Positions 1 through 64,000 of a stretch of 64,000 bases of DNA are shown piece by piece; the first letter of the stretch is position 1; each line of letters begins with the position of its first letter. Source of the DNA: Rhodocyclales bacterium (GTDB taxonomy: Bacteria; Pseudomonadota; Gammaproteobacteria; Burkholderiales; Rhodocyclaceae); the NCBI GenBank assembly GCA_016183655.1, contig JACPEH010000017.1, forward strand, positions 1 through 64,000. The letters run 5' to 3'. Made by a program: the position numbers and the translations under genes. The notes under the pieces are model-generated. The model saw only the letters and a program-made list of their open reading frames with translations, had not been told where the DNA came from and made no database searches.

Positions 1-149
1 CGCTTGACGTTGCAGATTCAAGTTTCCTTAAACCTTGCTACTTCTGTGCGAGCACTTCAATTTAATCGCAATGTCAGCCGAAGCCAACTTCACAACCAAA
101 CCAAGCACCCACACCTATCGGTTGTCTGGTTTTTAAAGAGCGTACTACT
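1..149 (-). promoter_or_regulatory. rRNA operon leader with boxA antitermination site (partial)
   Basis: Read on the minus strand, the bases directly after tRNA-fMet contain GCTCTTTAAAAA (130-141), a close match to the rRNA boxA antitermination element. An ACAACCGATAGGTGTGGGTG-like stretch follows, which resembles the segment between boxA and 16S rRNA in proteobacterial leaders. The 16S gene itself would begin beyond the left edge. No protein-coding sequence is visible here. Assignment rests on motif resemblance only. Confidence 0.6.
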
Positions 150-226
150 TGGTTGCGGGGACAGGATTTGAACCTGTGACCTTCGGGTTATGAGCCCGAC
201 GAGCTGCCAGACTGCTCCACCCCGCG
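150..226 (-). tRNA. Initiator tRNA-fMet (anticodon CAU)
   Basis: A 77-nt cloverleaf reads from 226 down to 150 and has an encoded CCA end. It shows the initiator hallmarks: a C1-A72 mismatch at the top of the acceptor stem (CGCGGGG against CCCCGCA) and three consecutive G-C pairs (GGG/CCC) flanking the anticodon loop CTCATAA. It is almost identical to the E. coli fMet tRNA. It sits only a few bases upstream of a boxA-type rRNA leader on the same strand, so co-transcription with an rRNA operon is likely. Confidence 0.97.
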
Positions 227-255
227 TCCGTCTTCTGCATCAGCAGAGAAGTGAA

Positions 256-285
256 ACTATATCAGGCTTCTCAACTACCCGTCAA
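256..285 (-). promoter_or_regulatory. Sigma-70 type promoter for tRNA-fMet/rRNA
   Basis: On the minus strand TTGACG (285-280) and TATAGT (261-256) are separated by 18 bp. They lie about 30 bp upstream of the tRNA-fMet 5' end. The boxes and position fit a strong housekeeping promoter for the stable RNA unit. Confidence 0.7.
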
Positions 286-359
286 CACTCACCGGAAAAT
301 TTCTTTCGTCGTTGCGTTTGCTTCGACGCCGGCGTTGCTGCGAGGGGGCGAACTATAGC

Positions 360-977
360 CTAGTCGGAAAGCCATTGCAAGAGGGGCTGCCATTGTTCTT
401 CATCGCGACGATGTTTTGCCCGCGGCGGATCGAACACGGTCAGCCCGCCGGCCGCTGCGTTAACGTAGTTCTGCGTGTTGCGCAGATAGGCCAGGATCGG
501 GATGTCGAAGTGGCGCAGGAACTCTTCCAGCATCACTGCGGCGCGCGTACGCGGATCGACACGCATGGCAACAATGCCCACCACACCGCGCCGCCCGCGC
601 ATTTCATTGCGGATCGAATTCAGGAAATCCTCGGTGGCCGCCATGTCGAAGACCGAGGGCACGACAGGCACGATGACCTTGTCGACCAGGCGCAGGTAGT
701 CAGACAGCTTGTAGCCCTGCAGGCCGGCCGGGGCATCCAGTACAACCCAGTCCGGCTCCTTGGGCAGATTGAACAGCATCTGGTTACCGGCGAAGTAACC
801 AGTGACCGGCGGCAGTATGGGATCGCGAAACGCCATCCAGCGCAGAGCGGACTGCTGGCGATCGAGATCGCACAGCGTTACTTTCTTTCCCTTGTTGGCG
901 AAATGACCGGCGAGATTCGTCGCCAATGTCGTCTTGCCGGCACCGCCCTTCGGATTGGCGACCATTACTGCACGCAT
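360..977 (-). CDS. ParA/MinD-family P-loop ATPase
   Basis: This 205-residue protein starts with a deviant Walker A motif, KGGAGKTT (residues 10-17), typical of the ParA/MinD/Soj superfamily. Switch-like DLDRQQS (about residues 38-44) and VVLDAPAGLQG (Walker B region, about 78-88) follow. Such proteins are dimeric ATPases that position plasmids, chromosomes or large complexes. The small size and the lack of a DNA-binding extension or a parB neighbour suggest an orphan ParA. The ATG at 977 is chosen because GGGAGGA precedes it at good spacing; an ATG four codons upstream would lie over that site. It is divergent from the IclR-type gene and upstream of tRNA-fMet. Cargo unknown. Confidence 0.85.
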   Translation of the reverse strand: MRAVMVANPKGGAGKTTLATNLAGHFANKGKKVTLCDLDRQQSALRWMAFRDPILPPVTGYFAGNQMLFNLPKEPDWVVLDAPAGLQGYKLSDYLRLVDKVIVPVVPSVFDMAATEDFLNSIRNEMRGRRGVVGIVAMRVDPRTRAAVMLEEFLRHFDIPILAYLRNTQNYVNAAAGGLTVFDPPRAKHRRDEEQWQPLLQWLSD

Positions 978-1091
978 GCTTCCTCCCATTAATCGATCTG
1001 AATGCCGTCGAATTATACGCAGCCGTGCCGGCAGTGCCTCGCATCTCGCTTCATGGCTACAATGGCGCATCGAAAATCTGCAGGTCACAAG

Positions 1092-1928
1092 ATGACAACA
1101 ACACCTGAAAAGCAACGGCAGGGTATTCAATCGATCGAAGTCGGTACCCGCCTGCTGCGCGCACTGGCTGCACACGGCCGGCCGATGATGCTGCGCGACC
1201 TGGCCAAGAATGCCGGCATGCCGGCGGCGAAGGCGCATCGTTATCTGGTCAGCTTCATGCGCATGGGCCTCGTCGAACAGGATGGCAACACCGGACGCTA
1301 CGATCTGGGCAGTTTCTCCCTTGAGCTTGGCCTGGCCAGCCTGTCGCGCCTCGACCCGGTCCGCCTTGGCGCCCCCATCCTCGACGACTTGTGCGAGCGG
1401 ATCGGCGAAACCGTGGCGCTGGCGATGCTCGGCAACCACGGTGCGACGATCGTCCGCTGGGTGGAAGCCGGCGGGCCGATCACCGTCACGCTGCGCACCG
1501 GGACGGTCCTGCCGCTGGCCAACTCGGCGACGGGACGCGCCTTTGTCGCCTATTGCCGCTCGCCCTTCCTCAAGAAGCTGCTGGAGCGCGAACTGCGTGC
1601 CACCGCCGAAGCGGGCAAGACGACGGTAACCGCCCAGGTAAGGGAACTGGAGCCGATCATCGATGAAATCCGCCTGCACGGCATTGCGCGTGCCAGCAAC
1701 AGCCTGACTCCCGGCATCAACGGTTTCAGCGCACCGGTTTTCGACCATACCGGGCATATGGTCGCGGCGATCACCTCGCTCGGCTCGGTCGGCAATTTCG
1801 ACACCGAATGGAACAGCCCGCTCGCCCTTGCCATCAAGGAGGCGGCGCACGCCTTGTCGTCGCGGCTGGGGTTCAACGAAACGGTACAGCCCCCGCCGGC
1901 AAGCATCCTTTCGTCCATCGCACGATGA
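1092..1928 (+). CDS. IclR-family transcriptional regulator
   Basis: The 278-residue product has an N-terminal winged helix-turn-helix (about residues 10-70: LRALAAHGRPMMLRDLAKNA and a recognition helix with PAAKAHRYL). A C-terminal effector-binding domain (about 85-260) contains the IclR-type NSLTPGINGFSAPVFD segment. IclR proteins bind small aromatic or organic acids and repress or activate catabolic operons. The stop overlaps the start of the following PaaX-like gene (ATGA), so the two regulators are probably translationally coupled. The start at 1092 places the conserved HTH near the N-terminus; in-frame upstream ATGs (e.g. 1062) exist and cannot be excluded. No obvious catabolic target gene is nearby. 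Confidence 0.85.
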   Translation: MTTTPEKQRQGIQSIEVGTRLLRALAAHGRPMMLRDLAKNAGMPAAKAHRYLVSFMRMGLVEQDGNTGRYDLGSFSLELGLASLSRLDPVRLGAPILDDLCERIGETVALAMLGNHGATIVRWVEAGGPITVTLRTGTVLPLANSATGRAFVAYCRSPFLKKLLERELRATAEAGKTTVTAQVRELEPIIDEIRLHGIARASNSLTPGINGFSAPVFDHTGHMVAAITSLGSVGNFDTEWNSPLALAIKEAAHALSSRLGFNETVQPPPASILSSIAR

Positions 1929-2956
1929 AACACGCGCCGCTCGAGCGGTGGATCGCCGGGATACTGGACGAAGCGCAACTCCGGACGAACTCGGTCATCG
2001 TTACGGTATTCGGCGACGCCATCGCCCCCCACGGTGGCGCGGTTTGGCTAGGCAGCCTGATCGAGCTTCTCTCGCCGCTGGGCATCAACGATCGCGCCGT
2101 ACGCACCAGCGTCTTTCGACTGACCCAGGAACAATGGCTGCATGCCAGCCCGATCGGTCGCCGCAGCGTCTATGAACTGACGCAGGCGGGGCAGCGGCGG
2201 ATCAACCACGCCTATCGGCGCATCTACGACACCCCGCATGAGCCGTGGAATGGCGAGTGGCAGATCGTCTTCGTTCCGGAGGGAAGCTTGCCGACCAGGC
2301 AGCGAGAAGAACTGCGTCGCGATCTGCTCTGGGAAGGTTATGGCGCGCTCGCTCCCGGTGTCTTTGCCCACCCGGCAGGAAACGACCGGCAGTTGCGCGA
2401 AGTCCTGGCGCAGACCGACAGCGAGGGCAAGGTGGCGGTGCTCAAGGCCTGCGCGCTCGACGGAATCGTCACCACCCCATTGCGTACGCTGGTACGTCAA
2501 TGCTGGCACCTCGACCGCCTGGCCGATGATTACCGGCGCTTCGCGGAGCGCTTCCGGCCCACGCTGAAATGGCTCGAATCGGGCAAGGCCTGCGACCCGC
2601 AGCAATGCTTTGTGCTGCGCACGCTGCTGATCCATGAATTCCGTCGCATCCAGCTGCGCGACCCGCAACTGCCTGACACGCTGCTCTCCAAGGACTGGCC
2701 GGGCCATACCGCGCGAGCGCTGTGCCGGGACATCTACGCGCTGACGCTGGCTCATTCGGAAGCGCACCTGCGGGAGACCCTGTCCGTCCCCGAGGGGCGC
2801 TTGCCGGCGGCCGATGCCAGCCTCTATGCGCGATTCGGCGGGATAACGGGGGCTATTGCGGAGAAGACCGCTGCGAAAGACGCCGGCACCAGGAAGCGCG
2901 AAGGCGCGCCGGGCACGGCGACTGGTGCCCCCGCCCGGAATCGAACCAGGTCCTGA
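1925..2956 (+). CDS. PaaX-family transcriptional repressor
   Basis: A protein of 343 residues resembling PaaX, the repressor of phenylacetate degradation that responds to phenylacetyl-CoA. The N-terminal winged-helix part contains NSVIVTVFGDAIAPHGGAVW (about residues 22-41) and the characteristic INDRAVRTSVFRL turn. A central domain with WNGEWQIVFVPEG and a C-terminal PaaX_C-like part (DDYRRFAERFRP, RTLLIHEFRRIQLRDPQLP) follow. The last ~40 residues are low-complexity, extend beyond the usual ~305-residue length, and are read through the antisense strand of the tRNA-Thr-like gene; the stop codon lies inside that tRNA. The start overlaps the IclR stop by 4 bp. No paa catabolic genes are present, so the ligand and targets are unknown. 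Confidence 0.85.
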   Translation: MKHAPLERWIAGILDEAQLRTNSVIVTVFGDAIAPHGGAVWLGSLIELLSPLGINDRAVRTSVFRLTQEQWLHASPIGRRSVYELTQAGQRRINHAYRRIYDTPHEPWNGEWQIVFVPEGSLPTRQREELRRDLLWEGYGALAPGVFAHPAGNDRQLREVLAQTDSEGKVAVLKACALDGIVTTPLRTLVRQCWHLDRLADDYRRFAERFRPTLKWLESGKACDPQQCFVLRTLLIHEFRRIQLRDPQLPDTLLSKDWPGHTARALCRDIYALTLAHSEAHLRETLSVPEGRLPAADASLYARFGGITGAIAEKTAAKDAGTRKREGAPGTATGAPARNRTRS

Positions 2957-2996
2957 TGCTTACAAGGCAACTGCACGACCTTCATGCTACGGGGGC
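2923..2996 (-). tRNA. Divergent tRNA-Thr (UGU)-like gene, antisense to paaX-type 3' end
   Basis: Read from 2996 down to 2923, a 74-nt cloverleaf can be folded: acceptor GCCCCCG/CGGGGGC (perfect 7 bp), D stem GCAT/GTGC, anticodon loop CTTGTAA with anticodon UGU, T arm CCTGG-TTCGATT-CCGGG, and an encoded CCA. The T loop and acceptor stem are excellent. The anticodon stem has one T-T mismatch, and the D loop (GAAGGTC) is short and lacks the usual A14 and A21, so this is not a standard tRNA-Thr. It overlaps the last 34 bp of the PaaX-type reading frame in antisense. It could be a specialised or degenerate tRNA. Confidence 0.7.
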
Positions 2997-3098
2997 AAAC
3001 CGGGCCGGATTATAGCCGAACCGTGCTTTCCGCGCTTCCGGCGCCGGGCATCCGGCATTAGAATTGGCCGGCATCTACCGCAGATCGGATTTCCCCTC

Positions 3099-4886
3099 AT
3101 GCCGCCATTAAGCAATCCCACCGAAATCGCCCGCGAGGCCTTCCGTCTCCTCGCCACGCGTCGGATTGCGCCAACGCCCGAGAACTACCGCACCGTTTAT
3201 CACGAGATCGCCGGCACGCGCGCCGACGATGCGCAGATGTTCCCTGCCGAACAGTTGAAGTCGCTGCAGCAGGGCCTGCCGCGTGCCACGCCGGCACAGC
3301 TGCGGCTGGCGCGCGAGCTGGAGCAGGCCGCCAAGGATGAAAGCTGGAGCGCTTACCGCAATACGCTGGTGCGCTTCATCGAGGAGCAAAGCGCCGTCGA
3401 ATCGCTGCCCTGGGGCGAACTGATCAACAGCCTGCTGCGGGAATGGGATGCCAGCCGTTCCGGCCTGACGACCGGCAAGAAGCGCGAAGCGCTGGAGCAT
3501 CTTTTTTCGAGCGCCGGCAACAACGCCGAAACGCTGTACAACCGGCTGCAGAGCCTGATCCGGGCATGGTCCCAGGGTGCCCGGAGCGACGACACCGGTT
3601 TGGTCGAAGGCGACATTGCCCCGCCGCCGGAGAGCCCCCGGACGGAAGCATCGGCGCCCGCGCCGGCAGCGGCCTCGCGCGCCAGCGAGCTGCTGCCGCA
3701 GATGCGCGACCTGCTGGCCTTCGCCCTGGAAAACGCGGTTGCGGCGCAGATCGTCGAAGCCCCGGAACTCGCCACCCAGGCCCGCACGCTGGCGGCGACG
3801 GCACGCAAGGCCAACAGCGTCCAGGCAATCGAAGACCTGCTGGCCGAACTGAAGCGCTTCGCCTACCGTCTTGAACTGCTGGCCGACGACCGCAGCGAAC
3901 TTCGCCAGGGCCTGCTGCATCTGCTGCAACTGATTGTCGAGAACATCAGCGAGCTGGTCATCGACGACCAGTGGCTGCAAGGCCAGATCGCCGTCGTCCG
4001 CGACATCGTCACCCGCCCGCTCAGCCTGCGCACGATCGACGACGCCGAGCGCCGGATCAAGGAAGTTGTATTCAAGCAGAGCCAGCTCAAGCACAGCCTG
4101 GTCGAGGCGAAGGAAGCGCTGAAGTCGATGCTCGCCGGCTTTGTCGACCATCTGGTGGGATTCGCCGAGAGCACCTCGGACTATCACGACAAGATCGAAA
4201 TCTGCGCACAGAAGATCAGCGCCGCCAACGACATCAACCAACTGGCCGACGTCGTCCAGGAAGTCATGCGCGAGACGCGGGTCATCCAGCTCAATGCGCA
4301 GCGTTCGCGCGATGAACTGCAGAGCACGCGCCAGCGCGTTCAGGAGACCGAGCAACGCATCAACGAACTGCAGCAGGAACTCGACAAGGCGAGTTCGCTG
4401 GTACGCCACGACCAGCTCACCGGCACGCTGAACCGGCGCGGACTGGAAGAAGCCTTCGACAAGGAAGCGGCACGAGCGAAGCGGCGCAGGACACCGCTCT
4501 GCCTGGCCTTGCTCGACATCGACAACTTCAAGAAACTCAATGACTCGCTCGGGCACGATGCCGGCGACGCAGCCCTGATCCACCTGGCCACCGTCATCCG
4601 TGAGTCGATGCGGCCGCAGGACACCGTCGCGCGCTTCGGCGGCGAGGAATTCGTCATCCTCCTGCCGGACACGGCCGTCACCGATGCGAACCATGCACTG
4701 ACTCGCCTGCAACGGGAGCTGACCAAGCGTTTCTTCCTGCACAACAACGACAAGCTGCTGATCACGTTCAGCGCCGGCGTCACCGAACTGCGCAACGAGG
4801 ACAGCCAGAGCACGGTGATGAAACGGGCTGACGAGGCGATGTACGCGGCCAAAGCCGCCGGAAAAAATCGCGTCAATGCGATATAG
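3099..4886 (+). CDS. GGDEF-domain diguanylate cyclase
   Basis: A 595-residue cytosolic-looking protein without clear transmembrane segments. A long helical N-terminal region (1-390) is followed by a coiled coil (about 395-430, rich in Q/E/R) and a C-terminal GGDEF domain (about 430-595). The active-site signature is GGEEF at residues 514-518, and the product-inhibition I-site RPQD lies exactly five residues upstream. It should therefore make cyclic di-GMP from two GTP and be feedback-inhibited. It lies between regulatory genes and the glycosylation island, and the window also encodes a PilZ c-di-GMP receptor (YcgR), so a role in motility control is plausible but inferred. The start at 3099 begins the conserved N-terminal region; upstream in-frame sequence overlaps the tRNA. 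Confidence 0.9.
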   Translation: MPPLSNPTEIAREAFRLLATRRIAPTPENYRTVYHEIAGTRADDAQMFPAEQLKSLQQGLPRATPAQLRLARELEQAAKDESWSAYRNTLVRFIEEQSAVESLPWGELINSLLREWDASRSGLTTGKKREALEHLFSSAGNNAETLYNRLQSLIRAWSQGARSDDTGLVEGDIAPPPESPRTEASAPAPAAASRASELLPQMRDLLAFALENAVAAQIVEAPELATQARTLAATARKANSVQAIEDLLAELKRFAYRLELLADDRSELRQGLLHLLQLIVENISELVIDDQWLQGQIAVVRDIVTRPLSLRTIDDAERRIKEVVFKQSQLKHSLVEAKEALKSMLAGFVDHLVGFAESTSDYHDKIEICAQKISAANDINQLADVVQEVMRETRVIQLNAQRSRDELQSTRQRVQETEQRINELQQELDKASSLVRHDQLTGTLNRRGLEEAFDKEAARAKRRRTPLCLALLDIDNFKKLNDSLGHDAGDAALIHLATVIRESMRPQDTVARFGGEEFVILLPDTAVTDANHALTRLQRELTKRFFLHNNDKLLITFSAGVTELRNEDSQSTVMKRADEAMYAAKAAGKNRVNAI

Positions 4887-4888
4887 GA

Positions 4889-4943
4889 CTATCCCGCGCG
4901 CGGCGGATAGCCGGCCATCGACGGTAGCGGTTATGCTATCGTC
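4889..4943. repeat. Two tandem hairpins between the cyclase and the glycosylation operon
   Basis: The 79-bp gap holds two dyads: CTATCC...GGATAG (4889-4910) and a 9-bp stem GACGGTAGC/GCTATCGTC with a 6-nt loop (4920-4943, one G-T pair). Neither is followed by a T-run. They could attenuate transcription into the island or stabilise the mRNA end. Function is not established. Confidence 0.45.
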
Positions 4944-4965
4944 AGCCACGAACCAGACCCCAACC

Positions 4966-6447
4966 ATGCCCTTGACTCCTGCTCCGCGCCACTGGCGCGT
5001 CGTTCTCATCCAGCCGCCGGCTTACGAGCACTCGGGTGCGCTTGCCGAGCTTGCTGAAACCCTTCTCTACGGCCTCCACGGCTTGGGCATGGAAGTCGAC
5101 CTGGCGCTCAACGAATGCTCGCCGACCGGCGGCAACATCGTCCTTGGCGCCCATCTGCTCGACGAGCGCGAGATGGCAGCCCTGCCGGGCGATGCCGTCA
5201 TCTACAACTCGGAGCAGATCGACGAAGGTTCGACCTGGATCGGCAGGCCATACGTCGAGCTGTTGCGTTCACGCCCGGTCTGGGATTACAGCCGACAGAA
5301 CCTGGAACGACTGAGATTTCTGGGCGTTGCCGGCGGCACATTCGTGCCCGTCGGCTACGTCCCGCAGCTAACACGCATACCGCGGGAGGAGGAGGACATC
5401 GACGTCCTCTTCTACGGTTGCATCAACGAGCGTCGGAAGAAAATACTGGAGGGCCTGATCGAACGCGGGCTGCGCATCGAATTCCTCTCCGGCGTCTACC
5501 GCGAGCCGCGCGACCACCTCATCGCCCGCGCCAAGGTTGTGCTCAACCTTCACTACTACGACGCCAACGTCTTCGAGATCGTCCGCGTCTCCTATTTGCT
5601 GGCAAACGAGAAGGCCGTCGTCGCCGAATGCGGGGATACGACCGACATCGACGAGGACATGCGCGACGCGGTCCGCGGCGTTCCCTACGAACAACTGGTC
5701 GATGCCTGCGTCGAACTGGTGGACGATGCAAAACAGCGCGCCAACCTGGCACGGCGCGGCTTCGAGGCCTTTGCCCGGCGCAGCGAGCGGGATATCCTCG
5801 CGCAGACGCTCGGCATCGCCGATGCAGTGTCGCCGACGCATACGCCGGCGCTGCTCAACCTCGGCAGTGGCAAGGACTGGCGCGACAACTGCCTCAATGT
5901 CGACATCAGCGAAGTCTTCCGCCCCGATGCGCTGCTCGACATCGGCCGCCCGATTCCGGCCGGCGCAGCACTGGACACGATCCGTTTCGGCCGCATCGAT
6001 CTGCGGTCGGAGATGTTCGACGCCATCTTCGCCAACGACGTGCTCGAGCACATCCCTGACCTGGTCACGGCGATGGGCAACTGCCTGACGCTGCTGAAAG
6101 CCGGCGGCACCTTCCACATCGTCGTCCCTTACGACCTGTCGCTCGGTGCCTGGCAGGATCCGACCCACCTGCGCGCCTTCAACGAGAACAGCTGGCTCTA
6201 CTACACTGATTGGTACTGGTATCTCGGCTGGGCCGAGGCGCGCTTCGACCGGCTGTCGACAGAGTTCGCGCTCAGTCCGCTTGGTCAGTCGCTGCAGCAG
6301 GCCGGAAAACCGCTCGAAGAAATCCTGCGCACGCCGCGTGCCGTCGACTCGATGAGTGTTGTTCTGCGCAAACGCTATCTTCTCGAATCCGAAGCGCAGC
6401 GCGCATCCGTCGCCACTCGCCGCCCCTGGGACGACATTCCGGCATGA
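4966..6447 (+). CDS. Fused GT-B-type glycosyltransferase and SAM-dependent methyltransferase
   Basis: This 493-residue protein has two halves. Residues 1-285 resemble a GT-B glycosyltransferase of the CgeB-like kind, with DVLFYGCINERRKKIL and a nucleotide-sugar-site-like stretch FEIVRVSYLLANEKAVVAE. Residues 293-480 form a class I methyltransferase with motif I LNLGSGKD near residue 300, an acidic NVDIS strand end, and FDAIFANDVLEHIPD. It probably transfers and methylates a sugar during glycan assembly. The ATG at 4966 is preferred because the core fold starts immediately after it (HWRVVLIQPPAYE). It is the first gene of a tightly spaced operon and overlaps the next gene by ATGA. Substrates are unknown. 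Confidence 0.75.
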   Translation: MPLTPAPRHWRVVLIQPPAYEHSGALAELAETLLYGLHGLGMEVDLALNECSPTGGNIVLGAHLLDEREMAALPGDAVIYNSEQIDEGSTWIGRPYVELLRSRPVWDYSRQNLERLRFLGVAGGTFVPVGYVPQLTRIPREEEDIDVLFYGCINERRKKILEGLIERGLRIEFLSGVYREPRDHLIARAKVVLNLHYYDANVFEIVRVSYLLANEKAVVAECGDTTDIDEDMRDAVRGVPYEQLVDACVELVDDAKQRANLARRGFEAFARRSERDILAQTLGIADAVSPTHTPALLNLGSGKDWRDNCLNVDISEVFRPDALLDIGRPIPAGAALDTIRFGRIDLRSEMFDAIFANDVLEHIPDLVTAMGNCLTLLKAGGTFHIVVPYDLSLGAWQDPTHLRAFNENSWLYYTDWYWYLGWAEARFDRLSTEFALSPLGQSLQQAGKPLEEILRTPRAVDSMSVVLRKRYLLESEAQRASVATRRPWDDIPA

Positions 6448-7799
6448 ACGTCGCCGACGACCTCGCCGCCGAGTTCTACCACGAGGCCGATCTGCGGCTG
6501 GCGCAGGCGGTTCCCGGGCAGGCGCTGACCGTGCTCGATGCCGATTGCCGCCGCGGCCATCTGGGCGAGGTACTGAAGCATTTACAGCCGGCGCGGACCA
6601 TCGTCGGCCTCTGCGCCGACGCAGGCGATGCCGGCGATGCCGGCCGGCGGCTCGACCGGGTGATCCGCTGCGATATCGCCACCGCAACGCCGGAGCTGCC
6701 ACAGGCCTCGTTCGACTGCATCATCCTTGGTGATGCGCTGGCCGGCTTGCACGACCCGCTCGCCGTGCTGACGGCATTGCGGTCGCTGCTCAAGCCGGAC
6801 GGCCGACTGGTCGCCGCGGTTCACAACAGCCAGCACTGGCGAGACCTCGACGCCCTGCTCTGCGGCGACCTGCAGGCAGCCAACGCGAGCGGCAGGCCGC
6901 CGGTGCGCAGCATGGGCTTCGCCAACATCGTCAAGCTCCTGCTCGACGCCGGCTTCCTGCCGTGCATCAAGGACCGGCGACTGCAACCGCCGCCGCAGGA
7001 TTGGCTGGAAGCCGCCACGCCGCTAGCGGCGCGGCTCAGGCTGGACGGCGCGTCGTTCGCAGCGCGCGTCGCTGCCCGCCGGTTCTTCATCGAGGCCACC
7101 CCGATCGGCGACCTGCCGCCCGATGCCGAGGACTGCCCGCCGACAACCATCGGCGTCTGCACCAACGACGCCGTCGTCCTCGCCGACAACCTACTCGCCT
7201 CGCCCGCTCTGGCCGGCGACAAACATCAGGTGCTGCGCGTCGAGGGTGCGACCAGTGCGGCGGAAGGGCTCAACGCCGTGATCGAAAATGCCAGCCACGA
7301 ACTGGTGGTGCTGGCGCACCAGGACGTCTACCTGCCGCGCTGGTGGATCGCCCGCCTGTGGCAGCAATATGCGCTGGCGCGCACTGCTTGCGGCGGCGAG
7401 ATCGGCATCCTCGGCGTCTACGGTGTGCTCGGCAGCGAACGCGGCATCACTCGCTTCGGCCGCGTGGCCGACCGCGAATTCCTGCTCGACGAGGCGACAC
7501 CGCTGCCGGCCCGGGTAAGCAGCCTCGACGAACTGCTGCTGGTCGTACCGCGGTGCTCGCCGGTGCGTTTCGACCCCGCACTGGGCTTCCATCTGTACGG
7601 AACCGACGCCTGCCTGGTCGCCGAACGGCATGGCCTGCCGGCCGTCGTCGTCGATGTACCCTGCTTCCACAATTCGAAACAGGGCGGCGCACTGCCCGAA
7701 GCCTATCGCGGTAGCAGCCAGGCAATTGCCGGGAAATGGCCGGAACGCCTTCCGCTGGCGACGCCTTGCGGCGTCATTCGCCCGAGCGGGACAAGTTGA
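6444..7799 (+). CDS. Fused methyltransferase-like and StrF-type glycosyltransferase-like protein
   Basis: The 451-residue product combines a class I methyltransferase-like N-terminus (about 20-135) with a C-terminal glycosyltransferase-like domain of the Glyco_tranf_2_5/StrF kind (about 230-440). The second domain is marked by VVLAHQDVYLPRWW and an acidic LYGTDACLV segment. The methyltransferase motif I is degraded (LDADCRRGHLG instead of a G-x-G-x-G core), although FDCIILGDAL and LLKPDGRLVAAVHN match later motifs. That half may be inactive or bind a different ligand. A short GDAGDAG duplication occurs within it. Domain order is the reverse of the preceding gene, with which it overlaps by 4 bp. 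Confidence 0.65.
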   Translation: MNVADDLAAEFYHEADLRLAQAVPGQALTVLDADCRRGHLGEVLKHLQPARTIVGLCADAGDAGDAGRRLDRVIRCDIATATPELPQASFDCIILGDALAGLHDPLAVLTALRSLLKPDGRLVAAVHNSQHWRDLDALLCGDLQAANASGRPPVRSMGFANIVKLLLDAGFLPCIKDRRLQPPPQDWLEAATPLAARLRLDGASFAARVAARRFFIEATPIGDLPPDAEDCPPTTIGVCTNDAVVLADNLLASPALAGDKHQVLRVEGATSAAEGLNAVIENASHELVVLAHQDVYLPRWWIARLWQQYALARTACGGEIGILGVYGVLGSERGITRFGRVADREFLLDEATPLPARVSSLDELLLVVPRCSPVRFDPALGFHLYGTDACLVAERHGLPAVVVDVPCFHNSKQGGALPEAYRGSSQAIAGKWPERLPLATPCGVIRPSGTS

Positions 7800-7809
7800 C
7801 GGAGACACC

Positions 7810-8940
7810 ATGTCAGAAAAACCGAACACACCGGTCTATGTCACCCGCCCGTACCTACCGCCGCTCGAAGAGTTCATCCCATACCTCGAACAGATGTGGG
7901 CCACCCGGCAACTAACCAATGGCGGCCCCTTTCATGACCAGTTCGAACGAGCCCTCGAAGTTTATCTCGGGGTCAAGCACGTTTCCCTGTTCGCCAACGG
8001 CACCCTGGCACTGCTGACGGCCCTGAAAGCCCTGCACGTCTCCGGCGAGGTGATCACGACGCCGTACAGTTTCGTCGCTACGGCGCATTCCCTGCTGTGG
8101 AACGACATCACCCCAGTGTTCGTCGATATCGACCGGCAAACGATGGGCATCGCGCCGGAAAAGATAGAGGCGGCGATCACCGAACGCACGACGGCAATCC
8201 TTCCGGTCCATGTATACGGCTATCCGTGCGATGTCCGGAAAATCCGTGCCATTGCCGACCGGCACGACCTGCGCGTCATTTTTGATGCCGCCCATGCCTT
8301 CGGCGTCCGTGATGAAGGCGGCAGCCTGCTCCGCCATGGCAACCTGTCGGTCGTCAGTTTCCACGCGACGAAGGTTTTCACGACTTTCGAAGGTGGCGCA
8401 ATAATCAGTCCTAATGCAGAGATAAAGCGACGGATAGACAGCCTTAAGAATTTCGGCTTCCTGAACGAAATATCCGTAACCGAACTCGGAATCAATGGAA
8501 AAATGAACGAAGTCCAGGCGGCCATGGGGCTTGTGCAGCTGAAGCATATTGATGCTGCAATTGAACAGCGGCGCGCCGCCGACCAGACCTACCGGCGTCT
8601 TCTGGCCGGCGTGCGAGGCGTGCATTGCCCGGTGCCGCCGGCCGGCATCCGCCACCACAACTATTCGTACTTCCCGATCCTGATCGGCAGGGAGTACAGC
8701 ATCTCGCGCGACCAGCTATTTAACGAACTGCGTCAGCACAACATTTTCGCGCGGCGCTATTTCTACCCGCTGATCAGCAACTTCCGCATGTACAAGTCGG
8801 CAGACGACAGGAAGGAGCGCTTCCCCGTCGCCGCAGACGTTGCCTCGCGCGTGCTGTGTCTGCCGATTTTCCCGGGAATCGACGAGGCCACGCTGGCACT
8901 GATCAGCGAATTGATCGCCAAGCACGGCGGCACGTCATGA
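7810..8940 (+). CDS. DegT/DnrJ/EryC1/StrS-family PLP aminotransferase (VioA-like)
   Basis: A 376-residue sugar aminotransferase. It contains FANGTLALLTAL (phosphate-binding region), the cofactor-pairing aspartate in FDAAHAFG, and the PLP-binding lysine at residue 188 in SFHATKVFTTFEGG. Family members aminate keto-sugars, for example dTDP-4-keto-6-deoxyglucose to viosamine, using glutamate. Length and motif spacing are normal and no key residue is missing. GGAGA precedes the ATG. It starts a five-gene cassette (aminotransferase, acyltransferase, acyl ligase, oxidoreductase, ACP) that resembles the flagellin-glycan genes of Pseudomonas. Bases about 8395-8565 are visibly AT-richer, with ATA and AAT codons unusual in this region. 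Confidence 0.9.
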   Translation: MSEKPNTPVYVTRPYLPPLEEFIPYLEQMWATRQLTNGGPFHDQFERALEVYLGVKHVSLFANGTLALLTALKALHVSGEVITTPYSFVATAHSLLWNDITPVFVDIDRQTMGIAPEKIEAAITERTTAILPVHVYGYPCDVRKIRAIADRHDLRVIFDAAHAFGVRDEGGSLLRHGNLSVVSFHATKVFTTFEGGAIISPNAEIKRRIDSLKNFGFLNEISVTELGINGKMNEVQAAMGLVQLKHIDAAIEQRRAADQTYRRLLAGVRGVHCPVPPAGIRHHNYSYFPILIGREYSISRDQLFNELRQHNIFARRYFYPLISNFRMYKSADDRKERFPVAADVASRVLCLPIFPGIDEATLALISELIAKHGGTS

Positions 8941-9617
8941 GCATCCGAAAACTCGTCATCTACGGCAACGGGCAGATGGCGCGAATGTTCCTCGACTTCG
9001 CGCGGCAGCAGTTCGAAGTCGCTGGCTTTACCGTCGATCGCTCCGCCCTGGCCGCAGCCGAAATCGACGGCCTGCCGGTTGTGCCGTTCGAGCAGGTCGA
9101 GACCGTCTTTCCGCCAGCCGAACACCTGATGATCACCGCGGTCGGCTATCTCGACATGAACGAACTGCGCGCCCGGAAATTCGAGGAGGGGCGCGCCAAG
9201 GGCTACCGCTTCACGAACTTTGTGCACGCATCGGTCATCCGCCATCCGAGCGTCGCGATGGGAGTCAACAACGTGATCCTCGACCATCTCGCCATCCACC
9301 CCGGCACCCGGCTCGGCAACAGCAACTTCATCAGTAGCAACGTATCGATCGGCCACGGCTGCGCGATCGGCGACAACTGCTGGGTCAATTCCGGCGTTTC
9401 GATCGGCGGCGAGGCATGGATCGGCGACAGCTGCTTTTTCGGCATGAACGCGACGATCGGCGACAACATCAAAATCGGCGCGCGCTGCTATATCGGCGCG
9501 AATACGCTGGTCTCACGCAGCACGGCGGAGGCGGAAGTGTATATTTCGGCGAACGGCGAACGTTTCCCTCTCCCCAGCGCCGATTTCCTGAAGTTCATCG
9601 CCCGCAAACAACCGTAG
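8937..9617 (+). CDS. Hexapeptide-repeat sugar acyltransferase (PglD/NeuD-like)
   Basis: The 226-residue protein begins with a Rossmann-like sugar-nucleotide-binding part (LVIYGNGQMARMFLDFA, residues 5-21). It continues into a left-handed beta-helix of hexapeptide repeats (about 95-205), including HPGTRLGNSNFISSNVSIGH and CAIGDNCWVNSGVSIGG. PglD/NeuD-type enzymes N- or O-acylate amino sugars using acyl-CoA, with a histidine base such as the one in SIGHGC. It directly follows the aminotransferase with an ATGA overlap, so N-acylation of the newly formed amino group is the natural inference. A neighbouring ACP suggests the donor could be acyl-ACP. Confidence 0.85.
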   Translation: MSIRKLVIYGNGQMARMFLDFARQQFEVAGFTVDRSALAAAEIDGLPVVPFEQVETVFPPAEHLMITAVGYLDMNELRARKFEEGRAKGYRFTNFVHASVIRHPSVAMGVNNVILDHLAIHPGTRLGNSNFISSNVSIGHGCAIGDNCWVNSGVSIGGEAWIGDSCFFGMNATIGDNIKIGARCYIGANTLVSRSTAEAEVYISANGERFPLPSADFLKFIARKQP

Positions 9618-9629
9618 CCCATACCGAGC

Positions 9630-11168
9630 ATGCCGACCGCCGCCACCCCGTCACCGATCGACGCCAGATTCCGCAAGGCCGCCGCACAATCTCCACAGAA
9701 GACAGCGCTGTTCATCGACGGCCGCCGTTTCAGCTACGCCGAACTGGCGCGTGACGTCGATGCGCTGAGCCGCGGCCTCGCTGCCGCTGGTCTCGCCGCC
9801 GGCGAACACGTCGGCCTCGTCCTGCCCAACTGCGCCCCGTTCGTCGTCGTCCTACTCGCCGCGGCCCGCCTCGGGCTGGTGCTTGTGCCGCAGAGTCCCG
9901 GCCTGAGCGCCGAGGCCATCGATAGCACCTTCGATGCCGCCGATGTCCGCCATTTGATTGCCTGGCACGGCCTTGCCGGCCAAATCGACGGCGGACGCCG
10001 CACGGGTGCGAAGATCGTCGTCGGCGCCACCGCCGACGGCTGGACCGCCTACAGCGCATTGCTCGACGGGCCTGCACGTGATGCCACCACGGCGCCGTCG
10101 CTGCCAGCCGAGCATCCGTACCTGTTAATCCTGACCTCCGGCTCGACAGGGCAACCGAAGCCGATCATCCTCAGCCAGACAACCAAGGTGCTGCGGGCTG
10201 AGGCCGCCGGGCGGCTCTACGGCGTCACGACCAGCGACGTTACGCTTGCCGCGACGCCGCTCTATCATTCGCTGGCCCAGCGGCTGGTATTGATGCCGCT
10301 GCTGACGGGCGGCACCAGTGTCGTCCTCGGCCATTTCACGCCGACCACCTGGATCGACGCCGTACACCGGCACGGCGTGACCTTCTCGATCGCAGTCTCG
10401 TCGCAGCTGAAGGCCATCCTGACGCAGACCGACCGACTCACCGACCAGCTGCGCTCGCTGCGCTGCCTCGTCTCTTCGTCAGCACTGCTCGACGACGAGG
10501 CCAAGGCCAAGCTGATCGGCCTGCTCGACTGCGACTTCCACGAATGCTATGGCGCTTCTGAAATCGCCATTGCCACCAACCTCTCGCCAGCCGCTGCGCG
10601 GCAAAAACTCGGATCCGTCGGCCGGGCGATCCCCGGCGTGGACGTCGCGATCCTCGGCGAGGACGGTCGACTGGCGCCGACGGGCAGCCCCGGCGAGATC
10701 ATCTGCCGCACGCCGATGCGCTACAGCGGCTACTACCGGCAGCCGGAGACAACAGCCGCAGCGCAATGGCACGACCATTTCCGGACCGGCGACCTGGGCC
10801 GGATGGATGCCGACGGTTTCCTCTACTTTCTCGGCCGCATCAAGGACATCATCATCACCGGCGGCGTCAACGTCTATCCGAAGGATATCGAGGACGTCAT
10901 CCTGAGCCACCCGGCAGTCGAGGAGTGCGCCGCGATTCCGCTGGCCGACGACGGCCTCGGAGAAGTCGTCGGCGTCGTCGTCGCCTTCAAGAATAGCGAA
11001 CAACCGCCCGCGCTGCGTGACCTTCAGCGCCTGTGCATGCAGCACCTCGGCGACTACCAACAACCGCGCCGTTTCATCACCCTGCCTATACTGCCGAAGA
11101 ACGCCATGGGCAAGCTCGACAAGCTGGCGCTGCGCAACACCTATTCTTCGCCCCGTCAGCCGGAATAA
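9630..11168 (+). CDS. AMP-forming acyl-CoA/acyl-ACP ligase
   Basis: A 512-residue member of the adenylate-forming (ANL) superfamily. The P-loop LILTSGSTGQPKP (about 165-177), the aromatic YGASEIA motif, FRTGDLG, the hinge GRIKDIIITGG and the C-terminal catalytic lysine in PKNAMGKLDK are all present, so the enzyme should be active. Such enzymes activate a carboxylic acid with ATP and load it on CoA or on a phosphopantetheine carrier. An acyl carrier protein lies two genes downstream in the same operon, so loading that carrier with an acyl group destined for a sugar is plausible. The acid is unknown. Confidence 0.88.
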   Translation: MPTAATPSPIDARFRKAAAQSPQKTALFIDGRRFSYAELARDVDALSRGLAAAGLAAGEHVGLVLPNCAPFVVVLLAAARLGLVLVPQSPGLSAEAIDSTFDAADVRHLIAWHGLAGQIDGGRRTGAKIVVGATADGWTAYSALLDGPARDATTAPSLPAEHPYLLILTSGSTGQPKPIILSQTTKVLRAEAAGRLYGVTTSDVTLAATPLYHSLAQRLVLMPLLTGGTSVVLGHFTPTTWIDAVHRHGVTFSIAVSSQLKAILTQTDRLTDQLRSLRCLVSSSALLDDEAKAKLIGLLDCDFHECYGASEIAIATNLSPAAARQKLGSVGRAIPGVDVAILGEDGRLAPTGSPGEIICRTPMRYSGYYRQPETTAAAQWHDHFRTGDLGRMDADGFLYFLGRIKDIIITGGVNVYPKDIEDVILSHPAVEECAAIPLADDGLGEVVGVVVAFKNSEQPPALRDLQRLCMQHLGDYQQPRRFITLPILPKNAMGKLDKLALRNTYSSPRQPE

Positions 11169-11174
11169 ACCACC

Positions 11175-12296
11175 ATGCCCCCCTCCACTCCACTTCGTCT
11201 CGGCTTCATCGGCGGCGCGCTGAGTTCGGCCGTCGGCTACACACATTTCAACTCCAGTCGCCTCGACGGACATTTCCGCGTCGATTGCGGCTGTTTCAGC
11301 CGCCACCGCGACAGCAACCAGGCGGCAGCCGCCGCCTACGGAGTCCCCCCCGAGCGCACCCACGCCAGCTGGTCGGAGATGCTCAATCGGGAACGGCAAA
11401 AGATCGACGCCATCGTCGTGCTGACACCAACCCCGGACCATCGCGACATCGTCATCGCCGCGCTCGATGCCGGGATTCCGGTGGTTTGCGAGAAGGCGCT
11501 GGCGCTGTCGAGTGCCGACTGCCGCACCATCGGCGAGGCGGTACGGCGCAACTGCGGGTTCCTGGCGGTAACCTACAATTATTCGGGGTATCCGATGGTC
11601 CGCGAACTGCAGCGGATGATCGCTGCCGGCGAGTTGGGGCGCCTCCACCAGATTCACATAGAGATGCCGCAGGAAGGCTTCCTGCGCACCGCCGCCTCCC
11701 CCCAGGCTTGGCGCCTCCGGGACCAGGAAGTGCCGACGGTGTCACTTGACCTCGGCGTCCACGTGCATCATCTAGTGCACTTCCTGACCGGCGGAAAAAA
11801 ACCGCTCGAAGCGGTCGGCGACCAGAGTTCCTACGGACACTTCAGAAACATCGTCGACAACGTCTACTACCTCGCCCGTTACGAAGACGACTTGCGCGTT
11901 CAGACTTGGTACGGAAAAACTGCGCTTGGCTACCGCAACGGCCTGCGCATCCGGGTTTTCGGCAGTCTCGCCAGCGCCGAGTGGTTCCAGATGGAACCGG
12001 AGGAACTGCTACTGTGCGACGCCGACGGCCGGCGCCAATTGCTCGACCGCGGCACCGGCGACGCCAGCGTTGCCCGGCTGCCGCGCTACAACCGATTCAA
12101 GGCCGGCCACCCGTCCGGCTTCATCGAAGCCTTCGCCAACCTCTACGCCGACATTGCCGAGCATCTGCGCCACCATCAGACCGGAGCGCCGATGCCGAAC
12201 CAGCTAGTCTACGGCGCCAACCAGTCGGAAGAAGGACTACGCCTGCTCGAAGCCGTTGCCCGCTCGTCCGCCGAAAAATCCTGGCAATCGGTATGA
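11175..12296 (+). CDS. Gfo/Idh/MocA-family oxidoreductase
   Basis: This 373-residue protein starts with a Rossmann fold (LGFIGGALSSAVG, residues 8-20) and has VLTPTPDHRDIVIAALDAG followed by EKAL, corresponding to the conserved EKP of the family with Pro replaced by Ala. The C-terminal half has the expected alpha/beta substrate domain, including DLGVHVHHLVHFLTG with histidines typical of the active site. Members oxidise or reduce sugars and inositols with NAD(P). In P. aeruginosa-like flagellin glycan islands a related dehydrogenase accompanies the VioA-type aminotransferase. Stop and next start overlap (ATGA). Confidence 0.85.
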   Translation: MPPSTPLRLGFIGGALSSAVGYTHFNSSRLDGHFRVDCGCFSRHRDSNQAAAAAYGVPPERTHASWSEMLNRERQKIDAIVVLTPTPDHRDIVIAALDAGIPVVCEKALALSSADCRTIGEAVRRNCGFLAVTYNYSGYPMVRELQRMIAAGELGRLHQIHIEMPQEGFLRTAASPQAWRLRDQEVPTVSLDLGVHVHHLVHFLTGGKKPLEAVGDQSSYGHFRNIVDNVYYLARYEDDLRVQTWYGKTALGYRNGLRIRVFGSLASAEWFQMEPEELLLCDADGRRQLLDRGTGDASVARLPRYNRFKAGHPSGFIEAFANLYADIAEHLRHHQTGAPMPNQLVYGANQSEEGLRLLEAVARSSAEKSWQSV

Positions 12297-12577
12297 ACGA
12301 CATAGAATCGGCCTTTCTGAGTTCTGCCACCATGAACGGCATCCGCGAGTTCATCGTCAAGCTGCTCCTCGAAAAAGGGGCCATTCCGGTCGGCGTCGCC
12401 GTAGACGACTACCGTTACCTGGACAACGGCCATATCGATTCTATCGGCTTCATCAAGTTCATCTTCCGTGTCGAGGAGCAGTTCCGTGTCCAGTTCTCTG
12501 AAGCTGACATCGGCGGCACCGAGATTCGCAGCGTCGGCGGCCTGGTGCGCCTAGTCGCGGCCAAGCAGGCAGCCTGA
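12293..12577 (+). CDS. Acyl carrier protein
   Basis: A small acidic 94-residue protein with the fold and signature of a carrier protein. The phosphopantetheine attachment serine is S50 in GHIDSIGFIKF, with the DSxxF-like pattern and a following helix-II-like FRVEEQFRVQF. It is not a fatty-acid-synthesis ACP by context (no fab genes nearby) but sits in the sugar-acylation cassette, 4 bp overlapped with the oxidoreductase and 6 bp before the radical-SAM fusion. It probably carries the acyl unit made by the ligase at 9630-11168. Confidence 0.88.
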   Translation: MNDIESAFLSSATMNGIREFIVKLLLEKGAIPVGVAVDDYRYLDNGHIDSIGFIKFIFRVEEQFRVQFSEADIGGTEIRSVGGLVRLVAAKQAA

Positions 12578-12583
12578 ATTGCT

Positions 12584-14923
12584 ATGAAGCCACGCTTCAC
12601 CGTCGTCATCCCGGCCTACAACGCCGCCGATACCATTGCCGCGAGCGTGCGCAGCGCGCTCGCCCAAGACGGCCTCGACGAGAGGGACGTGGAGGTGATC
12701 GCCGTCGATGACGGCTCAACCGACGACACCGCCGCCCGCATCGCCGCGCTGGCCGCCGAACATGTCGGTTTGCGCGCTGCCGCGACATCCTCCAACGCCG
12801 GCCCCGGTGCAGCCCGCAACGAGGGCATCGCGCTGGCGCGCGGGGAGTGGCTGCTGTTCCTCGACAGCGACGACCGACTGGCACCGGGAGCCTTGCGCCG
12901 CTTGGCCGCCTATCTGGACGGCTTCGCTGCCGGCACCCAGCCCCAGGCTGTCGGTTTCGACTGGTGCTTCGCCACGCCTGCTGGCATGCCGCTGACGACG
13001 ACAGGACAACGCCGCGACCAAACGGCACTGGCTGGCATGCGGCAAGACCGGCTGCGCCGCTACCTGCGCCTGCAAATGGACGGCTCGGTGATCTACACTG
13101 CCTTGCACCGCGAACTGGTGCTTACCCACGGCCTGCGCTTCGCCGACGGCTACCATGAGGACGTGGCCTTTATTTTTAAGGTGTACCACTCGGCCAAGCG
13201 TATCGCTTATCTGGACCAAGTTCTCTACATGAAGTGCGAGCGCCCCGGCTCGATCGTCAACACCATCTCGATCCGCCACATTGAGGGCTTCCTGCAGGCG
13301 TGGGCCGATATCGCCAGCTTCCTCGCCACCGCAGCTGCGGCTGAATGGGAAGAGTTGCGGCAAGACTGGCAACGAGGGCTCACCAGCGTCGTCGCCACCC
13401 GCCTCCGCGAAATCTCTCGTCGCACCGCCTCGCCAAACGCCGCGGCTCCCCTTTACCGAGCCCTGTTCTCGGGACTGTCGGCGCTGCCGGCACCACCGCG
13501 CTGGGCGGGCACATGCGCCACGAGCCAGTACGAACAGATCACCGAGCGTTTTCTCGCGCTGTTCGGCAAACCGGATGTGGACGATGCCGCCGCCGCACAA
13601 CTTAGCCGCTTCATCCAAGACACCGTCACCAAGAGCTGGAGCTGCACCGATCTGCACCATTCGGCCTTCCTCGCGCCGAACCAGGTACGCACCTGCTGCA
13701 AGCGGTTTTTCGTGGCCGGGGAAATGCGCGGCGACGTAGTCCTTCTCGACAGCCCTGCCGACGCTGTCACCGCCGATGCGCTCCTAGCCGCGAAGCGCGA
13801 CCTCCATGCCCGGATCAACCGAGGCGACGAAACCCCCTGCGACGGCTGTCCGTTCATGGAGTTCAAGGACTGGGGCGCGATCGAGCGCCTCGACATCCGC
13901 CACCTTTCGATGGAATACCAGTCGGTTTGCAACCTGAAGTGTACATATTGCAGCGATACCTATTACGGTGGCAGCCCGCCGCAATACGACGTGGAAGCCT
14001 TCGTGGACGAATTGCTGGCGGCCGGGGCGCTGGACGCCTGCCACGCCGTCGTCTGGGGCGGCGGCGAACCGGTGGTAGACAAGAACTTCGCCAGGCTCAT
14101 CGAAAAGCTCGTCGAACGGCTGCCGAATGCCGACCAGCGGGTACTGACCAACGCCGTCAAATACTCAAAAACGGTAGAGAAGCTTCTTGCCGCCGGCTCG
14201 GCGACCGTCACCACCAGCATCGACGCCGGCACCGCCGACACGTTCGCGCGGGTACGAGGCAAAGCCAAGCTGCACAACGTCCTCGCCACACTGGCAAGGT
14301 ATGCCGCAGCATCCGCGGAGAGGGTCACCGTCAAATACATTTTCACGGCGCAGAACCATAGCCTGGACGAGGTCCAGGGCTTTGCGGACCTGATCTCGGA
14401 CCACCGCCTGACCGCCTGCAATTTTCAGATCAGTTCCGACTTTAAGGAAGAAGCGGTCTCGCCGACAGTCGCGCTGTCGATGATCGTTCTCTACGGCCTG
14501 CTGAGCCGCGCCGGCGTCCAGGTGATTTTTTTCGACGACCTGCTGCGCCATCGCCTGAGCGACATCCTGGCCGACCATGAGACCGCGCTCCGCAACCAGT
14601 TGGCTGCTCTCGGCTTAGCCGACACCTTGGCCGATCCCGCCGACTATCCGGCGGTAGTGGTCTGGGGCGCCGGCTGGCAGTCCCGCTACCTTCTGGAGCG
14701 CGCCTCGTTCTTCAAGCAGGTTCCGGTGGCTTTCTTCGTGGACCAGACGGCCGCCAAGATCGGCAGTACCCATTTCGGCCGCCCGGTCAGATCGCCGGAA
14801 TGCCTGCTAGCAACGGGCGAGCCGATCATTATTGCCGCCTCCCAGGGTTTCCCGGTCATCTACCGCAACTTTCTGGCTCTCGGCCTGCCGCCGGAACGCC
14901 TCGTCCGCCAGCTGATCCTCTGA
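12584..14923 (+). CDS. Chimeric glycosyltransferase (GT2) - SPASM-like - radical SAM - Rossmann protein
   Basis: A 779-residue multidomain enzyme. Residues 1-240 form a GT-A glycosyltransferase 2 (FTVVIPAYNAADTI, VIAVDDGSTDDT, LLFLDSDDR with the DxD-like metal site). Residues about 345-440 hold paired cysteines (RTCCKRFF, then CDGCPF) resembling an auxiliary Fe-S SPASM/twitch region placed before the core. The radical SAM core follows with CNLKCTYC (C449, C453, C456) and GGGEP (SAM-binding). The C-terminus (about 685-779) is Rossmann-like (VVVWGAGWQSRYLLE). It could modify a sugar or acyl group by radical chemistry (epimerisation, dehydration or C-C methylation) and transfer a sugar. The substrate is unknown and I know no characterised homologue with this architecture. 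Confidence 0.8.
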   Translation: MKPRFTVVIPAYNAADTIAASVRSALAQDGLDERDVEVIAVDDGSTDDTAARIAALAAEHVGLRAAATSSNAGPGAARNEGIALARGEWLLFLDSDDRLAPGALRRLAAYLDGFAAGTQPQAVGFDWCFATPAGMPLTTTGQRRDQTALAGMRQDRLRRYLRLQMDGSVIYTALHRELVLTHGLRFADGYHEDVAFIFKVYHSAKRIAYLDQVLYMKCERPGSIVNTISIRHIEGFLQAWADIASFLATAAAAEWEELRQDWQRGLTSVVATRLREISRRTASPNAAAPLYRALFSGLSALPAPPRWAGTCATSQYEQITERFLALFGKPDVDDAAAAQLSRFIQDTVTKSWSCTDLHHSAFLAPNQVRTCCKRFFVAGEMRGDVVLLDSPADAVTADALLAAKRDLHARINRGDETPCDGCPFMEFKDWGAIERLDIRHLSMEYQSVCNLKCTYCSDTYYGGSPPQYDVEAFVDELLAAGALDACHAVVWGGGEPVVDKNFARLIEKLVERLPNADQRVLTNAVKYSKTVEKLLAAGSATVTTSIDAGTADTFARVRGKAKLHNVLATLARYAAASAERVTVKYIFTAQNHSLDEVQGFADLISDHRLTACNFQISSDFKEEAVSPTVALSMIVLYGLLSRAGVQVIFFDDLLRHRLSDILADHETALRNQLAALGLADTLADPADYPAVVVWGAGWQSRYLLERASFFKQVPVAFFVDQTAAKIGSTHFGRPVRSPECLLATGEPIIIAASQGFPVIYRNFLALGLPPERLVRQLIL

Positions 14924-14935
14924 CCCAACACTGCC

Positions 14936-16027
14936 ATGACCGCCGACCGACTACTGATCTTCCCCCTTGACCTGGACGAAGCCGAACCGGTGATCCGCGT
15001 CGCAACCGCGCTCGGCATCAAGGTCATCGGTGCCAGTTCAGCGATGGCCGCCCCCGGCGGGCGAGCCGTCCAAGATTTCGTCCGCCTGCCCTTCGTAACC
15101 GACCCGGGTTTCGACGACGCCCTTCGCTGCACAATCAATGACCATGGCATCACGGTCGTGTTCGCTCCCCATCAAGGTGTCTGGCGGCACCTCGACACCT
15201 TGCTGTCGCAAGATTCTTGGCGCGGGCGCTTCCGGCTGTGCCAGCCCGAACCGTTCATCGCCACCTGGCAGCTATTTGCTGCCCATGAGGAATGGGCTTC
15301 GATCGCGCGGGACGATCTTTCCGCCCGACGCATCGGCAGCGACAAGCTCCGTCCGTCGCTGGTCCCGGCCAGCTATGCCGCGCTGCATCGCCAGTTCCTC
15401 GGCACCCCCGGCCAATGCGACGAAATGAAGCTCCTCGCGCTATGCGACATCGCCCGGCTGCTCCCCGACGGCGACATGCTCGAGGTCGGCTGCCTCTACG
15501 GACGCTCGTCGCTAGCCCTCGGCTTTCTCGCCAGCCGCCACGGCATCGGCAGCCTGATCTGCGTCGACCCCTGGAACGTCGACAAGGTGACCGACCAGGG
15601 CAGCCAAGCTGCGCTGCTCAACGCCGGCCAGCCGCACATCGACTACGAGCAGATTTTCGTCATCTTCCTGTCGACAGTCGCCATGCTCGAAAACGTCGGC
15701 TACATCCGCGCCACCTCCGCCGCCGCGCACGCCACCTACGTCGCCGCCTTGCAGGCCGGTCGGCTGGACAGCCCCGGCCTCGGCAGCATCGTCCTTTCCC
15801 GGCAATTGAGCCTAGTGCATATCGACGGCAACCACCGCTACGACCATGTGAGGCAAGATGTCGCATTATGGAGTCCGCATCTCGCCCGCGGCGGCTGGCT
15901 GTTGCTCGACGACTACGTCTGGGCCTTCGGCGACGGTCCGCAGCAGGTCGGCGACGAGTTGCTGGGCAGCCCGAACTACGACATCGCCTTCGTCAGCGGC
16001 GACACGCTTTTCCTGCGCCGCGCATAG
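14936..16027 (+). CDS. Class I SAM methyltransferase with PreATP-grasp-like N-terminus
   Basis: The 363-residue protein has two parts. Residues 1-120 look like a nucleotide-fold PreATP-grasp domain (LLIFPLDLDEAEPVIRVATALG, VVFAPHQGVW) as in carboxylate-amine ligases, but no ATP-grasp catalytic domain follows. Residues about 160-360 are a Methyltransf_24-type methyltransferase with motif I LEVGCLYGRSSLALGF, LICVDPWN, LVHIDGNHRYDHV and GGWLLLDDY. That family often O-methylates sugars or aminoglycoside-type substrates and uses a metal bound by Asp/His residues like those in HIDGNH. It is 12 bp downstream of the radical SAM fusion. The substrate is not predictable. Confidence 0.72.
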   Translation: MTADRLLIFPLDLDEAEPVIRVATALGIKVIGASSAMAAPGGRAVQDFVRLPFVTDPGFDDALRCTINDHGITVVFAPHQGVWRHLDTLLSQDSWRGRFRLCQPEPFIATWQLFAAHEEWASIARDDLSARRIGSDKLRPSLVPASYAALHRQFLGTPGQCDEMKLLALCDIARLLPDGDMLEVGCLYGRSSLALGFLASRHGIGSLICVDPWNVDKVTDQGSQAALLNAGQPHIDYEQIFVIFLSTVAMLENVGYIRATSAAAHATYVAALQAGRLDSPGLGSIVLSRQLSLVHIDGNHRYDHVRQDVALWSPHLARGGWLLLDDYVWAFGDGPQQVGDELLGSPNYDIAFVSGDTLFLRRA

Positions 16028-16110
16028 CCGGCGGTGCTTCTCCGCTATCATGCCGGACGCATGCCTGTTCCGAATTCCTTCCAGCGAAAACAACCACCCC
16101 CACGAACCGT

Positions 16111-17916
16111 ATGAGCCACTTGCAACTCCATTTCAGCGCGGATGCTCCTGACCAGGCCGGCGTCACGCACGTTCCGCTGCCGCCCGCCGAACAATTGGGC
16201 GCTTTCGTATCGCAGTTGCAGTGGCCGGACCGCAGCGCCCACTCGATCGTCGTCGACGGGTTGATCGAAAAACTGCCGCAGGCCGACAGTGCCCGCTTCC
16301 TGCACGAATGCCGAAGGATCATGGCCCCCGGCGCGACGCTGCGGATCGTCACGCCGGACCTCGATACGGCCATCGACGACTACGTCCATGACCGCAAATC
16401 TCCAGCCTGGGAGGCTGCCGGCATCTACTGGACCGACAACCGTTGCGAGCGACTCAACCTGCTGCTCGGCAAGAGCGGGGCTAAGTGGCTGTACAACGAA
16501 CGGGAATTGAATCGGCTGGCCGACCTGGTCGGTCTGTGCCCGCTTGCCAAGCGACCAATCGACACCGGCCAGGGGCCGACCGCACGGTTTCCCTCCCTGC
16601 CCTGTTCGATATTCGAATTCGTCAAGCCCGACCGTTGCCTGGCGCCCGATGCCCGGCCGCTGGTGACGATCGCGATCCCGAGCTACAAACCGGAGTTTTT
16701 CGCAGCCGCGCTGCAGAGCGCGCTCGACCAGACCTATCCGAATCTCGACATTGTCATCTGCGACGACTGCCCGGACGACGGCATCCGGCTCATCGCGCAA
16801 AACTTCGTCGCCCGCGACGAACGCATCCGCTACTTGCGCAACCCGCAGCGCCTGGCCCGACAGAACCTCGCACGCTGCCTCGAAGTGGCCCGTGGCGAAT
16901 TCTTCAAGCTGCTCTGCGACGACGACGTTCTCGCGGCGACCTCGATCGAACGCATGCTCGACTGCTTCCGCACCTGCGACGACGTCACGCTGGTCACATC
17001 GAAACGGCAGCGCATCGACGAGAATGGTGCCGCGCTGCCGGATGTCTTCGACACGCTGGCACCACTTCCTCAAGACGGCGTCATCGAAGGTCTGTCGCTC
17101 GGCGCGGCAATGTTGTCGTCGGCGAGGAATTTCATCGGCGAGCCAACCACCGCACTATTCAGGAAAGCCGAGGTCGCGCACATCCGCCCCGATTACTGTT
17201 CGGTCGACGGCCAACTCATTGATGGCATGAACGACGTCGCCGTCTGGATCAACCTAGCTACCCGCGGCGATACCGTTTATCTCACCGACGCACTGAGCCA
17301 GTTCCGCTGCCACCCCAACCAGAACCAGTTGCTCTACCGGGAAATGCTACTTGCCAGTTCGCTGCACGGACTCAAGGTCATGCGCATGTCGTTCGACCGC
17401 CTCGGCTTCTCGAAGGGACAGTTCTTCGGGACGATCAAGTGGAAGCCTCTGCACGCCCCTCGAACTGATTGGCTTCTGCGGACAATCCAGCCCAACTACG
17501 CAGGCTGGACGGCGGTCGATCAGCCGGCTGCCTGCGGGCAGGCCCAGTCCGGAGGGGACCCGGACCAGGCGCACTACCGCGAGGCGGCGGATCTGCTCGC
17601 ACGAGGCGAGACCGAAACGGCCATCGCCCGGCTGATCACCCTCGCCGAGAATGGCTCGCGGCATTGGGCGGTCTATAACGACCTCGGCGCCTACGCTTGG
17701 AAGACCGGCGACCGTGCCGGCGCGACGGACCTATTCCGGCATGCCTGGTCGCTGGATCCATCGATCCAGATTCTCGGCCTCAATTACGCGAACGCCTTGA
17801 TGGCGACCGAGCAGTGGAGTGAGCTTGATACGGTCCTGACCGAGCACCTGGACCGATACCCCGACGATGAAGCAGCCGGCCAGCTGCGCCACCAACTCAA
17901 CGCCATCCACCGTTGA
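16111..17916 (+). CDS. Glycosyltransferase family 2 with methyltransferase remnant and TPR tail
   Basis: A 601-residue protein. Residues 1-170 match only the second half of a class I methyltransferase (IVVDGLIEKLPQADSARFL, CRRIMAPGATLRIVTPDL); motif I is absent, so this part is probably not catalytic. Residues about 184-430 are a GT-A family 2 glycosyltransferase (VTIAIPSYKPEFF, IVICDDCPDDGI, FFKLLCDDDVL as metal site). The last ~115 residues form TPR-like helices (YREAADLLARGETETAIARL, NDLGAYAWKTGDRAGATDLF). An upstream open frame exists but lies over the preceding gene, and the ATG at 16111 begins recognisable sequence. Probably adds a sugar to the glycan or protein acceptor. Confidence 0.75.
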   Translation: MSHLQLHFSADAPDQAGVTHVPLPPAEQLGAFVSQLQWPDRSAHSIVVDGLIEKLPQADSARFLHECRRIMAPGATLRIVTPDLDTAIDDYVHDRKSPAWEAAGIYWTDNRCERLNLLLGKSGAKWLYNERELNRLADLVGLCPLAKRPIDTGQGPTARFPSLPCSIFEFVKPDRCLAPDARPLVTIAIPSYKPEFFAAALQSALDQTYPNLDIVICDDCPDDGIRLIAQNFVARDERIRYLRNPQRLARQNLARCLEVARGEFFKLLCDDDVLAATSIERMLDCFRTCDDVTLVTSKRQRIDENGAALPDVFDTLAPLPQDGVIEGLSLGAAMLSSARNFIGEPTTALFRKAEVAHIRPDYCSVDGQLIDGMNDVAVWINLATRGDTVYLTDALSQFRCHPNQNQLLYREMLLASSLHGLKVMRMSFDRLGFSKGQFFGTIKWKPLHAPRTDWLLRTIQPNYAGWTAVDQPAACGQAQSGGDPDQAHYREAADLLARGETETAIARLITLAENGSRHWAVYNDLGAYAWKTGDRAGATDLFRHAWSLDPSIQILGLNYANALMATEQWSELDTVLTEHLDRYPDDEAAGQLRHQLNAIHR

Positions 17917-17995
17917 CGGCGCTGCACGCGAGAACGACCATGCGCTGGCTGTCGCCCCGCCGATTCGCTTCCTGCAACCACTACCCGCGACACCG

Positions 17996-20900
17996 ATGAC
18001 CGACGCCACGCTCTCCCCGCTCGTCTCCATCGCCATTCCTGCCGGCAACCCAGCGCGGCTCAGCGAATGTCTCGACTCGGCAGCGGCGCAGGACTACCCG
18101 ACGATCGAGATCGTCGTCCTCGACTGCAGCCCCGGCGATGTGGTCGCCAGACTCTGTGCCGCACGCACGGGCATCCACCTGATCCGCGACGCAGAAGCGA
18201 ACGGCCTTGCAGCGCTCGTCGCCGCCACGCGCGGCCGCTACGTCAAATTCTTGCGCGACAGCGACCGGCTGGCGCCGAATTGCGTCAGCCGCCTGGTCAA
18301 CGCAATCCGCCAGGCACCCGAGGCGCGCATGGCGTTCGCGCTGTCGATGCAGATCGACGAGCACGGAAAGATGCTCGGCGTCGCGCAGAAGATCCAGTTC
18401 GCCAGTTCGCTGCAGCTGCTCGACGGGAATGCGCTCAGGCGAACGCTGGTGCACCACTGCAAAAACTTCGTTGGCGCGTCGAGCGCCGTCCTGCTCGACG
18501 GCGACTGGCTGCGGCAGGCTGGCAACCGCGCCTTCCACGGCCGCACGACCGGCCACCGCTTCTCCGTGCTAGCCGACGTCGCCTGCTACTGCAATGCCGC
18601 CGAAGACCGGCCGGTGACTTTCGTCGGCGCCGTGCTGTCATCGTGCCGCACCAGCCACAACGGCCTGTCCGACGCCGTTACGCTCGCTGGATTGCGCGAC
18701 TGGCGGCGGCTCATCGTGGAAGTCGAGCAATCCGACCCACGCTTCGCCGAAGATCGTGCCGCAGCGGTCAACGCCTACAACAACTTGGTCGCCGACTTCG
18801 CCGAGGCGCACCCCGACGAAGCCGCAAGCGCGCTAGCGACGCGCTTCGACGATGGGACAAACCCGCACTATCAGGCCTTTCTCGCGTGCCGAGCGCAGAT
18901 CGACGCCGGACGGGCCGATCAGGCCTTACCGAGCCTGCTCTCGCTGGCCGACAGCGAGACCAGCTGCTGGCAGGTCTACGATACTCTGGCCGATGTCGCC
19001 CTAGCCCGCGGCGACGACAGGGCGGCGCTTGCCTACGTCACGGCCGCGGCCCGAAGAGCCGGCGGCGTCGGCCCCCTCACTCTGAAGCTAGCCACCCTGC
19101 TGATCGGAGCCTACCGCCTGGACGAGGGGCGAGCCCAACTGGAGGCCTACCTCGCGTGCCACCCGGACGATATCGCCGCCCGACAATTGCTCGGCAGCAT
19201 AGGCGCAGCGCCGACCGCTGCCGGCGAAAGGCTAAGCGGCGGCGACGCGCTGGCCGCCTACGCCTGCCTCGAAGGGGACTACGAACGGTGGCAGATCCGT
19301 ACGCGCGCGCCCTACCCGGCAAGCAAATTCCGACAGACCTTCGAATTTGTGGTCATCGCCCAAGCCGGCGGCGAAGCCGGACTTGCCAACACCATCGACA
19401 CCATCGCCGCACAAAGTGACAATCGCTGGCGGCTGACGATTTTGGCCGATTTCGCACCGCCCGACCCCGGTTGGTGCGAAGCGGAAAACCTCATCTGGCA
19501 GGCGCTCGACGACCTTCCGAACAGCGCCGGTACGCTAACGAAGACGGCCACGAGATCGACCGCCGACTGGCTGATCGTCACCACCGCAGGTACGCTATTC
19601 GCACCGGATTACCTGCGCGCGCTGGCTGGCCATTGCAACCGGAATCCGCAGCAGTTCCTGATCTACACCGACGACGACCATTTCGACTCGAGCGGAAAGC
19701 GCTGCCTGCCACGCTTCAAGCCCGATTTCAACCGCGACTATTTCTACGCCTTCGACTACCTGCGTGACGTTGCCGTCGAGCGCAGAGCCCTCCTTGACGC
19801 CCGCCCCGACGGACAGGAGCCCGGTGCCGAAGCCTACGACATCGCGCTCGGCATCGCCGAGCGCTTCGGCGACGCTGCGATCGGTCACGTCGACGAGATT
19901 CTCGTCCACGTCCCGCTGGCACCGAGCCGATGTATCGACGGCGATGCACCGCGCAGGGCGCTGGCGCGCCACTTCGCACGCCAATCGCAACAGGTCGAGA
20001 TTCTCGACGGACCGGCCCTGCCGCTTCGCCGCATCCGCCATCGGCATGCAACGACGCCAAAAGTCTCGATCATCATCCCCAGCAAGAACCAGCTGCACCT
20101 GCTTCAGCCGTGCATCGATAGCCTGCTCACACAAACGCGCTATCCGGACTGGGAGCTGATCGTCGTCGACAACGGCAGCGACGCACCTGAGGTCGCCGCC
20201 TACTACGCCCGGCTGCGCGGCACGCAGCCACAGCGTGTCAGAATCCTCGACTACCGCGCCGAGTTCAACTATTCGGCAATGAACAATCTTGCTGCGGCCG
20301 AGGCGGCGGGCGACTACCTGCTCCTGCTCAACAACGACACCGTGGCCATCGAGGACGACTGGCTGGACGCGCTGATGAGCCACGCCCAGCGCCCGGAGAT
20401 CGGCGTCGTCGGCGCTCGCCTGCTCTACCCGGGCACCCGGCGCATCCAGCACGCCGGCGTCGTACTCGGCATGGACGGCGCCGCCGGCCACCCGTTCATC
20501 GACAAGCTGTCGCCGGGGCAACCCGGATACATGTACCGCGCCCAGACCGAGCAGAACTATTCCGCCGTCACCGGCGCCTGCCTGCTCGTCCGGACCGGCC
20601 TTTTCCGGGAAGTCGGCGGACTCGACGCCGGGGAATTGGCCGTCAATTACAGCGACATCGACCTGTGCCTTAAGATCCGCCGCCTCGGTTACCGCATTCT
20701 CTGGACACCGTACGCCACGCTGCTACACCATGGCTCCGCGTCGCAACTGACCGAGCATCGGCCATCGGAAAAAAAACGGGCCGCCGGAATCCGCCTGCAG
20801 CAGGAAACCTACCGTTTCGTGCAGCGCTGGCGGGCTGAGCTCGTCGCCGACCCGGCCTGGAACCGCAACCTTAGCCTGGCATCGACAATGCCAGCGGTCG

Positions 20901-21955
20901 AGGACGAACTGGTTGCCGCGTGGGATCGCCACTGCAACGACCGACCGCGCATCCTGGCGATGCCGCTCGCATCCCCTGGACAGGCCGAATACCGCGTGCT
21001 GTCGCCTCTACGGGCACTGGCTGCGGTCGAGCTGGCGCGCTTCGCAACGGTATGTCAACCCGCGCCCGGCCGGCCGGACCGGGCGCCGACGCCGATCGAA
21101 CTGGCTAGGCTGGCACCGGATGCGCTACTGATCCACGCGCCAGTGGACGACGTGCGCTGCATCGCGTTGCTGCATTACAAGGAACTCAACCCGGACGTGC
21201 TGCGCGTCTACTCGCTCGACGACCTGATTACCGACATCCCGGCCGACAACCCGGCCGGCCTCGGCCTGCCGCCGGAATCGATGCGCGAGCGCCTGCACCT
21301 CGGACTCGCCGCCAGCGACCGCCTGATCGTCAGTACCGAGCCGCTGGCCGACCTGTGTCGCGACATGATCGACGACATCCGCATCATCCCGAACATGCTC
21401 GAAGAGCGCCGGTGGGGATCGCTCAAGTCGACGCGTCGCGGCGCCGCCCGGCCGCGCGTCGGCTGGGCGGGAGCGCAGCAGCACGCCGGCGACCTGCGCT
21501 TCGTGCTCGACGTCGTCAAGGCCACCTGCGACGAGGTCGACTGGGTCTTTTTCGGCATGATGCCTGAAGGAGCCGCCCCCTACGTCGCCGAATTCCACGA
21601 ATTCGTTCATAGCTTCGATGCCTACCCGGCCAAGCTGGCTTCGCTCGACCTCGACCTCGCCATTGCGCCGTTGGCCATGCACCCGTTCAACGAGGCGAAG
21701 AGCAATTTGCGGCTGCTCGAATACGGCATTCTCGGCTGGCCGGTAATCTGCACGGATATCTTTCCGTACCGCACCAACGACCCACCGGTCACGCGACTCG
21801 CCAACGATACGGCAACCTGGGTCGACGGCATTCGGGCCAAGATCCACGACCGTACCGCTCTGGCGGCGGAGGGCGATCGCCTGCGCCACTGGGTGCGCAC
21901 CGGCTATCTGTTGGAAAGAAACCTGGATCTCTGGAAGCAAGCGCTCAGCCGATAA
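17996..21955 (+). CDS. Giant multi-domain glycosyltransferase (GT2-TPR-GT2-GT1-like)
   Basis: This 1319-residue protein appears to hold at least three glycosyltransferase units. Residues about 5-230 form a GT2-like domain (LVSIAIPAGNPARLSECL). TPR-like helices cover about 290-430. Residues about 490-680 resemble a GT2-like N-terminal module with IYTDDDHFD. A clear GT2 domain follows at 689-920 (KVSIIIPSKNQLHLLQPCI, ELIVVDNGSD, LLLLNNDTV). Residues 984-1319 form a GT-B-like C-terminal domain (GWAGAQQHAGDL, LRLLEYGILGWPVICTD). This resembles large O-antigen-type polymerising transferases. It may add several sugars in sequence to one chain. The ATG at 17996 is taken because conserved GT2 sequence starts there; the frame is open 43 codons further upstream. 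Confidence 0.8.
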   Translation: MTDATLSPLVSIAIPAGNPARLSECLDSAAAQDYPTIEIVVLDCSPGDVVARLCAARTGIHLIRDAEANGLAALVAATRGRYVKFLRDSDRLAPNCVSRLVNAIRQAPEARMAFALSMQIDEHGKMLGVAQKIQFASSLQLLDGNALRRTLVHHCKNFVGASSAVLLDGDWLRQAGNRAFHGRTTGHRFSVLADVACYCNAAEDRPVTFVGAVLSSCRTSHNGLSDAVTLAGLRDWRRLIVEVEQSDPRFAEDRAAAVNAYNNLVADFAEAHPDEAASALATRFDDGTNPHYQAFLACRAQIDAGRADQALPSLLSLADSETSCWQVYDTLADVALARGDDRAALAYVTAAARRAGGVGPLTLKLATLLIGAYRLDEGRAQLEAYLACHPDDIAARQLLGSIGAAPTAAGERLSGGDALAAYACLEGDYERWQIRTRAPYPASKFRQTFEFVVIAQAGGEAGLANTIDTIAAQSDNRWRLTILADFAPPDPGWCEAENLIWQALDDLPNSAGTLTKTATRSTADWLIVTTAGTLFAPDYLRALAGHCNRNPQQFLIYTDDDHFDSSGKRCLPRFKPDFNRDYFYAFDYLRDVAVERRALLDARPDGQEPGAEAYDIALGIAERFGDAAIGHVDEILVHVPLAPSRCIDGDAPRRALARHFARQSQQVEILDGPALPLRRIRHRHATTPKVSIIIPSKNQLHLLQPCIDSLLTQTRYPDWELIVVDNGSDAPEVAAYYARLRGTQPQRVRILDYRAEFNYSAMNNLAAAEAAGDYLLLLNNDTVAIEDDWLDALMSHAQRPEIGVVGARLLYPGTRRIQHAGVVLGMDGAAGHPFIDKLSPGQPGYMYRAQTEQNYSAVTGACLLVRTGLFREVGGLDAGELAVNYSDIDLCLKIRRLGYRILWTPYATLLHHGSASQLTEHRPSEKKRAAGIRLQQETYRFVQRWRAELVADPAWNRNLSLASTMPAVEDELVAAWDRHCNDRPRILAMPLASPGQAEYRVLSPLRALAAVELARFATVCQPAPGRPDRAPTPIELARLAPDALLIHAPVDDVRCIALLHYKELNPDVLRVYSLDDLITDIPADNPAGLGLPPESMRERLHLGLAASDRLIVSTEPLADLCRDMIDDIRIIPNMLEERRWGSLKSTRRGAARPRVGWAGAQQHAGDLRFVLDVVKATCDEVDWVFFGMMPEGAAPYVAEFHEFVHSFDAYPAKLASLDLDLAIAPLAMHPFNEAKSNLRLLEYGILGWPVICTDIFPYRTNDPPVTRLANDTATWVDGIRAKIHDRTALAAEGDRLRHWVRTGYLLERNLDLWKQALSR

Positions 21956-21998
21956 CTCCCTAGAATCGAAGCTGCACAACCCCTAGAACGGACCGACG

Positions 21999-22913
21999 AT
22001 GCTTGCGCCGAACCAATTGCACCTGCTCAACCCGGGCGACACTCCCGAACTGTCGATATTCCACAATATGATCGGCGACCAAGGGGTCTGCGGCATGGTC
22101 GTCCAACGCCCCGGCCACACGTCGGAAAGCGCGTGCCTGCTCGTCAGCCGCACGGAACACACGCAGCAGGTCATGCACGACCTTTTCAGCGAGGGGCAGA
22201 TGTATGAAACCTGGACCTCGTTGCTCGGCCTTGCAGCGCTGCAACCGGGAGACATCGCCATCGACATCGGCGCGCATGTCGGCCTCTTCAGCACCTTGTT
22301 CCGGCTTGGCGTGGGGCCGACGGGCGCAGTCTACGCCTTCGAGCCGATGCCGGACACCTATCGGCGGCTGCTACACAACGTCATCCACAACCGGTTCACG
22401 AACGTCGTCCCGCTACCGCTGGCTATCGCAGACCGCAGCGGATCGGCGCTCTTCCACCTCCACCCCGGCAACGAAGGGGAATGTTCGCTGATCGGGACTC
22501 CCGGCGACGAGACCTGCCAGGTCCAGGTCACTTGTCTCGATGAGCTATTCGGCGACATCCTGCCGAAACGGCCGCGGCTCCTGAAGATCGACGCCGAGGG
22601 CGTGGAAGTAGCAATCCTCAAGGGCGCCACCCGTTTTTTCGAGACTCACGCGCCTGATCTGGTGATCTGCGAATGTAAACGGGGGGCGCTCGCGGCAACG
22701 GGGCACTCGGAGTGGGATCTGCGCAATTTTTTTGACACATGCGACTACGCCTGCGCGGTAATCAACAATGGGGTCGGCATCGATCTCCGCGGCGGACAAT
22801 TCTACCGCTACCTGACGCGGTTCGAGAGCAGCGCGCCAGTCGACCACGGCTACGTTTATAACCTGATGTTCGTCCGTCGCGAATCCGGGCTGTACCCGGC
22901 ACCGCTGATGTAG
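21999..22913 (+). CDS. FkbM-family SAM-dependent methyltransferase
   Basis: A 304-residue methyltransferase with the FkbM arrangement: motif I IAIDIGAHVGLFSTLF (about 86-101), AFEPMPDTYRRL, and the family-typical LLKIDAEGVEVAILKGA followed by PDLVICE. FkbM-type enzymes O-methylate sugars or macrolides and are recurrent in flagellin and O-antigen glycan loci. It is the last gene of the plus-strand island operon, 43 bp after the giant transferase, and converges on the minus-strand GT41-type gene across a 22-bp gap. No terminator hairpin is evident there. Confidence 0.88.
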   Translation: MLAPNQLHLLNPGDTPELSIFHNMIGDQGVCGMVVQRPGHTSESACLLVSRTEHTQQVMHDLFSEGQMYETWTSLLGLAALQPGDIAIDIGAHVGLFSTLFRLGVGPTGAVYAFEPMPDTYRRLLHNVIHNRFTNVVPLPLAIADRSGSALFHLHPGNEGECSLIGTPGDETCQVQVTCLDELFGDILPKRPRLLKIDAEGVEVAILKGATRFFETHAPDLVICECKRGALAATGHSEWDLRNFFDTCDYACAVINNGVGIDLRGGQFYRYLTRFESSAPVDHGYVYNLMFVRRESGLYPAPLM

Positions 22914-22935
22914 TCTCCGTCCGCGGCGACCCCGC

Positions 22936-25311
22936 TCAACAAGCGATTCCGTGCAGACGGCCAACGTCGAGCAGCAACGCTTCCAGCTTCCCCGCGAAGG
23001 CACGGCCGTCGAACATGTCCGATTCGCCGCGCAGAACGGCGGCCCGGCGCTGCAACCCGCGTAACGCTTCACGGTCGCGGCCCAGGCGGACGACGGTGGC
23101 GACGTAGTCTGCCTCGCTGCGCACGATCAATTCGTCGAGCCCGGCCACCGCCAGCAGGCTCCCCGCCACGCGCGCCGCAAAGGCCTCACCCTGCAGCGTG
23201 ACCACCGGCACCCCGGCCCACAGCGCATCCGAAGTCGTCGTATGGCCGTTGCACGGGAAGGTGTCGAGCGCCAGATCGGCCAGCGGCAGGCGCGCCAGAT
23301 GCTCGGGCTGCGGCCGGCCCTCGGCAAAGACCAGCCGCCCCGGCGCAATTCCAGCCGCAGTGGCCGCCGCCCGCAAGGCGTCCTCTGCCCAGGGATTCGA
23401 CGCCCACAGCCAGAGCACGGCATCGGGAAGCTGGCGCAGGATTTCCAGCCAGCAGGAGAACATAGCAGGCGTGACCTTGTAGGTCTGGTTGAACGAGCAG
23501 AGGACCAGCGCCGTCTCCGGCAACCCCTCGTCGCCCCGCAACGGCCGCGCAGTACAGATGCGTTCGCGGCAATTCGGCTGATAGCTGCCCGGTAGATGCA
23601 GCAAGTGCTCGCTGAACATCGACTGGTTCGACAGCGGAGCGACGACAGCATCGGCGATCAGGTAGTCGATCCAGGGCGCGCCCATGGTGCCTGGATAGCC
23701 GAGCCAATTGATCTGCACCGGCGCCAGGCGGCAGCTGAGCCATTCGCTGTGATTGCCTTCGGTGTATCCCTTCAGATCGATCAGCATATCGAGTTCGAGA
23801 GCCGCGATCCGCGCCACCGCCTCCTCCTGCACGCATGCCGCGAGATCGATGAAATGCTCGACGCCGACGGCGATTCGCGCCCGCATCGCGCTGCCGTCAT
23901 CGACGCCATACGACAGCCCGAACACTTCGAAGCGTGAACGATCGTGCGCCTCAAGCATCTCCGCCAGCAGATAGGCCGTGGCATGGTTCTTGAAATCGGA
24001 GGACAGGTAACCGACCCGCAGACGGCGCCCCCCCCGCTCCGGGCGGACGCCCGCCGGCAGCGGCGGCAAGGCCAGGCGCCGGCTATGATTCTCGGCGCAC
24101 TGCCGTTGCAGGGAGGGCGTCGTTCCGGGCATCGACAGTACGATGAACGGCGGGATATCGTCGCCGTCACCGGCCACCGCCCGAGCGACGGCTGCTGCCA
24201 GTTGGTCCAGGCCCTGCCAGCGGCACAGATGCATGCGTTGGAACAGCAGATGCGCGGCCATCAACCCGTTATCCGGCGCCAGCGCGCAGGCGCGGCCAAG
24301 CGCCACTTCCGCGTCGAGCCGGCGCCCTTCGTCGATCAGCAGCATGCCAAGGTTGAAATGTGCCGGCGCGAATTCCGGGGCGACCTCGATGGCATGCCTA
24401 TACAGCGTGCGCGCCTCCTCGTTCCGCTTCAAGGCGGCATACTGATTGGCGAGATTGGTGAGAATCGCCGGCGCATCCGGGTCAATCCGCAGCGCGGCCT
24501 CATAGGCCGCACACGCGGCCTCGCCTTGCCCCAGGGCCGCGTGGGCGACGCCGCGCTGGAAATGGATCGCGGCGTTCGTCGGCTCGATCCGCAAGGCCTC
24601 GTCCAGCTGCTCAAACGCGGCATCGCACAGCCCGGCATCGAACAACGCCTGCGCCAGGCGGCTGCGCAGCGCGGCGTCGCCCGGCGCCAGCGTCGCCGCC
24701 TGCACGAGGCTGTTCAGCGCCGCCGCGTGGTCGCCTTGCATCGTCTTGGCATCGCATTGCAGCAGCCAGCCGGCGGTGCTGTCCGGCGACAACTGCAGAT
24801 GCCGTTCTGCCGCTGCCATCGCTTCCGTGGCATTTCCGCTGCGCAACGACAGTCGCCCGATTTCCAGCCAAGCGCCACTGTCCTGCGGCTGGCTCCGGGC
24901 ACGTTCCCGCCAGACGGCGAGAGCGGCCTCCAAACGCCCTGCCGCCTCCAGCGCCGCAGCATGCCCGAAACGGGCCTCCGGCTCGTCGTACAGTGCGCGT
25001 GCGCGTTCGAACGCCGTACAGGCGTCATCGAAGCGTCCCTGGTTGTATAGCTGAATCGCCAGTCCACGCCAGTAATTCGCCGCCGACGGATTGGCCGCGA
25101 TCGCCTGGCGCATCAACGACTCCCCCTGTACCCGCTGGCCCGTCTCGTAGAGCAGCTGCCCGAGCAGAAAGGTGGCATCGGGCTGCCCCGGCGCCAGACG
25201 CAACCCCTGCTCGTAACAGGTCTTTGCCGCCTCCAGGCGCCCGTGCCGTTGATGTTCCAGACCGGTGGCGAACAGCCGGCCGGCTTCGGCAGCCTTCATC
25301 CGGCCGTTCAC
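22936..25311 (-). CDS. TPR O-GlcNAc-transferase-like protein (GT41, SPINDLY type)
   Basis: A 791-residue protein. Residues 1-380 consist of about ten TPR units (e.g. ACYEQGLRLAPGQPDATFLL, HFNLGMLLIDEGRRLDAEVA). Residues about 427-785 match the Glyco_transf_41 catalytic domain: LRVGYLSSDFKNHATAYLL with the conserved histidine, LIDLKGYT, INWLGYPGTMG, CSFNQTYKVTP and GHTTTSDALWAGVPVVT. Eukaryotic OGT and SPY modify Ser/Thr of proteins; bacterial relatives can glycosylate flagellin or adhesins. The GTG at 25311 is preferred because GGAG lies 8 nt upstream and the start overlaps the preceding stop (GTGA); an ATG at 25299 is the alternative. A direct flagellin O-glycosyltransferase role is inferred. 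Confidence 0.85.
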   Translation of the reverse strand: MNGRMKAAEAGRLFATGLEHQRHGRLEAAKTCYEQGLRLAPGQPDATFLLGQLLYETGQRVQGESLMRQAIAANPSAANYWRGLAIQLYNQGRFDDACTAFERARALYDEPEARFGHAAALEAAGRLEAALAVWRERARSQPQDSGAWLEIGRLSLRSGNATEAMAAAERHLQLSPDSTAGWLLQCDAKTMQGDHAAALNSLVQAATLAPGDAALRSRLAQALFDAGLCDAAFEQLDEALRIEPTNAAIHFQRGVAHAALGQGEAACAAYEAALRIDPDAPAILTNLANQYAALKRNEEARTLYRHAIEVAPEFAPAHFNLGMLLIDEGRRLDAEVALGRACALAPDNGLMAAHLLFQRMHLCRWQGLDQLAAAVARAVAGDGDDIPPFIVLSMPGTTPSLQRQCAENHSRRLALPPLPAGVRPERGGRRLRVGYLSSDFKNHATAYLLAEMLEAHDRSRFEVFGLSYGVDDGSAMRARIAVGVEHFIDLAACVQEEAVARIAALELDMLIDLKGYTEGNHSEWLSCRLAPVQINWLGYPGTMGAPWIDYLIADAVVAPLSNQSMFSEHLLHLPGSYQPNCRERICTARPLRGDEGLPETALVLCSFNQTYKVTPAMFSCWLEILRQLPDAVLWLWASNPWAEDALRAAATAAGIAPGRLVFAEGRPQPEHLARLPLADLALDTFPCNGHTTTSDALWAGVPVVTLQGEAFAARVAGSLLAVAGLDELIVRSEADYVATVVRLGRDREALRGLQRRAAVLRGESDMFDGRAFAGKLEALLLDVGRLHGIAC

Positions 25312-27023
25312 GCCTGGCGCTCCGCAACCCAGGCGCCCAGCGCACCGGCGACCTCGTGCAGCACCCCCTCCCATTGCCGGGGATTTTGCTGGCGGAAGAT
25401 GCGCATCGACCGGTACCACGGGGAATCGCTGCGTTCGAGCAGCCAGCGCCATTCGCTCTCGGCGCGGTTGAGCAGCCACACCGGCCGGTCGAGCGCGCCG
25501 GCGAGATGGGCGGCGGCGGTATCGACGGAAATCACCAGGTCAAGGACGCACATCAGCGCCGCAGTGTCATCGAAGTCCGCCAGTTCGGCGCTCCAGTCGG
25601 CGACCCGGTTCCGTTCGAGAATCTCGCGTTGCCGCTCGTCGAGCGCCTCCTTGTTGAGGCTGACCCATGCCACATCGGCCGCCCCGAAGAGCGGTTCGAG
25701 CAGCTCCGGCGCCAACTCGAAGCTGCGCTTGTGCAGGCCGCGCTTGCCGGTCGCCCAGGCGATGCCGACTTTCAACCGGCGCTCGCCGGCCAGGCACTGC
25801 CGCCAGCGCCCGATCCGTCCCGGATCAGGCATCAGGTAGGGAAAATCGGCCGGAATCGTTTCCAGGCGCGTGTCGAATGCCAGCGGCAGACTGAGCAGCG
25901 GGCAGTGGTGGGTGTAGCCTCGTTCGTCGGGCATCTCGGCAACCACTTCGGCATACTGCGCAAAGCTGCGCCGGAACAGCGACAGCAAGGGCTTGCGCGT
26001 ATGCAGCAGGATCTTTGAAAAGCGCTTGGCAACCAGCGGCACGTAGCGCGCGAACTGGATGCCGTCGCCAAACCCTTGCTCGGCATAGATCACCAAGCCG
26101 CTGCCAGCCTCGTTGACCGGCTGCCCGGACCAGCGCGGCAGCGCCGAGGTCGGCATCTTGACCGCCCCGTCGCGTTCCTTTGAGTGCCAGCGGTATTCGT
26201 ATTCGCGCCAGCCGTCGCGGAAGCGCCCGCTGATCAGGTAGGTACAGGCAAGGCAGAAATGTGCATCGGCGTCCTCCGGATCGCGTGCCAGCAGCTGGCG
26301 GAAGATCGCCTCGGCCTCATCCTGACGGCCGAGCAGGCTGCACAGCATCGCCTTGTTACGCAGCAGTGCCGGTTCGCCGGGTGAGAGCGCCAGCGCCCGC
26401 TCGAACAACCGCATCGCCTGCTCGTAATCGCCCAGGCGCTTGCAAACGATACCGAGGCCGTTGAGTGCCTCGACGTCGTCGGGGGCAATGGCCAGCGCCG
26501 TCTCGAAACTGCGCGTGGCGTCGGCCTCCCAACCGGCATCGGCGAAGGCCTCGGCCATGCCGACATAGGCGCGGACATGGTGCGGATCGATCTTCAGCAG
26601 GCGTTCGTAGCAACCGAGTGCGCCTGCAACATCCCCCTGTTGCAGGCAGGCCGCCGCCAGTTCGTCAAGCGTCTCGACGACCTCACCGCCGACCGCCAAG
26701 GCCTTGGCGAAATAGTCGCGCGCGGCCGCAACATCGCCGAGACGAAGCTTGACCAGCCCGAGGTTGTGGAACAACTCGCGCGACGGCGGAGCGATCGCCA
26801 GCGCCGTCTCGTAACATGTTTCGGCCTCGCGATAACGCCCTTCGTGCTGGAACAGGTAGCCGAGCAGGCAGCGCAATTCGTAGGCCTCAGGAACCTTTTC
26901 CAGATACGCGGCCAGTAGACCTCTCGCCTCCGCCGGTCGCCCCTCGGCCAGACAGGCGCGCGCGGCGCGCTCGACCTCGCGCGGGCCGCACCCGTCCCCC
27001 CCGTTGTCAGCCTGAACGGCCAT
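25308..27023 (-). CDS. TPR protein with GT9-like glycosyltransferase domain
   Basis: The 571-residue protein has about seven N-terminal TPR units (1-270) and a C-terminal GT-B, GT9/heptosyltransferase-like domain (about 305-560). The latter is marked by VIYAEQGFGDGIQFARYVP, VGIAWATG, LVISVDTAAAHLAGALDRPVW and RSDSPWYRSMRIFRQ. Proteins of this architecture are common in betaproteobacterial flagellar glycosylation regions, and the TPRs may bind flagellin or a chaperone. It is a paralogue of the next gene upstream and overlaps the GT41-type gene by 4 bp. GGAG precedes the ATG. Confidence 0.78.
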   Translation of the reverse strand: MAVQADNGGDGCGPREVERAARACLAEGRPAEARGLLAAYLEKVPEAYELRCLLGYLFQHEGRYREAETCYETALAIAPPSRELFHNLGLVKLRLGDVAAARDYFAKALAVGGEVVETLDELAAACLQQGDVAGALGCYERLLKIDPHHVRAYVGMAEAFADAGWEADATRSFETALAIAPDDVEALNGLGIVCKRLGDYEQAMRLFERALALSPGEPALLRNKAMLCSLLGRQDEAEAIFRQLLARDPEDADAHFCLACTYLISGRFRDGWREYEYRWHSKERDGAVKMPTSALPRWSGQPVNEAGSGLVIYAEQGFGDGIQFARYVPLVAKRFSKILLHTRKPLLSLFRRSFAQYAEVVAEMPDERGYTHHCPLLSLPLAFDTRLETIPADFPYLMPDPGRIGRWRQCLAGERRLKVGIAWATGKRGLHKRSFELAPELLEPLFGAADVAWVSLNKEALDERQREILERNRVADWSAELADFDDTAALMCVLDLVISVDTAAAHLAGALDRPVWLLNRAESEWRWLLERSDSPWYRSMRIFRQQNPRQWEGVLHEVAGALGAWVAERQA

Positions 27024-27102
27024 TGCTCCTTGCCCCTCGTTCGGTCGCTTGCGGCAAGGCGCTACGACAGTTTCGGAAACCGGGCCACACTTCCGCCACC
27101 GC

Positions 27103-29730
27103 TCAGTAGCGCCGCTTGTGGACCCGCCAGACGATCCGCGTCTGTTCGACGACGTTGTTGAAATCGTCGATCGCCTGCATCACCTCCGTCTCGCTCATCC
27201 GCCCCGAATTCAATGCCTCCCGCCAGCGCGGCATCAGATCGTGAACGACCGATTCGACCTCGAAGTCGACGCCGAGAATGTCTCCAAGCGGGGTATTGGC
27301 GGCACCGACCGCGGCCCACTCCCGGTTCAGCCGCCGATTGAAGAGATTCAGCATGCCGCCGGTGATCGGCCGAACATGCGTCGGATCGCCGATAAAAAAA
27401 TCGCTGCGCGGATGAGGCACGGCGATGTCGATGCGCGCACCATCGCTGCAGACGCGCCACAGCTCCCTGACGATGGCGAGAAAGGCGTCCGGGCTCTGGC
27501 CGAGGTGTTCGAGCACATGCGTGAGCTTGACTTCGTTAACCGAGTCGTCGCCCCACGGCCATGGCGTCTGTTCGAGGTTCACCACCAGATCCGGGGCGCA
27601 GGCGGCGACGCAGTCGACGTTGACAAAGCCGGCCTCCTTGCGGTTGCCGCAGCCGAGATTCAGCTTGAGCTTGCGGCCAGCCTCGACAACGTCCGGAAGC
27701 GCAGCGACTGCCGGCCGTTCCGCAGCTGGCGCCGTTCCGTCGCACCAGGCCCGGAGCGCCTCCGCGGCAGCGGCGACGACCGGCGACCATTGGCCGAAAC
27801 TGCTCTGGCGGAAAATGCGCATGGCCGGATACCAAGGGCTGTCGCTGCGGTCTAGCAACCACCGCCAGTCGGTGTCGAAGCGATCGAGCAGCCATACCGG
27901 CACACCCATCGCCCCCGCGAGGTGCGGCACCGAGGTATCCACGCTGACGACCAGGTCGAGGTTGGCGATGAGCGCTGCAGTATCGGCAAAATCCTCGACG
28001 TCGCCCATCGGGTCGACGATGCGCGCCTGCCAGCCGGCCTCGGCGATCTCCGCTTCCGCCCGCCCCTTCTGCAAGGACACCCAGCTGACGCCGGCGATGT
28101 CGAACAGCGGCGCCAGCTGGGTCAGGCGCATTGTCCGGAAACGGTGATAGACGTAGGTTTCGCCGCTGGCCCAGACGATGCCCACCTTCTTCCCGGGAAG
28201 CTTGCCGAGACGGGCCGCCCAGCGCTCGACGAGCTCCCGGTCGGGCACGATATAGGGAATCTGCGCCGGAATGCTTTCCAGGGTGGTGCCCATGCGGCCG
28301 GGTAGCGACAGCAGCGCCGCGTGACAGTCGATCGACAATGTGTCGAGCTGCACCGTCGGCGGCAGGATCTCGACCCCCCAGCGCGCGGCACAATTTGCGA
28401 ACAGGCGGAACAGCGGCGTGACGCTCCAGAAAAGGATGCGGGCCTGCGGATGGCGCTCGCGCAACAGCGGCAGATAACGCGCGAACTGCAGATTGTCGCC
28501 CATGCCCTGCTCGGCATAGACGAGTAGGGTACGCCCCGCCAGCGGCTCGCCCAGCCACTCCGGCTGCTTGAATTTCGGCCGCTTCGCGCTGATTTCCGGC
28601 ATCGCCCAGCGACTCTCGTAATGCGGCCACCCCGCCTGAAAATCGCCGCGCAGAAGCAGCAGGATGCCGAGATTGAGATCCGCCTCGCGATATTCCGGCT
28701 GCAGGCGCAAAGCCTGCCGGTAGGCGTGCTCCGCCTCGCCGAGGCGCTGCAGGCGCAAATAGACATTGCCGAGATTGTTCCAGGCCTCATGGGAATCGGG
28801 GTTCAGTTCGAGTGCCTTGCGGAAGCTCTCGACCGCCGCCTCCATCGCTCCCTGCTTGATGCGACAACTGCCCAGATTGGTATATGCGGCATCCAGATTC
28901 GGCGCAATGTCCAGCGCCCGCTGGAAGCACTCGGCGGCTGCCGCTTCGTCGCTCGGCTGCAGAAGCAGCCCGAGATTGTTGTGCGCTTCGGCAAGGTCGG
29001 GGCGCAAGGCGATCGCCTTGCGGTAATACCTCGTCGCCGTCTCGATGTCGCCGCGCGCACGATGGCTGTTGCCGAGGTGGAAACAGGCCATCGCGTCGTC
29101 GGGGTCGATCCGCTCCGCCCGGCAAAGCTCGTCGAAGGCATCCTCCTCGCGGCTGAGATCCTCCAGCGCCAGGCCAAGATTGACATGGACGTCGGCGGTG
29201 CTCAGTCCAAGCGAGATCGCCTTGCGGAATTCGCGGACGGCCAGCTCCGCGTCGCCTGCGGCGCGAGCCAGTTCGCCGCGCAAGGCGCATACGTCGGGGA
29301 GATCGGCCAGCGCGACCGGCAGCCGCCCGAGCGCGCTGCGCGCCTCGTCGATACGCTTCAGCCGCAACAAGGCCAGCGCGTGGTTGAAAACCGCGTCGGC
29401 ATTACCGGCGTCCACCGCCACCGCCAGCCGGTAGCAGGCTTCCGCCTCCGGCCACTTGCCCTTGGCGGCCAACATCACGCCGAGATCGTTGTGGTAGCGG
29501 GATTGTGCTGGATTGATGGCAACCAGGCGGCGGAGGCAGGCAGCCGCCTCCTCGGGCCTGCCGCGGCCATGCAGCACCTGCGCCAGCAGGTAGAGGGAAA
29601 TCTCATTGTCGGGTTCCTGCTGCAGCAGATGCTGGCAAGCAGTTTCGGCGCCGGCCAGATCGCCCCGCTGGAACAGATTGACGGCATCATTGAACGTCTC
29701 TTGCCAACGACCGACAACATCATGATTCAT
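27103..29730 (-). CDS. TPR - GT9-like glycosyltransferase - methyltransferase fusion
   Basis: An 875-residue protein in three parts: about ten TPR units (1-370), a GT9-like domain (about 400-660: LLVYAEQGMGDNLQFARYLP, VGIVWASG, LVVSVDTSVPHLAGAMGVPVW, RSDSPWYPAMRIFRQ), and a C-terminal class I methyltransferase (motif I LNLGCGNRKEAGFVNVDC near residue 690, VKLTHVLEHLGQSPDAF). The middle domain is clearly homologous to the neighbouring 571-residue protein, implying tandem duplication with gain or loss of the methyltransferase. The ATG at 29730 has GGGA 9 nt upstream. An in-frame GTG at 29754 lacks a ribosome site. It is divergent from fliC. Confidence 0.78.
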   Translation of the reverse strand: MNHDVVGRWQETFNDAVNLFQRGDLAGAETACQHLLQQEPDNEISLYLLAQVLHGRGRPEEAAACLRRLVAINPAQSRYHNDLGVMLAAKGKWPEAEACYRLAVAVDAGNADAVFNHALALLRLKRIDEARSALGRLPVALADLPDVCALRGELARAAGDAELAVREFRKAISLGLSTADVHVNLGLALEDLSREEDAFDELCRAERIDPDDAMACFHLGNSHRARGDIETATRYYRKAIALRPDLAEAHNNLGLLLQPSDEAAAAECFQRALDIAPNLDAAYTNLGSCRIKQGAMEAAVESFRKALELNPDSHEAWNNLGNVYLRLQRLGEAEHAYRQALRLQPEYREADLNLGILLLLRGDFQAGWPHYESRWAMPEISAKRPKFKQPEWLGEPLAGRTLLVYAEQGMGDNLQFARYLPLLRERHPQARILFWSVTPLFRLFANCAARWGVEILPPTVQLDTLSIDCHAALLSLPGRMGTTLESIPAQIPYIVPDRELVERWAARLGKLPGKKVGIVWASGETYVYHRFRTMRLTQLAPLFDIAGVSWVSLQKGRAEAEIAEAGWQARIVDPMGDVEDFADTAALIANLDLVVSVDTSVPHLAGAMGVPVWLLDRFDTDWRWLLDRSDSPWYPAMRIFRQSSFGQWSPVVAAAAEALRAWCDGTAPAAERPAVAALPDVVEAGRKLKLNLGCGNRKEAGFVNVDCVAACAPDLVVNLEQTPWPWGDDSVNEVKLTHVLEHLGQSPDAFLAIVRELWRVCSDGARIDIAVPHPRSDFFIGDPTHVRPITGGMLNLFNRRLNREWAAVGAANTPLGDILGVDFEVESVVHDLMPRWREALNSGRMSETEVMQAIDDFNNVVEQTRIVWRVHKRRY

Positions 29731-29803
29731 ATGATTTTTTCCGGGAAACAGCACTGAAAGATAGGCGCCCAGAAGTCTAGCACAGGGTTTTTTCGATAAG
29801 CGC

Positions 29804-29831
29804 TAAAGTTTTCTCGACTGGCTGCCGTCAA
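29804..29831 (+). promoter_or_regulatory. Sigma-28 (FliA) promoter of fliC
   Basis: TAAAGTTT (29804-29811, exact -35 consensus) and GCCGTCAA (29824-29831, 6 of 8 to GCCGATAA) are separated by 12 bp, one more than the E. coli optimum. It lies about 90 bp upstream of the fliC ATG. Expected to be active only after hook completion and FlgM export. Confidence 0.85.
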
Positions 29832-29919
29832 TGGATCTAAGGGCGCGAAAGGCCCGTGTGTCGGATGCCGAAAATCGGCCCAAGCCAATCAACCAGTCAA
29901 TGCTCGAAGGAGATACAAA

Positions 29920-30711
29920 ATGGCACAGGTTATCAACACCAACGTGATGTCGCTCAACGCCCAGCGCAATCTGAACTACAACAGCCAGGGCCTTAGCACC
30001 GCGCTGCAGCGACTGTCGTCCGGCCTGCGCGTCAATAGCGCCAAGGACGACGCCGCCGGTCTGGCCGTCGCGCAAAAGATGGAATCGCAAGCCCGCGGCA
30101 TGACCGTCGCCATGCGCAACGCTTCGGACGGCATCTCCTACGCGCAGACTGCCGACACCGCGCTGGCCACCGTCGCCGACCAGCTGCAGCGGATGCGCGA
30201 ACTGGCCACCCAGTCGCTGAACGGCACACTGTCCGATACCGAGCGTTCGAAGATCGACACCGAATACAGCGCGCTGCAGGCGGAAGCCTCCCGCATCCAG
30301 AGCGTCGCCAAGCTGAACGGCCAGAGCGTGTTCGCCACCTTCAGCTTCCAGGTCGGCGCCGACGCCGGTGACTCGATCTCCGGCACCTTCACCAGCGTCA
30401 GCGTGACCGGCACCTCGGTGACCACCACCGGCGGCGCCTCGACCGCTCTCGCCAGCATCGACGCCTGGCTGGGCAGCGTCGCCACCAACCGCGCCTCGGT
30501 CGGCGGCACGCAGAGCCGGCTGAGCTTCACGATCAGCTATCTGCAAGGCGCCGTCGAGAACCAGACCGCCGCCCGCAGCCGCATCATGGACGCCGACTTC
30601 GCGGCCGAGACCGCCAACCTCGCGCGCGCCCAGATTCTGCAACAAGCGGGTACGGCGATGGTCTCGCAAGCCAACGCGATTCCGCAGAACGTGCTGTCGC
30701 TGCTCCGATAA
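29920..30711 (+). CDS. fliC: Flagellin
   Basis: A short 263-residue flagellin made almost only of the conserved D0/D1 domains. The N-terminus MAQVINTNVMSLNAQRNLNY and SSGLRVNSAKDDAAG, the TLR5-type LQRMRELATQS (89-99), and C-terminal SRIMDADFAAETANLARAQI and IPQNVLSLLR are all present. The variable domain is reduced to about residues 140-200 and is Ser/Thr-rich (about 15 Ser/Thr between 152 and 179), matching surface-exposed O-glycosylation targets. A good GAAGGAG ribosome site precedes the ATG and a sigma-28 promoter lies upstream. The adjoining glycosylation island is most simply explained by modification of this protein. Confidence 0.97.
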   Translation: MAQVINTNVMSLNAQRNLNYNSQGLSTALQRLSSGLRVNSAKDDAAGLAVAQKMESQARGMTVAMRNASDGISYAQTADTALATVADQLQRMRELATQSLNGTLSDTERSKIDTEYSALQAEASRIQSVAKLNGQSVFATFSFQVGADAGDSISGTFTSVSVTGTSVTTTGGASTALASIDAWLGSVATNRASVGGTQSRLSFTISYLQGAVENQTAARSRIMDADFAAETANLARAQILQQAGTAMVSQANAIPQNVLSLLR

Positions 30712-30737
30712 GCCGCGGAATTAACCCTGTGTAGCTG

Positions 30738-30768
30738 GAGCCGGTGCGGGGACACCCTGCACCGGCTC
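30738..30768 (+). terminator. Strong hairpin after fliC without U-run
   Basis: GAGCCGGTGC and GCACCGGCTC form a perfect 10-bp stem with an inner GGG/CCC extension. The sequence after it (AGTCACGGGATAAG) has no T-tract. It may be an mRNA-stabilising or attenuating element that keeps fliC mRNA more abundant than flaG-fliD. A classical intrinsic terminator is not supported. Confidence 0.6.
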
Positions 30769-30794
30769 AGTCACGGGATAAGAAGGAGTACATC

Positions 30795-31184
30795 ATGTCG
30801 ATTTCTTCCGTTGGCGGCCCCCAACCCGGTGCGACGATCGCCCCCCCACCCATCGCCGCGCAGCCAGGCAAAATTGCCGGCAATGAAACGCCGCCGACCG
30901 CCGCGCAGACTCCGGTCGCGGTCGCGCCGGTAGCGAAAGTCTACGAAAGCGCGCGGTCGAGTGCAGAGGAAGTGGAATCCGCAGTCAAAAAGGTGCAGAA
31001 TTTCGTAAGCGCGAAAGCTGCCGATATACAGTTTTCGATTGATGAAGACATCGGCGTCACGGTGGTCAAGGTCGTCGACCGGGGGACGAAGGAAGTTATC
31101 CGCCAAATCCCGTCGGAAGAGATGCTGGAAATCGCCAAGGCGCTGGACAAACTGCAGGGGCTTCTGGTCAAGCAACAGGCCTGA
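30795..31184 (+). CDS. flaG: FlaG family protein
   Basis: The 129-residue protein has a Pro/Ala-rich N-terminus and a conserved C-terminal FlaG core: NFVSAKAADIQFSIDEDIGV, VVKVVDRGTKEVIRQIP and EEMLEIAKALDKLQGLLVKQ. FlaG lies between fliC and fliD in many polar flagellates and influences filament length; the mechanism is not settled. AGAAGGAG precedes the ATG. It is followed 29 bp later by fliD. Confidence 0.92.
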   Translation: MSISSVGGPQPGATIAPPPIAAQPGKIAGNETPPTAAQTPVAVAPVAKVYESARSSAEEVESAVKKVQNFVSAKAADIQFSIDEDIGVTVVKVVDRGTKEVIRQIPSEEMLEIAKALDKLQGLLVKQQA

Positions 31185-31213
31185 ACCGCACTCGCAGCAG
31201 CAAGGAGTGAATC

Positions 31214-32581
31214 ATGGCCATAACCTCGCTCGGAGTCGGCTCCGGCCTCGATGCCGAAGGCATTGTCACGAAGCTGATGGCGTTGGAGCGGCAACCTTTA
31301 ACGCTCCTGCAGACGCGGCAGACCGACTTCAACAACAAGCTGTCGGCCGTCGGCAAGATCAAAAGTGCGATCGCCGCGTTGCAGTCGGCGGCATCGGCGA
31401 TGTCGACCACCAGCAAGCTGTATTCGTTCAAGGGTGTCGTCGCCGACACGACGATCGCCTCCGCGACGACCACCAGCAGCGCCTCCGCCGGCGTCTACAG
31501 CCTGGAAGTCGAGCGCCTCGCCGGCACCCACAAGCTGCTTTCGTCGGCCTCCCCCGACACGTCCACCGGCGGCACGCTGACTTTTGAGGTCGGCAGCACG
31601 GTCGGCGGCGTCTTCACCGCCAAGAGCGGCACCTCGGCAGTTGGTGTCACGGTCAGTGCCGGCGCCACGCTGTCCCAGGTGCGCGACGCAATCAACGGTT
31701 CCGGCGCAAACGTCACTGCGACCATCGTCAACGGCGCCAGCGGCGAGCAATTGGTGGTCACCAGCAAATACTCCGGGGAAACCGGGCAGATCCGTATCAC
31801 CGCGTCCGCCGGACTCGGGAGTTTCAGTTACGACCCGGTCACCGCAACCGGCGGCCTGACGCAGAAGGACGCCGGACAGGATGCGATCGTCCGCATCGAT
31901 GGCATCCTGATCAAGGACACCACGTCGAATACGGTCACCGATGCGATTACCGGCGTTACCCTGAACCTGACCAAGACGAACCTCGGTTCCCCGACGCAGC
32001 TGAGTATCAGCAACGACACCTCGAACCTGACGAGCAAGGTGGAAGCCTTCGTCAAGGCCTTCAACGAGCTGAATACGACGGCGAAGGACCTCACCAAGTA
32101 CGACGCGACAACCAAGAAAGCCGGCGTACTCAACGGCGACTCGATGGTCAGCAGCGTGCTCGGCCAGCTCCGGGATGCGCTCTACAATGTTCCCGCGGGC
32201 GCCAGCAGCGACTACCAGCGACTGAGCGACCTCGGCGTCAGCATCCAGACCGACGGCTCCTTGAAAATCGACTCGACCGTGCTGCAGTCGGCCGTCACGA
32301 CCAAATGGTCGGCGGTGGCGACGACCGTCGCTGCCTACGGTACGACATTCGACACGCTGACGACAGCTATGAACGGCACCGACGGCATCGTCACGTCGCG
32401 CACGGACGGCATCAATGCCAACATCAAGACTCTGGGAAGCCGTTCCGACGAGCTATCCCGCCGGCTGGAGGCAGTTGAAAAGCGCTACCGTGCCCAATTT
32501 TCCGCGCTCGACGCGCTGATGGGAAAGATGCAGACCACCTCCAGTTATCTGTCGCAACAACTCGCCTCGCTGCGCACTTAA
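31214..32581 (+). CDS. fliD: Flagellar filament cap protein
   Basis: A 455-residue FliD/HAP2. The N-terminal cap part ITSLGVGSGLDAEGIVTKLM and LMALERQPLTLLQTRQTDF and C-terminal coiled-coil segments (LSRRLEAVEKRYRAQFSALD, SSYLSQQLASL) are typical. The middle is low-complexity Thr/Ser/Ala-rich, as in other caps. FliD forms the pentameric or hexameric cap that folds flagellin at the filament tip. AGGAG precedes the start. Operon with flaG, fliS and fliT. Confidence 0.95.
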   Translation: MAITSLGVGSGLDAEGIVTKLMALERQPLTLLQTRQTDFNNKLSAVGKIKSAIAALQSAASAMSTTSKLYSFKGVVADTTIASATTTSSASAGVYSLEVERLAGTHKLLSSASPDTSTGGTLTFEVGSTVGGVFTAKSGTSAVGVTVSAGATLSQVRDAINGSGANVTATIVNGASGEQLVVTSKYSGETGQIRITASAGLGSFSYDPVTATGGLTQKDAGQDAIVRIDGILIKDTTSNTVTDAITGVTLNLTKTNLGSPTQLSISNDTSNLTSKVEAFVKAFNELNTTAKDLTKYDATTKKAGVLNGDSMVSSVLGQLRDALYNVPAGASSDYQRLSDLGVSIQTDGSLKIDSTVLQSAVTTKWSAVATTVAAYGTTFDTLTTAMNGTDGIVTSRTDGINANIKTLGSRSDELSRRLEAVEKRYRAQFSALDALMGKMQTTSSYLSQQLASLRT

Positions 32582-32605
32582 GTCGCTGCGAAAGGGAAGG
32601 AATTC

Positions 32606-33034
32606 ATGTTCGGCTCACCCACCAACCCGGTTAACGCCTACAAGACTGTCGGAATTGAAACAGCAGTACAGGGCGCAAGCCCGCACCAGTTGATCATATT
32701 GCTGTTCGAAGGCGCCAAGCAGGCGACCATCCTCGCCCAGGCGCACCTGCAGAAAGGCGAGGTCGGGGAAAAGGGGCTCGCCATTTCGAAGGCGATCGAT
32801 ATCATCCTGAACGGTTTACGGGTCAGCCTGAACACCGACGAAGGCGGGGAACTGGCGCAGAACCTATACGCGCTGTACGACTACATGGGACGCCGCCTGT
32901 TGCATGCCAACCTCCACAACGATGCAGCGGCGCTCGATGAAGTCCTGGGGCTTCTATCGGAAATCCAGGGAGCCTGGATTGCCATCGGCGACGAAGTCGA
33001 GGCCAAGGGAACAACCTCAGGCGCCGCCGCATGA
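32606..33034 (+). CDS. fliS: Flagellin export chaperone
   Basis: A 142-residue FliS. It contains NAYKTVGIETAVQGASPHQL and LILLFEGAKQA-type helices, then NLYALYDYMGRRLLHANLHND, conserved in the four-helix FliS fold. It binds the flagellin C-terminus to prevent polymerisation in the cytoplasm and delivers it to FlhA. A GGGAAGGA ribosome site precedes the start. It overlaps fliT by 4 bp (ATGA). Confidence 0.95.
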   Translation: MFGSPTNPVNAYKTVGIETAVQGASPHQLIILLFEGAKQATILAQAHLQKGEVGEKGLAISKAIDIILNGLRVSLNTDEGGELAQNLYALYDYMGRRLLHANLHNDAAALDEVLGLLSEIQGAWIAIGDEVEAKGTTSGAAA

Positions 33035-33348
33035 CCGCCATGCTGGCGACCCTTCGTCAACTGAAGGAATGCCATCAGCGCCTGGCGGCGCAAACCGAAG
33101 TGTTGAACTGGGAGGGCGTACTGAGCGAATGGCAGAACGCCGACAAGCTGTTCGCCGACCTCCGATCGGAAACGGTTGAGTCACTGCCGGCTGAGCAAAA
33201 AGAGGAAGCCCGCATTCTGATGGAGGAGGTCCTGGCAACGGAGCAAGCGATGGTCGCCAGGATCAAGCCGTGGATGGAGCAGGTGCGGCCGATGCTCGAG
33301 AGTTTTGCGCACAACCGCATTTCCCTGCCCAAAGATTCGGCCACGTAA
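33031..33348 (+). CDS. fliT: FliT-like flagellar chaperone
   Basis: A small (105-residue) helical protein. The position directly after fliS with an ATGA overlap, its size and the all-helical composition (LATLRQLKECHQRLAAQTEV, a terminal helix with MEQVRPMLESFAHNR) match FliT, the chaperone for the cap protein FliD. Sequence conservation of FliT is poor, so the call rests mainly on context. Confidence 0.75.
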   Translation: MTAMLATLRQLKECHQRLAAQTEVLNWEGVLSEWQNADKLFADLRSETVESLPAEQKEEARILMEEVLATEQAMVARIKPWMEQVRPMLESFAHNRISLPKDSAT

Positions 33349-33406
33349 CGGCCGTCGCGCCACGTGAACCGACGGATTCAGACCGTAGGCATCAGCCGAG
33401 ATTGAG

Positions 33407-34579
33407 ATGATTCCATCGGAAATCGCCAGCCGCTTGCAGTTGGGCACCGACGCAGCCGTTCCCCGCGTCCCGACGACACAGCAGGTTTCCGATGCCCTGG
33501 CCGACCTCGTCCCCGGGCAGCGGGTGCTCGCCGAAATCCAGTCGCTGCTGCCGAACGGGGCCTACCGGGCGCTGATCAACCAGCGCGACGTCACCCTTGC
33601 CCTGCCGTTCTCGGCCAAGGCCGGCGACTCGCTCGAACTGGAAGTCGTCGACAACGACGGCAAGCTGACGCTCGCGGTCGTTGCCCGACGCGGCGGGCAA
33701 AGCGAAGCCGCCGCCGGCGGCGAACGCCCGGCAGTCGAAACCTCGCTGTCGCGCACGGCCAGCTTCATCTCCGACCTGCTGCCGCGCCGGGAACGCGGCG
33801 AGCAGGCGCAACCTGCGCTGCTCAATGCCAACCAGCCGATCGCCGCCAAGCCTCCGACCAACGCCGCGGATCTGGTCCCCTTGCTGAAGCAGGCCATCGC
33901 GCAGAGCGGCATGTTCTACGAAGCCCACCAATCGCAGTGGGTCACCAACGCCAGACCGCTGGAGACGCTGCTGAACCAGCCGCAAGGCCGGCACTCCGCG
34001 CTCGTTTCCGCCGCGCCGCAGGACGCGTCGGCGCTGCCGGACAGCGCCGCCCGACGCGAGCATACTTCCCCCTTGGCAGAGCGCGGCCCCGCCGCGCCGG
34101 CGACCGGGCAGGAAAAGGTGGCGACGGCAGGCGCAGAGCCTTCCCTCCGAACAGGTGCGGCGCTACTGCAGCAGGCCGGTCAGAACGTCGCCCCGCCCGT
34201 CGCCCCGGACCTGCTGCCGATCGTCCAGCAGCAGCTCGAAGCGCTGGCCACCCAGACCTATGTCTGGCAGGGACAGGCCTGGCCCGGTCAGCCGATGCAA
34301 TGGGAAATCGTCGAGGAAGACGGCAGCCGGCAAGCAGGCTCCGAAGTGGAAGCCGCCCCCTGGCAAACCCGCCTGACCCTGACCATGCCGCAGCTCGGCG
34401 AGGTGCGCGCCGCGCTGCGCTTCGTCGGCGGCGAAGTGACGCTGTCGCTTTCCGCCGCCTCCGGCGAGGCGGCGGTGCAATTGGCAAACGGCGGCGACGC
34501 ATTGCGCCAACAACTGGAAGCGGCCGGTCTGGCGCTGGGCGGTTTCACGGTGGGACGGCATGAATCCCGACCGGAATGA
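33407..34579 (+). CDS. FliK-like (flagellar hook-length control) protein, second copy
   Basis: A 390-residue Ala/Pro/Gln-rich protein. The N-terminus (LVPGQRVLAEIQSLLPNGAY, FSAKAGDSLELEVVDNDGKL) and a C-terminal globular region (TRLTLTMPQLGEVRAALRF, then GGDALRQQLEAAGLALGGF) match the Flg_hook/FliK C-terminal type. A separate canonical fliK lies at 44328-45350. Here the gene overlaps an FlhB-like gene by 20 bp, and FliK interacts with the FlhB C-domain, so the pair may act together on secretion. The role of the second copy is unclear. Confidence 0.75.
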   Translation: MIPSEIASRLQLGTDAAVPRVPTTQQVSDALADLVPGQRVLAEIQSLLPNGAYRALINQRDVTLALPFSAKAGDSLELEVVDNDGKLTLAVVARRGGQSEAAAGGERPAVETSLSRTASFISDLLPRRERGEQAQPALLNANQPIAAKPPTNAADLVPLLKQAIAQSGMFYEAHQSQWVTNARPLETLLNQPQGRHSALVSAAPQDASALPDSAARREHTSPLAERGPAAPATGQEKVATAGAEPSLRTGAALLQQAGQNVAPPVAPDLLPIVQQQLEALATQTYVWQGQAWPGQPMQWEIVEEDGSRQAGSEVEAAPWQTRLTLTMPQLGEVRAALRFVGGEVTLSLSAASGEAAVQLANGGDALRQQLEAAGLALGGFTVGRHESRPE

Positions 34580-34871
34580 CTCGTTGCGCACCGCGGTCGC
34601 GCTGGCCTACCGCGAAACCGATGCGGCGCCGCGCGTCGTGGCCAAGGGCCGCGGCCTGATCGCCGAGGAAATCATCGCCCGTGCCAAGGAGCACGGCGTC
34701 TACGTGCACGAATCGCCGGAACTGGTCTCGCTGCTGCTGCAGATCGACCTCGACCAGCGCATTCCCCCGCAACTCTATGTCGCCGTCGCCGAACTGTTGT
34801 CCTGGCTGTATCGCATCGAGCGCGGCGATGCGGCGCCGGCCCCCACCCTCACGCTCCCGCCCGCCCCCTGA
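34560..34871 (+). CDS. Small FlhB C-domain homologue (FhlB/YlqH-like)
   Basis: This 103-residue protein matches only the cytoplasmic FlhB/YscU C-terminal domain: TAVALAYRETDAAPRVVAKG, LIAEEIIARAKEHGVYVHES and LVSLLLQIDLDQRIPPQLYV. There is no transmembrane part. The autocleavage motif NPTH is absent; TDAAPRV occupies that region. Such stand-alone FlhB-like proteins occur in Bacillus (YlqH) and many proteobacteria next to FliK-like genes. It may substitute for or modulate the FlhB C-terminal domain during the switch from hook to filament export. Confidence 0.8.
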   Translation: MNPDRNDSLRTAVALAYRETDAAPRVVAKGRGLIAEEIIARAKEHGVYVHESPELVSLLLQIDLDQRIPPQLYVAVAELLSWLYRIERGDAAPAPTLTLPPAP

Positions 34872-34967
34872 TTCCGCAGCGCTGAACCGGTGTTTCCGTT
34901 CTCGGCCCGGAGGTTTTGCTTTAAACTTCCGGGTCACCCGCACGCAATACACGATTCGGAACAATAC

Positions 34968-35771
34968 ATGTCGGAACATCAAGCCCAATCCGGACCGTCC
35001 GAGGCACCCAGCAAGCTGGAAGTGGAACAGGAAGGTATCTACGGCAAGTACCTGCTGCATTCGCGTTCCGAAATCATTTTCGTGCTGCGGGCAGTGCTGC
35101 AGAAAGGCAGCCTGATCACCGTCTATTTCGACCAGGGCCGCTCCTTCCTGCTGACCGCGCTGGTCGACGTCGATGCCGAGCGCGGCACGCTGACCTTCGA
35201 CCTGGGCAGCGACGAGGAGATGAACAACCGGGCGCTGAAGGCCGATCGCTTCGTGCTCACCACCTCGCTGGACAAGGTCAAGGTCCAGTTCAGCCTGAAG
35301 CGTCTGGAACTCACCAAGCACGGCAACCGTCCCGCGCTGCGTAGCGCCATCCCGGAAAGCGTGCTGCGCCTGCAGCGCCGTGAGTACTACCGCCTGACCA
35401 CGCCGGTCGCCAACCCGGTGCGCTGCAAACTCACGATAACGAAGCCGGACGGCGCGACGGTGCCGATGGACCCGCCACTGCTCGATATCAGCGGCGGCGG
35501 CGTCGGCCTGATGGTGAAGCCGGAGCACAAGGAATTCTTCAAGGTCGACACCGCCTTCCGGGACTGCCGGATCGAGTTGCCCGAGGAAGGCGTGCTGGTC
35601 TGCAATCTGGTCGTGCGCAACGCCTTCGACGTCACCACCAAGAGCGGCAACCAGCACGTGCGCGTCGGCTGCGAATACGAGGATCTGCCGGGAACACGGC
35701 TGACCATGGTGCAGCGCTACATCACCCGCGTCGAGCGCGAACGCAAGGCCCGCCAGTCGGGCATGGAGTAA
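34968..35771 (+). CDS. ycgR: YcgR-type PilZ c-di-GMP flagellar brake
   Basis: A 267-residue protein with an N-terminal YcgR domain (about 20-130) and a C-terminal PilZ domain (about 135-260). The c-di-GMP-binding signature is intact: RLQRREYYRL provides the RxxxR motif, and LLDISGGGVGLMV gives the D/NxSxxG motif. YcgR bound to c-di-GMP contacts the flagellar rotor and slows swimming. Together with the diguanylate cyclase at 3099-4886 and FliG/FliM in this window it suggests c-di-GMP control of motility. A hairpin lies just downstream. Confidence 0.93.
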   Translation: MSEHQAQSGPSEAPSKLEVEQEGIYGKYLLHSRSEIIFVLRAVLQKGSLITVYFDQGRSFLLTALVDVDAERGTLTFDLGSDEEMNNRALKADRFVLTTSLDKVKVQFSLKRLELTKHGNRPALRSAIPESVLRLQRREYYRLTTPVANPVRCKLTITKPDGATVPMDPPLLDISGGGVGLMVKPEHKEFFKVDTAFRDCRIELPEEGVLVCNLVVRNAFDVTTKSGNQHVRVGCEYEDLPGTRLTMVQRYITRVERERKARQSGME

Positions 35772-35800
35772 AAACAAAAAGGGCCGGCGACGCCGGCCCC
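35770..35800 (-). terminator. Rho-independent terminator for fliE transcript
   Basis: On the minus strand a GC-rich 8-9 bp stem (GGGCCGGCG/CGCCGGCCC, 35781-35799) is followed by TTTTTGTTTTT. It lies 23 bp after the fliE stop codon and between two convergent genes. On the plus strand no T-run follows, so termination of ycgR by it is less certain. Confidence 0.85.
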
Positions 35801-35822
35801 ACTGCAACAACTGAAGCGATCG

Positions 35823-36143
35823 TCAGACCTGGATGTTCATCACGTCCTGATAGGCCGAAACCAGCTTGTTGCGCACCTGCACCATCTCCTGGAACGACAC
35901 GTTGGCCTTCTGCAGCGCGATCATCACGTCGTGCAGATTGGCATTGCCGTCGCCGGCGGCAAAATTTGCCGCCAGGGTTTCCGCCTGCTGCTGCGTCTGG
36001 TTCACCTGGTCGATCGAGTTCCGCAACACCGTGGCGAAGTCGACGGCGCCCGCCGCAGCCTGTGTCTCCTGCGGTTTCCCGGTGGCCTGCGTGGCTGTCG
36101 CCCGCAGTACGCTCAACATCTGGTCGATACCCTTGGTGTCCAT
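35823..36143 (-). CDS. fliE: Flagellar hook-basal body adaptor
   Basis: A 106-residue FliE. The C-terminal helices VMIALQKANVSFQEMVQVRN and KLVSAYQDVMNIQV are diagnostic. FliE joins the MS ring (FliF) to the proximal rod. GGAG lies 7 nt upstream of the ATG. A near-perfect sigma-54 promoter precedes it and an intrinsic terminator follows, so fliE is a monocistronic unit, apart from fliF in the opposite orientation. Confidence 0.95.
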   Translation of the reverse strand: MDTKGIDQMLSVLRATATQATGKPQETQAAAGAVDFATVLRNSIDQVNQTQQQAETLAANFAAGDGNANLHDVMIALQKANVSFQEMVQVRNKLVSAYQDVMNIQV

Positions 36144-36175
36144 GATCCGGCTCCGTTCAATTCCAACAAAACAGC

Positions 36176-36191
36176 AGCAAACATCGTGCCA
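36176..36191 (-). promoter_or_regulatory. Sigma-54 promoter of fliE
   Basis: On the minus strand TGGCACG-ATGT-TTGCT matches the sigma-54 consensus (TGGCACG-N4-TTGCW), with GG and GC separated by exactly 10 bp. It lies 33 bp upstream of the fliE start. The adjacent flrC encodes the expected sigma-54 activator. Confidence 0.93.
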
Positions 36192-36200
36192 TCAATCGGT

Positions 36201-36306
36201 GAAGCTCCCCGACCTGAAGGTCCGGGCTTCCCACGATACAGAGCGGGCGCGCAGTGCGCGCCCTGGTTGTGTCTCCGTCTCGCTCACCCCGGCTTGAATG
36301 CCGGGG
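36201..36306. repeat. Cluster of three hairpins between flrC and fliE
   Basis: Three dyads follow each other: CCCCGACC-TGAA-GGTCCGGG within GAAG...CTTC (36201-36230, one mismatch), GGGCGCGC-AGT-GCGCGCCC (36245-36263, perfect), and CCCCGGC-TTGAAT-GCCGGGG (36287-36306, perfect). They lie just upstream of the fliE sigma-54 promoter. The first and third resemble the subterminal hairpins of IS200/IS605-type or REP-like elements. No transposase is present. They may also terminate flrBC or frame enhancer sites. Confidence 0.55.
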
Positions 36307-36324
36307 CTTGCGCTCGACGCGTGG

Positions 36325-37658
<1,334 letters not shown>

Positions 37659-37662
<4 letters not shown>

Positions 37663-38828
37663 GTCTGTTCCTGAATATCCGCAACCGTGCCGACCGGCAG
37701 GTCGATGACGAATTCCGCGCCTTCGCCCGCTGGCGACGACACCTCGATGCTGCCGCCATGCGCCCGGGCGACGCCGAGGGCAATCGCCAGCCCGAGTCCG
37801 GTGCCGTGCCCCTTGGTCGTGAAGAAAGGCTCGAAAATCCGCTCCTGCTGCTCCGGCGGAATGCCCGGCCCGGTGTCGCGGACGCGGATGCGTACCCGCT
37901 TGGCGCCCACCTCGACGCCGAGACTGACCGTGCCGCCCGGCTCGCAGACCTGCAGGGCATTCTCCAGCAGGTTGAGCAGCGCGCCCGCCAGCGGCTTGCG
38001 GCCGCCGACGATTATAGCCTCGCCGGCGCCCCCTTCCCGGCACAATGTCACGCCGCGCATGGCACACAGCGGCTCCAGCGTCTGCGCCGCCTCCGCCAGC
38101 AGCTCGTCGACCGGGATCACTTCGCGGCCGATCTGCTCGCCGCGCGCGAACAGCAGCACGTCCTGGATCAGCCGCTCCAGCCGCCGCAGCTGCTCGGTCG
38201 CCTTTTCCGCGAAGCGTGCCCGCGCCTCGTCGGCAAGCTCGGGCTTGGCGAGATTGGCGCTGTAGAGCAAGGCGGTCGCCAACGGCGTGCGCAGCTGGTG
38301 CGCCAGCGACGCGGCCATTTCGCCCATTGCCGCCAGGCGCTGGCTGCGCTCCAGGTTGGCCTTCATTTCATGGGCGGCAGTGATGTCGTGGATCAGGATG
38401 ATGCGCCCGCCCGCCGCCGCCAGCGCGCTTTCGGCGAGCGACACCCGACGGTCGCCGACGGCGAATTCGTCGGGCGGCGCCACCGGCAACAGGGTCGCCG
38501 CCAGTTCCAGCCATTCGCGGCCGCACAAGGCCTCGCCGAGCATCGCGTGGGCGGCCGGATTGGCCTCGCTGACGCGGCCCGCGGCGTCGACGACGACGAC
38601 GCCGGCCGGCAGCGCGGCGAGCAGCAGGCCGAGACGTTCGGAAAGCGCTTCCTTTTCCTCGTACTGGCGACGCAACTCGCCGTTGGCCACGGCCAGCTCA
38701 TCGGTCAGCGACTGCACTCGTGCCTGCAGGCCGGCATAGGCCTGCGTCAGCTCATGTGAAACCTGGTTGAAGACGTCGAAGGCACGCTGTAAATCCTGAG
38801 CCTTGGATAATTGCGAGGAATCGGTCAT
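37659..38828 (-). CDS. flrB: Flagellar sensor histidine kinase FlrB/FleS
   Basis: A 389-residue soluble kinase. It has an N-terminal coiled coil (about 10-65), a PAS domain (66-150), the H-box SLAHQLRTPLAT with phosphorylated H177, the N-box LLNLLENALQ, and G-boxes DTGPGIPP and GTGLGLAIAL. There are no transmembrane segments, as usual for FlrB/FleS. It phosphorylates FlrC; in Vibrio and Campylobacter-type systems it senses the state of the export apparatus. It is transcribed toward flrC and divergent from fliF, with 94 bp between them. Confidence 0.92.
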
Positions 38829-38922
38829 TCGGGGAGAATCCCATGCAGATTGCGGCTACAATAGTAGAATATTTCTCAGAACTTTGCGCTTTTTGCTTGA
38901 TTAATCGGGATTAAAGGAAGGC

Positions 38923-40647
38923 ATGGCGGCAACACCGGACTCCACCGCGGGCGCAGGAACGACAGGCACGACCGGTCGTCTGCAGCAGGCTCTTTCCCGC
39001 CTGGATAACCAGCAGAAACTGATGTTGATGGTATCGATCGCCGCCGTGATCGCCCTTTTGGTCGGTAGCGTGCTGTGGTTCAAGCAATCCGATTTCCGCG
39101 TCCTTTTCTCGAACATTTCCGAGCGCGACGGCGGCGCGATCATCACCTCGCTCGAACAGCTCAACGTCCCGTACAAGTTCTCCGAAGGCGGCGGAGCCAT
39201 CCTGGTACCCAGCAGCCGCGTGCACGAAGTGCGCCTGCGCCTCGCCTCCCAGGGCCTACCCAAGGGCGGCTCGGTCGGCTTCGAACTGATGGAGAACCAG
39301 AAATTCGGCATCAGCCAGTTCGCCGAACAGGTGAACTACCAGCGGGCGCTGGAAGGCGAGCTGGCGCGGACGATCCAGTCGATCGCCGCGGTCCAGGGCG
39401 CGCGTGTGCACCTGGCGATCCCCAAGCCGACCGTCTTCGTGCGCGAGGAGCAGAAGCCGTCGGCCTCGGTGCTGCTCAACCTCTACCCCGGCCGCGGACT
39501 GGAGCCGGCGCAGATCGCCGGCATCCAGAACCTGGTCGCCTCCAGCGTGCCGCAGATGCCGCTGACCAACGTCGCCATCCTCGACCAGAGCGGCGCCATG
39601 CTGTCGCAGCTGAAGAGCAAGCTGATGGACGCCGGCCTCGACCCGACCCAGGTGAAATACGTCAGCGACGTCGAGAGCGCGGTGATCAAGCGCATCGAGG
39701 ACATCCTGACGCCGATCGTCGGGCCGGGTAACGCCCGCGTCCAGGTCGCCGCCGACATCGATTTCTCGCAGAGCGAGCAGACGGCGGAAACGCACAAGCC
39801 GAACACGACGCCGCCGGATATCGTCGTCCGCAGCCAGCAGACCGCGGAGACGGCCAGCGCCACGTCGACCCCGGCACTCGGCGTGCCGGGTGCGCTGTCC
39901 AACCAGCCACCGGTGCCGGCCGCCGCGCCGCTGACGCAGCCCGCCGTACCCGGTGCAGCACCGGGGACCGCCCCCGCCGCGACCAATCTCGGCACCCCCG
40001 GCCAGATCAACGCCGCCGGCGTGCAGGCGCCGATCACCAGCATCGGGCAACCGGTGGCGACGAGCAAGAACGCCACGATCAACTACGAGGTCGACCGCAC
40101 CATCCGCCATACCAGGCAGTCGGCCGGCGTCGTCCGCCGCCTCTCCGCCGCGGTGGTGGTCAATCATCGCAAGGAAGTCGGCAAGGACGGCAAGCCGCTG
40201 ACGAAACCGCTGACCGACAACGAATTGAAGCAGATCAACGACCTGGCGCGCGAGGCGATGGGGTTCAGCAAGGATCGCGGCGACACCCTCTCGGTCGCCA
40301 ACGCCTCGTTCACCGCCGTCGAGCGCACCGACGACAGCCTGCCGCTGTGGAAAGACCCGGATCTTCTCTCGCTGCTCAAGGATCTAATCAAGTACGGCGC
40401 CATCGCCGGCATCATCGCCTACCTGCTGCTCAAGGTCGTGAAGCCGCTGGTCACGCTGATGATGACGCCGCGGCCGAGCGAGCATGCGGGGCGCGGCGCC
40501 GCCGCCTATGGCGCGATGGCGGAAGAGACGGAGACCGGTCCGTCGCCGTTCGAGGACAAGCTGGGCCGCGCCAAGGATGTCGCCGCCCAGGATCCGAAGG
40601 TAGTGGCAAACATCATCAAGGATTGGACAGGCTCCAATGCCAGCTGA
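38923..40647 (+). CDS. fliF: Flagellar MS-ring protein
   Basis: A 574-residue FliF. The N-terminal transmembrane helix (about 26-46: LMLMVSIAAVIALLVGSVLW) is followed by YscJ-like ring-building domains (NISERDGGAIITSLEQLNVP; ALEGELARTIQSIAAVQGAR). A Pro/Ala-rich linker (about 315-375) follows, then a second transmembrane helix (about 488-508) and the FliG-binding C-terminus DPKVVANIIKDWTG. It starts the fliFGHIJKLMNOPQR block and overlaps fliG by 11 bp. GGAAGG precedes the ATG. Confidence 0.97.
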   Translation: MAATPDSTAGAGTTGTTGRLQQALSRLDNQQKLMLMVSIAAVIALLVGSVLWFKQSDFRVLFSNISERDGGAIITSLEQLNVPYKFSEGGGAILVPSSRVHEVRLRLASQGLPKGGSVGFELMENQKFGISQFAEQVNYQRALEGELARTIQSIAAVQGARVHLAIPKPTVFVREEQKPSASVLLNLYPGRGLEPAQIAGIQNLVASSVPQMPLTNVAILDQSGAMLSQLKSKLMDAGLDPTQVKYVSDVESAVIKRIEDILTPIVGPGNARVQVAADIDFSQSEQTAETHKPNTTPPDIVVRSQQTAETASATSTPALGVPGALSNQPPVPAAAPLTQPAVPGAAPGTAPAATNLGTPGQINAAGVQAPITSIGQPVATSKNATINYEVDRTIRHTRQSAGVVRRLSAAVVVNHRKEVGKDGKPLTKPLTDNELKQINDLAREAMGFSKDRGDTLSVANASFTAVERTDDSLPLWKDPDLLSLLKDLIKYGAIAGIIAYLLLKVVKPLVTLMMTPRPSEHAGRGAAAYGAMAEETETGPSPFEDKLGRAKDVAAQDPKVVANIIKDWTGSNAS

Positions 40648-41635
40648 AGACGGCATCGAAAAAGCCGCGATCCTGCTCATTTCGCTGGGCGAGGAAAGGG
40701 CGGCGGAAGTGCTCAAGCACCTCGGTCCGCGCGAGGTGCAGAAGATCGGCCATGCCATGGCGGCGTTGCGCTCGGTGCCACGCATGCGCGTGGAGACGGT
40801 GCTCGACGACTTCCACAAGTCCGCCGGCGAATCAGCCGCGGTGCACGTCGATACCGACGCCTACATCCGCTCGGTGCTGACCAAGGCGCTCGGCGACGAC
40901 AAGGCCTCCAACCTCATTTCGCGCATCCTGCAAGGCGGCGACACCGCCGGCATCGAGGGGCTGAAGTGGATGGACGCGCCGACCGTCGCCGACCTGATCA
41001 AGAACGAGCATCCGCAGATCATCGCCACCATCCTCGTGCATCTGGAGCACGACCATTCCAGCGAGATCCTCAATCAGTTCACCGAACGTCTGCGCAACGA
41101 CGTCGTGCTGCGCATCGCGACGCTCGAAGGCATCCAGCCGACGGCGCTGAAGGAGCTGAACGAGGTCATGCTGCGCATCCTCTCCGGCTCGTCGAACCTG
41201 AAGAAGGCGGCGATGGGCGGCGTGCGGCCGGTAGCCGAGATCCTCAACTTCATGGGCACCGCCAACGAGACCTCGGTACTCGACGCGATCCGCGAATACG
41301 ACCCCGACCTGGCGCAGAAGATCCTCGACGAGATGTTCGTCTTCGAGAACCTGCTCGACCTGGAGGATCGCTCGATCCAGCTGCTCTTGCGCGAGATCCA
41401 GTCCGATTCGCTGATCCTGGCGATGAAGGGCGCCTCGCCCGAACTGCGCGAGAAGATCTTCAAGAACATGTCGCAGCGCGCCGCCGAAATGCTGCGCGAG
41501 GACCTCGAAGCGCGCGGCCCGGTGCGCGTTTCCGAAGTCGAAGCCGAACAGAAGGAAATCCTCAAGATCGTCCGCCGCCTCGCCGACGAGGGCCAGATCG
41601 TTCTCGGCGGTGCCGGCGGCGAGCAGATGATCTAA
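40637..41635 (+). CDS. fliG: Flagellar motor switch protein FliG
   Basis: A 332-residue FliG of normal length. The N-terminal MS-ring-binding part (KAAILLISLGEERAAEVLKH), the EHPQ motif (LIKNEHPQIIATILVHLEHD), and the C-terminal torque ring (FVFENLLDLEDRSIQLLLRE, DSLILAMKGASPELREKIF) with the charged residues that meet MotA are all present. It starts inside the fliF end, indicating translational coupling. Confidence 0.97.
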   Translation: MPAEDGIEKAAILLISLGEERAAEVLKHLGPREVQKIGHAMAALRSVPRMRVETVLDDFHKSAGESAAVHVDTDAYIRSVLTKALGDDKASNLISRILQGGDTAGIEGLKWMDAPTVADLIKNEHPQIIATILVHLEHDHSSEILNQFTERLRNDVVLRIATLEGIQPTALKELNEVMLRILSGSSNLKKAAMGGVRPVAEILNFMGTANETSVLDAIREYDPDLAQKILDEMFVFENLLDLEDRSIQLLLREIQSDSLILAMKGASPELREKIFKNMSQRAAEMLREDLEARGPVRVSEVEAEQKEILKIVRRLADEGQIVLGGAGGEQMI

Positions 41636-41645
41636 GCTTCACTTC

Positions 41646-42332
41646 ATGTCCTCCGGCTTCATCCCCAAGGAAAAACTCTCCGCCTACGAGCGCTGGGAAC
41701 TGGCTGCCTTCGACGAAGGCGAGGCCGGCGGCCTCGTGCCGCCTGCCGGCGACGCGCCGCCGGCACCGGAGGAAGCGGCCATCGCGCTGCCGACGGCGGA
41801 AGACATCGAGCGCATCCACAACGAAGCCTACCAGGCCGGCTACGCCGCGGGCCAGGAAGAAGGTCGGAACGCCGGACACGCCGCGGGGCTGGCCCTGGCC
41901 CAGGCCGAAGCGGCACAGATCGCGGCGCTCGGCGAGAACCTGCGCCAGCACCTGCAGCAGCTCGACCAGCAGGTCGGTGAGACTTTGCTCGCGGTCGCCG
42001 TCGAAATCGCGGCGCAGGTACTTCGGCAGAGCCTGCGCATCCGGCCGGAACTACTGCTGCCGATCGTGCGCGAGGCGATCGCGGCGCTGCCGCTGCACAA
42101 CGGACATCCAGCGCTTTACCTGAACCCTGCCGACGCCGCACTGGTGCGCACGCACCTCGGCGAGCAGCTGGCCCACAACGGCTGGCGCATCATCGAGGAC
42201 GGCAGCGTCGCGGCCGGCGGCTGCCGCGTCGAAGCAGCGGCGAGCGAAGTCGATGCGACGCTGGAAACGCGCTGGCGGCGCGTTCTCGACGCCATCGGCA
42301 CCGGCGGCGAATGGCTGGAGCCGAAGCCGTGA
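41646..42332 (+). CDS. fliH: Flagellar export ATPase regulator FliH
   Basis: A 228-residue FliH. The central region has a glycine/alanine repeat ([20 protein letters not shown]) typical of FliH GxxxG segments. The C-terminal part ([40 protein letters not shown]) matches the FliH/YscL family. It tethers and regulates the ATPase FliI. The stop overlaps the fliI GTG start. Confidence 0.93.
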
Positions 42333-43744
42333 GCGACGGGCTGCCGGACCACGCCGCCGGCTGGCGCGATTTCCTCGAACAGTGCCGCGGCGCCGCAGAA
42401 GACGCCAACCCCATCCTCAGCAGCGGCCACCTGACGCGGATCAACGGCCTGGTCATGGAGGCCAGCGGCCTCAAGCTGCCGCTGGGCAGTTCCTGCCGCA
42501 TCCTCCCGGCCGGCGGCACGCCGGTCGAGGCCGAAGTGGTCGGCTTCGCCGGCGAAAAGCTGTTCCTGATGCCGTCGGAAGACGTATACGGGCTGTCCCC
42601 CGGCGCCCGCGTCACCGCCTTCGAAACACGCACGCCGCTGCCGCGGATCGGCAAGCCGCGCCTGCAGCGGCGGCGGATCATCGACCGCGCCAAGCTGATG
42701 CCGGTCGGCGAAAGCCTGCTCGGCCGCATCGTCGATGCCGCCGGGCGGCCGCTCGACAGCCACGGACCGATCCACACCGACACGCTGCGGCCGCTGCAGA
42801 GCCGGCCGATCAACCCGATGTCGCGGGCGCCGATCACGCAGACGCTGGACGTCGGCATCCGCGCCATCAACGCGCTGCTCACCGTCGGCCGCGGCCAGCG
42901 CATGGGCCTGTTCGCCGGTTCCGGCGTCGGCAAGTCGGTGCTGCTCGGGATGATGGCGCGCTACACCGAAGCGGAAGTGATCGTCGTCGGCCTGATCGGC
43001 GAACGCGGCCGCGAAGTGAAGGAATTCATCGAGCAGATTCTCGGCGAGGAAGGCCTACGGCGCGCCGTCGTCGTCGCCGCCCCGGCCGACGTCAGCCCGC
43101 TGATGCGGCTGCAGGGGGCATCCTACGCCACCAGCATCGCCGAGTACTTCCGCGACCAGGGCAAGCAGGTGCTGCTGATCATGGACTCGCTGACCCGCTA
43201 CGCGATGGCGCAGCGCGAGATCGCGCTGGCCGTCGGCGAACCGCCGGTCACCCGCGGCTACCCGCCGTCGGTCTTCGCCCGCCTGCCGCAGCTGGTCGAG
43301 CGAGCCGGCAACGGCCCGCTCGGCGGCGGCTCGATCACCGCCTTCTACACCGTACTTGCCGAAGGCGACGACCAGCAGGACCCGATCGCCGACTCGGCGC
43401 GCGCCATCCTCGACGGCCACGTCGTCCTCTCGCGCTCGCTCGCCGATGCCGGCCACTACCCGGCGATCGACATCGAGCAGTCGATCTCGCGGGCGATGGT
43501 CAGCCTGATCACCCCCAACCACCTCGAAGCGATCCGTCGCTTCAAGCAGCTTTATTCCCGCTACCAGCGCTCGCGCGACCTGATCAGCGTCGGCGCCTAC
43601 GTCGCCGGCAGCGATCCGCTGCTCGACCAGGCAATCGCCCAGCAGCCGCTGTTCGAACGTTTCCTGCAGCAGAACCTTGCCGAGCAGGCGGCCTATGCCG
43701 CGAGCGTGGACGGCCTGCGCCAGATTTTCGGCATCGCCGCTTAG
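42329..43744 (+). CDS. fliI: Flagellum-specific export ATPase FliI
   Basis: A 471-residue F1-beta-like ATPase. Walker A is [16 protein letters not shown], Walker [16 protein letters not shown], and [15 protein letters not shown] and [15 protein letters not shown] are typical of FliI/YscN. It energises type III export of rod, hook and filament subunits together with FliH and FliJ. The GTG at 42329 is chosen because GGAG lies 8 nt upstream and it overlaps the fliH stop (GTGA). An in-frame ATG at 42311 would add six residues. Confidence 0.96.
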
Positions 43745-43823
43745 GCCGACCAACGGCCGCCGCGGTCCGACCGGCAATCCTGGCCGCGAGGCCTAGAATG
43801 AAACATCCGGATGACGATTTCTG

Positions 43824-44270
43824 ATGAGCAAACCCTTCGCCCTGCAGACCGTGCTTGAGTTGATGCAGCGTCGTGCCGACGATGCCACGCGGCAGTTGGC
43901 ACGCCTGATCGCCGCCGAACAGGATGCCAAGGCCAAGCTCGACCTGCTCTGCCAGTATCGCGAAGAATATGCGCGCCGCTTCCAGTTGTCGGCGCAGGAC
44001 GGGATGAGCCCGCTGCAGTGGAAGAATTTTCAGGACTTCCTCGCCCGACTCGACGACGCCATTGCCCAGCAGCAGCAGTTCGTTCTCCAGTCCCGCAACA
44101 AGACCACGGCCGGACAGGCGCACTGGCAGGAACAGCGCGTCCGCCTGAAAGCCATCGACACCCTCTCGGTTCGCCACTACAAGGCAGAAGACGCCAAGGA
44201 AAATCGCCGGGAGCAGAAACAGGTCGACGAAATCGCCTCGCGCCGGCATCTTGAGGACGATACCGACTGA
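43824..44270 (+). CDS. fliJ: Flagellar export protein FliJ
   Basis: A 148-residue, highly helical coiled-coil protein (FALQTVLELMQRRADDATRQ; EQDAKAKLDLLCQYREEYAR) that matches FliJ in size and in position between fliI and fliK. FliJ acts as the gamma-like stalk of the FliI hexamer and links it to FlhA. Confidence 0.9.
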   Translation: MSKPFALQTVLELMQRRADDATRQLARLIAAEQDAKAKLDLLCQYREEYARRFQLSAQDGMSPLQWKNFQDFLARLDDAIAQQQQFVLQSRNKTTAGQAHWQEQRVRLKAIDTLSVRHYKAEDAKENRREQKQVDEIASRRHLEDDTD

Positions 44271-44327
44271 GCTGGCACGCCCCTTGCTGATGCGGATGCA
44301 GACCTCTCTCCCACTGGAGCCTCTGGA

Positions 44328-45350
44328 ATGCAAACCGCCGTCGCCTCGATTCCCCAGCCGGGCCTGCCCTCCGCCGTTCCCGCGCCGGCCGAGACCGGGG
44401 CGAATGCCGCGGCAAGCGTTGATTTCGCCGCACTCCTGCTCGGCCAGCTGGTCGGTGACGTGGCCAAGGGAATCCTGCCGGCCGCCGACACCACCGAAGC
44501 ACTGGAGACGCCCACTACCCCGCCGGCTGACGGCGTCAGCGACCCGACGCTGCTGCTCGCAGCAATGGGTCTTGTGCTTGAACCGCGCCCGGTACTGAAT
44601 ACGACAGCAGCCGCAGCACCGGCATTAACGCCAGCGGCCAACGCACCGGCGATGACGCTAGCGATCACGCCCTCGCCGAGCCCGTTGCCCGGGGACGCCG
44701 CATCGCTGCCGGCAACGGCCACTCCCAACCTGCCGGCGACGAGCGCCACCCCCGGCGCACTGCTGACGGCCGCGGCACAAGCGCCGGCAAACTTTGCCGG
44801 TGTCGAGCCAAAGCTTGCCGAATCGGTCGAAGCGATCGCCGAACCGCTGCCGCAAGGAGTGGCCATGCACGCCCCGCAACACACGACCTCTCGCAGCGCC
44901 GGCGATACGCTGCAAGTGGCGACACCGGTGAAGGATCCGGCGTGGCCCGCGGAATTCACGCAGAAAATCGTCTGGATGGCGACGCAGGACAAACAAAATG
45001 CCCAGATCACCCTCAACCCGCCGCAAATGGGGCCGATAGAAATATCGTTGAGCGTGAAGAACGATCAGGCCAGCGCGCTGTTCGTCTCGGCCAACGCCGA
45101 AGTGCGCGAGGTGATCGAATCGGCGCTACCGCGCCTGCGTGAAATGCTCGCCGGTGTCGGCGTCGAGCTCGGCCAGACCAATGTCAGCTCGGAATCGTTC
45201 CGCCAGGCACAGGACAACGCGGGCGGCGAGCGGCGCACGGGCACTGGCGCGGAGCGCATGGGCGGCTCGCCGGTAGTCCAGGAAATCGGCGAAGGCGCGG
45301 CGCGAAGCGAGCTGCGCACGGGCAACGGACTGGTAGACACGTTCGCCTGA
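44328..45350 (+). CDS. fliK: Flagellar hook-length control protein FliK
   Basis: A 340-residue protein with a long Ala/Pro/Thr-rich ruler region (1-210). The C-terminal Flg_hook domain (about 220-300) has ITLNPPQMGPIEISLSVKND and SALPRLREMLAGVGVELGQT, the segment that contacts FlhB to switch export specificity from hook to filament. GGAG precedes the ATG by 8 nt. It is the canonical fliK by position; a second FliK-like gene exists at 33407-34579. Confidence 0.93.
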   Translation: MQTAVASIPQPGLPSAVPAPAETGANAAASVDFAALLLGQLVGDVAKGILPAADTTEALETPTTPPADGVSDPTLLLAAMGLVLEPRPVLNTTAAAAPALTPAANAPAMTLAITPSPSPLPGDAASLPATATPNLPATSATPGALLTAAAQAPANFAGVEPKLAESVEAIAEPLPQGVAMHAPQHTTSRSAGDTLQVATPVKDPAWPAEFTQKIVWMATQDKQNAQITLNPPQMGPIEISLSVKNDQASALFVSANAEVREVIESALPRLREMLAGVGVELGQTNVSSESFRQAQDNAGGERRTGTGAERMGGSPVVQEIGEGAARSELRTGNGLVDTFA

Positions 45351-45459
45351 AGACACTGAACCGGACAAGGGGACGGAGAGCCCGGCAGCGCACATGGCGT
45401 GCCGGTCATCCGAGCAATGAGCGCGCTACAATGCGCACGAAACACTAGAGGGATTTGCA

Positions 45460-46008
45460 ATGGCCAAAGAAGAAAAAGCTGCCGACATCGCCGAAGCACC
45501 ACCGAAGAAGAGCAAGAAGCTCCTGATCATCATCATTGCCGCCGTTCTCCTGATCGTCCTGATCGGCGGGGGGGCAGCCTTCTTCCTGCTCAAGAAAGGC
45601 CACGACGCGGAGGAGGGCGACGAGGTCGCCACGGAAACCGACAAGTCGAAGAAGAAAAAGGGCGAAAAGGAAGTGCCGCCGGTCTATATTCCAATGGATC
45701 CCTTCACCGTCAACCTGGTGCCGGAAACCGGCGAGCAATACCTGCAGGTCACCATCAGCGTCGAGGCCGAAGACGCCGCCGTCGCCGAAAAGCTGAAGCT
45801 GCACATGCCGAAACTGCGCCACGAGATCATGGACATCCTATCGTCCAAGAAGCCTTCCGAAGTCGCCACGCGCGACGGCAAGAAGCAGCTGGCCGAAGAG
45901 ATCAGGACCGCGATCAACGCCGTCATCGATGTCGAGCCGGCCAAGGGCAAGAAGACATCCGACGGGGCCGTGAAAGCCGTGTTGTTCACCACCTTCATCA
46001 TCCAGTAA
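45460..46008 (+). CDS. fliL: Flagellar basal body-associated protein FliL
   Basis: A 182-residue inner-membrane protein. One transmembrane helix (about 24-47, LLIIIIAAVLLIVLIGGGAA) is followed by a Lys/Glu-rich linker and a periplasmic FliL domain (VYIPMDPFTVNLVPETGEQY, LSSKKPSEVATRDGKKQLAEE). FliL rings surround stator units and stabilise torque. The 109-bp gap upstream is the largest in this block, so an additional promoter is possible, although no clear sigma-54 or sigma-28 site is seen. Confidence 0.95.
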   Translation: MAKEEKAADIAEAPPKKSKKLLIIIIAAVLLIVLIGGGAAFFLLKKGHDAEEGDEVATETDKSKKKKGEKEVPPVYIPMDPFTVNLVPETGEQYLQVTISVEAEDAAVAEKLKLHMPKLRHEIMDILSSKKPSEVATRDGKKQLAEEIRTAINAVIDVEPAKGKKTSDGAVKAVLFTTFIIQ

Positions 46009-46014
46009 AGCGCC

Positions 46015-47019
46015 ATGGCCCAGGATTTTCTTTCCCAGGATGAAGTCGACGCCCTGCTCAAGGGCGTCACCGGGGAAACCGACGAACCGGAAGCGCAGGC
46101 CGAGGAAGGTGGCGGCCCGAAAAACTACAACCTCGGCACGCAGGAGCGGATCGTCCGTGGGCGCATGCCCACGATGGAGCTGATCAACGAGCGCTTCGCC
46201 CGTTACCTGCGCATCGGCCTGTTCAATTACATGCACCGCAACGCCGAGATCTCGGTAGGGCCGATCAAGGTCCAGAAGTACAGCGAGTTCATCCGCAACC
46301 TGGTCGTCCCGACCAACCTGAACCTGGTGGCGGCAAAGCCGCTGCGCGGCACCAGCCTGTTCATCTTCGACCCGAACCTGGTGTTCCTCGTCGTCGACAA
46401 CATGTTCGGCGGCGACGGGCGCTTCCATACCCGGGTCGAGGGCCGCGACTTCACGATGACCGAGCAGCGCATCATCCAGGGCATGCTCGACGTCGTCTTC
46501 ACCGAATACGGGCGCTCCTGGAAGCCGGTGCACGACCTCAAGTTCGAGTACATCCGCTCGGAGATGAACTCGCAGTTCGCCAACATCGCCACGCCGTCGG
46601 AGATCGTCGTGTCGACGACCTTCTCGATCGAGTTCGGCGGCGCAGCGGCGGAGATGCACATCTGCTTCCCGTACTCGATGCTCGAACCGATCCGCGACCT
46701 GCTCTACAGCAGCATGCAGAGCGACCAGCTGTCGACCGACAAGCGCTGGATCACGACCTTGCGCAAGCAGTTGCAGAGCGCCGAGGTCGAGCTGACGGCG
46801 GAGTTGACCCATGCGGCGCTGACGCTGGGCCAGATCCAGAAAATGAAGGTCGGCGACGTCATCCCGGTAGCCATTCCGGAAACCATCGTCGCCAAGGTGG
46901 ATAACGTACCGCTGCTGGAATGCACCTTCGGGCTGCAGCAAGGCCAGTACGCGATCAAGGTGCAACGCTTCATCGCTTCAGAGAAGCAGGAATCGACGCA
47001 AGGGGAACAGCATGTCTGA
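46015..47019 (+). CDS. fliM: Flagellar motor switch protein FliM
   Basis: A 334-residue FliM. The N-terminal CheY-P-binding peptide FLSQDEVDALLKGV, the GGEE-like linker, the CheC-like middle domain (YNLGTQERIVRGRMPTMELI, NMFGGDGRF) and the SpoA-type C-terminal domain (MKVGDVIPVAIPETIVAKVD) are present. It sets rotation direction. It overlaps fliN by 8 bp. Confidence 0.97.
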   Translation: MAQDFLSQDEVDALLKGVTGETDEPEAQAEEGGGPKNYNLGTQERIVRGRMPTMELINERFARYLRIGLFNYMHRNAEISVGPIKVQKYSEFIRNLVVPTNLNLVAAKPLRGTSLFIFDPNLVFLVVDNMFGGDGRFHTRVEGRDFTMTEQRIIQGMLDVVFTEYGRSWKPVHDLKFEYIRSEMNSQFANIATPSEIVVSTTFSIEFGGAAAEMHICFPYSMLEPIRDLLYSSMQSDQLSTDKRWITTLRKQLQSAEVELTAELTHAALTLGQIQKMKVGDVIPVAIPETIVAKVDNVPLLECTFGLQQGQYAIKVQRFIASEKQESTQGEQHV

Positions 47020-47455
47020 CGATACCGAAAACCTCGCCGGCGGCACGGAAGACGCCATCAGCGAGGACGACTGGGCCGCCGCGATGGCCGAGCAGGCGAT
47101 CGCCGAGTCGGGTACCGCGGCATCGCAGCCGGCCGCCGTCCCGGCCCAGATCTTCCAGAACTTCGGTGGCGATCCGGGCAAGGGCTCGATCATGAACGAA
47201 CTCGAGCTGATCCTCGACATTCCCGTTCATATCAGCGTCGAACTCGGCCGGACCAAGCTGACCATCAAGAACCTGCTGCAGCTCGCCCACGGCTCAGTCG
47301 TCGAGCTCGACGCGATGGCCGGCGAACCGCTCGACGTGCTGGTCAACGGCACGCTGATCGCCCAGGGCGAGGTCGTCGTGGTGAACGAGAAATTCGGCAT
47401 CCGCCTCACCGACATCATCACGCCCGCCGAACGCATGCGCAAACTGGGCCGCTGA
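47012..47455 (+). CDS. fliN: Flagellar motor switch protein FliN
   Basis: A 147-residue FliN with an acidic N-terminal extension (about 1-60) and a conserved SpoA domain: ELILDIPVHISVELGRTKLT, LLQLAHGSVVELDAMAGEPL, VVVNEKFGIRLTDIITPAER. It forms the C-ring base with FliM and binds FliH for delivery of export cargo. Confidence 0.97.
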   Translation: MSDDTENLAGGTEDAISEDDWAAAMAEQAIAESGTAASQPAAVPAQIFQNFGGDPGKGSIMNELELILDIPVHISVELGRTKLTIKNLLQLAHGSVVELDAMAGEPLDVLVNGTLIAQGEVVVVNEKFGIRLTDIITPAERMRKLGR

Positions 47456-47482
47456 GCACCCGCCCACCGTTGCCGGTTTCTT

Positions 47483-47516
47483 CACGGGGCGCCTTGCATT
47501 AAGATAGGCCCCCGTG
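47483..47516 (+). promoter_or_regulatory. Hairpin sequestering the fliO start codon
   Basis: CACGGGG(c)GCC (47483-47493) pairs with GGCCCCCGTG (47507-47516): 10 bp with one bulged C and a 13-nt loop. The GTG start of fliO (47514-47516) and the weak AGG ribosome site lie in or at the right arm. No T-run follows. It could limit fliO translation unless melted. Function is inferred from structure only. Confidence 0.6.
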
Positions 47517-47999
47517 AGCACCTCTCCCCCTTTTCTCTCCCGCCTGCCCGCCCCCGCCCGACCGGGTCCGCTCGCCTCGCTCGTTGCCGGCGCCCTGCTC
47601 TGGCCCGTGGCACACGCCGCGGAAACGGCCCCGTCACCGCCCGGCGTCTCGATGGCAACGATGTTCCAGACTTTTGCCATGCTGGCCTTGCTGCTGGCGC
47701 TCTTCGTCGGCGCCGCCTGGCTGATGAAGCGGCTCAACGACGGGCGCGGCCCTGCTCACGGCCAGGGGCCGCTGCGTATCGTCAGCACCCTGTCGCTCGG
47801 GCCGCGCGAGCGGATTCTGCTGGTCGAAATCGAGGACACCTGGCTGGTCGTCGGCGTTTCTTCCGGACAGATGCGGACCTTGCACACGCTGCCCAAGGGC
47901 AGCCTGCCGCAGGCCGCGGCCGCCGGCCACGGACAGTTCGGCCAGTTCAACCAGTGGCTGCGACACTTCCGCAACGCCCCCCATGATGCGAAGGAATGA
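47514..47999 (+). CDS. fliO: Flagellar biosynthesis protein FliO
   Basis: A 161-residue membrane protein. A signal-like N-terminus ([16 protein letters not shown], about 22-37) is followed by one strong transmembrane helix (about 49-70: [20 protein letters not shown]) and a short cytoplasmic domain ([20 protein letters not shown]) typical of FliO. It assists assembly of the FliP ring. Only a GTG start is available before the signal sequence, with little Shine-Dalgarno sequence and strong local secondary structure. Confidence 0.88.
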
Positions 48000-48003
48000 C
48001 GCG

Positions 48004-48747
48004 ATGCGACGCCTCGTGATGCTGCTGCCGGCGTTGCTCGTCGCCACGCCGCTGGACGCCCTGGCCCAGGCGACGCTACCGGCGCTGACCAGCACGCCCG
48101 GCCCGGGCGGGGCCACCACCTGGTCATTGTCGATCCAGACGCTGCTGACGCTGACGGCGCTGACCTTCATTCCGGCGGCGCTGCTGATGATGACCGGTTT
48201 TACCCGCATCATCATCGTCTTCTCACTGTTGCGGCATGCACTCGGTACCCAGACCTCGCCGCCGAACCAGGTCATCGTCGGACTCTCGCTGTTCCTGACC
48301 TTCTTCGTCATGGCGCCGGTCGCCGACCGCATCTACAGCGAAGCCTACCTGCCGCTGTCGGAAAACCGCATCAGCTTCCAGCAGGCGCTCGACCGCGCCG
48401 CGGTACCGCTGCGCGGCTTCATGCTCAAGCAGACGCGGGAAACGGATATCGGCCTCTTCGCCCGCCTGGCGAAGATCGAGAAGATCGAGAAGCCCGAAGA
48501 CACGCCGATGCGGGTGCTGATTCCGGCCTTCGTCACCAGCGAGCTGAAGACGGCGTTCCAGATCGGTTTCATCATCTTCATCCCCTTCCTCGTCATCGAC
48601 ATGGTCGTCGCCAGCACGCTGATGTCGATGGGTATGATGATGATGTCGCCGGTGATGGTGGCACTGCCGATGAAGCTGATGCTGTTCGTCCTCGTCGACG
48701 GCTGGCATCTGGTAGTCGGCTCGCTCGTCCAGAGCTTCGCCACATGA
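48004..48747 (+). CDS. fliP: Flagellar export gate protein FliP
   Basis: A 247-residue FliP with a cleavable signal ([20 protein letters not shown]) and four transmembrane segments. The family signatures [20 protein letters not shown] and [20 protein letters not shown] plus [15 protein letters not shown] are intact. The ATG at 48004 is preferred because AAGGA lies 8 nt upstream; the ATG at 47983 would extend over fliO. FliP5FliQ4FliR1 forms the export gate. Overlaps fliQ by 4 bp. Confidence 0.96.
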
Positions 48748-49013
48748 CGCCGCAGACGGTCATGGAAATCGGCCGGCAGGCGCTGGAGGTCACGCTGCTG
48801 GTATCGGCGCCGCTGCTCATGGCGGCGCTGGTCACCGGCCTGATCATCAGCATCTTCCAGGCGGCGACGCAGATCAACGAATCGACGCTGTCGTTCATCC
48901 CGCGTCTGGTGGTGATGTTCATCACGCTGATCTTCGCCGGACCGTGGATGTTGCAATTGCTGATCGACTACATCCGCCGGCTCTTCGAGAGCATTCCCGG
49001 CATGCTCGGATGA
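48744..49013 (+). CDS. fliQ: Flagellar export gate protein FliQ
   Basis: An 89-residue protein with two transmembrane helices ([39 protein letters not shown]) and the FliQ core [22 protein letters not shown] overlaps join it to fliP upstream and fliR downstream. Confidence 0.96.
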
Positions 49014-49792
49014 TCACGCTGACCAGCGCGCAACTGGACGCCTGGATGGCGGCCTATTTTTTCCCGCTGGCCCGCATCCTCGCGCTGCTCGCCGCAGCAC
49101 CGCCGTTTTCCAACGCCGCACTGCCGCGCCGCGTACGGCTCGCCCTCGGCCTGGCGATCGCGCTGGCACTGGCCCCGGCCCTGCCGCCGATCCCGCCGCT
49201 GTCGCCCGCCTCCGGCGCCGGACTGTTGATCCTCGCTCAGCAAATGCTGATCGGCTTCGCGATGGGCTTCGCCATGCGCCTGATCGTTGCCGCGATCGAC
49301 TTCTCCGGCGAAGTGATCGGCCTGCAGATGGGCCTCGGTTTCGCTACCTTCTACGATCCGGGCAGCGCCTCGCAGACGCCGGTGCTCAGCGAGTTCATCT
49401 CCTTGCTCGGCATGCTGGTGCTGTTCTCGATCAACGGCCACCTGATGATCCTGGCGACGCTGGCGCAGAGCTTCACCGCGCTGCCGATCGGCGGCACTTC
49501 GCTGGCTGCAGGGAGCTGGTCGAACCTGGTCCACGCCGCGGCGATCATTTTCGCCTCCGGACTGATGCTGGCCTTACCGGTTGTCGCTGCCCTGCTCATC
49601 ACCAACATCGCGCTCGGCGTGCTGTCACGTGCCGCGCCACAGCTGAACCTGTTCGCGGTCGGCTTTCCGATCACGCTGATCGGCGGTTTCGTGGTGCTGA
49701 TCCTGAGTCTCGGCTACCTTGCCGTTCCTTTGACGCAGCTGTTCGAGCACGGCTTGCAGGCCATGCTCGGGCATTTCGTTACGGGGCGTTAG
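49010..49792 (+). CDS. fliR: Flagellar export gate protein FliR
   Basis: A 260-residue polytopic membrane protein. It has FFPLARILALLAAAPPFSNA at the N-terminus, FSGEVIGLQMGLGFATFYDP, and FPITLIGGFVVLILSLGYL, characteristic of FliR. It ends the fliF-fliR block and overlaps by 4 bp the convergent lipoprotein gene at its 3' end. No terminator is visible between them. Confidence 0.96.
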   Translation: MITLTSAQLDAWMAAYFFPLARILALLAAAPPFSNAALPRRVRLALGLAIALALAPALPPIPPLSPASGAGLLILAQQMLIGFAMGFAMRLIVAAIDFSGEVIGLQMGLGFATFYDPGSASQTPVLSEFISLLGMLVLFSINGHLMILATLAQSFTALPIGGTSLAAGSWSNLVHAAAIIFASGLMLALPVVAALLITNIALGVLSRAAPQLNLFAVGFPITLIGGFVVLILSLGYLAVPLTQLFEHGLQAMLGHFVTGR

Positions 49793-50322
49793 CGCGCCGG
49801 CGCGTGTTCGGCGCGGACCAGCTGGATGATGCCGTGGGAGTAGCGCTGCGCCACCGGCGTGCTCGACTCGATGCCCTCGCTGTAGTCAAGGATCCGATAG
49901 TCGGCGAAACCGCGCGCATGCTGCAGTTGTACGGCACGCCGCTTGAGCACGGCCATCGCCTCGCCGTCGCCGCCGGTACGGAAGCGCTTGGCGAGCAGGC
50001 GGACATAGTAGGTCTCCCCATCCAGCCGCGCTTCCTCGACGCTCCAGTTGGGCGCAAAGGGCTGGTAGACGAAATAGAGGACCAGCGGCGTCTGGAACAC
50101 CGGCAGCTGGTCCAGCGATTTTTCGAGGATACCCTTCAGCGACCAGGCCACCGCCGGCGCCGCGATCAGCTCCTCGTAGGTATAGGACAGGCTCGACGCC
50201 ACCTGCACCTTGCCCTCGCTGGGCACCAGCGAGCCTTCGGGCGGCACGTTCGGCACCGAGCTGCAGCCCGACAGCGCGGCCAGCAGGACGCCGGTCATGA
50301 GCAGGGTTCGCGTCAGGTTCAT
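49789..50322 (-). CDS. Predicted outer-membrane lipoprotein of the flgKL operon
   Basis: A 177-residue protein with a lipoprotein signal ending in the lipobox LSGC (cysteine at residue 20). The rest is soluble, with no domain I recognise (SYTYEELIAAPAVAWSLKGI, FVYQPFAPNWSVEEARLDGE). It overlaps the flgL stop (ATGA), so it should be co-expressed with the hook-filament junction proteins from the sigma-28 promoter. A role at the flagellar base or sheath, or in envelope maintenance, is only a guess. Confidence 0.8.
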   Translation of the reverse strand: MNLTRTLLMTGVLLAALSGCSSVPNVPPEGSLVPSEGKVQVASSLSYTYEELIAAPAVAWSLKGILEKSLDQLPVFQTPLVLYFVYQPFAPNWSVEEARLDGETYYVRLLAKRFRTGGDGEAMAVLKRRAVQLQHARGFADYRILDYSEGIESSTPVAQRYSHGIIQLVRAEHAPAR

Positions 50323-51614
50323 AGAATGCTGAACAGGCTCAGGCCGGAAATCTGGGCGAACGACTTCTGCGCCGCTTCCAGCTGCACCTGCTGCTGCGTG
50401 AACTGCGAGATCGCCTCCGCGTAGTCGAGGTCCTGCAGATCTGAGAGCGAAGTAGCGTACTGCAGATCGACGTCCTCGCTTGTGTTCGTCAAGGACTCCA
50501 ACTCCTTGAGCCGCGAGCCGACGTCGGCCCGAACGCGGCTCACATTATCCAGCGCCCGATCGATGTTCAAATGCTCCGCCACCATCCGGTTGGTGAATTC
50601 CGCCGTCGTGTACGTTGCGGTCCCCACTGGCGTCCGTAGCGCAGTGATCAGGTTCTGCATCGTCGAGAAGAGACTTTGGGAAGTACTTGGATCGACGGTA
50701 AACGTATCGCCGGCGGCCGGCGTCCCGGAGACCACCACCTGCGCCCCGAAATCGGCGGCGGGTGCCGTCGTTTTCTGCAGCAGTATCGCCTGCCCCGACA
50801 CGAAGCTCGCCGGCGCTGCCAGCATGGCTACGTTCGCGGCATTGTAGATCTGGTATTCAAGGCCACTGCCGCCGTTCGAAAACTCGATGCGGAAGCTGCC
50901 GTGCGCATTCACCGCAGCGCTCCACAGCGCCGGGTTGGTCACCGAGCCAGCATCGATAACGCCCGACCCCTGATTGATCAGGGCACCGTTACCGCCAACA
51001 CCCGTGACAAAGGTTCCATTGCCGGAACGGATGTCCATGAACAGCTCTGCACCGGAAACATTAGTCGGCATCAAGCGCGAGGCACCGACCTGCAGCAGCC
51101 GCTCCCCAGCGTCGCCGAAATAGGCCACCGGCGGCTCGGTTGCCGGCGGTATCGGCAGTGACGAGCCGTCGATGGCGAACGGCCGGGTCATCCCCTGATA
51201 ACCGGAAAACAGAAATTGCCCGCTACCGTCTGCGGTATTCGCTATGCCAAGCATTTCACCGAGCCGAATTTCCAATTCCGTGGCTATGAATCCGCGCTGT
51301 GCGTCCGTCAGGGTGGTGTTGCGCGCCTGGACGACCCGCTCCCTGACGCTCTGCAGAACGTCGACGAGCGATCCAAGGTTTGATTCGACAACGTTCAGTT
51401 GTGCGCGGGCATTGGCCTGATTGTCGATATGCTGCTCGCCAATCTCCTTCGACTGCGTAACGATCAACGCCTGCGCCGCCGCCACCGGATCGTCCGCCGG
51501 TGTCAGCACGCGACGGCCGGTGGATAGCTGGTTCTGCAGCGTAAACAGCCCCTGCTGGTTGCGCTGGATGCCAAGCGTTCCGGCATCGTAGATCTGGCTG
51601 GTGCTTATGCGCAT
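50319..51614 (-). CDS. flgL: Hook-filament junction protein FlgL (HAP3)
   Basis: A 431-residue FlgL with flagellin-like termini: RISTSQIYDAGTLGIQRNQQ and LQNQLSTGRRVLTPADDPVA at the start, and SDLQDLDYAEAISQFTQQQV, LEAAQKSFAQISGLSLFSIL at the end. It joins the hook and filament with FlgK. It lies 13 bp after flgK. Confidence 0.95.
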   Translation of the reverse strand: MRISTSQIYDAGTLGIQRNQQGLFTLQNQLSTGRRVLTPADDPVAAAQALIVTQSKEIGEQHIDNQANARAQLNVVESNLGSLVDVLQSVRERVVQARNTTLTDAQRGFIATELEIRLGEMLGIANTADGSGQFLFSGYQGMTRPFAIDGSSLPIPPATEPPVAYFGDAGERLLQVGASRLMPTNVSGAELFMDIRSGNGTFVTGVGGNGALINQGSGVIDAGSVTNPALWSAAVNAHGSFRIEFSNGGSGLEYQIYNAANVAMLAAPASFVSGQAILLQKTTAPAADFGAQVVVSGTPAAGDTFTVDPSTSQSLFSTMQNLITALRTPVGTATYTTAEFTNRMVAEHLNIDRALDNVSRVRADVGSRLKELESLTNTSEDVDLQYATSLSDLQDLDYAEAISQFTQQQVQLEAAQKSFAQISGLSLFSIL

Positions 51615-51627
51615 TTCAATTCTCCGC

Positions 51628-53847
51628 TCACGAGCGGATCGACAGGATCACGTCGAACAGCTTGCTGCCGATGTCGATGACCTTTGCCGATGCCTGGTAG
51701 GCCTGCTGATAACGCAGCAGGTTCGCCGCTTCCTCGTCGAGGTTCACCCCGGAAAGCGAATCGCGGGCGTCCTCCGCCTGCTTGAGCAGAGCCGACTGCG
51801 CGTCGCCGGTGACCTGAATTTCCCGCGTCTTGTTGCCGGCATCGCTGACCAGCCGCGAGTACGCCACCTGGTAGGTTGCCGAACCACCGGCGACCGTACT
51901 CTGCGTCTGCAGCTTGCCGAGCGCCAGCGCGTTGCGGTTGTCGGCCACACCGGCGGAGTTGCGGGCAATGGTGAAGGTGTCGTTGTTACTCGGCGATCCG
52001 GAAATCGAGAAGCTGAGACCGGCCACCGAAATCGTTGCGCCGGTCAACGGGTTATAGGGAATCGCCGCCCCGGCCGGATAAACCGTCGTCGTCGAACCGA
52101 CCGTCACCGAAATATTGGCACCCGCCGGCAGGCCCGCCGAGAAGCTGAGCGTGCCGGCACCGGCGGCGTAGGTGATAGTCAGTCCGCCGGCGGGAATCGA
52201 TGAACTGGTGAAACCCTGGTGCGTCGCACCGGCGGAGATCTTTGCCGTGCCGCTATTCGTGGCGCCTTCAGCGGTGCGCAGCGGCATCGCTGCCGCGATC
52301 AGCCGCGGATCGGCGGCAATCGTCTCGTTCACATCGAGATCGCGCGCCGCAAATTTCGTCGGCATCACCGTGAAGCTGTCGCCGGCAGCCATCGCGCCGA
52401 CCATCGCCAGCTGGAAACCTTCGCTCGCCGCCACGGTGGTGGACAGGTTGGCGAGCGAGGCATTGCTCCAGGACTGGTTGTCGCTCAGGCGGGTCAGCGT
52501 GAAATTGGCGCCATCGTAGGAGAGCCGGTAATCAGAGTCGGTCAGGTTGGTGTAGAAATTCGCCGTAGCTGCCGCCGAATTCTCCACCGTCGTCGACTGT
52601 CCAGCCGCCAGCACCGCACTGGTCAGGGTCAGCCCGTCGGCAGACGGAACCGCCGCCTGCAATGCGGCCAGCGAGCCGGCCGACCATTGCGTGCCGTCGG
52701 ACTGGCGGGTCAGCGTATAGGTTGTCCCCGCCCCGTCGAGGGCCAGGCTGTAAGTCCCGTTGATCGGCGGCGGACTGACGAAGCTGGCACTGATCGAGGC
52801 GCCGCCGGTGTTCAGGGTGTTCGCCGTTACCCGCGGCTGCGCCAGCGTGAAGAAATTGCCGACAAAGGAACCCTCCCCCGACACCTGCCCGAGCAGGTCC
52901 TGGCCCAGCGAATGCTGCGCGTTCATCGTCAGCGCCAGCGTTGCCGCCAAGCGGCCGACGTCGTTCCGGACGCCGTCTAGCGTTTCGCTGCGAAAATTGA
53001 CCAGACCCGCCAATGCACCGCCGGTGATGAGGTACTCCGGTAACTCCTGCACCGCGCCGGCAGTCTTGATCCCGACAACAATCCGGGAAATGTCCGCGTA
53101 CGAAGCCTGCGCGGCCAGCTCGGCGACCTGGGTGCCGACCACCAGTTGCTGGCCGGTGCCGAAGAAGACGTTGTAGCTGCCATCGCTGTTGACCGTAGAA
53201 CGCACCTCGACCAGCTTGTTCAGCTCCGCCATCAGGTGGTCGCGCTGGTCGAGCAGGTCATTCGCCGGCTGCTGGCTGCCAGCCTGCGCGAGCACGATGC
53301 GCTGGTTCAGTTCGCCGATCTGCTCGGCGTAGGAATTGATCGAGGCGACCGTAGTCGTGATCTGCGCGCCGACCCCTTCGTACAGTTCGTTGAGACGGCT
53401 TTCCATGCTCTGGAAGCGCGAAACGAGGGCCTCCGCCGAGGAGATCATCGACTGCCGGGCAGCGAGCAGCGCCGGGTTGGCGGCGACATCCTGGATGCCG
53501 CGGAAGAAATCCTGCAGCGCCGGCGACAGGCCGGCGTTCTGGTCCGCCAGCATGTTGTCGATCTGCTTGATCTGCGCGTAATAGACATCCAGTTCGCTGA
53601 CCGAACTCTGCGCGGTGTTGACCTGGTTTACCAGCGTCTGGCTGTAGAGGCGTTCGATCGCCGAAACGGTCGTTCCCTGGCCGACGAAACCGGAGCCGGT
53701 GGCAACCGGAATGTTCGTCGTCTGCACGATCCGCTGCCGCGAATACCCCGGCGTGCTGGCGTTGGTGATGTTGTGCTCGGTCGTCAACAGGCCTAGCTGC
53801 GCTGCCCTGAGGCCGGTGATGCCGATACTGAAGATTCCTGTGGTCAT
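51628..53847 (-). CDS. flgK: Hook-filament junction protein FlgK (HAP1)
   Basis: A 739-residue FlgK, longer than the E. coli protein (about 550), owing to a large Ser/Thr/Ala-rich middle (about 340-620) with repeated modules (GTYSLALDGAGTTYTLTRQS and DYRLSYDGANFTLTRLSDNQ). Termini are canonical: FSIGITGLRAAQLGLLTTEH, NITNASTPGYSRQRIVQ, and VNLDEEAANLLRYQQAYQAS. It starts about 25 bp after a sigma-28 promoter. Confidence 0.95.
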   Translation of the reverse strand: MTTGIFSIGITGLRAAQLGLLTTEHNITNASTPGYSRQRIVQTTNIPVATGSGFVGQGTTVSAIERLYSQTLVNQVNTAQSSVSELDVYYAQIKQIDNMLADQNAGLSPALQDFFRGIQDVAANPALLAARQSMISSAEALVSRFQSMESRLNELYEGVGAQITTTVASINSYAEQIGELNQRIVLAQAGSQQPANDLLDQRDHLMAELNKLVEVRSTVNSDGSYNVFFGTGQQLVVGTQVAELAAQASYADISRIVVGIKTAGAVQELPEYLITGGALAGLVNFRSETLDGVRNDVGRLAATLALTMNAQHSLGQDLLGQVSGEGSFVGNFFTLAQPRVTANTLNTGGASISASFVSPPPINGTYSLALDGAGTTYTLTRQSDGTQWSAGSLAALQAAVPSADGLTLTSAVLAAGQSTTVENSAAATANFYTNLTDSDYRLSYDGANFTLTRLSDNQSWSNASLANLSTTVAASEGFQLAMVGAMAAGDSFTVMPTKFAARDLDVNETIAADPRLIAAAMPLRTAEGATNSGTAKISAGATHQGFTSSSIPAGGLTITYAAGAGTLSFSAGLPAGANISVTVGSTTTVYPAGAAIPYNPLTGATISVAGLSFSISGSPSNNDTFTIARNSAGVADNRNALALGKLQTQSTVAGGSATYQVAYSRLVSDAGNKTREIQVTGDAQSALLKQAEDARDSLSGVNLDEEAANLLRYQQAYQASAKVIDIGSKLFDVILSIRS

Positions 53848-53870
53848 GGATTAACCTCTGCTTCCATGGT

Positions 53871-53897
53871 TTAACGGCAGCCGCGCCGTTTTGTTTA
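53871..53897 (-). promoter_or_regulatory. Sigma-28 (FliA) promoter of flgKL
   Basis: On the minus strand TAAACAAA (53897-53890) and GCCGTTAA (53878-53871, 7 of 8 to consensus) have 15 bp between TAAA and GCCG, the standard FliA spacing. The flgK ATG follows 23 bp after the -10 box, with AGAGG as ribosome site. Confidence 0.85.
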
Positions 53898-53920
53898 GCT
53901 GCCGCGAGCGGATCGGCCGA

Positions 53921-54877
53921 TCAGCCGACCAGCGCCTGGCGCAGGGTCGTGCCGTTGATGATGCGGGAGAGTTTGTCCGCGTACATCGGGTCGGTCGCAT
54001 AACCTGCCTGCTGCAGGGAACGTGCAAAGGCCGTGCCATCCTGCTGGCCGAGCACGCCGGAAAAACGGGAATTGCCGGCGAGCAGGTTCGCGTAGTCGCG
54101 GAAAGCCTCGGCATACGAGCTATAGGCCCGGAATTTCTCGCGCGCCGGCTGGGCGGCGCCGTTCACGTATTCGGTGGTCGCCGCTTCGACCGAGTCGCCC
54201 TGCCAGCTCTTGCCGGCCTTGATGCCGAACAGGTTGTGGCTGCTCGATCCGTCGGCGCGGCGGATCTCGCTCTTCCCCCAGCCGGACTCCAGCGCCGCGT
54301 GCGCGACCAGGAAATGCGCCGGCACGCCGGTGCTGCGGCTGGCCTCGACGGCATGCGGCCAGACGCGATTGACGAAGTCGCGGGCGCCCTGCGACACCGG
54401 CCCCGGCGCGACCGGCAAGGTCGCCGCGGCGTCCGCCGCTTCGCCGGCAACGCGGCCGGCAACTCTTTCCGCCCCCTGGATCGCGCCCGCCGGCAGCGTC
54501 GCCTGCCGGGCAAAACCGCGCAGGCTGGCGATCGCTGCCGCTTCCGGCAGCTCGCCGCCCGGCGTCGTGCCCATCATGCGCCCGAGCTGGGCCTCGATCA
54601 GGCGGGCGAAGCCGACCTGGCCGCTGGCGCCGAGCTGCTGCGCCAGCTGCTGGTCGAGCACACCGGTGTAGAAGCGCGTCGCGTCGCTGTTGAAAAGCCC
54701 GTCGGACGGCGTCGCGTCGCGCATGCTCTTCATCACCATCTGCAGGAACATGCCCTCGAACTGCTGCGCCGCCTGCTTGAGGCCGGCCTTCGGATCCTGC
54801 TGGATCTTCGCGCGCAGGTCCTGCGCCGACTTCATGTCGAGCACGAAGCGATGGTTGGCGATGTCTTCCGGTTTCAT
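53921..54877 (-). CDS. flgJ: Flagellar rod assembly protein/muramidase FlgJ
   Basis: A 318-residue two-domain FlgJ. The N-terminal rod-capping domain (about 25-110) contains LKQAAQQFEGMFLQMVMKSM and FNSDATRFYTGVLDQQLAQQ. The C-terminal peptidoglycan hydrolase (about 165-315) has the catalytic glutamate in AHAALESGWGKS and SSHNLFGIKAGKSWQGDSV. It opens the peptidoglycan for the rod. GGAG lies 8 nt before the ATG. Last gene of the flgB-J block. Confidence 0.95.
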   Translation of the reverse strand: MKPEDIANHRFVLDMKSAQDLRAKIQQDPKAGLKQAAQQFEGMFLQMVMKSMRDATPSDGLFNSDATRFYTGVLDQQLAQQLGASGQVGFARLIEAQLGRMMGTTPGGELPEAAAIASLRGFARQATLPAGAIQGAERVAGRVAGEAADAAATLPVAPGPVSQGARDFVNRVWPHAVEASRSTGVPAHFLVAHAALESGWGKSEIRRADGSSSHNLFGIKAGKSWQGDSVEAATTEYVNGAAQPAREKFRAYSSYAEAFRDYANLLAGNSRFSGVLGQQDGTAFARSLQQAGYATDPMYADKLSRIINGTTLRQALVG

Positions 54878-54898
54878 GAAAAGGACTCCGCCGCCGCG

Positions 54899-56035
54899 TC
54901 AGATAATTTCCAGCTCGGCGCGCAGCGCGCCGGCGGCCTTCATCGCCTGCAGGATGGCCAGCAGGTCCTGCGGATTGGCGCCGAGCGCGTTGAGCGCCTT
55001 GACCACGTCGGCCAGATTGGCGCCGGCCTTGACGTTCATCAGCGCGCCGGCGTCCTGCTTGATCTGGATGTCGGTCTGGTTGGTCACCACCGTCTGCCCG
55101 GCCGAAAACGGCGCCGGCTGGCTCACGCTGGGGTCGCTGCTGACCGTCACCGACAGGTTGCCGTGGGCGACGGCACAGTTGTCGATGGTCACCGCCTGGT
55201 TCATCACCACCGAACCGGTACGCGGATTGACGATGACCTTGGCCACCGTCTGCATCGGCCGCACTTCCAGATTCTCGATACGGCCGATGAAGGAGACGCG
55301 GGCATCCGGCGCATCCGGCGCCAACACGCGCACCTGGCGGCCGTCGAGCGCCTCGGCGACCGGCCCCATCTCGCGGTTGATCACCTCGACCATGCGCTTG
55401 GCGGTGCCGAAATCGGTCTGGTTGAGTTCGTAGCTGACGTAGGGTCCCTGGCCGACCGCCGTCGGCACCGCGCGTTCGACCGTGGCACCGGCGGCGATGC
55501 GGCCGGCGGAGAGGTGGTTGACCTGCGCCTTGTTGCCGCCCGACGAGGCGCCGGCACCGCCGACCAGGATGTTGCCCTGGGCCATCGCATAGATCTGGCC
55601 ATCGGCACCCTTCAGCGGCGTCATCAGCAGCGTGCCGCCGCGCAGGCTCTTGGCGTTGCCGATCGAGGAAACGGTGATGTCGATCGTCTGCCCGGGACGG
55701 GCGAAGGCCGGCAGGCTAGCGGTGATCACCACCGCCGCAACGTTCTTCAACTGGATCGTGCTCGCCTTGTCGAGCGGCAGGTTGGCGCCGAGCTGCGACA
55801 GCATGTTCAGTGTCGCCTGCGTGGTGAAAGGGGTCTGCGTCGTCTGGTCGCCGCTGCCGTCGAGGCCGACCACCAGGCCATAGCCAATCAACTGGTTCTG
55901 GCGGACCCCCTGGATCGAGGCGAGATCCTTGATCCGCTCCGCGTAGGCGGGAACGCTACCGCAGGCCACCGCCGCGCAGGCAAGGATTGCCGCCTGGCGA
56001 AGTATTTTGCCGGTCAGGTTGCCGAATCCACCCAT
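54899..56035 (-). CDS. flgI: Flagellar P-ring protein FlgI
   Basis: A 378-residue secreted protein with a Sec signal (cleavage after about residue 32, VPAYA) and a highly conserved core: [36 protein letters not shown] and [20 protein letters not shown]. It forms the periplasmic bushing in peptidoglycan. 21 bp upstream of flgJ, same operon. Confidence 0.97.
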
Positions 56036-56059
56036 TTGCCGTCTCCATCACGATTGCTG

Positions 56060-56731
56060 TCAGAACGGCATGAAGCTAAGGAAGAATCGTGCCAGCCAGC
56101 CCATGACCTGCGCCTCGCTGATGTAGCCGCTTTCCTTGTACTCGACGCGAGCATCGGCGACGCGCGACGAGGCGATCGTATTGTCGGCGGCAATGAAGCT
56201 CGGATTGACGACGCCGGAAAGGCGGATGTATTCCTGGCCATGGCCGATGGCCACCTGCTTCTCGCCGGAGACGAGCAGGTTGCCGTTATCCAGCACCTCG
56301 ATCACGGTCACCGTGATGGCCCCGGTAAACACGTTCTTGGCCGCGGCGGCGCCCTTGCCGGCGAAGTCGTTCTCGGTTTCCGCCGACAGCCCCAAGCCCT
56401 GGAAATTCTTGCCAGGCAGCCCGGTGATGGTCGGCACCGACGCCGAGATGCTCGACGTGCGGTTGGCCGAACTGCTGGAACTGGTCGAGGCCGAGGTGTT
56501 TTCGACGATGCTGATGGTCAGCGTGTCGCCGACGAAGCGGGCGCGCCGGTCCTCGAACAGCGGCCGCGCGGTCTTGGCGCTGAAGATCGAGCCGTTGGCG
56601 TAGGGATTTTCCGCGCGCGGCGCCGGCCGCGCCGTCATCGGCTGGTGCACGTTGGTCGGCGGCACCGACTGGCAGCCCGCAAGCGCTGCGGCAAAGAGCG
56701 CCAGCAGTGCAGTCAGGGTGCGGGAATTCAT
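56060..56731 (-). CDS. flgH: Flagellar L-ring lipoprotein FlgH
   Basis: A 223-residue lipoprotein with lipobox LAGC (cysteine at about 20). The family core is seen in NPYANGSIFSAKTARPLFED, RFVGDTLTISIVENTSAS and GNLLVSGEKQVAIGHGQEYI. It forms the outer-membrane bushing. A Ser-rich linker (about 81-94) is notable but common. Confidence 0.97.
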   Translation of the reverse strand: MNSRTLTALLALFAAALAGCQSVPPTNVHQPMTARPAPRAENPYANGSIFSAKTARPLFEDRRARFVGDTLTISIVENTSASTSSSSSANRTSSISASVPTITGLPGKNFQGLGLSAETENDFAGKGAAAAKNVFTGAITVTVIEVLDNGNLLVSGEKQVAIGHGQEYIRLSGVVNPSFIAADNTIASSRVADARVEYKESGYISEAQVMGWLARFFLSFMPF

Positions 56732-56743
56732 GGTCAGGGTTCC

Positions 56744-57526
56744 TTAGAGCTGGGTCAGCCGTCCGAGCATCTGGTCGGAGGTCGACACCACCTTCGAGTT
56801 CAACTCGTAGGCACGCTGGGTCTGGATCATCGAGACCAACTCCTCGGCGACGTTCACGTTGGAGGTCTCGACATAGAACTGGTTGAGCGTGCCGGAGCCA
56901 TTGAGACCCGGCGTGTTCGGCGTCGGGCTGCCGCTGGCGGCGGTTTCCAGGTAGAGGTTCTCGCCAATGCTCTGCAGGCCGCCCGGGTTGATGAAGGTCG
57001 CCACCTGGATGGTGCCGACCTGCGTCGCCGCAGCGTTGCCAGGCTGCGTGACGCTGACCACGCCGTCGTTGGAAATCGTCAGCGACAGCGCGTCGGCGGG
57101 AATGGTCACCGCCGGCTGCAGCGGGTAACCGTTGGCGGTGACGATCTGGCCCTGGTTGTCCTTCTGGAACGAGCCGTCGCGGGTGTAGGCGATGGAGCCG
57201 TCGGGCAGCGTGATCTGGAAGAAGCCGGCACCGTTGATGCCGAGATCGAGGCCGTTGCCGGTCTGCTGCAGGTTGCCCTGGGTATGGATGCGCGCCGTGG
57301 TGATCGGCCGCGCGCCGGTGCCGAGCTGCAGCCCGGACGGAATCTGCGTCTGCTGCGAGGACTGCGCCCCGGGCTGCCGCAGCGTCTGGTAGAGCAGGTC
57401 CTCGAACACCGCGCGGCCGCGCTTGAAGCCATTGGTGGAAACGTTCGCCAGGTTGTTGGCGATCACGTCGAGCTGCGTCTGCTGCGCATCGAGGCCGGTG
57501 CGCGCGATCCAGAGGGAGCGGATCAT
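56744..57526 (-). CDS. flgG: Distal rod protein FlgG
   Basis: A 260-residue FlgG. The N-terminal rod motif [20 protein letters not shown] and C-terminal [20 protein letters not shown] with [12 protein letters not shown] are diagnostic. It builds the distal rod through the P and L rings. 12 bp from flgF. Confidence 0.97.
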
Positions 57527-57537
57527 TTACGGGTTCC

Positions 57538-58281
57538 TCATCGGTTCATCGACAGGATCTGCGCCGCGGAGCGGGCGTTGGCGTCCGCGTTCTGCAGCAT
57601 CTTCACCTGCATTTCGAACTGCCGTGCCAGCGAGATCAGGTTGACCATCGCATCGACGCTGTTCACGTTGCTGCCTTCCAGCGTTGCCGGCGCCAGCTTG
57701 ACGTTGCCATCGGCCTCGGCCGGCTGCCCGTTCTTCAGCCGGAACAGCCCGTCCGGGCCGCGCGCCAGTTCGTTCTCGGGCGGATTGACCAGCTTGATGC
57801 GGCCGACCGGGTTGGAGTTGTTCGGCGTGCCGAACAGCGGCACCACCGACACCGTGCCGTCGGGCGCGATGCTGATGCGGTTGTCCGGCGGAATGGCGAT
57901 CGGGCCGCCGTCGCCAAGCACGTTCATGCCGTTCGTGGTTTGCAGCTGGCCGGCGGCGCTGACCTGCAGCGCACCGTTGCGCGTGTAGGCCTCGCCGCCA
58001 TCAGGCGTTTCCACGGCGATCCAGCCGGCGCCCTGCACCGCCACGTCGAGCGGCCGGCCGGTGGCCATCAGCGGCCCCGGCTCGAAGGTATCGGCAACCG
58101 AGGCGTTGACGGTGAACGCCCGTGTCGGCAGTTCGCCGCCCTGCACCTGCACTGCGCGGAACTTGTGCTCCATCGCGCGGTAGCCGGTGCTGGCCGCGTT
58201 GGCGAGGTTGTTGGCGACGCCGGCCTGCTGCAGGAAGGCCTGCTTGGCACCGCTCATCGCCGTATAGATCAGTCGATCCAT
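57538..58281 (-). CDS. flgF: Proximal rod protein FlgF
   Basis: A 247-residue rod protein: MDRLIYTAMSGAKQAFLQQA, VANNLANAASTGYRAMEHKF, and C-terminal NVNSVDAMVNLISLARQFEM with NADANARSAAQILSMNR. Length and motifs match FlgF. Same operon, 12 bp before flgG. Confidence 0.96.
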   Translation of the reverse strand: MDRLIYTAMSGAKQAFLQQAGVANNLANAASTGYRAMEHKFRAVQVQGGELPTRAFTVNASVADTFEPGPLMATGRPLDVAVQGAGWIAVETPDGGEAYTRNGALQVSAAGQLQTTNGMNVLGDGGPIAIPPDNRISIAPDGTVSVVPLFGTPNNSNPVGRIKLVNPPENELARGPDGLFRLKNGQPAEADGNVKLAPATLEGSNVNSVDAMVNLISLARQFEMQVKMLQNADANARSAAQILSMNR

Positions 58282-58310
58282 GTCGCTCGCCCGGGTCGTC
58301 TAGCTCAGGA

Positions 58311-59636
58311 TCAGCGCAGGTTGACCAGCGTCTGCATGATCGAGTCCTGCGTCTTGATCGATTGCGCGTTGGCCTGGTAGTTGCGCTGCTGCGTGATCAT
58401 GTTGACCAGCTCAGCGGTGAGGTCGACGTTCGACTCCTCGATCGCTGCTGATTGCAGCACCCCCAGGCTACCCGAGTTCGGCGCCCCGACCGTCGGCGAA
58501 CCGGACACCGAGCTCTCCGACCACTGGTTGCCGCCAAGGTTGATAAGCCCGTTCGGGTTGGTGAAGTTGGCGAGCACGATCTGCCCGAGGTTGCGCGCCT
58601 GGCCGTTGCTGTAGCGGCCCTGGATGACGCCGTCGGCGCCGACGGTCAGGCCGGACAGGCGGCCCGAGGTGTAGCCGTCCTGCTCCAGCCGGTTGGTGCC
58701 GAAGGCGGAACCGAACTGCGTGCTGCCGGTGAAGTCGACGTTGAAAGCAAGCGGCGTCGCGGCGTTGTTGGTGCTGCCGGTGGCCTGCACGACGCCGGCC
58801 AGGTCGATGCTGATCGACAGCGGCATCGCCGTGGTCAGCACACCGCTGGTGTTGAACTGCAGCGTCGCCGGGTTACCGGCGCCGGCGCCGAGGTTGACCG
58901 TCTGGTTAGTGGTGCCGTCGACGTTGGCGTAGACCTGCCACTGGCCCGCCGTCGCCGTCTTCACGAAGTAGTAGGTCAGCGTGTGGGCGTTGCCGAGAGA
59001 GTCGTAAACCGACAGCGCCGTCGAGTAGTTGTAGCTCGCCGGATTCGGCGACCACAAGGTCGTCGCCGGCGCCGCCGCAACTGCCGGACCGGACGCCCAG
59101 GCGGTGGTCGGCGTGGTCGCGCGCGAGTCGAGGTTGATGTTGCCGCGCACGCCCTGGAAGGCGCCGACGCTGGCGCCGGTCGCTACCGGCGGCTGGTCGG
59201 CGGAGCTCAACTGCAGCTCGACCGGCGTCGAGGGCACGATCAGGCCGGAGCCGTCGGCGGCATAGCCGGTCAGACGGAGGTCGCCGTCGTTGACGATGAA
59301 GCCGCTCTTGTCCAGGTGGAACTGGCCGTTACGGCTGAAGGTGATCGCCCCGTCCTGGCTCATGCGGAAGAAGCCGCCGCCGTTGATCGACACGTCGAGC
59401 GGGTTGTTGGTGGTGGTGATGTTGCCCTGCGTGAATTGCTGGACGACGGCCGCCAGGCTGGTGCCGATGCCGACCTGCGAGGCGCCGGCGCCGGTCAGCG
59501 AGGCCGCGAAGACGTCGGAAAAATGCGCACCGGCGGCCTTGAAACCGACCGTCCCGGAGTTGGCGACGTTGTTGCTGATCACGTCGAGCGCCTTCGACGA
59601 ACTGTTGAGGCCGCTCAAACCTTGCTGGAATGCCAT
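58311..59636 (-). CDS. flgE: Flagellar hook protein FlgE
   Basis: A 441-residue hook protein with N-terminal FQQGLSGLNSSSKALDVISN and NNVANSGTVGFKAAGAHFSD. The central hook domains are Thr/Ser/Asn-rich, and the C-terminus is VDLTAELVNMITQQRNYQAN plus SIKTQDSIMQTLVNLR. It forms the universal joint, with length set by FliK. Confidence 0.97.
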   Translation of the reverse strand: MAFQQGLSGLNSSSKALDVISNNVANSGTVGFKAAGAHFSDVFAASLTGAGASQVGIGTSLAAVVQQFTQGNITTTNNPLDVSINGGGFFRMSQDGAITFSRNGQFHLDKSGFIVNDGDLRLTGYAADGSGLIVPSTPVELQLSSADQPPVATGASVGAFQGVRGNINLDSRATTPTTAWASGPAVAAAPATTLWSPNPASYNYSTALSVYDSLGNAHTLTYYFVKTATAGQWQVYANVDGTTNQTVNLGAGAGNPATLQFNTSGVLTTAMPLSISIDLAGVVQATGSTNNAATPLAFNVDFTGSTQFGSAFGTNRLEQDGYTSGRLSGLTVGADGVIQGRYSNGQARNLGQIVLANFTNPNGLINLGGNQWSESSVSGSPTVGAPNSGSLGVLQSAAIEESNVDLTAELVNMITQQRNYQANAQSIKTQDSIMQTLVNLR

Positions 59637-59651
59637 TTTCTGTCTCCTGCC

Positions 59652-60329
59652 TTAGAGAATCTGCTGTACGTCCTTGAACGCGATCGTGCCTTGCGGACCG
59701 AGGTCAAGGAGGAATCCATCCTTGCTGCGGACAACAGCATTAACCATGCCAAGTTGCAGCGCACTCGCCTCGACCTTGTCGTTGCCGCGCACCGCCTCGA
59801 CCTTGAAGGTATAGGCACCGTCCGCCGCCTTGGTGCCGTCGCTCTTCTTGCCGTCCCAGGTGAAGTTCAGGTTGCCGGCTTCGGCGGCACCGAGCTTCTG
59901 CGACTGCACCAGGTTGCCGGCGCTGTCGAAGATGCTGATCGTGACCTGATCGGCCGGCCCGGCGAGGTTGGCACCGCCGATCGCCTGGCCGCCGGAAAGC
60001 GGCAAGGATTTGCCGGCGACGAGGACATATTTGCCGACCATGCCGGCCGCCTGCATCGCCTGCCCCTCGTTGTAGACGCCGAGCATCTGGCTCAGCGTCG
60101 AGTTCAGCTTCTCGATGCCGCTGATGGTGTTGATCTGCGCCAGCTGGCTGGTCATCTGCGCGTTGTCCATCGGGTTCAACGGATCCTGGTTCTTCAGCTG
60201 CGTCACCAGCAGCGTCAGGAAGCGGTCCTGGATCTGGTCCGCTTGGCTGCCACTGGTTTTCTTGCTGCTGGCGCCGAGCGTGGCGAAAACGTCGCTGCTG
60301 GAGTTGGTGGTGGAATTCACGGTTGCCAT
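59652..60329 (-). CDS. flgD: Hook assembly scaffold FlgD
   Basis: A 225-residue FlgD. The N-terminal export and capping part has FLTLLVTQLKNQDPLNPMDN followed by AQMTSQLAQINTISGIEKLN. The C-terminal half has FlgD tudor/FnIII-like domains (AGNLNFTWDGKKSDGTKAAD). It caps the growing hook and is then discarded. Confidence 0.96.
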   Translation of the reverse strand: MATVNSTTNSSSDVFATLGASSKKTSGSQADQIQDRFLTLLVTQLKNQDPLNPMDNAQMTSQLAQINTISGIEKLNSTLSQMLGVYNEGQAMQAAGMVGKYVLVAGKSLPLSGGQAIGGANLAGPADQVTISIFDSAGNLVQSQKLGAAEAGNLNFTWDGKKSDGTKAADGAYTFKVEAVRGNDKVEASALQLGMVNAVVRSKDGFLLDLGPQGTIAFKDVQQIL

Positions 60330-60342
60330 GGTCTAGCTCCTT

Positions 60343-60747
60343 TTACTGGCCAAGCGTCAGCGTGCGCAGCAGCAGCGTCTTGGCGGTGTTCATGACATCG
60401 GCGTTGGTCTGGTAGGAACGCGACGCGGAGATCATGTTGACCATCTCCTCGACCGCATTGACGTTCGACATCGCCACGTAGCCCTGCTCGTTGGCCGCCG
60501 GGTTGCGCGGGTCGTAGACCATGCGCGCCGGCGAGGCGTCCTCGACCACCTGGCGTACGCGCACGCCCTGCGCGCCGGCACCGCCCATCGGCGTCGCCTC
60601 GAAGACGACCTGCTTGGCACGATAGGGCTTGCCGTCGGCACCGGCGACGCTGTCGGCGTTGGCCATGTTCGAGGCGACCGCGTTGAGGCGCGCGGACTGC
60701 GCCGTCATGGCGCTGCCGGCGATATGGAAGACGTTGAAGACGCTCAT
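60343..60747 (-). CDS. flgC: Proximal rod protein FlgC
   Basis: A 134-residue rod protein with FHIAGSAMTAQSARLNAVAS, NMANADSVAGADGKPYRAKQ and C-terminal VNAVEEMVNMISASRSYQTN and NADVMNTAKTLLLRTLTLGQ. It starts 2 bp after the flgB stop. Confidence 0.96.
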   Translation of the reverse strand: MSVFNVFHIAGSAMTAQSARLNAVASNMANADSVAGADGKPYRAKQVVFEATPMGGAGAQGVRVRQVVEDASPARMVYDPRNPAANEQGYVAMSNVNAVEEMVNMISASRSYQTNADVMNTAKTLLLRTLTLGQ

Positions 60748-60749
60748 GA

Positions 60750-61151
60750 TTATTGCCCCTGGATCGCCGACAGCATGGTCTTCAGGCGGCCGGTGATGAA
60801 GGTCAGCCCGGCCTCGTATTGAATGGCGTTCTCGGCGAACTGCGAACGCTCGACATCCATGTCGACAGTGTTGCCGTCGACCGCGGATTGCGTGTTCTTG
60901 CGGTAGAGCAAGGCGGCCGGCCCGGCGTCGACGCTTGCCGGCAGATGGCCGGCAGCGGTGCGCGCCAGCTCGACGCCGCCGCTGCGGCCGGCGACGGCGT
61001 TCTTCAGCGCCGCGGCGAAATCAATGTCACGCGCCTTGTAGTTCGGCGTGTCGGCATTGGCGATGTTGGCCGACAGGATCTGCTGCCGATGCGCGCGCAG
61101 GCTGAGCGCCTGATGCTGGAAGGACAAGAGATCGTCGAGTTTGGTGGCCAT
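60750..61151 (-). CDS. flgB: Proximal rod protein FlgB
   Basis: A 133-residue FlgB with LLSFQHQALSLRAHRQQILS, ANIANADTPNYKARDIDFAA and C-terminal RSQFAENAIQYEAGLTFITG. The ATG at 61151 is chosen over an upstream in-frame start (61211) because GGAG lies 8 nt ahead and the sigma-54 promoter lies between the two. First gene of flgBCDEFGHIJ. Confidence 0.96.
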   Translation of the reverse strand: MATKLDDLLSFQHQALSLRAHRQQILSANIANADTPNYKARDIDFAAALKNAVAGRSGGVELARTAAGHLPASVDAGPAALLYRKNTQSAVDGNTVDMDVERSQFAENAIQYEAGLTFITGRLKTMLSAIQGQ

Positions 61152-61187
61152 GCCGGATACTCCGTTTGCGTAAGCTGACAGCCATTG

Positions 61188-61204
61188 AGCGAAAAGCGTG
61201 CCAA
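61188..61204 (-). promoter_or_regulatory. Sigma-54 promoter of the flgBCDEFGHIJ operon
   Basis: On the minus strand TTGGCACG-CTTT-TCGCT matches the sigma-54 consensus, with GG and GC 10 bp apart (one T-to-C change in the -12 TTGC). It lies 37 bp upstream of the flgB ATG. The activator is presumably FlrC, encoded at 36325-37662. Confidence 0.9.
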
Positions 61205-61266
61205 GCGCCAAAACCCCGGATTCCTGCGCTTTGCCGCGCCGTTGCGGGCTTTACCCGGCGGCAATC

Positions 61267-61308
61267 CGGCAATAATTGCCGAGCCGTGCCGGTTCCGCGG
61301 CGCCGCGG
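61267..61308. repeat. Two perfect palindromes between flgB promoter and flgA
   Basis: CGGCAAT-A-ATTGCCG (61267-61281) and CCGCGGCGCCGCGG (61295-61308) are perfect inverted repeats in the 178-bp divergent region. They lie 60-120 bp upstream of the flgB sigma-54 promoter, the usual enhancer distance, so they could be FlrC or other regulator sites. Only position and symmetry support this. Confidence 0.5.
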
Positions 61309-61329
61309 CATCAGGCAGAATACGACCCC

Positions 61330-62028
61330 ATGACCAGACCACGGATTTTCCCTGCACTCGGCGCGCTGCTCGGCCTTGCCAGCCTTTTTCTGGCCAGCCC
61401 GCCGGCATCGGCGCGGGAACTGCTCACCGCCACCATCGAGCAGTACCTGCAGGCGCAGACCCGGGGCCTGCCCGGCAAGGTCGATATCAGCGTCGGCCAG
61501 CTCGACCCGCGCACCCAGCTCGCCCCGTGCTCCGCACACGAGCCGTTCACGCCGCCCGGTGGCCGCCTGTGGGGCAAGGCGACGATCGGCGTGCGCTGCC
61601 TCGGCCCGGCCAGCTGGACGGTCTATGTGCCGGTACAGATCCGCGTCACCGGCAGCTACGTTGTCACCACCCGCGCCATCAACCCCGGCCAGCCGCTCGA
61701 GTTCGGCGACCTGGCGCTGCGCAGCGGCGACCTGACGACCTTGCCGACCGGCGTGCTCACCGACCGCGAACAGGGCGTCGGCAAGACGCTGAAGAGCGGC
61801 CTCGGCGGCGGCCAGCCGTTGCGCAGCGACATGCTGATCGCCCCCTTCGTCGTGCAGCAGGGGCAGGACGTGCGCCTGGTCTCGAAAGGCCCCGGTTTCG
61901 CCGTCAGCAACGAGGGCAAGGCGCTCAACAACGCCGCCGAGGGTCAGGTGGCGCGCGCGCGCACGGCCAGCGGGCAGACGGTGAGCGGCATCGCCCGCGC
62001 CGGCGGCATCATCGAAATCGCCCCCTGA
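61330..62028 (+). CDS. flgA: P-ring chaperone FlgA
   Basis: A 232-residue periplasmic protein with a Sec signal (cleavage near ASA-RELL, about residue 29) and a C-terminal SAF domain (about 110-230: TRAINPGQPLEFGDLALRSG; KSGLGGGQPLRSDMLI). FlgA helps FlgI form the P ring. The ATG at 61330 begins the signal peptide. Divergent from flgB. Confidence 0.95.
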   Translation: MTRPRIFPALGALLGLASLFLASPPASARELLTATIEQYLQAQTRGLPGKVDISVGQLDPRTQLAPCSAHEPFTPPGGRLWGKATIGVRCLGPASWTVYVPVQIRVTGSYVVTTRAINPGQPLEFGDLALRSGDLTTLPTGVLTDREQGVGKTLKSGLGGGQPLRSDMLIAPFVVQQGQDVRLVSKGPGFAVSNEGKALNNAAEGQVARARTASGQTVSGIARAGGIIEIAP

Positions 62029-62100
62029 TCCTGCGCAAGCGCCGGGTCGGCATGTAAAATGCGAGAAAACGGGACGTGCGGGAAAGCATGCGCCTTCCGC

Positions 62101-62127
62101 TAAAGTTTTTGCCGGCGATGCCGTTAG
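62101..62127 (+). promoter_or_regulatory. Sigma-28 (FliA) promoter of flgM
   Basis: TAAAGTTT (62101-62108, exact) and GCCGTTAG (62120-62127, 6 of 8) are separated by 11 bp, the canonical FliA spacing. They lie 31 bp upstream of the flgM GTG start. This gives the classical feedback in which sigma-28 drives its own anti-sigma factor. Confidence 0.88.
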
Positions 62128-62158
62128 ACCCCTTGAAGGCCCGTAAAAGGATCACATC

Positions 62159-62449
62159 GTGAAAATCGACAGCAATTTCAAGCCGGCAGGTTCCGGTAGC
62201 GTCAGCGGCAACCGCCCGAAGGCAGATGCTGCCGGCGCACGCGCCGGCGCCCCCGCCGCCGAGGTGAAGATCAGCGCAGCGTCGGCGCAGCTCGCCGGCG
62301 CCAGCAGCGGCGCGCCGATCGACGGTGCGCGCATCGCCGAGATCAAGCTCGCCATCTCGGAAGGGCGCTTCCAGATCAACGCCGAAGCCATCGCCGACAG
62401 CCTGATCGACACCGCCCGCGACCTGCTCAACTCGCAGCGCAAGGCCTGA
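62159..62449 (+). CDS. flgM: Anti-sigma-28 factor FlgM
   Basis: A 96-residue protein. The conserved C-terminal part RIAEIKLAISEGRFQINAEA and IADSLIDTARDLLNSQ binds FliA; the N-terminal half is disordered and Ala/Gly-rich. It is exported through the completed hook to release sigma-28. It starts with GTG; AAAGGA precedes it. It is followed 11 bp later by flgN. Confidence 0.93.
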   Translation: MKIDSNFKPAGSGSVSGNRPKADAAGARAGAPAAEVKISAASAQLAGASSGAPIDGARIAEIKLAISEGRFQINAEAIADSLIDTARDLLNSQRKA

Positions 62450-62460
62450 GTCGCCCGCGC

Positions 62461-62925
62461 ATGCCCGCACTGGCCGACCTCATCGCGGCTGAGGCCGACG
62501 TCGTGTCGGCCTTCGTTCTTCTGCTCAAGGAAGAACAGGAAATCCTCAAGGCTGGCAGCCCGGAAGCCCTGCCCGACGTCGTCGAACGCAAGACCGAGGT
62601 CGCACGCAAGCTGGCCCCGCTCGCCACCGCCCGCAATACCGAACTCGCCCGCGCCGGCTTCGCCGCCGACCGCCCGGGCATCGACGCCTGGCTGAAGAAG
62701 CAGCCGGGCGACAAGGGTGTCCGCCAGCACTGGGAAAGACTGCAGGCCCTGGCCGCCGAGGCCAAGGAACTCAATCGCGTCAATGGCGAACTGATCCGCC
62801 TGCGCATGCAGAACAACGCCCAGGCGCTGGAAGCCCTCCTCGCCGCCGCCAACCGGCAGGACCTCTACGGCGCCGACGGCCAGGCCGCCCAGGCGACCAC
62901 CCGCCGCATCATCGACTCGGCCTGA
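62461..62925 (+). CDS. flgN: Flagellar chaperone FlgN
   Basis: A 154-residue helical protein (LADLIAAEADVVSAFVLLLK, EEQEILKAGSPEALPDVVER) with the C-terminal NGELIRLRMQNNAQALEALL, matching FlgN, the export chaperone for FlgK and FlgL. The context after flgM is standard. Confidence 0.9.
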   Translation: MPALADLIAAEADVVSAFVLLLKEEQEILKAGSPEALPDVVERKTEVARKLAPLATARNTELARAGFAADRPGIDAWLKKQPGDKGVRQHWERLQALAAEAKELNRVNGELIRLRMQNNAQALEALLAAANRQDLYGADGQAAQATTRRIIDSA

Positions 62926-63215
62926 GTCTTTCCGGCAACAATTCCTGCGCTCCCGGCCAGCCCGCTGCGGTGAGACAGACCGGCCGTGACCAATGGCCGT
63001 CCGTGAACTATGCTGGATAGTCTACCCGGAATGCCCGCCGGCCCACGGCGGCCGCCCCAGCCTTAATCCGCTGCCAATCCCCGACAGCAACGCAGCAACG
63101 CGGCATTGTGCGGTAGGTTCCGATCCGTCCGACGCTGCAGCCGTCGGTGTGCGCGCGTTCGGATCGGCGACGCTCCCATTCCCCGGAGCGAGTACTCATT
63201 GCCAGGAGATTCACC

Positions 63216-63758
63216 ATGCCCAGTCGTCAGCCATCCCTATCGCATTCCCGCCAGAAATCCCGCGCTGCCGGTGCGGACGAAGCCCAGACCACCGAAAGCC
63301 TGGCGCTTGCCGTCATCGACGCCAACCAGCGCTGGTGGGCACTGCAGATCGAGGCGATGCACGCAGCGCTCGCCGAAAACACCCAGCAAGCGAAAACGAT
63401 GCTCGAAAACGCGTCGAAGACCGCCGACACCTTTGCCCAGTGGCCCTCGCTATATGGAGAAAAGACGCGGCGTTACACCGACTTGACACGCATCGGAACG
63501 GAAATCGCGGCACAGATGTTCACTCAACTCAACCAGTTGATGGGGCAGTTGTTTTCGGCCTCGCTCGCCGGCGTCGCCGGCCTTGAAGCAGGAGCGGAAG
63601 CGCCGGGCGAAACAGCGGAAGACTTCATTGAGCGGCGCGTCGCCGCCCGTATCATTTCGTTCCCGGATCGGCGCAAGTCGTCGCAACAGCAGATTGAATC
63701 AGCCGAAGGCGCGGAGAAGAGCCAGACGCAATTCACCAGGCGGCGGAAATCCGCCTAG
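63216..63758 (+). CDS. Unknown helical protein, weakly phasin-like
   Basis: A 180-residue hydrophilic, mainly helical protein with ALAVIDANQRWWALQIEAM and a basic C-terminal tail (RKSSQQQIESAE, RRRKSA). The size, helical middle and Lys/Arg-rich end recall phasins of polyhydroxyalkanoate granules, but I see no diagnostic motif, so the call is tentative. CCAGGAG precedes the ATG. The 290-bp gap upstream (62926-63215) holds no gene; a short CGGCC/GGCCG dyad is all I can see. It converges on the partial gene at the right edge. Confidence 0.6.
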   Translation: MPSRQPSLSHSRQKSRAAGADEAQTTESLALAVIDANQRWWALQIEAMHAALAENTQQAKTMLENASKTADTFAQWPSLYGEKTRRYTDLTRIGTEIAAQMFTQLNQLMGQLFSASLAGVAGLEAGAEAPGETAEDFIERRVAARIISFPDRRKSSQQQIESAEGAEKSQTQFTRRRKSA

Positions 63759-63824
63759 GGCGGCTTCATTCACTCGCAGCTTGCGCCAGGGTTGGCGGGA
63801 GCGTCCGGCGCCCCCGCCGGAGGG

Positions 63825-64000
63825 TCAGGGACGGCCGATGGAAGCCGGCGAAATTTCCACCGGCACTTCCGTCGGTTTCTCCGGCAGGGCGGAGTCGATC
63901 TGGATCGACACGCGCCGGTTGCGGGCGCGGCCTTCGATGGTGTCGTTGGCCTCGACCGGACGCGTTTCGCCGTAACCGATGGCGGTCAAACGGTCGGCGG
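63825..64000 (-). CDS. C-terminal fragment of an OmpA/MotB-type protein (partial)
   Basis: About 58 codons are visible on the minus strand, ending with TGA at 63827-63825. The fragment contains AIGYGETRPVEAND, then RARNRRVSIQI, the end of the peptidoglycan-binding OmpA-like domain with its conserved NRRV arginine pair. In a flagellar region this could be the stator protein MotB/MotD or a general OmpA-family lipoprotein. The N-terminus needed to decide lies outside the window. Confidence 0.85.
   Translation of the reverse strand, partial: ADRLTAIGYGETRPVEANDTIEGRARNRRVSIQIDSALPEKPTEVPVEISPASIGRP

What the first reader, a model, noticed from the sequence alone, without database searches (positions are those of the whole stretch)
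4966..29730. A 25-kb glycosylation island fused to the flagellin locus, probably a new flagellin glycan pathway
Fifteen genes, twelve of them in one plus-strand run with four ATGA overlaps and three in a convergent minus-strand run, lie between a diguanylate cyclase and fliC. At least nine protein products contain a glycosyltransferase or methyltransferase module, most as chimeras. The island combines an amino-sugar/acyl-carrier cassette (known from Pseudomonas-type flagellin islands), radical-SAM chemistry and protein-O-glycosyltransferase-like TPR enzymes. I know of no characterised island with this set. Inference: the product is an extended, N-acylated, O-methylated glycan on FliC.
Basis: partly seen in the sequence, partly recalled or inferred. 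Interest (0 to 1): 0.82.

Follow-up and report, generated by a model that had tools for sequence, protein, structure and literature searches.

The report
Flagellin sugar island with radical enzyme
Beside the flagellin gene of an Azospira-like bacterium lies a 25-kb block of sugar-building genes, likely used to decorate the flagellum, whose core is a rare fusion of a predicted sugar transferase with a predicted radical-chemistry enzyme; the same fusion occurs in distant bacteria next to one or the other of two predicted acid-activating modules, which would make a new kind of sugar cap testable.

Summary
In detail: fifteen genes lie between a diguanylate cyclase and fliC, inside a flagellar cluster of an Azospira-like MAG, and ten encode glycosyltransferase or methyltransferase domains. 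As a kind of locus it is a flagellin glycosylation island, a known and very variable class, in a slot whose content differs between congeners. Most parts are expected (DesI/VioA-like aminotransferase, VioB-like acyltransferase, acyl ligase, ACP, TPR-GT proteins). The unusual part is gene 8, a GT2-radical SAM fusion. It is rare (0 of 368 other genomes in a class sample) but recurs in several phyla. In 17 of 21 related loci a Gfo/Idh oxidoreductase is near; 8 have a dedicated ACP plus acyl ligase, 11 an ATP-grasp ligase, 2 neither, none both. These modules swapped at least three times on the tree, and two homologues are fused to the ACP. Flagellin lies within 20 kb in 7 of 20 genomes (0.38 expected). 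I infer that both modules activate a carboxylic acid that caps an amino sugar through an amide, which the radical enzyme and oxidoreductase remodel; that chemistry is untested. Four of 20 host genomes show no flagellin, so the cassette is not flagellum-only.

The parts
2856..4886 (+). GGDEF protein (diguanylate cyclase), left border of the variable slot
   Evidence: PF00990 150 bits; conserved left flank in G006, G001 and G002
4876..6447 (+). g1: methyltransferase domain (C-terminal half); N-terminal half unassigned; start 4876 or 4966
   Evidence: PF08241 E 7.5e-7
6444..7799 (+). g2: methyltransferase + GT2-like chimera
   Evidence: PF13489 E 1.3e-8; PF13712 E 1.4e-5, 25.4 bits against a cut-off of 27; ATGA overlap with g1
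7810..8940 (+). g3: DegT aminotransferase, DesI/VioA-like
   Evidence: PF01041 341.5 bits; best NCBIfam model DesI 279.9 bits, cut-off 650; best PDB sequence 2po3 E 1.6e-59
8937..9617 (+). g4: PglD/NeuD/VioB-like left-handed beta-helix acyltransferase
   Evidence: TIGR03570 152.5 bits, cut-off 160.8; PDB 4ea7 E 4.3e-15
9630..11168 (+). g5: AMP-forming acyl ligase
   Evidence: PF00501 232 bits; nearest PDB sequences are FadD-type acyl-CoA ligases
11175..12296 (+). g6: Gfo/Idh/MocA oxidoreductase, near g8-type genes in 17 of 21 loci
   Evidence: PF22725, PF01408
12293..12577 (+). g7: small acyl-carrier-like protein with DSIG motif
   Evidence: PF00550 E 0.004, 17.8 bits, cut-off 20.8; NF058660 E 1.3e-6, below its cut-off; homologous ACP fused to g8-type proteins P0019 and P0031
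12584..14923 (+). g8: GT2-radical SAM fusion (779 aa), Cys-rich stretch before and Rossmann-like domain after the radical SAM core
   Evidence: PF00535 102.5 bits, PF04055 61 bits; 527 homologues, 120 listed; models with pLDDT 89
14936..16027 (+). g9: MT24 methyltransferase, also near g8-type genes in L043, L044, L051, L052
   Evidence: PF13578 64.6 bits
16111..17916 (+). g10: GT2 + TPR (start uncertain)
   Evidence: PF00535 58 bits
17996..21955 (+). g11: very large GT2 protein with TPR; start 17867 or 17996
   Evidence: PF00535 112 bits, 2 stretches; relatives near fliC in L043, L054 and L143
21999..22913 (+). g12: FkbM methyltransferase; absent from G006
   Evidence: PF05050 73 bits
22936..25299 (-). 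g13: TPR + GT41
   Evidence: PF13844 318 bits
25308..27023 (-). g14: TPR + GT9-like domain, 571 aa, FlmG-like architecture
   Evidence: TPR families; PF01075 25.2 bits, cut-off 22
27103..29730 (-). g15: TPR + GT9-like domain (methyltransferase-like tail seen by eye)
   Evidence: PF01075 22.5 bits, cut-off 22
29920..30711 (+). fliC, flagellin of 263 aa; 19 Ser/Thr in residues 138-190
   Evidence: PF00669 132 bits, PF00700 79 bits
31214..33034 (+). fliD and fliS, start of the flagellar genes right of the island
   Evidence: NCBIfam FliD model 276.5 bits (cut-off 387), fliS 108 bits (cut-off 53.75)

Best explanation
This is a flagellin glycosylation island, likely building an O-glycan on FliC that would end in a dTDP-derived 4-amino sugar capped through an amide by a carboxylic acid, and its core gene encodes a predicted GT2-radical SAM fusion protein. 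Shown: gene content and order, the embedding in a flagellar cluster, the conservation in G006, the recurrence of the GT2-radical SAM gene with Gfo/Idh and with one of two ligase modules, and its excess near flagellin genes. Inferred: (1) RmlB, encoded elsewhere in the genome, and g3 make dTDP-4-amino-4,6-dideoxyglucose; (2) g5 activates a carboxylic acid and loads it on the ACP g7; (3) g4 transfers it to the sugar amine; (4) the radical SAM half of g8, with g6 as redox partner, remodels the acid on the ACP or after capping; (5) the GT2 half of g8 attaches the finished sugar, while g2, g10 and g11 extend and the methyltransferases methylate; (6) the TPR-GT proteins g13-g15 start the glycan on FliC before export. 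In type-B loci elsewhere an ATP-grasp ligase is predicted to do steps 2-3.
For: Island beside fliC in a flagellar cluster, conserved in G006. g8 relatives: Gfo/Idh in 17 of 21 loci, ACP+AMP-ligase in 8, ATP-grasp in 11, no g7-type ACP with ATP-grasp in any; zero overlap has P 2.2e-4 if kinship is ignored. Module labels need 4 changes on the g8 tree, at least 3 forced by well-supported branches, also 4 when the protein-only rows are left out; one clade of ACP-type rows is rejected, p-AU 9.5e-6. Two natural ACP-GT2-radical SAM fusions among 120 homologues. PF00669 match within 20 kb in 7 of 20 genomes, 0.38 expected, P 1.4e-8. RmlB over cut-off elsewhere in the genome. Precedent: C. difficile type-B flagellin ends in an amino sugar with an amide-linked sulfopeptide, and mutants in its ATP-grasp gene keep an unextended glycan (passages of PMC5207245 and PMC5207246).
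Against: No glycan, substrate or activity was measured. Four of 20 host genomes have no flagellin match, and in 9 more the match is on another contig or over 300 kb away. Two of 21 loci have neither module. L056 has an ATP-grasp gene and also another carrier protein with a KAS III gene; L053 and L056 also have AMP-ligase matches. The fold matches of the radical SAM half do not single out a substrate. g3, g4 and g7 are below the curated cut-offs of their best NCBIfam models. PglD is missing in type-A locus L060.
Confidence: 0.5

Rival explanations
1. DesI/DesII-like route: the radical SAM half of g8 acts on the nucleotide sugar itself (deamination, dehydration or oxidation of the g3 product) and Gfo/Idh reduces the keto sugar; the acyl module serves another sugar or another position.
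For: g3 is nearest to the DesI model; DesII and the sugar-acting BlsE are among the fold matches of the radical SAM half; Gfo/Idh enzymes often act on sugars (recalled).
Confidence: 0.2
2. Plain viosamine-type pathway: g3, g4, g5 and g7 make an N-acyl viosamine as in Pseudomonas syringae, and the radical SAM half of g8 has an accessory or lost role.
For: DegT, VioB-like acyltransferase, ACP and methyltransferases match the vio island (PMC3927599 passages); P0061 has lost the radical SAM cysteines.
Against: The cysteine triplet is present in 119 of the 120 listed homologues and GGG[E/D]P in 120; in the genome of P0061 the PglD and AMP-ligase genes also match only in pieces (L049); no KAS III or short-chain reductase Pfam match in the island.
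Confidence: 0.13
3. The island serves another surface glycan (O-antigen or capsule) and lies beside fliC only because the slot tolerates insertions.
For: g8-type genes occur in 4 of 20 genomes without a flagellin match, one beside an ABC transporter gene and GT genes; slot content differs among congeners.
Against: Excess of flagellin neighbours (7 of 20 against 0.38 expected); three TPR-GT genes of FlmG-like architecture next to fliC; other fillings of the same slot are also glycan genes next to flagellins.
Confidence: 0.12
4. The radical SAM domain modifies a peptide, perhaps FliC itself, as RiPP maturases do.
Against: The family occurs in genomes with no flagellin match, and its radical SAM part goes with a GT2 part in all 21 loci (in L064 as two neighbouring frames).
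Confidence: 0.05

Closest known systems
Flagellin glycosylation islands of Enterobacteriaceae and Aeromonas (PMC4875605, PMC7874193)
   Same: Variable gene sets at a flagellin locus with GT2, GT41-methyltransferase proteins, DegT, FkbM, NeuD-type acyltransferase, ACP and acyl ligase genes (passages and section 9)
   Different: The words 'radical' do not occur in the main text of either paper; the window island has the GT2-radical SAM fusion. A Gfo/Idh gene is named in one Aeromonas group.
Viosamine island of Pseudomonas syringae pv. tabaci (PMC3927599)
   Same: DegT (vioA), acyltransferase (vioB), acp, methyltransferase (vioM) and a very large GT (vioT, 1173 aa) (passages)
   Different: Window island has AMP-ligase, Gfo/Idh and GT2-radical SAM genes in place of KAS III (vioS) and reductase (vioR); no sequence comparison with Vio proteins was made
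Clostridium difficile type-B flagellin glycan locus CDR20291_0241-0247 (PMC5207246, PMC5207245)
   Same: DegT-type aminotransferase and a carboxylate-amine ligase beside GT genes next to fliC; product is an amino sugar with an amide-linked unit (passages and section 7)
   Different: There the ligase is ATP-grasp (as in the type-B relatives of this cassette), with an ornithine cyclodeaminase-like and a FemAB-like gene; no radical SAM gene is named
FlmG of Caulobacter (PMC7591256)
   Same: TPR N-terminal part and GT-B C-terminal part (596 aa), as in g13-g15 (passages)
   Different: FlmG transfers pseudaminic acid; no pseudaminic acid gene was identified in the island by the Pfam and NCBIfam scans; sequences not compared
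DesI/DesII of desosamine biosynthesis (recalled; DesII structures 8hzv, 8hzy)
   Same: DesI-like aminotransferase together with a radical SAM protein
   Different: g8 is fused to GT2 and carries a Cys-rich stretch and a C-terminal domain; DesII only among many fold matches

Membership tests
Flagellin glycosylation island | Glycosyltransferase and sugar-biosynthesis genes at a flagellin locus | tested here: met
   15 genes next to fliC
Flagellin glycosylation island | Flagellin carries the glycan made by the genes | not testable with these tools
   needs mass spectrometry of FliC
Flagellin glycosylation island | Variable content between related strains at the same place | tested here: met
   G006 14 of 15 genes; G001 other genes; G002 DGC about 0.1 kb from a flagellin gene
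Viosamine (vio) island | KAS III (vioS) and 3-oxoacyl-ACP reductase (vioR) in the cluster | tested here: not met
   no KAS III or short-chain reductase Pfam match in the 15 island genes
Viosamine (vio) island | DegT aminotransferase, VioB-like acyltransferase and acp | tested here: met
   by family only: g3, g4, g7; not compared with Vio sequences
DesI (TIGR04427) | score over the curated cut-off of the equivalog model | tested here: not met
   279.9 bits against 650, though the best of the listed models
DesII-type radical SAM enzyme | closest structural or sequence relation to DesII | tested here: inconclusive
Radical SAM superfamily | CxxxCxxC triplet and GGE motif in a PF04055 domain | tested here: met
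   g8: PF04055 61 bits; triplet in 119 and GGG[E/D]P in 120 of 120 listed homologues
SPASM/twitch radical SAM enzymes | auxiliary Fe-S cluster domain | tested here: inconclusive
   conserved extra cysteines before the core; NF033640 matches the core only, 50 bits against 170
FlmG-type flagellin O-glycosyltransferase | TPR N-terminal part plus GT-B C-terminal part | tested here: met
   g13 (GT41), g14 and g15 (GT9-like) by Pfam
FlmG-type flagellin O-glycosyltransferase | TPR part binds flagellin; transfer to flagellin shown | not testable with these tools
   needs two-hybrid or reconstitution as in PMC7591256
C. difficile type-B peptidylamido-glycan system | ATP-grasp ligase in the locus | tested here: not met
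   no ATP-grasp Pfam match in the window island; present in 11 of 21 related loci

The most novel reading that the evidence does not exclude
GT2-radical SAM fusions are a new family of glycan-capping enzymes. A carboxylic acid, brought in either by a dedicated ACP with an AMP-ligase or by an ATP-grasp ligase, is joined by an amide to an amino sugar and rebuilt by radical chemistry with a Gfo/Idh partner, and the same polypeptide transfers the capped sugar. Flagella of Azospira, Pseudoalteromonas, Colwellia, Methylophaga and Prodigiosinella would carry such radical-made caps.
Probability: 0.35. Interest if true: 0.8.

Novelty: new variant of a known kind. Interest (0 to 1): 0.6.

Why it matters
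My paper searches found no radical SAM enzyme in flagellin glycosylation (open-licence PMC text only). If the cassette works as inferred, it adds a one-polypeptide radical enzyme plus glycosyltransferase to glycan biology, gives a sequence handle (GT2-radical SAM with Gfo/Idh and a ligase module) for predicting unusual caps on flagella and other surface glycans, and names genomes where a single gene deletion and a flagellin mass spectrum would decide it.
Full report
What was given. The window is bases 1-64000 of contig C23 of a 3.89-Mb, 28-contig genome, 88% complete. The best homologue of gene 8 outside the window's own is from Azospira restricta, 86% identical. G006, a same-genus genome of one contig of 3,975,213 bases, has an 86% copy too, and P0002 lies on a contig of the same length; I take G006 to be A. 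restricta.

Observation. ORF lists, Pfam and NCBIfam scans confirm fifteen genes between a GGDEF protein and fliC, twelve on the plus strand and three convergent on the minus strand. Right of fliC lie fliD and fliS, fliF, fliG, fliI, fliM, fliP, flgL, flgK and flgE, so the island is inside a flagellar cluster. Three ATGA overlaps are real, not four. Ten of fifteen products carry a glycosyltransferase or methyltransferase match.

The slot. G006 has 14 of the 15 genes in the same order, island genes 74-93% and flanking genes 71-98% identical; g12 is missing. In G001 the same IclR-PaaX-GGDEF flank is followed by a DegT match of 30%, a TPR-GT match of 26% and three flagellins. In G002 a GGDEF gene of 81% identity lies about 0.1 kb from a flagellin gene, on a 4.5-kb contig. 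Only 1 of 6 congeners has full-length g8 (two of the six are 65% and 74% complete). The island is thus one of several fillings of a variable slot, as reported for other flagellin islands (PMC4875605: passages and section 9; PMC7874193: passages).

The expected parts. g3 scores best with the DesI model, below its cut-off, and with PDB 2po3, listed as '4-dehydrase'; that 2po3 is DesI is recalled. g4 scores best with the NeuD/PglB/VioB model, just below its cut-off, and with perosamine N-acetyltransferase. g5 is an AMP-forming acyl ligase. g7 is a small protein with weak carrier-protein matches and a DSIG motif. RmlB is encoded on contig C26, over its cut-off; RmlA was not searched. The set recalls the viosamine island of P. 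syringae (PMC3927599: passages), but no KAS III or reductase match is in the island. g13-g15 have TPR repeats and a GT41 or GT9-like domain, an architecture like that of FlmG (PMC7591256: passages).

Distribution. In a sample of 369 genomes of the class, only the window's own had g8 at E 1e-60. In the species-level genome collection 178 stretches encoded a relative and 79 distinct loci were kept, of which I use the 21 that match both the GT2 and the radical SAM part (L043-L062 and L064; in L064 as two neighbouring frames). By record titles they are Proteobacteria including a SAR11-type and several alphaproteobacteria, Campylobacterota, Acidobacteria, Verrucomicrobia, Planctomycetes, Poribacteria, Saganbacteria and Prochlorococcus. 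The other 58 kept loci were dropped as radical-SAM-only, GT2-only or low-identity matches; L063 has the two parts as separate genes.

Neighbours. Within the DNA fetched (up to 10 kb each side, less at contig ends) tblastn at E 1e-3 finds g6-type Gfo/Idh in 17 of 21 loci (not L053, L057, L059, L064), DegT in 16 of 21, g7-type ACP with AMP-ligase in 8 (L043-L046, L049, L051, L057, L060; PglD in 7 of these, not L060), ATP-grasp in 11 (L047, L048, L050, L052-L056, L058, L061, L062), and neither module in L059 and L064. No locus has both g7-type ACP and ATP-grasp; P 2.2e-4 if kinship is ignored. Exceptions: AMP-ligase matches also occur in type-B loci L053 (8 kb off) and L056 (22% identity), and L056 has another carrier protein with a KAS III gene. 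The ATP-grasp genes were first seen by Pfam in some loci and then used as tblastn queries for the rest. The ATP-grasp profile is nearest to 4dim (named phosphoribosylglycinamide synthetase), with an L-amino acid ligase among the next hits. On the g8 tree the labels need four changes, at least three forced by well-supported branches, and four also when the rows known only as proteins are left out; one clade for the ACP type is rejected. The tree has 24 rows: 20 loci, the window, P0002, P0019 and P0031; P0002 is labelled from G006 and the last two from their fused ACP. I read this as repeated exchange of two carboxylate-activating modules around a constant GT2-radical SAM core.

Physical link of ACP and g8. 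P0019 (856 aa) and P0031 (890 aa) begin with a g7-like ACP bearing DSLG or DSMG and go on into GT2-radical SAM; they are 2 of the 120 listed homologues. In Siccirubricoccus phaeus (L049, contig of P0061) the triplet is lost and PglD and AMP-ligase match only in pieces, which looks like joint decay of the cassette; n is 1.

Link with flagella. Of 20 genomes searched (L048 was not held), 16 have a PF00669 match. In 7 of 20 one lies within 20 kb of the fusion gene: the CTSoil Proteobacteria MAG, Candidatus Accumulibacter aalborgensis, Prodigiosinella confusarubida, Colwellia echini, Methylophaga, Pseudoalteromonas luteoviolacea and P. flavipulchra. Chance would give 0.38; P 1.4e-8. Both module types are among them. 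The 4 genomes without a match are the Verrucomicrobia, Saganbacteria, Prochlorococcus and Pelagibacter ones, some of them partial, so the gene also serves other roles; in L046 it lies beside an ABC transporter gene and GT genes.

Precedent for the inferred product. C. difficile type-B flagellin ends in Fuc3N acylated at its amino group with a unit of taurine, alanine and glycine (PMC5207245: passages, some of them from its abstract). Mutants in its ATP-grasp gene, its ornithine cyclodeaminase-like gene and GT3 carry glycans not extended beyond the trisaccharide (PMC5207246: passages and section 7). Shewanella SO_3265 (sfmE), an ATP-grasp_4 protein, also affects flagellin mass (PMC3765264: passages). 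This supports 'ligase plus DegT beside flagellin means an amide cap', not the radical step.

Literature on the fusion. Searches for radical SAM with flagellin glycosylation terms and with glycosyltransferase-domain terms gave no relevant paper in their listings. The library is open-licence PMC text only.

Verdict. A flagellin glycosylation island is the likely identity (about 0.85, my estimate). The amide cap with radical remodelling is inferred; I give the whole scheme 0.5 and the bold form of the radical step 0.35. Novelty lies in the cassette, not in the island as a kind.

Noticed in passing
L128 (G002), 1-2547: A GGDEF gene 81% identical to the window's left border lies about 0.1 kb from a flagellin gene: an almost empty form of the slot.
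   Followed up: partly
L140 9399-13932 and L142 8552-13059: DegT, ATP-grasp, FkbM and g6-type Gfo/Idh genes together, with GT2 and sulfotransferase genes nearby but no GT2-radical SAM fusion.
   Followed up: partly
L063 1021-11215 (Roseibium aquae): GT2 and radical SAM parts as separate genes in one cluster with Gfo/Idh and AMP-ligase matches; the radical SAM stretch contains a stop in the matched frame.
   Followed up: no
L049 7319-12283 (Siccirubricoccus phaeus): Radical SAM cysteines lost while PglD and AMP-ligase match only in pieces, as if the cassette decays as a unit.
   Followed up: partly
L143 2050-16973 and L052 (Prodigiosinella confusarubida): fliC followed by two very large GT genes (1261 and 1175 codons), DegT, MT24, ATP-grasp, Gfo/Idh and GT2-radical SAM in one direction: a named type-B island next to flagellin.
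   Followed up: partly
L056 2779-17489 (Helicobacter sp. 11S02596-1): GT2-radical SAM gene with KAS III, another ACP, formyltransferase, a SPASM radical SAM gene, FkbM and ATP-grasp: both kinds of acyl supply in one locus.
   Followed up: no
window 1002-2956: IclR- and PaaX-type regulator genes left of the GGDEF gene, conserved in G006 and G001.
   Followed up: no
window 33407-35810: Open frames right of fliS (33407-34579 +, 34545-35810 -) without an NCBIfam match; the first is kept in several relatives at 34-59%.
   Followed up: no
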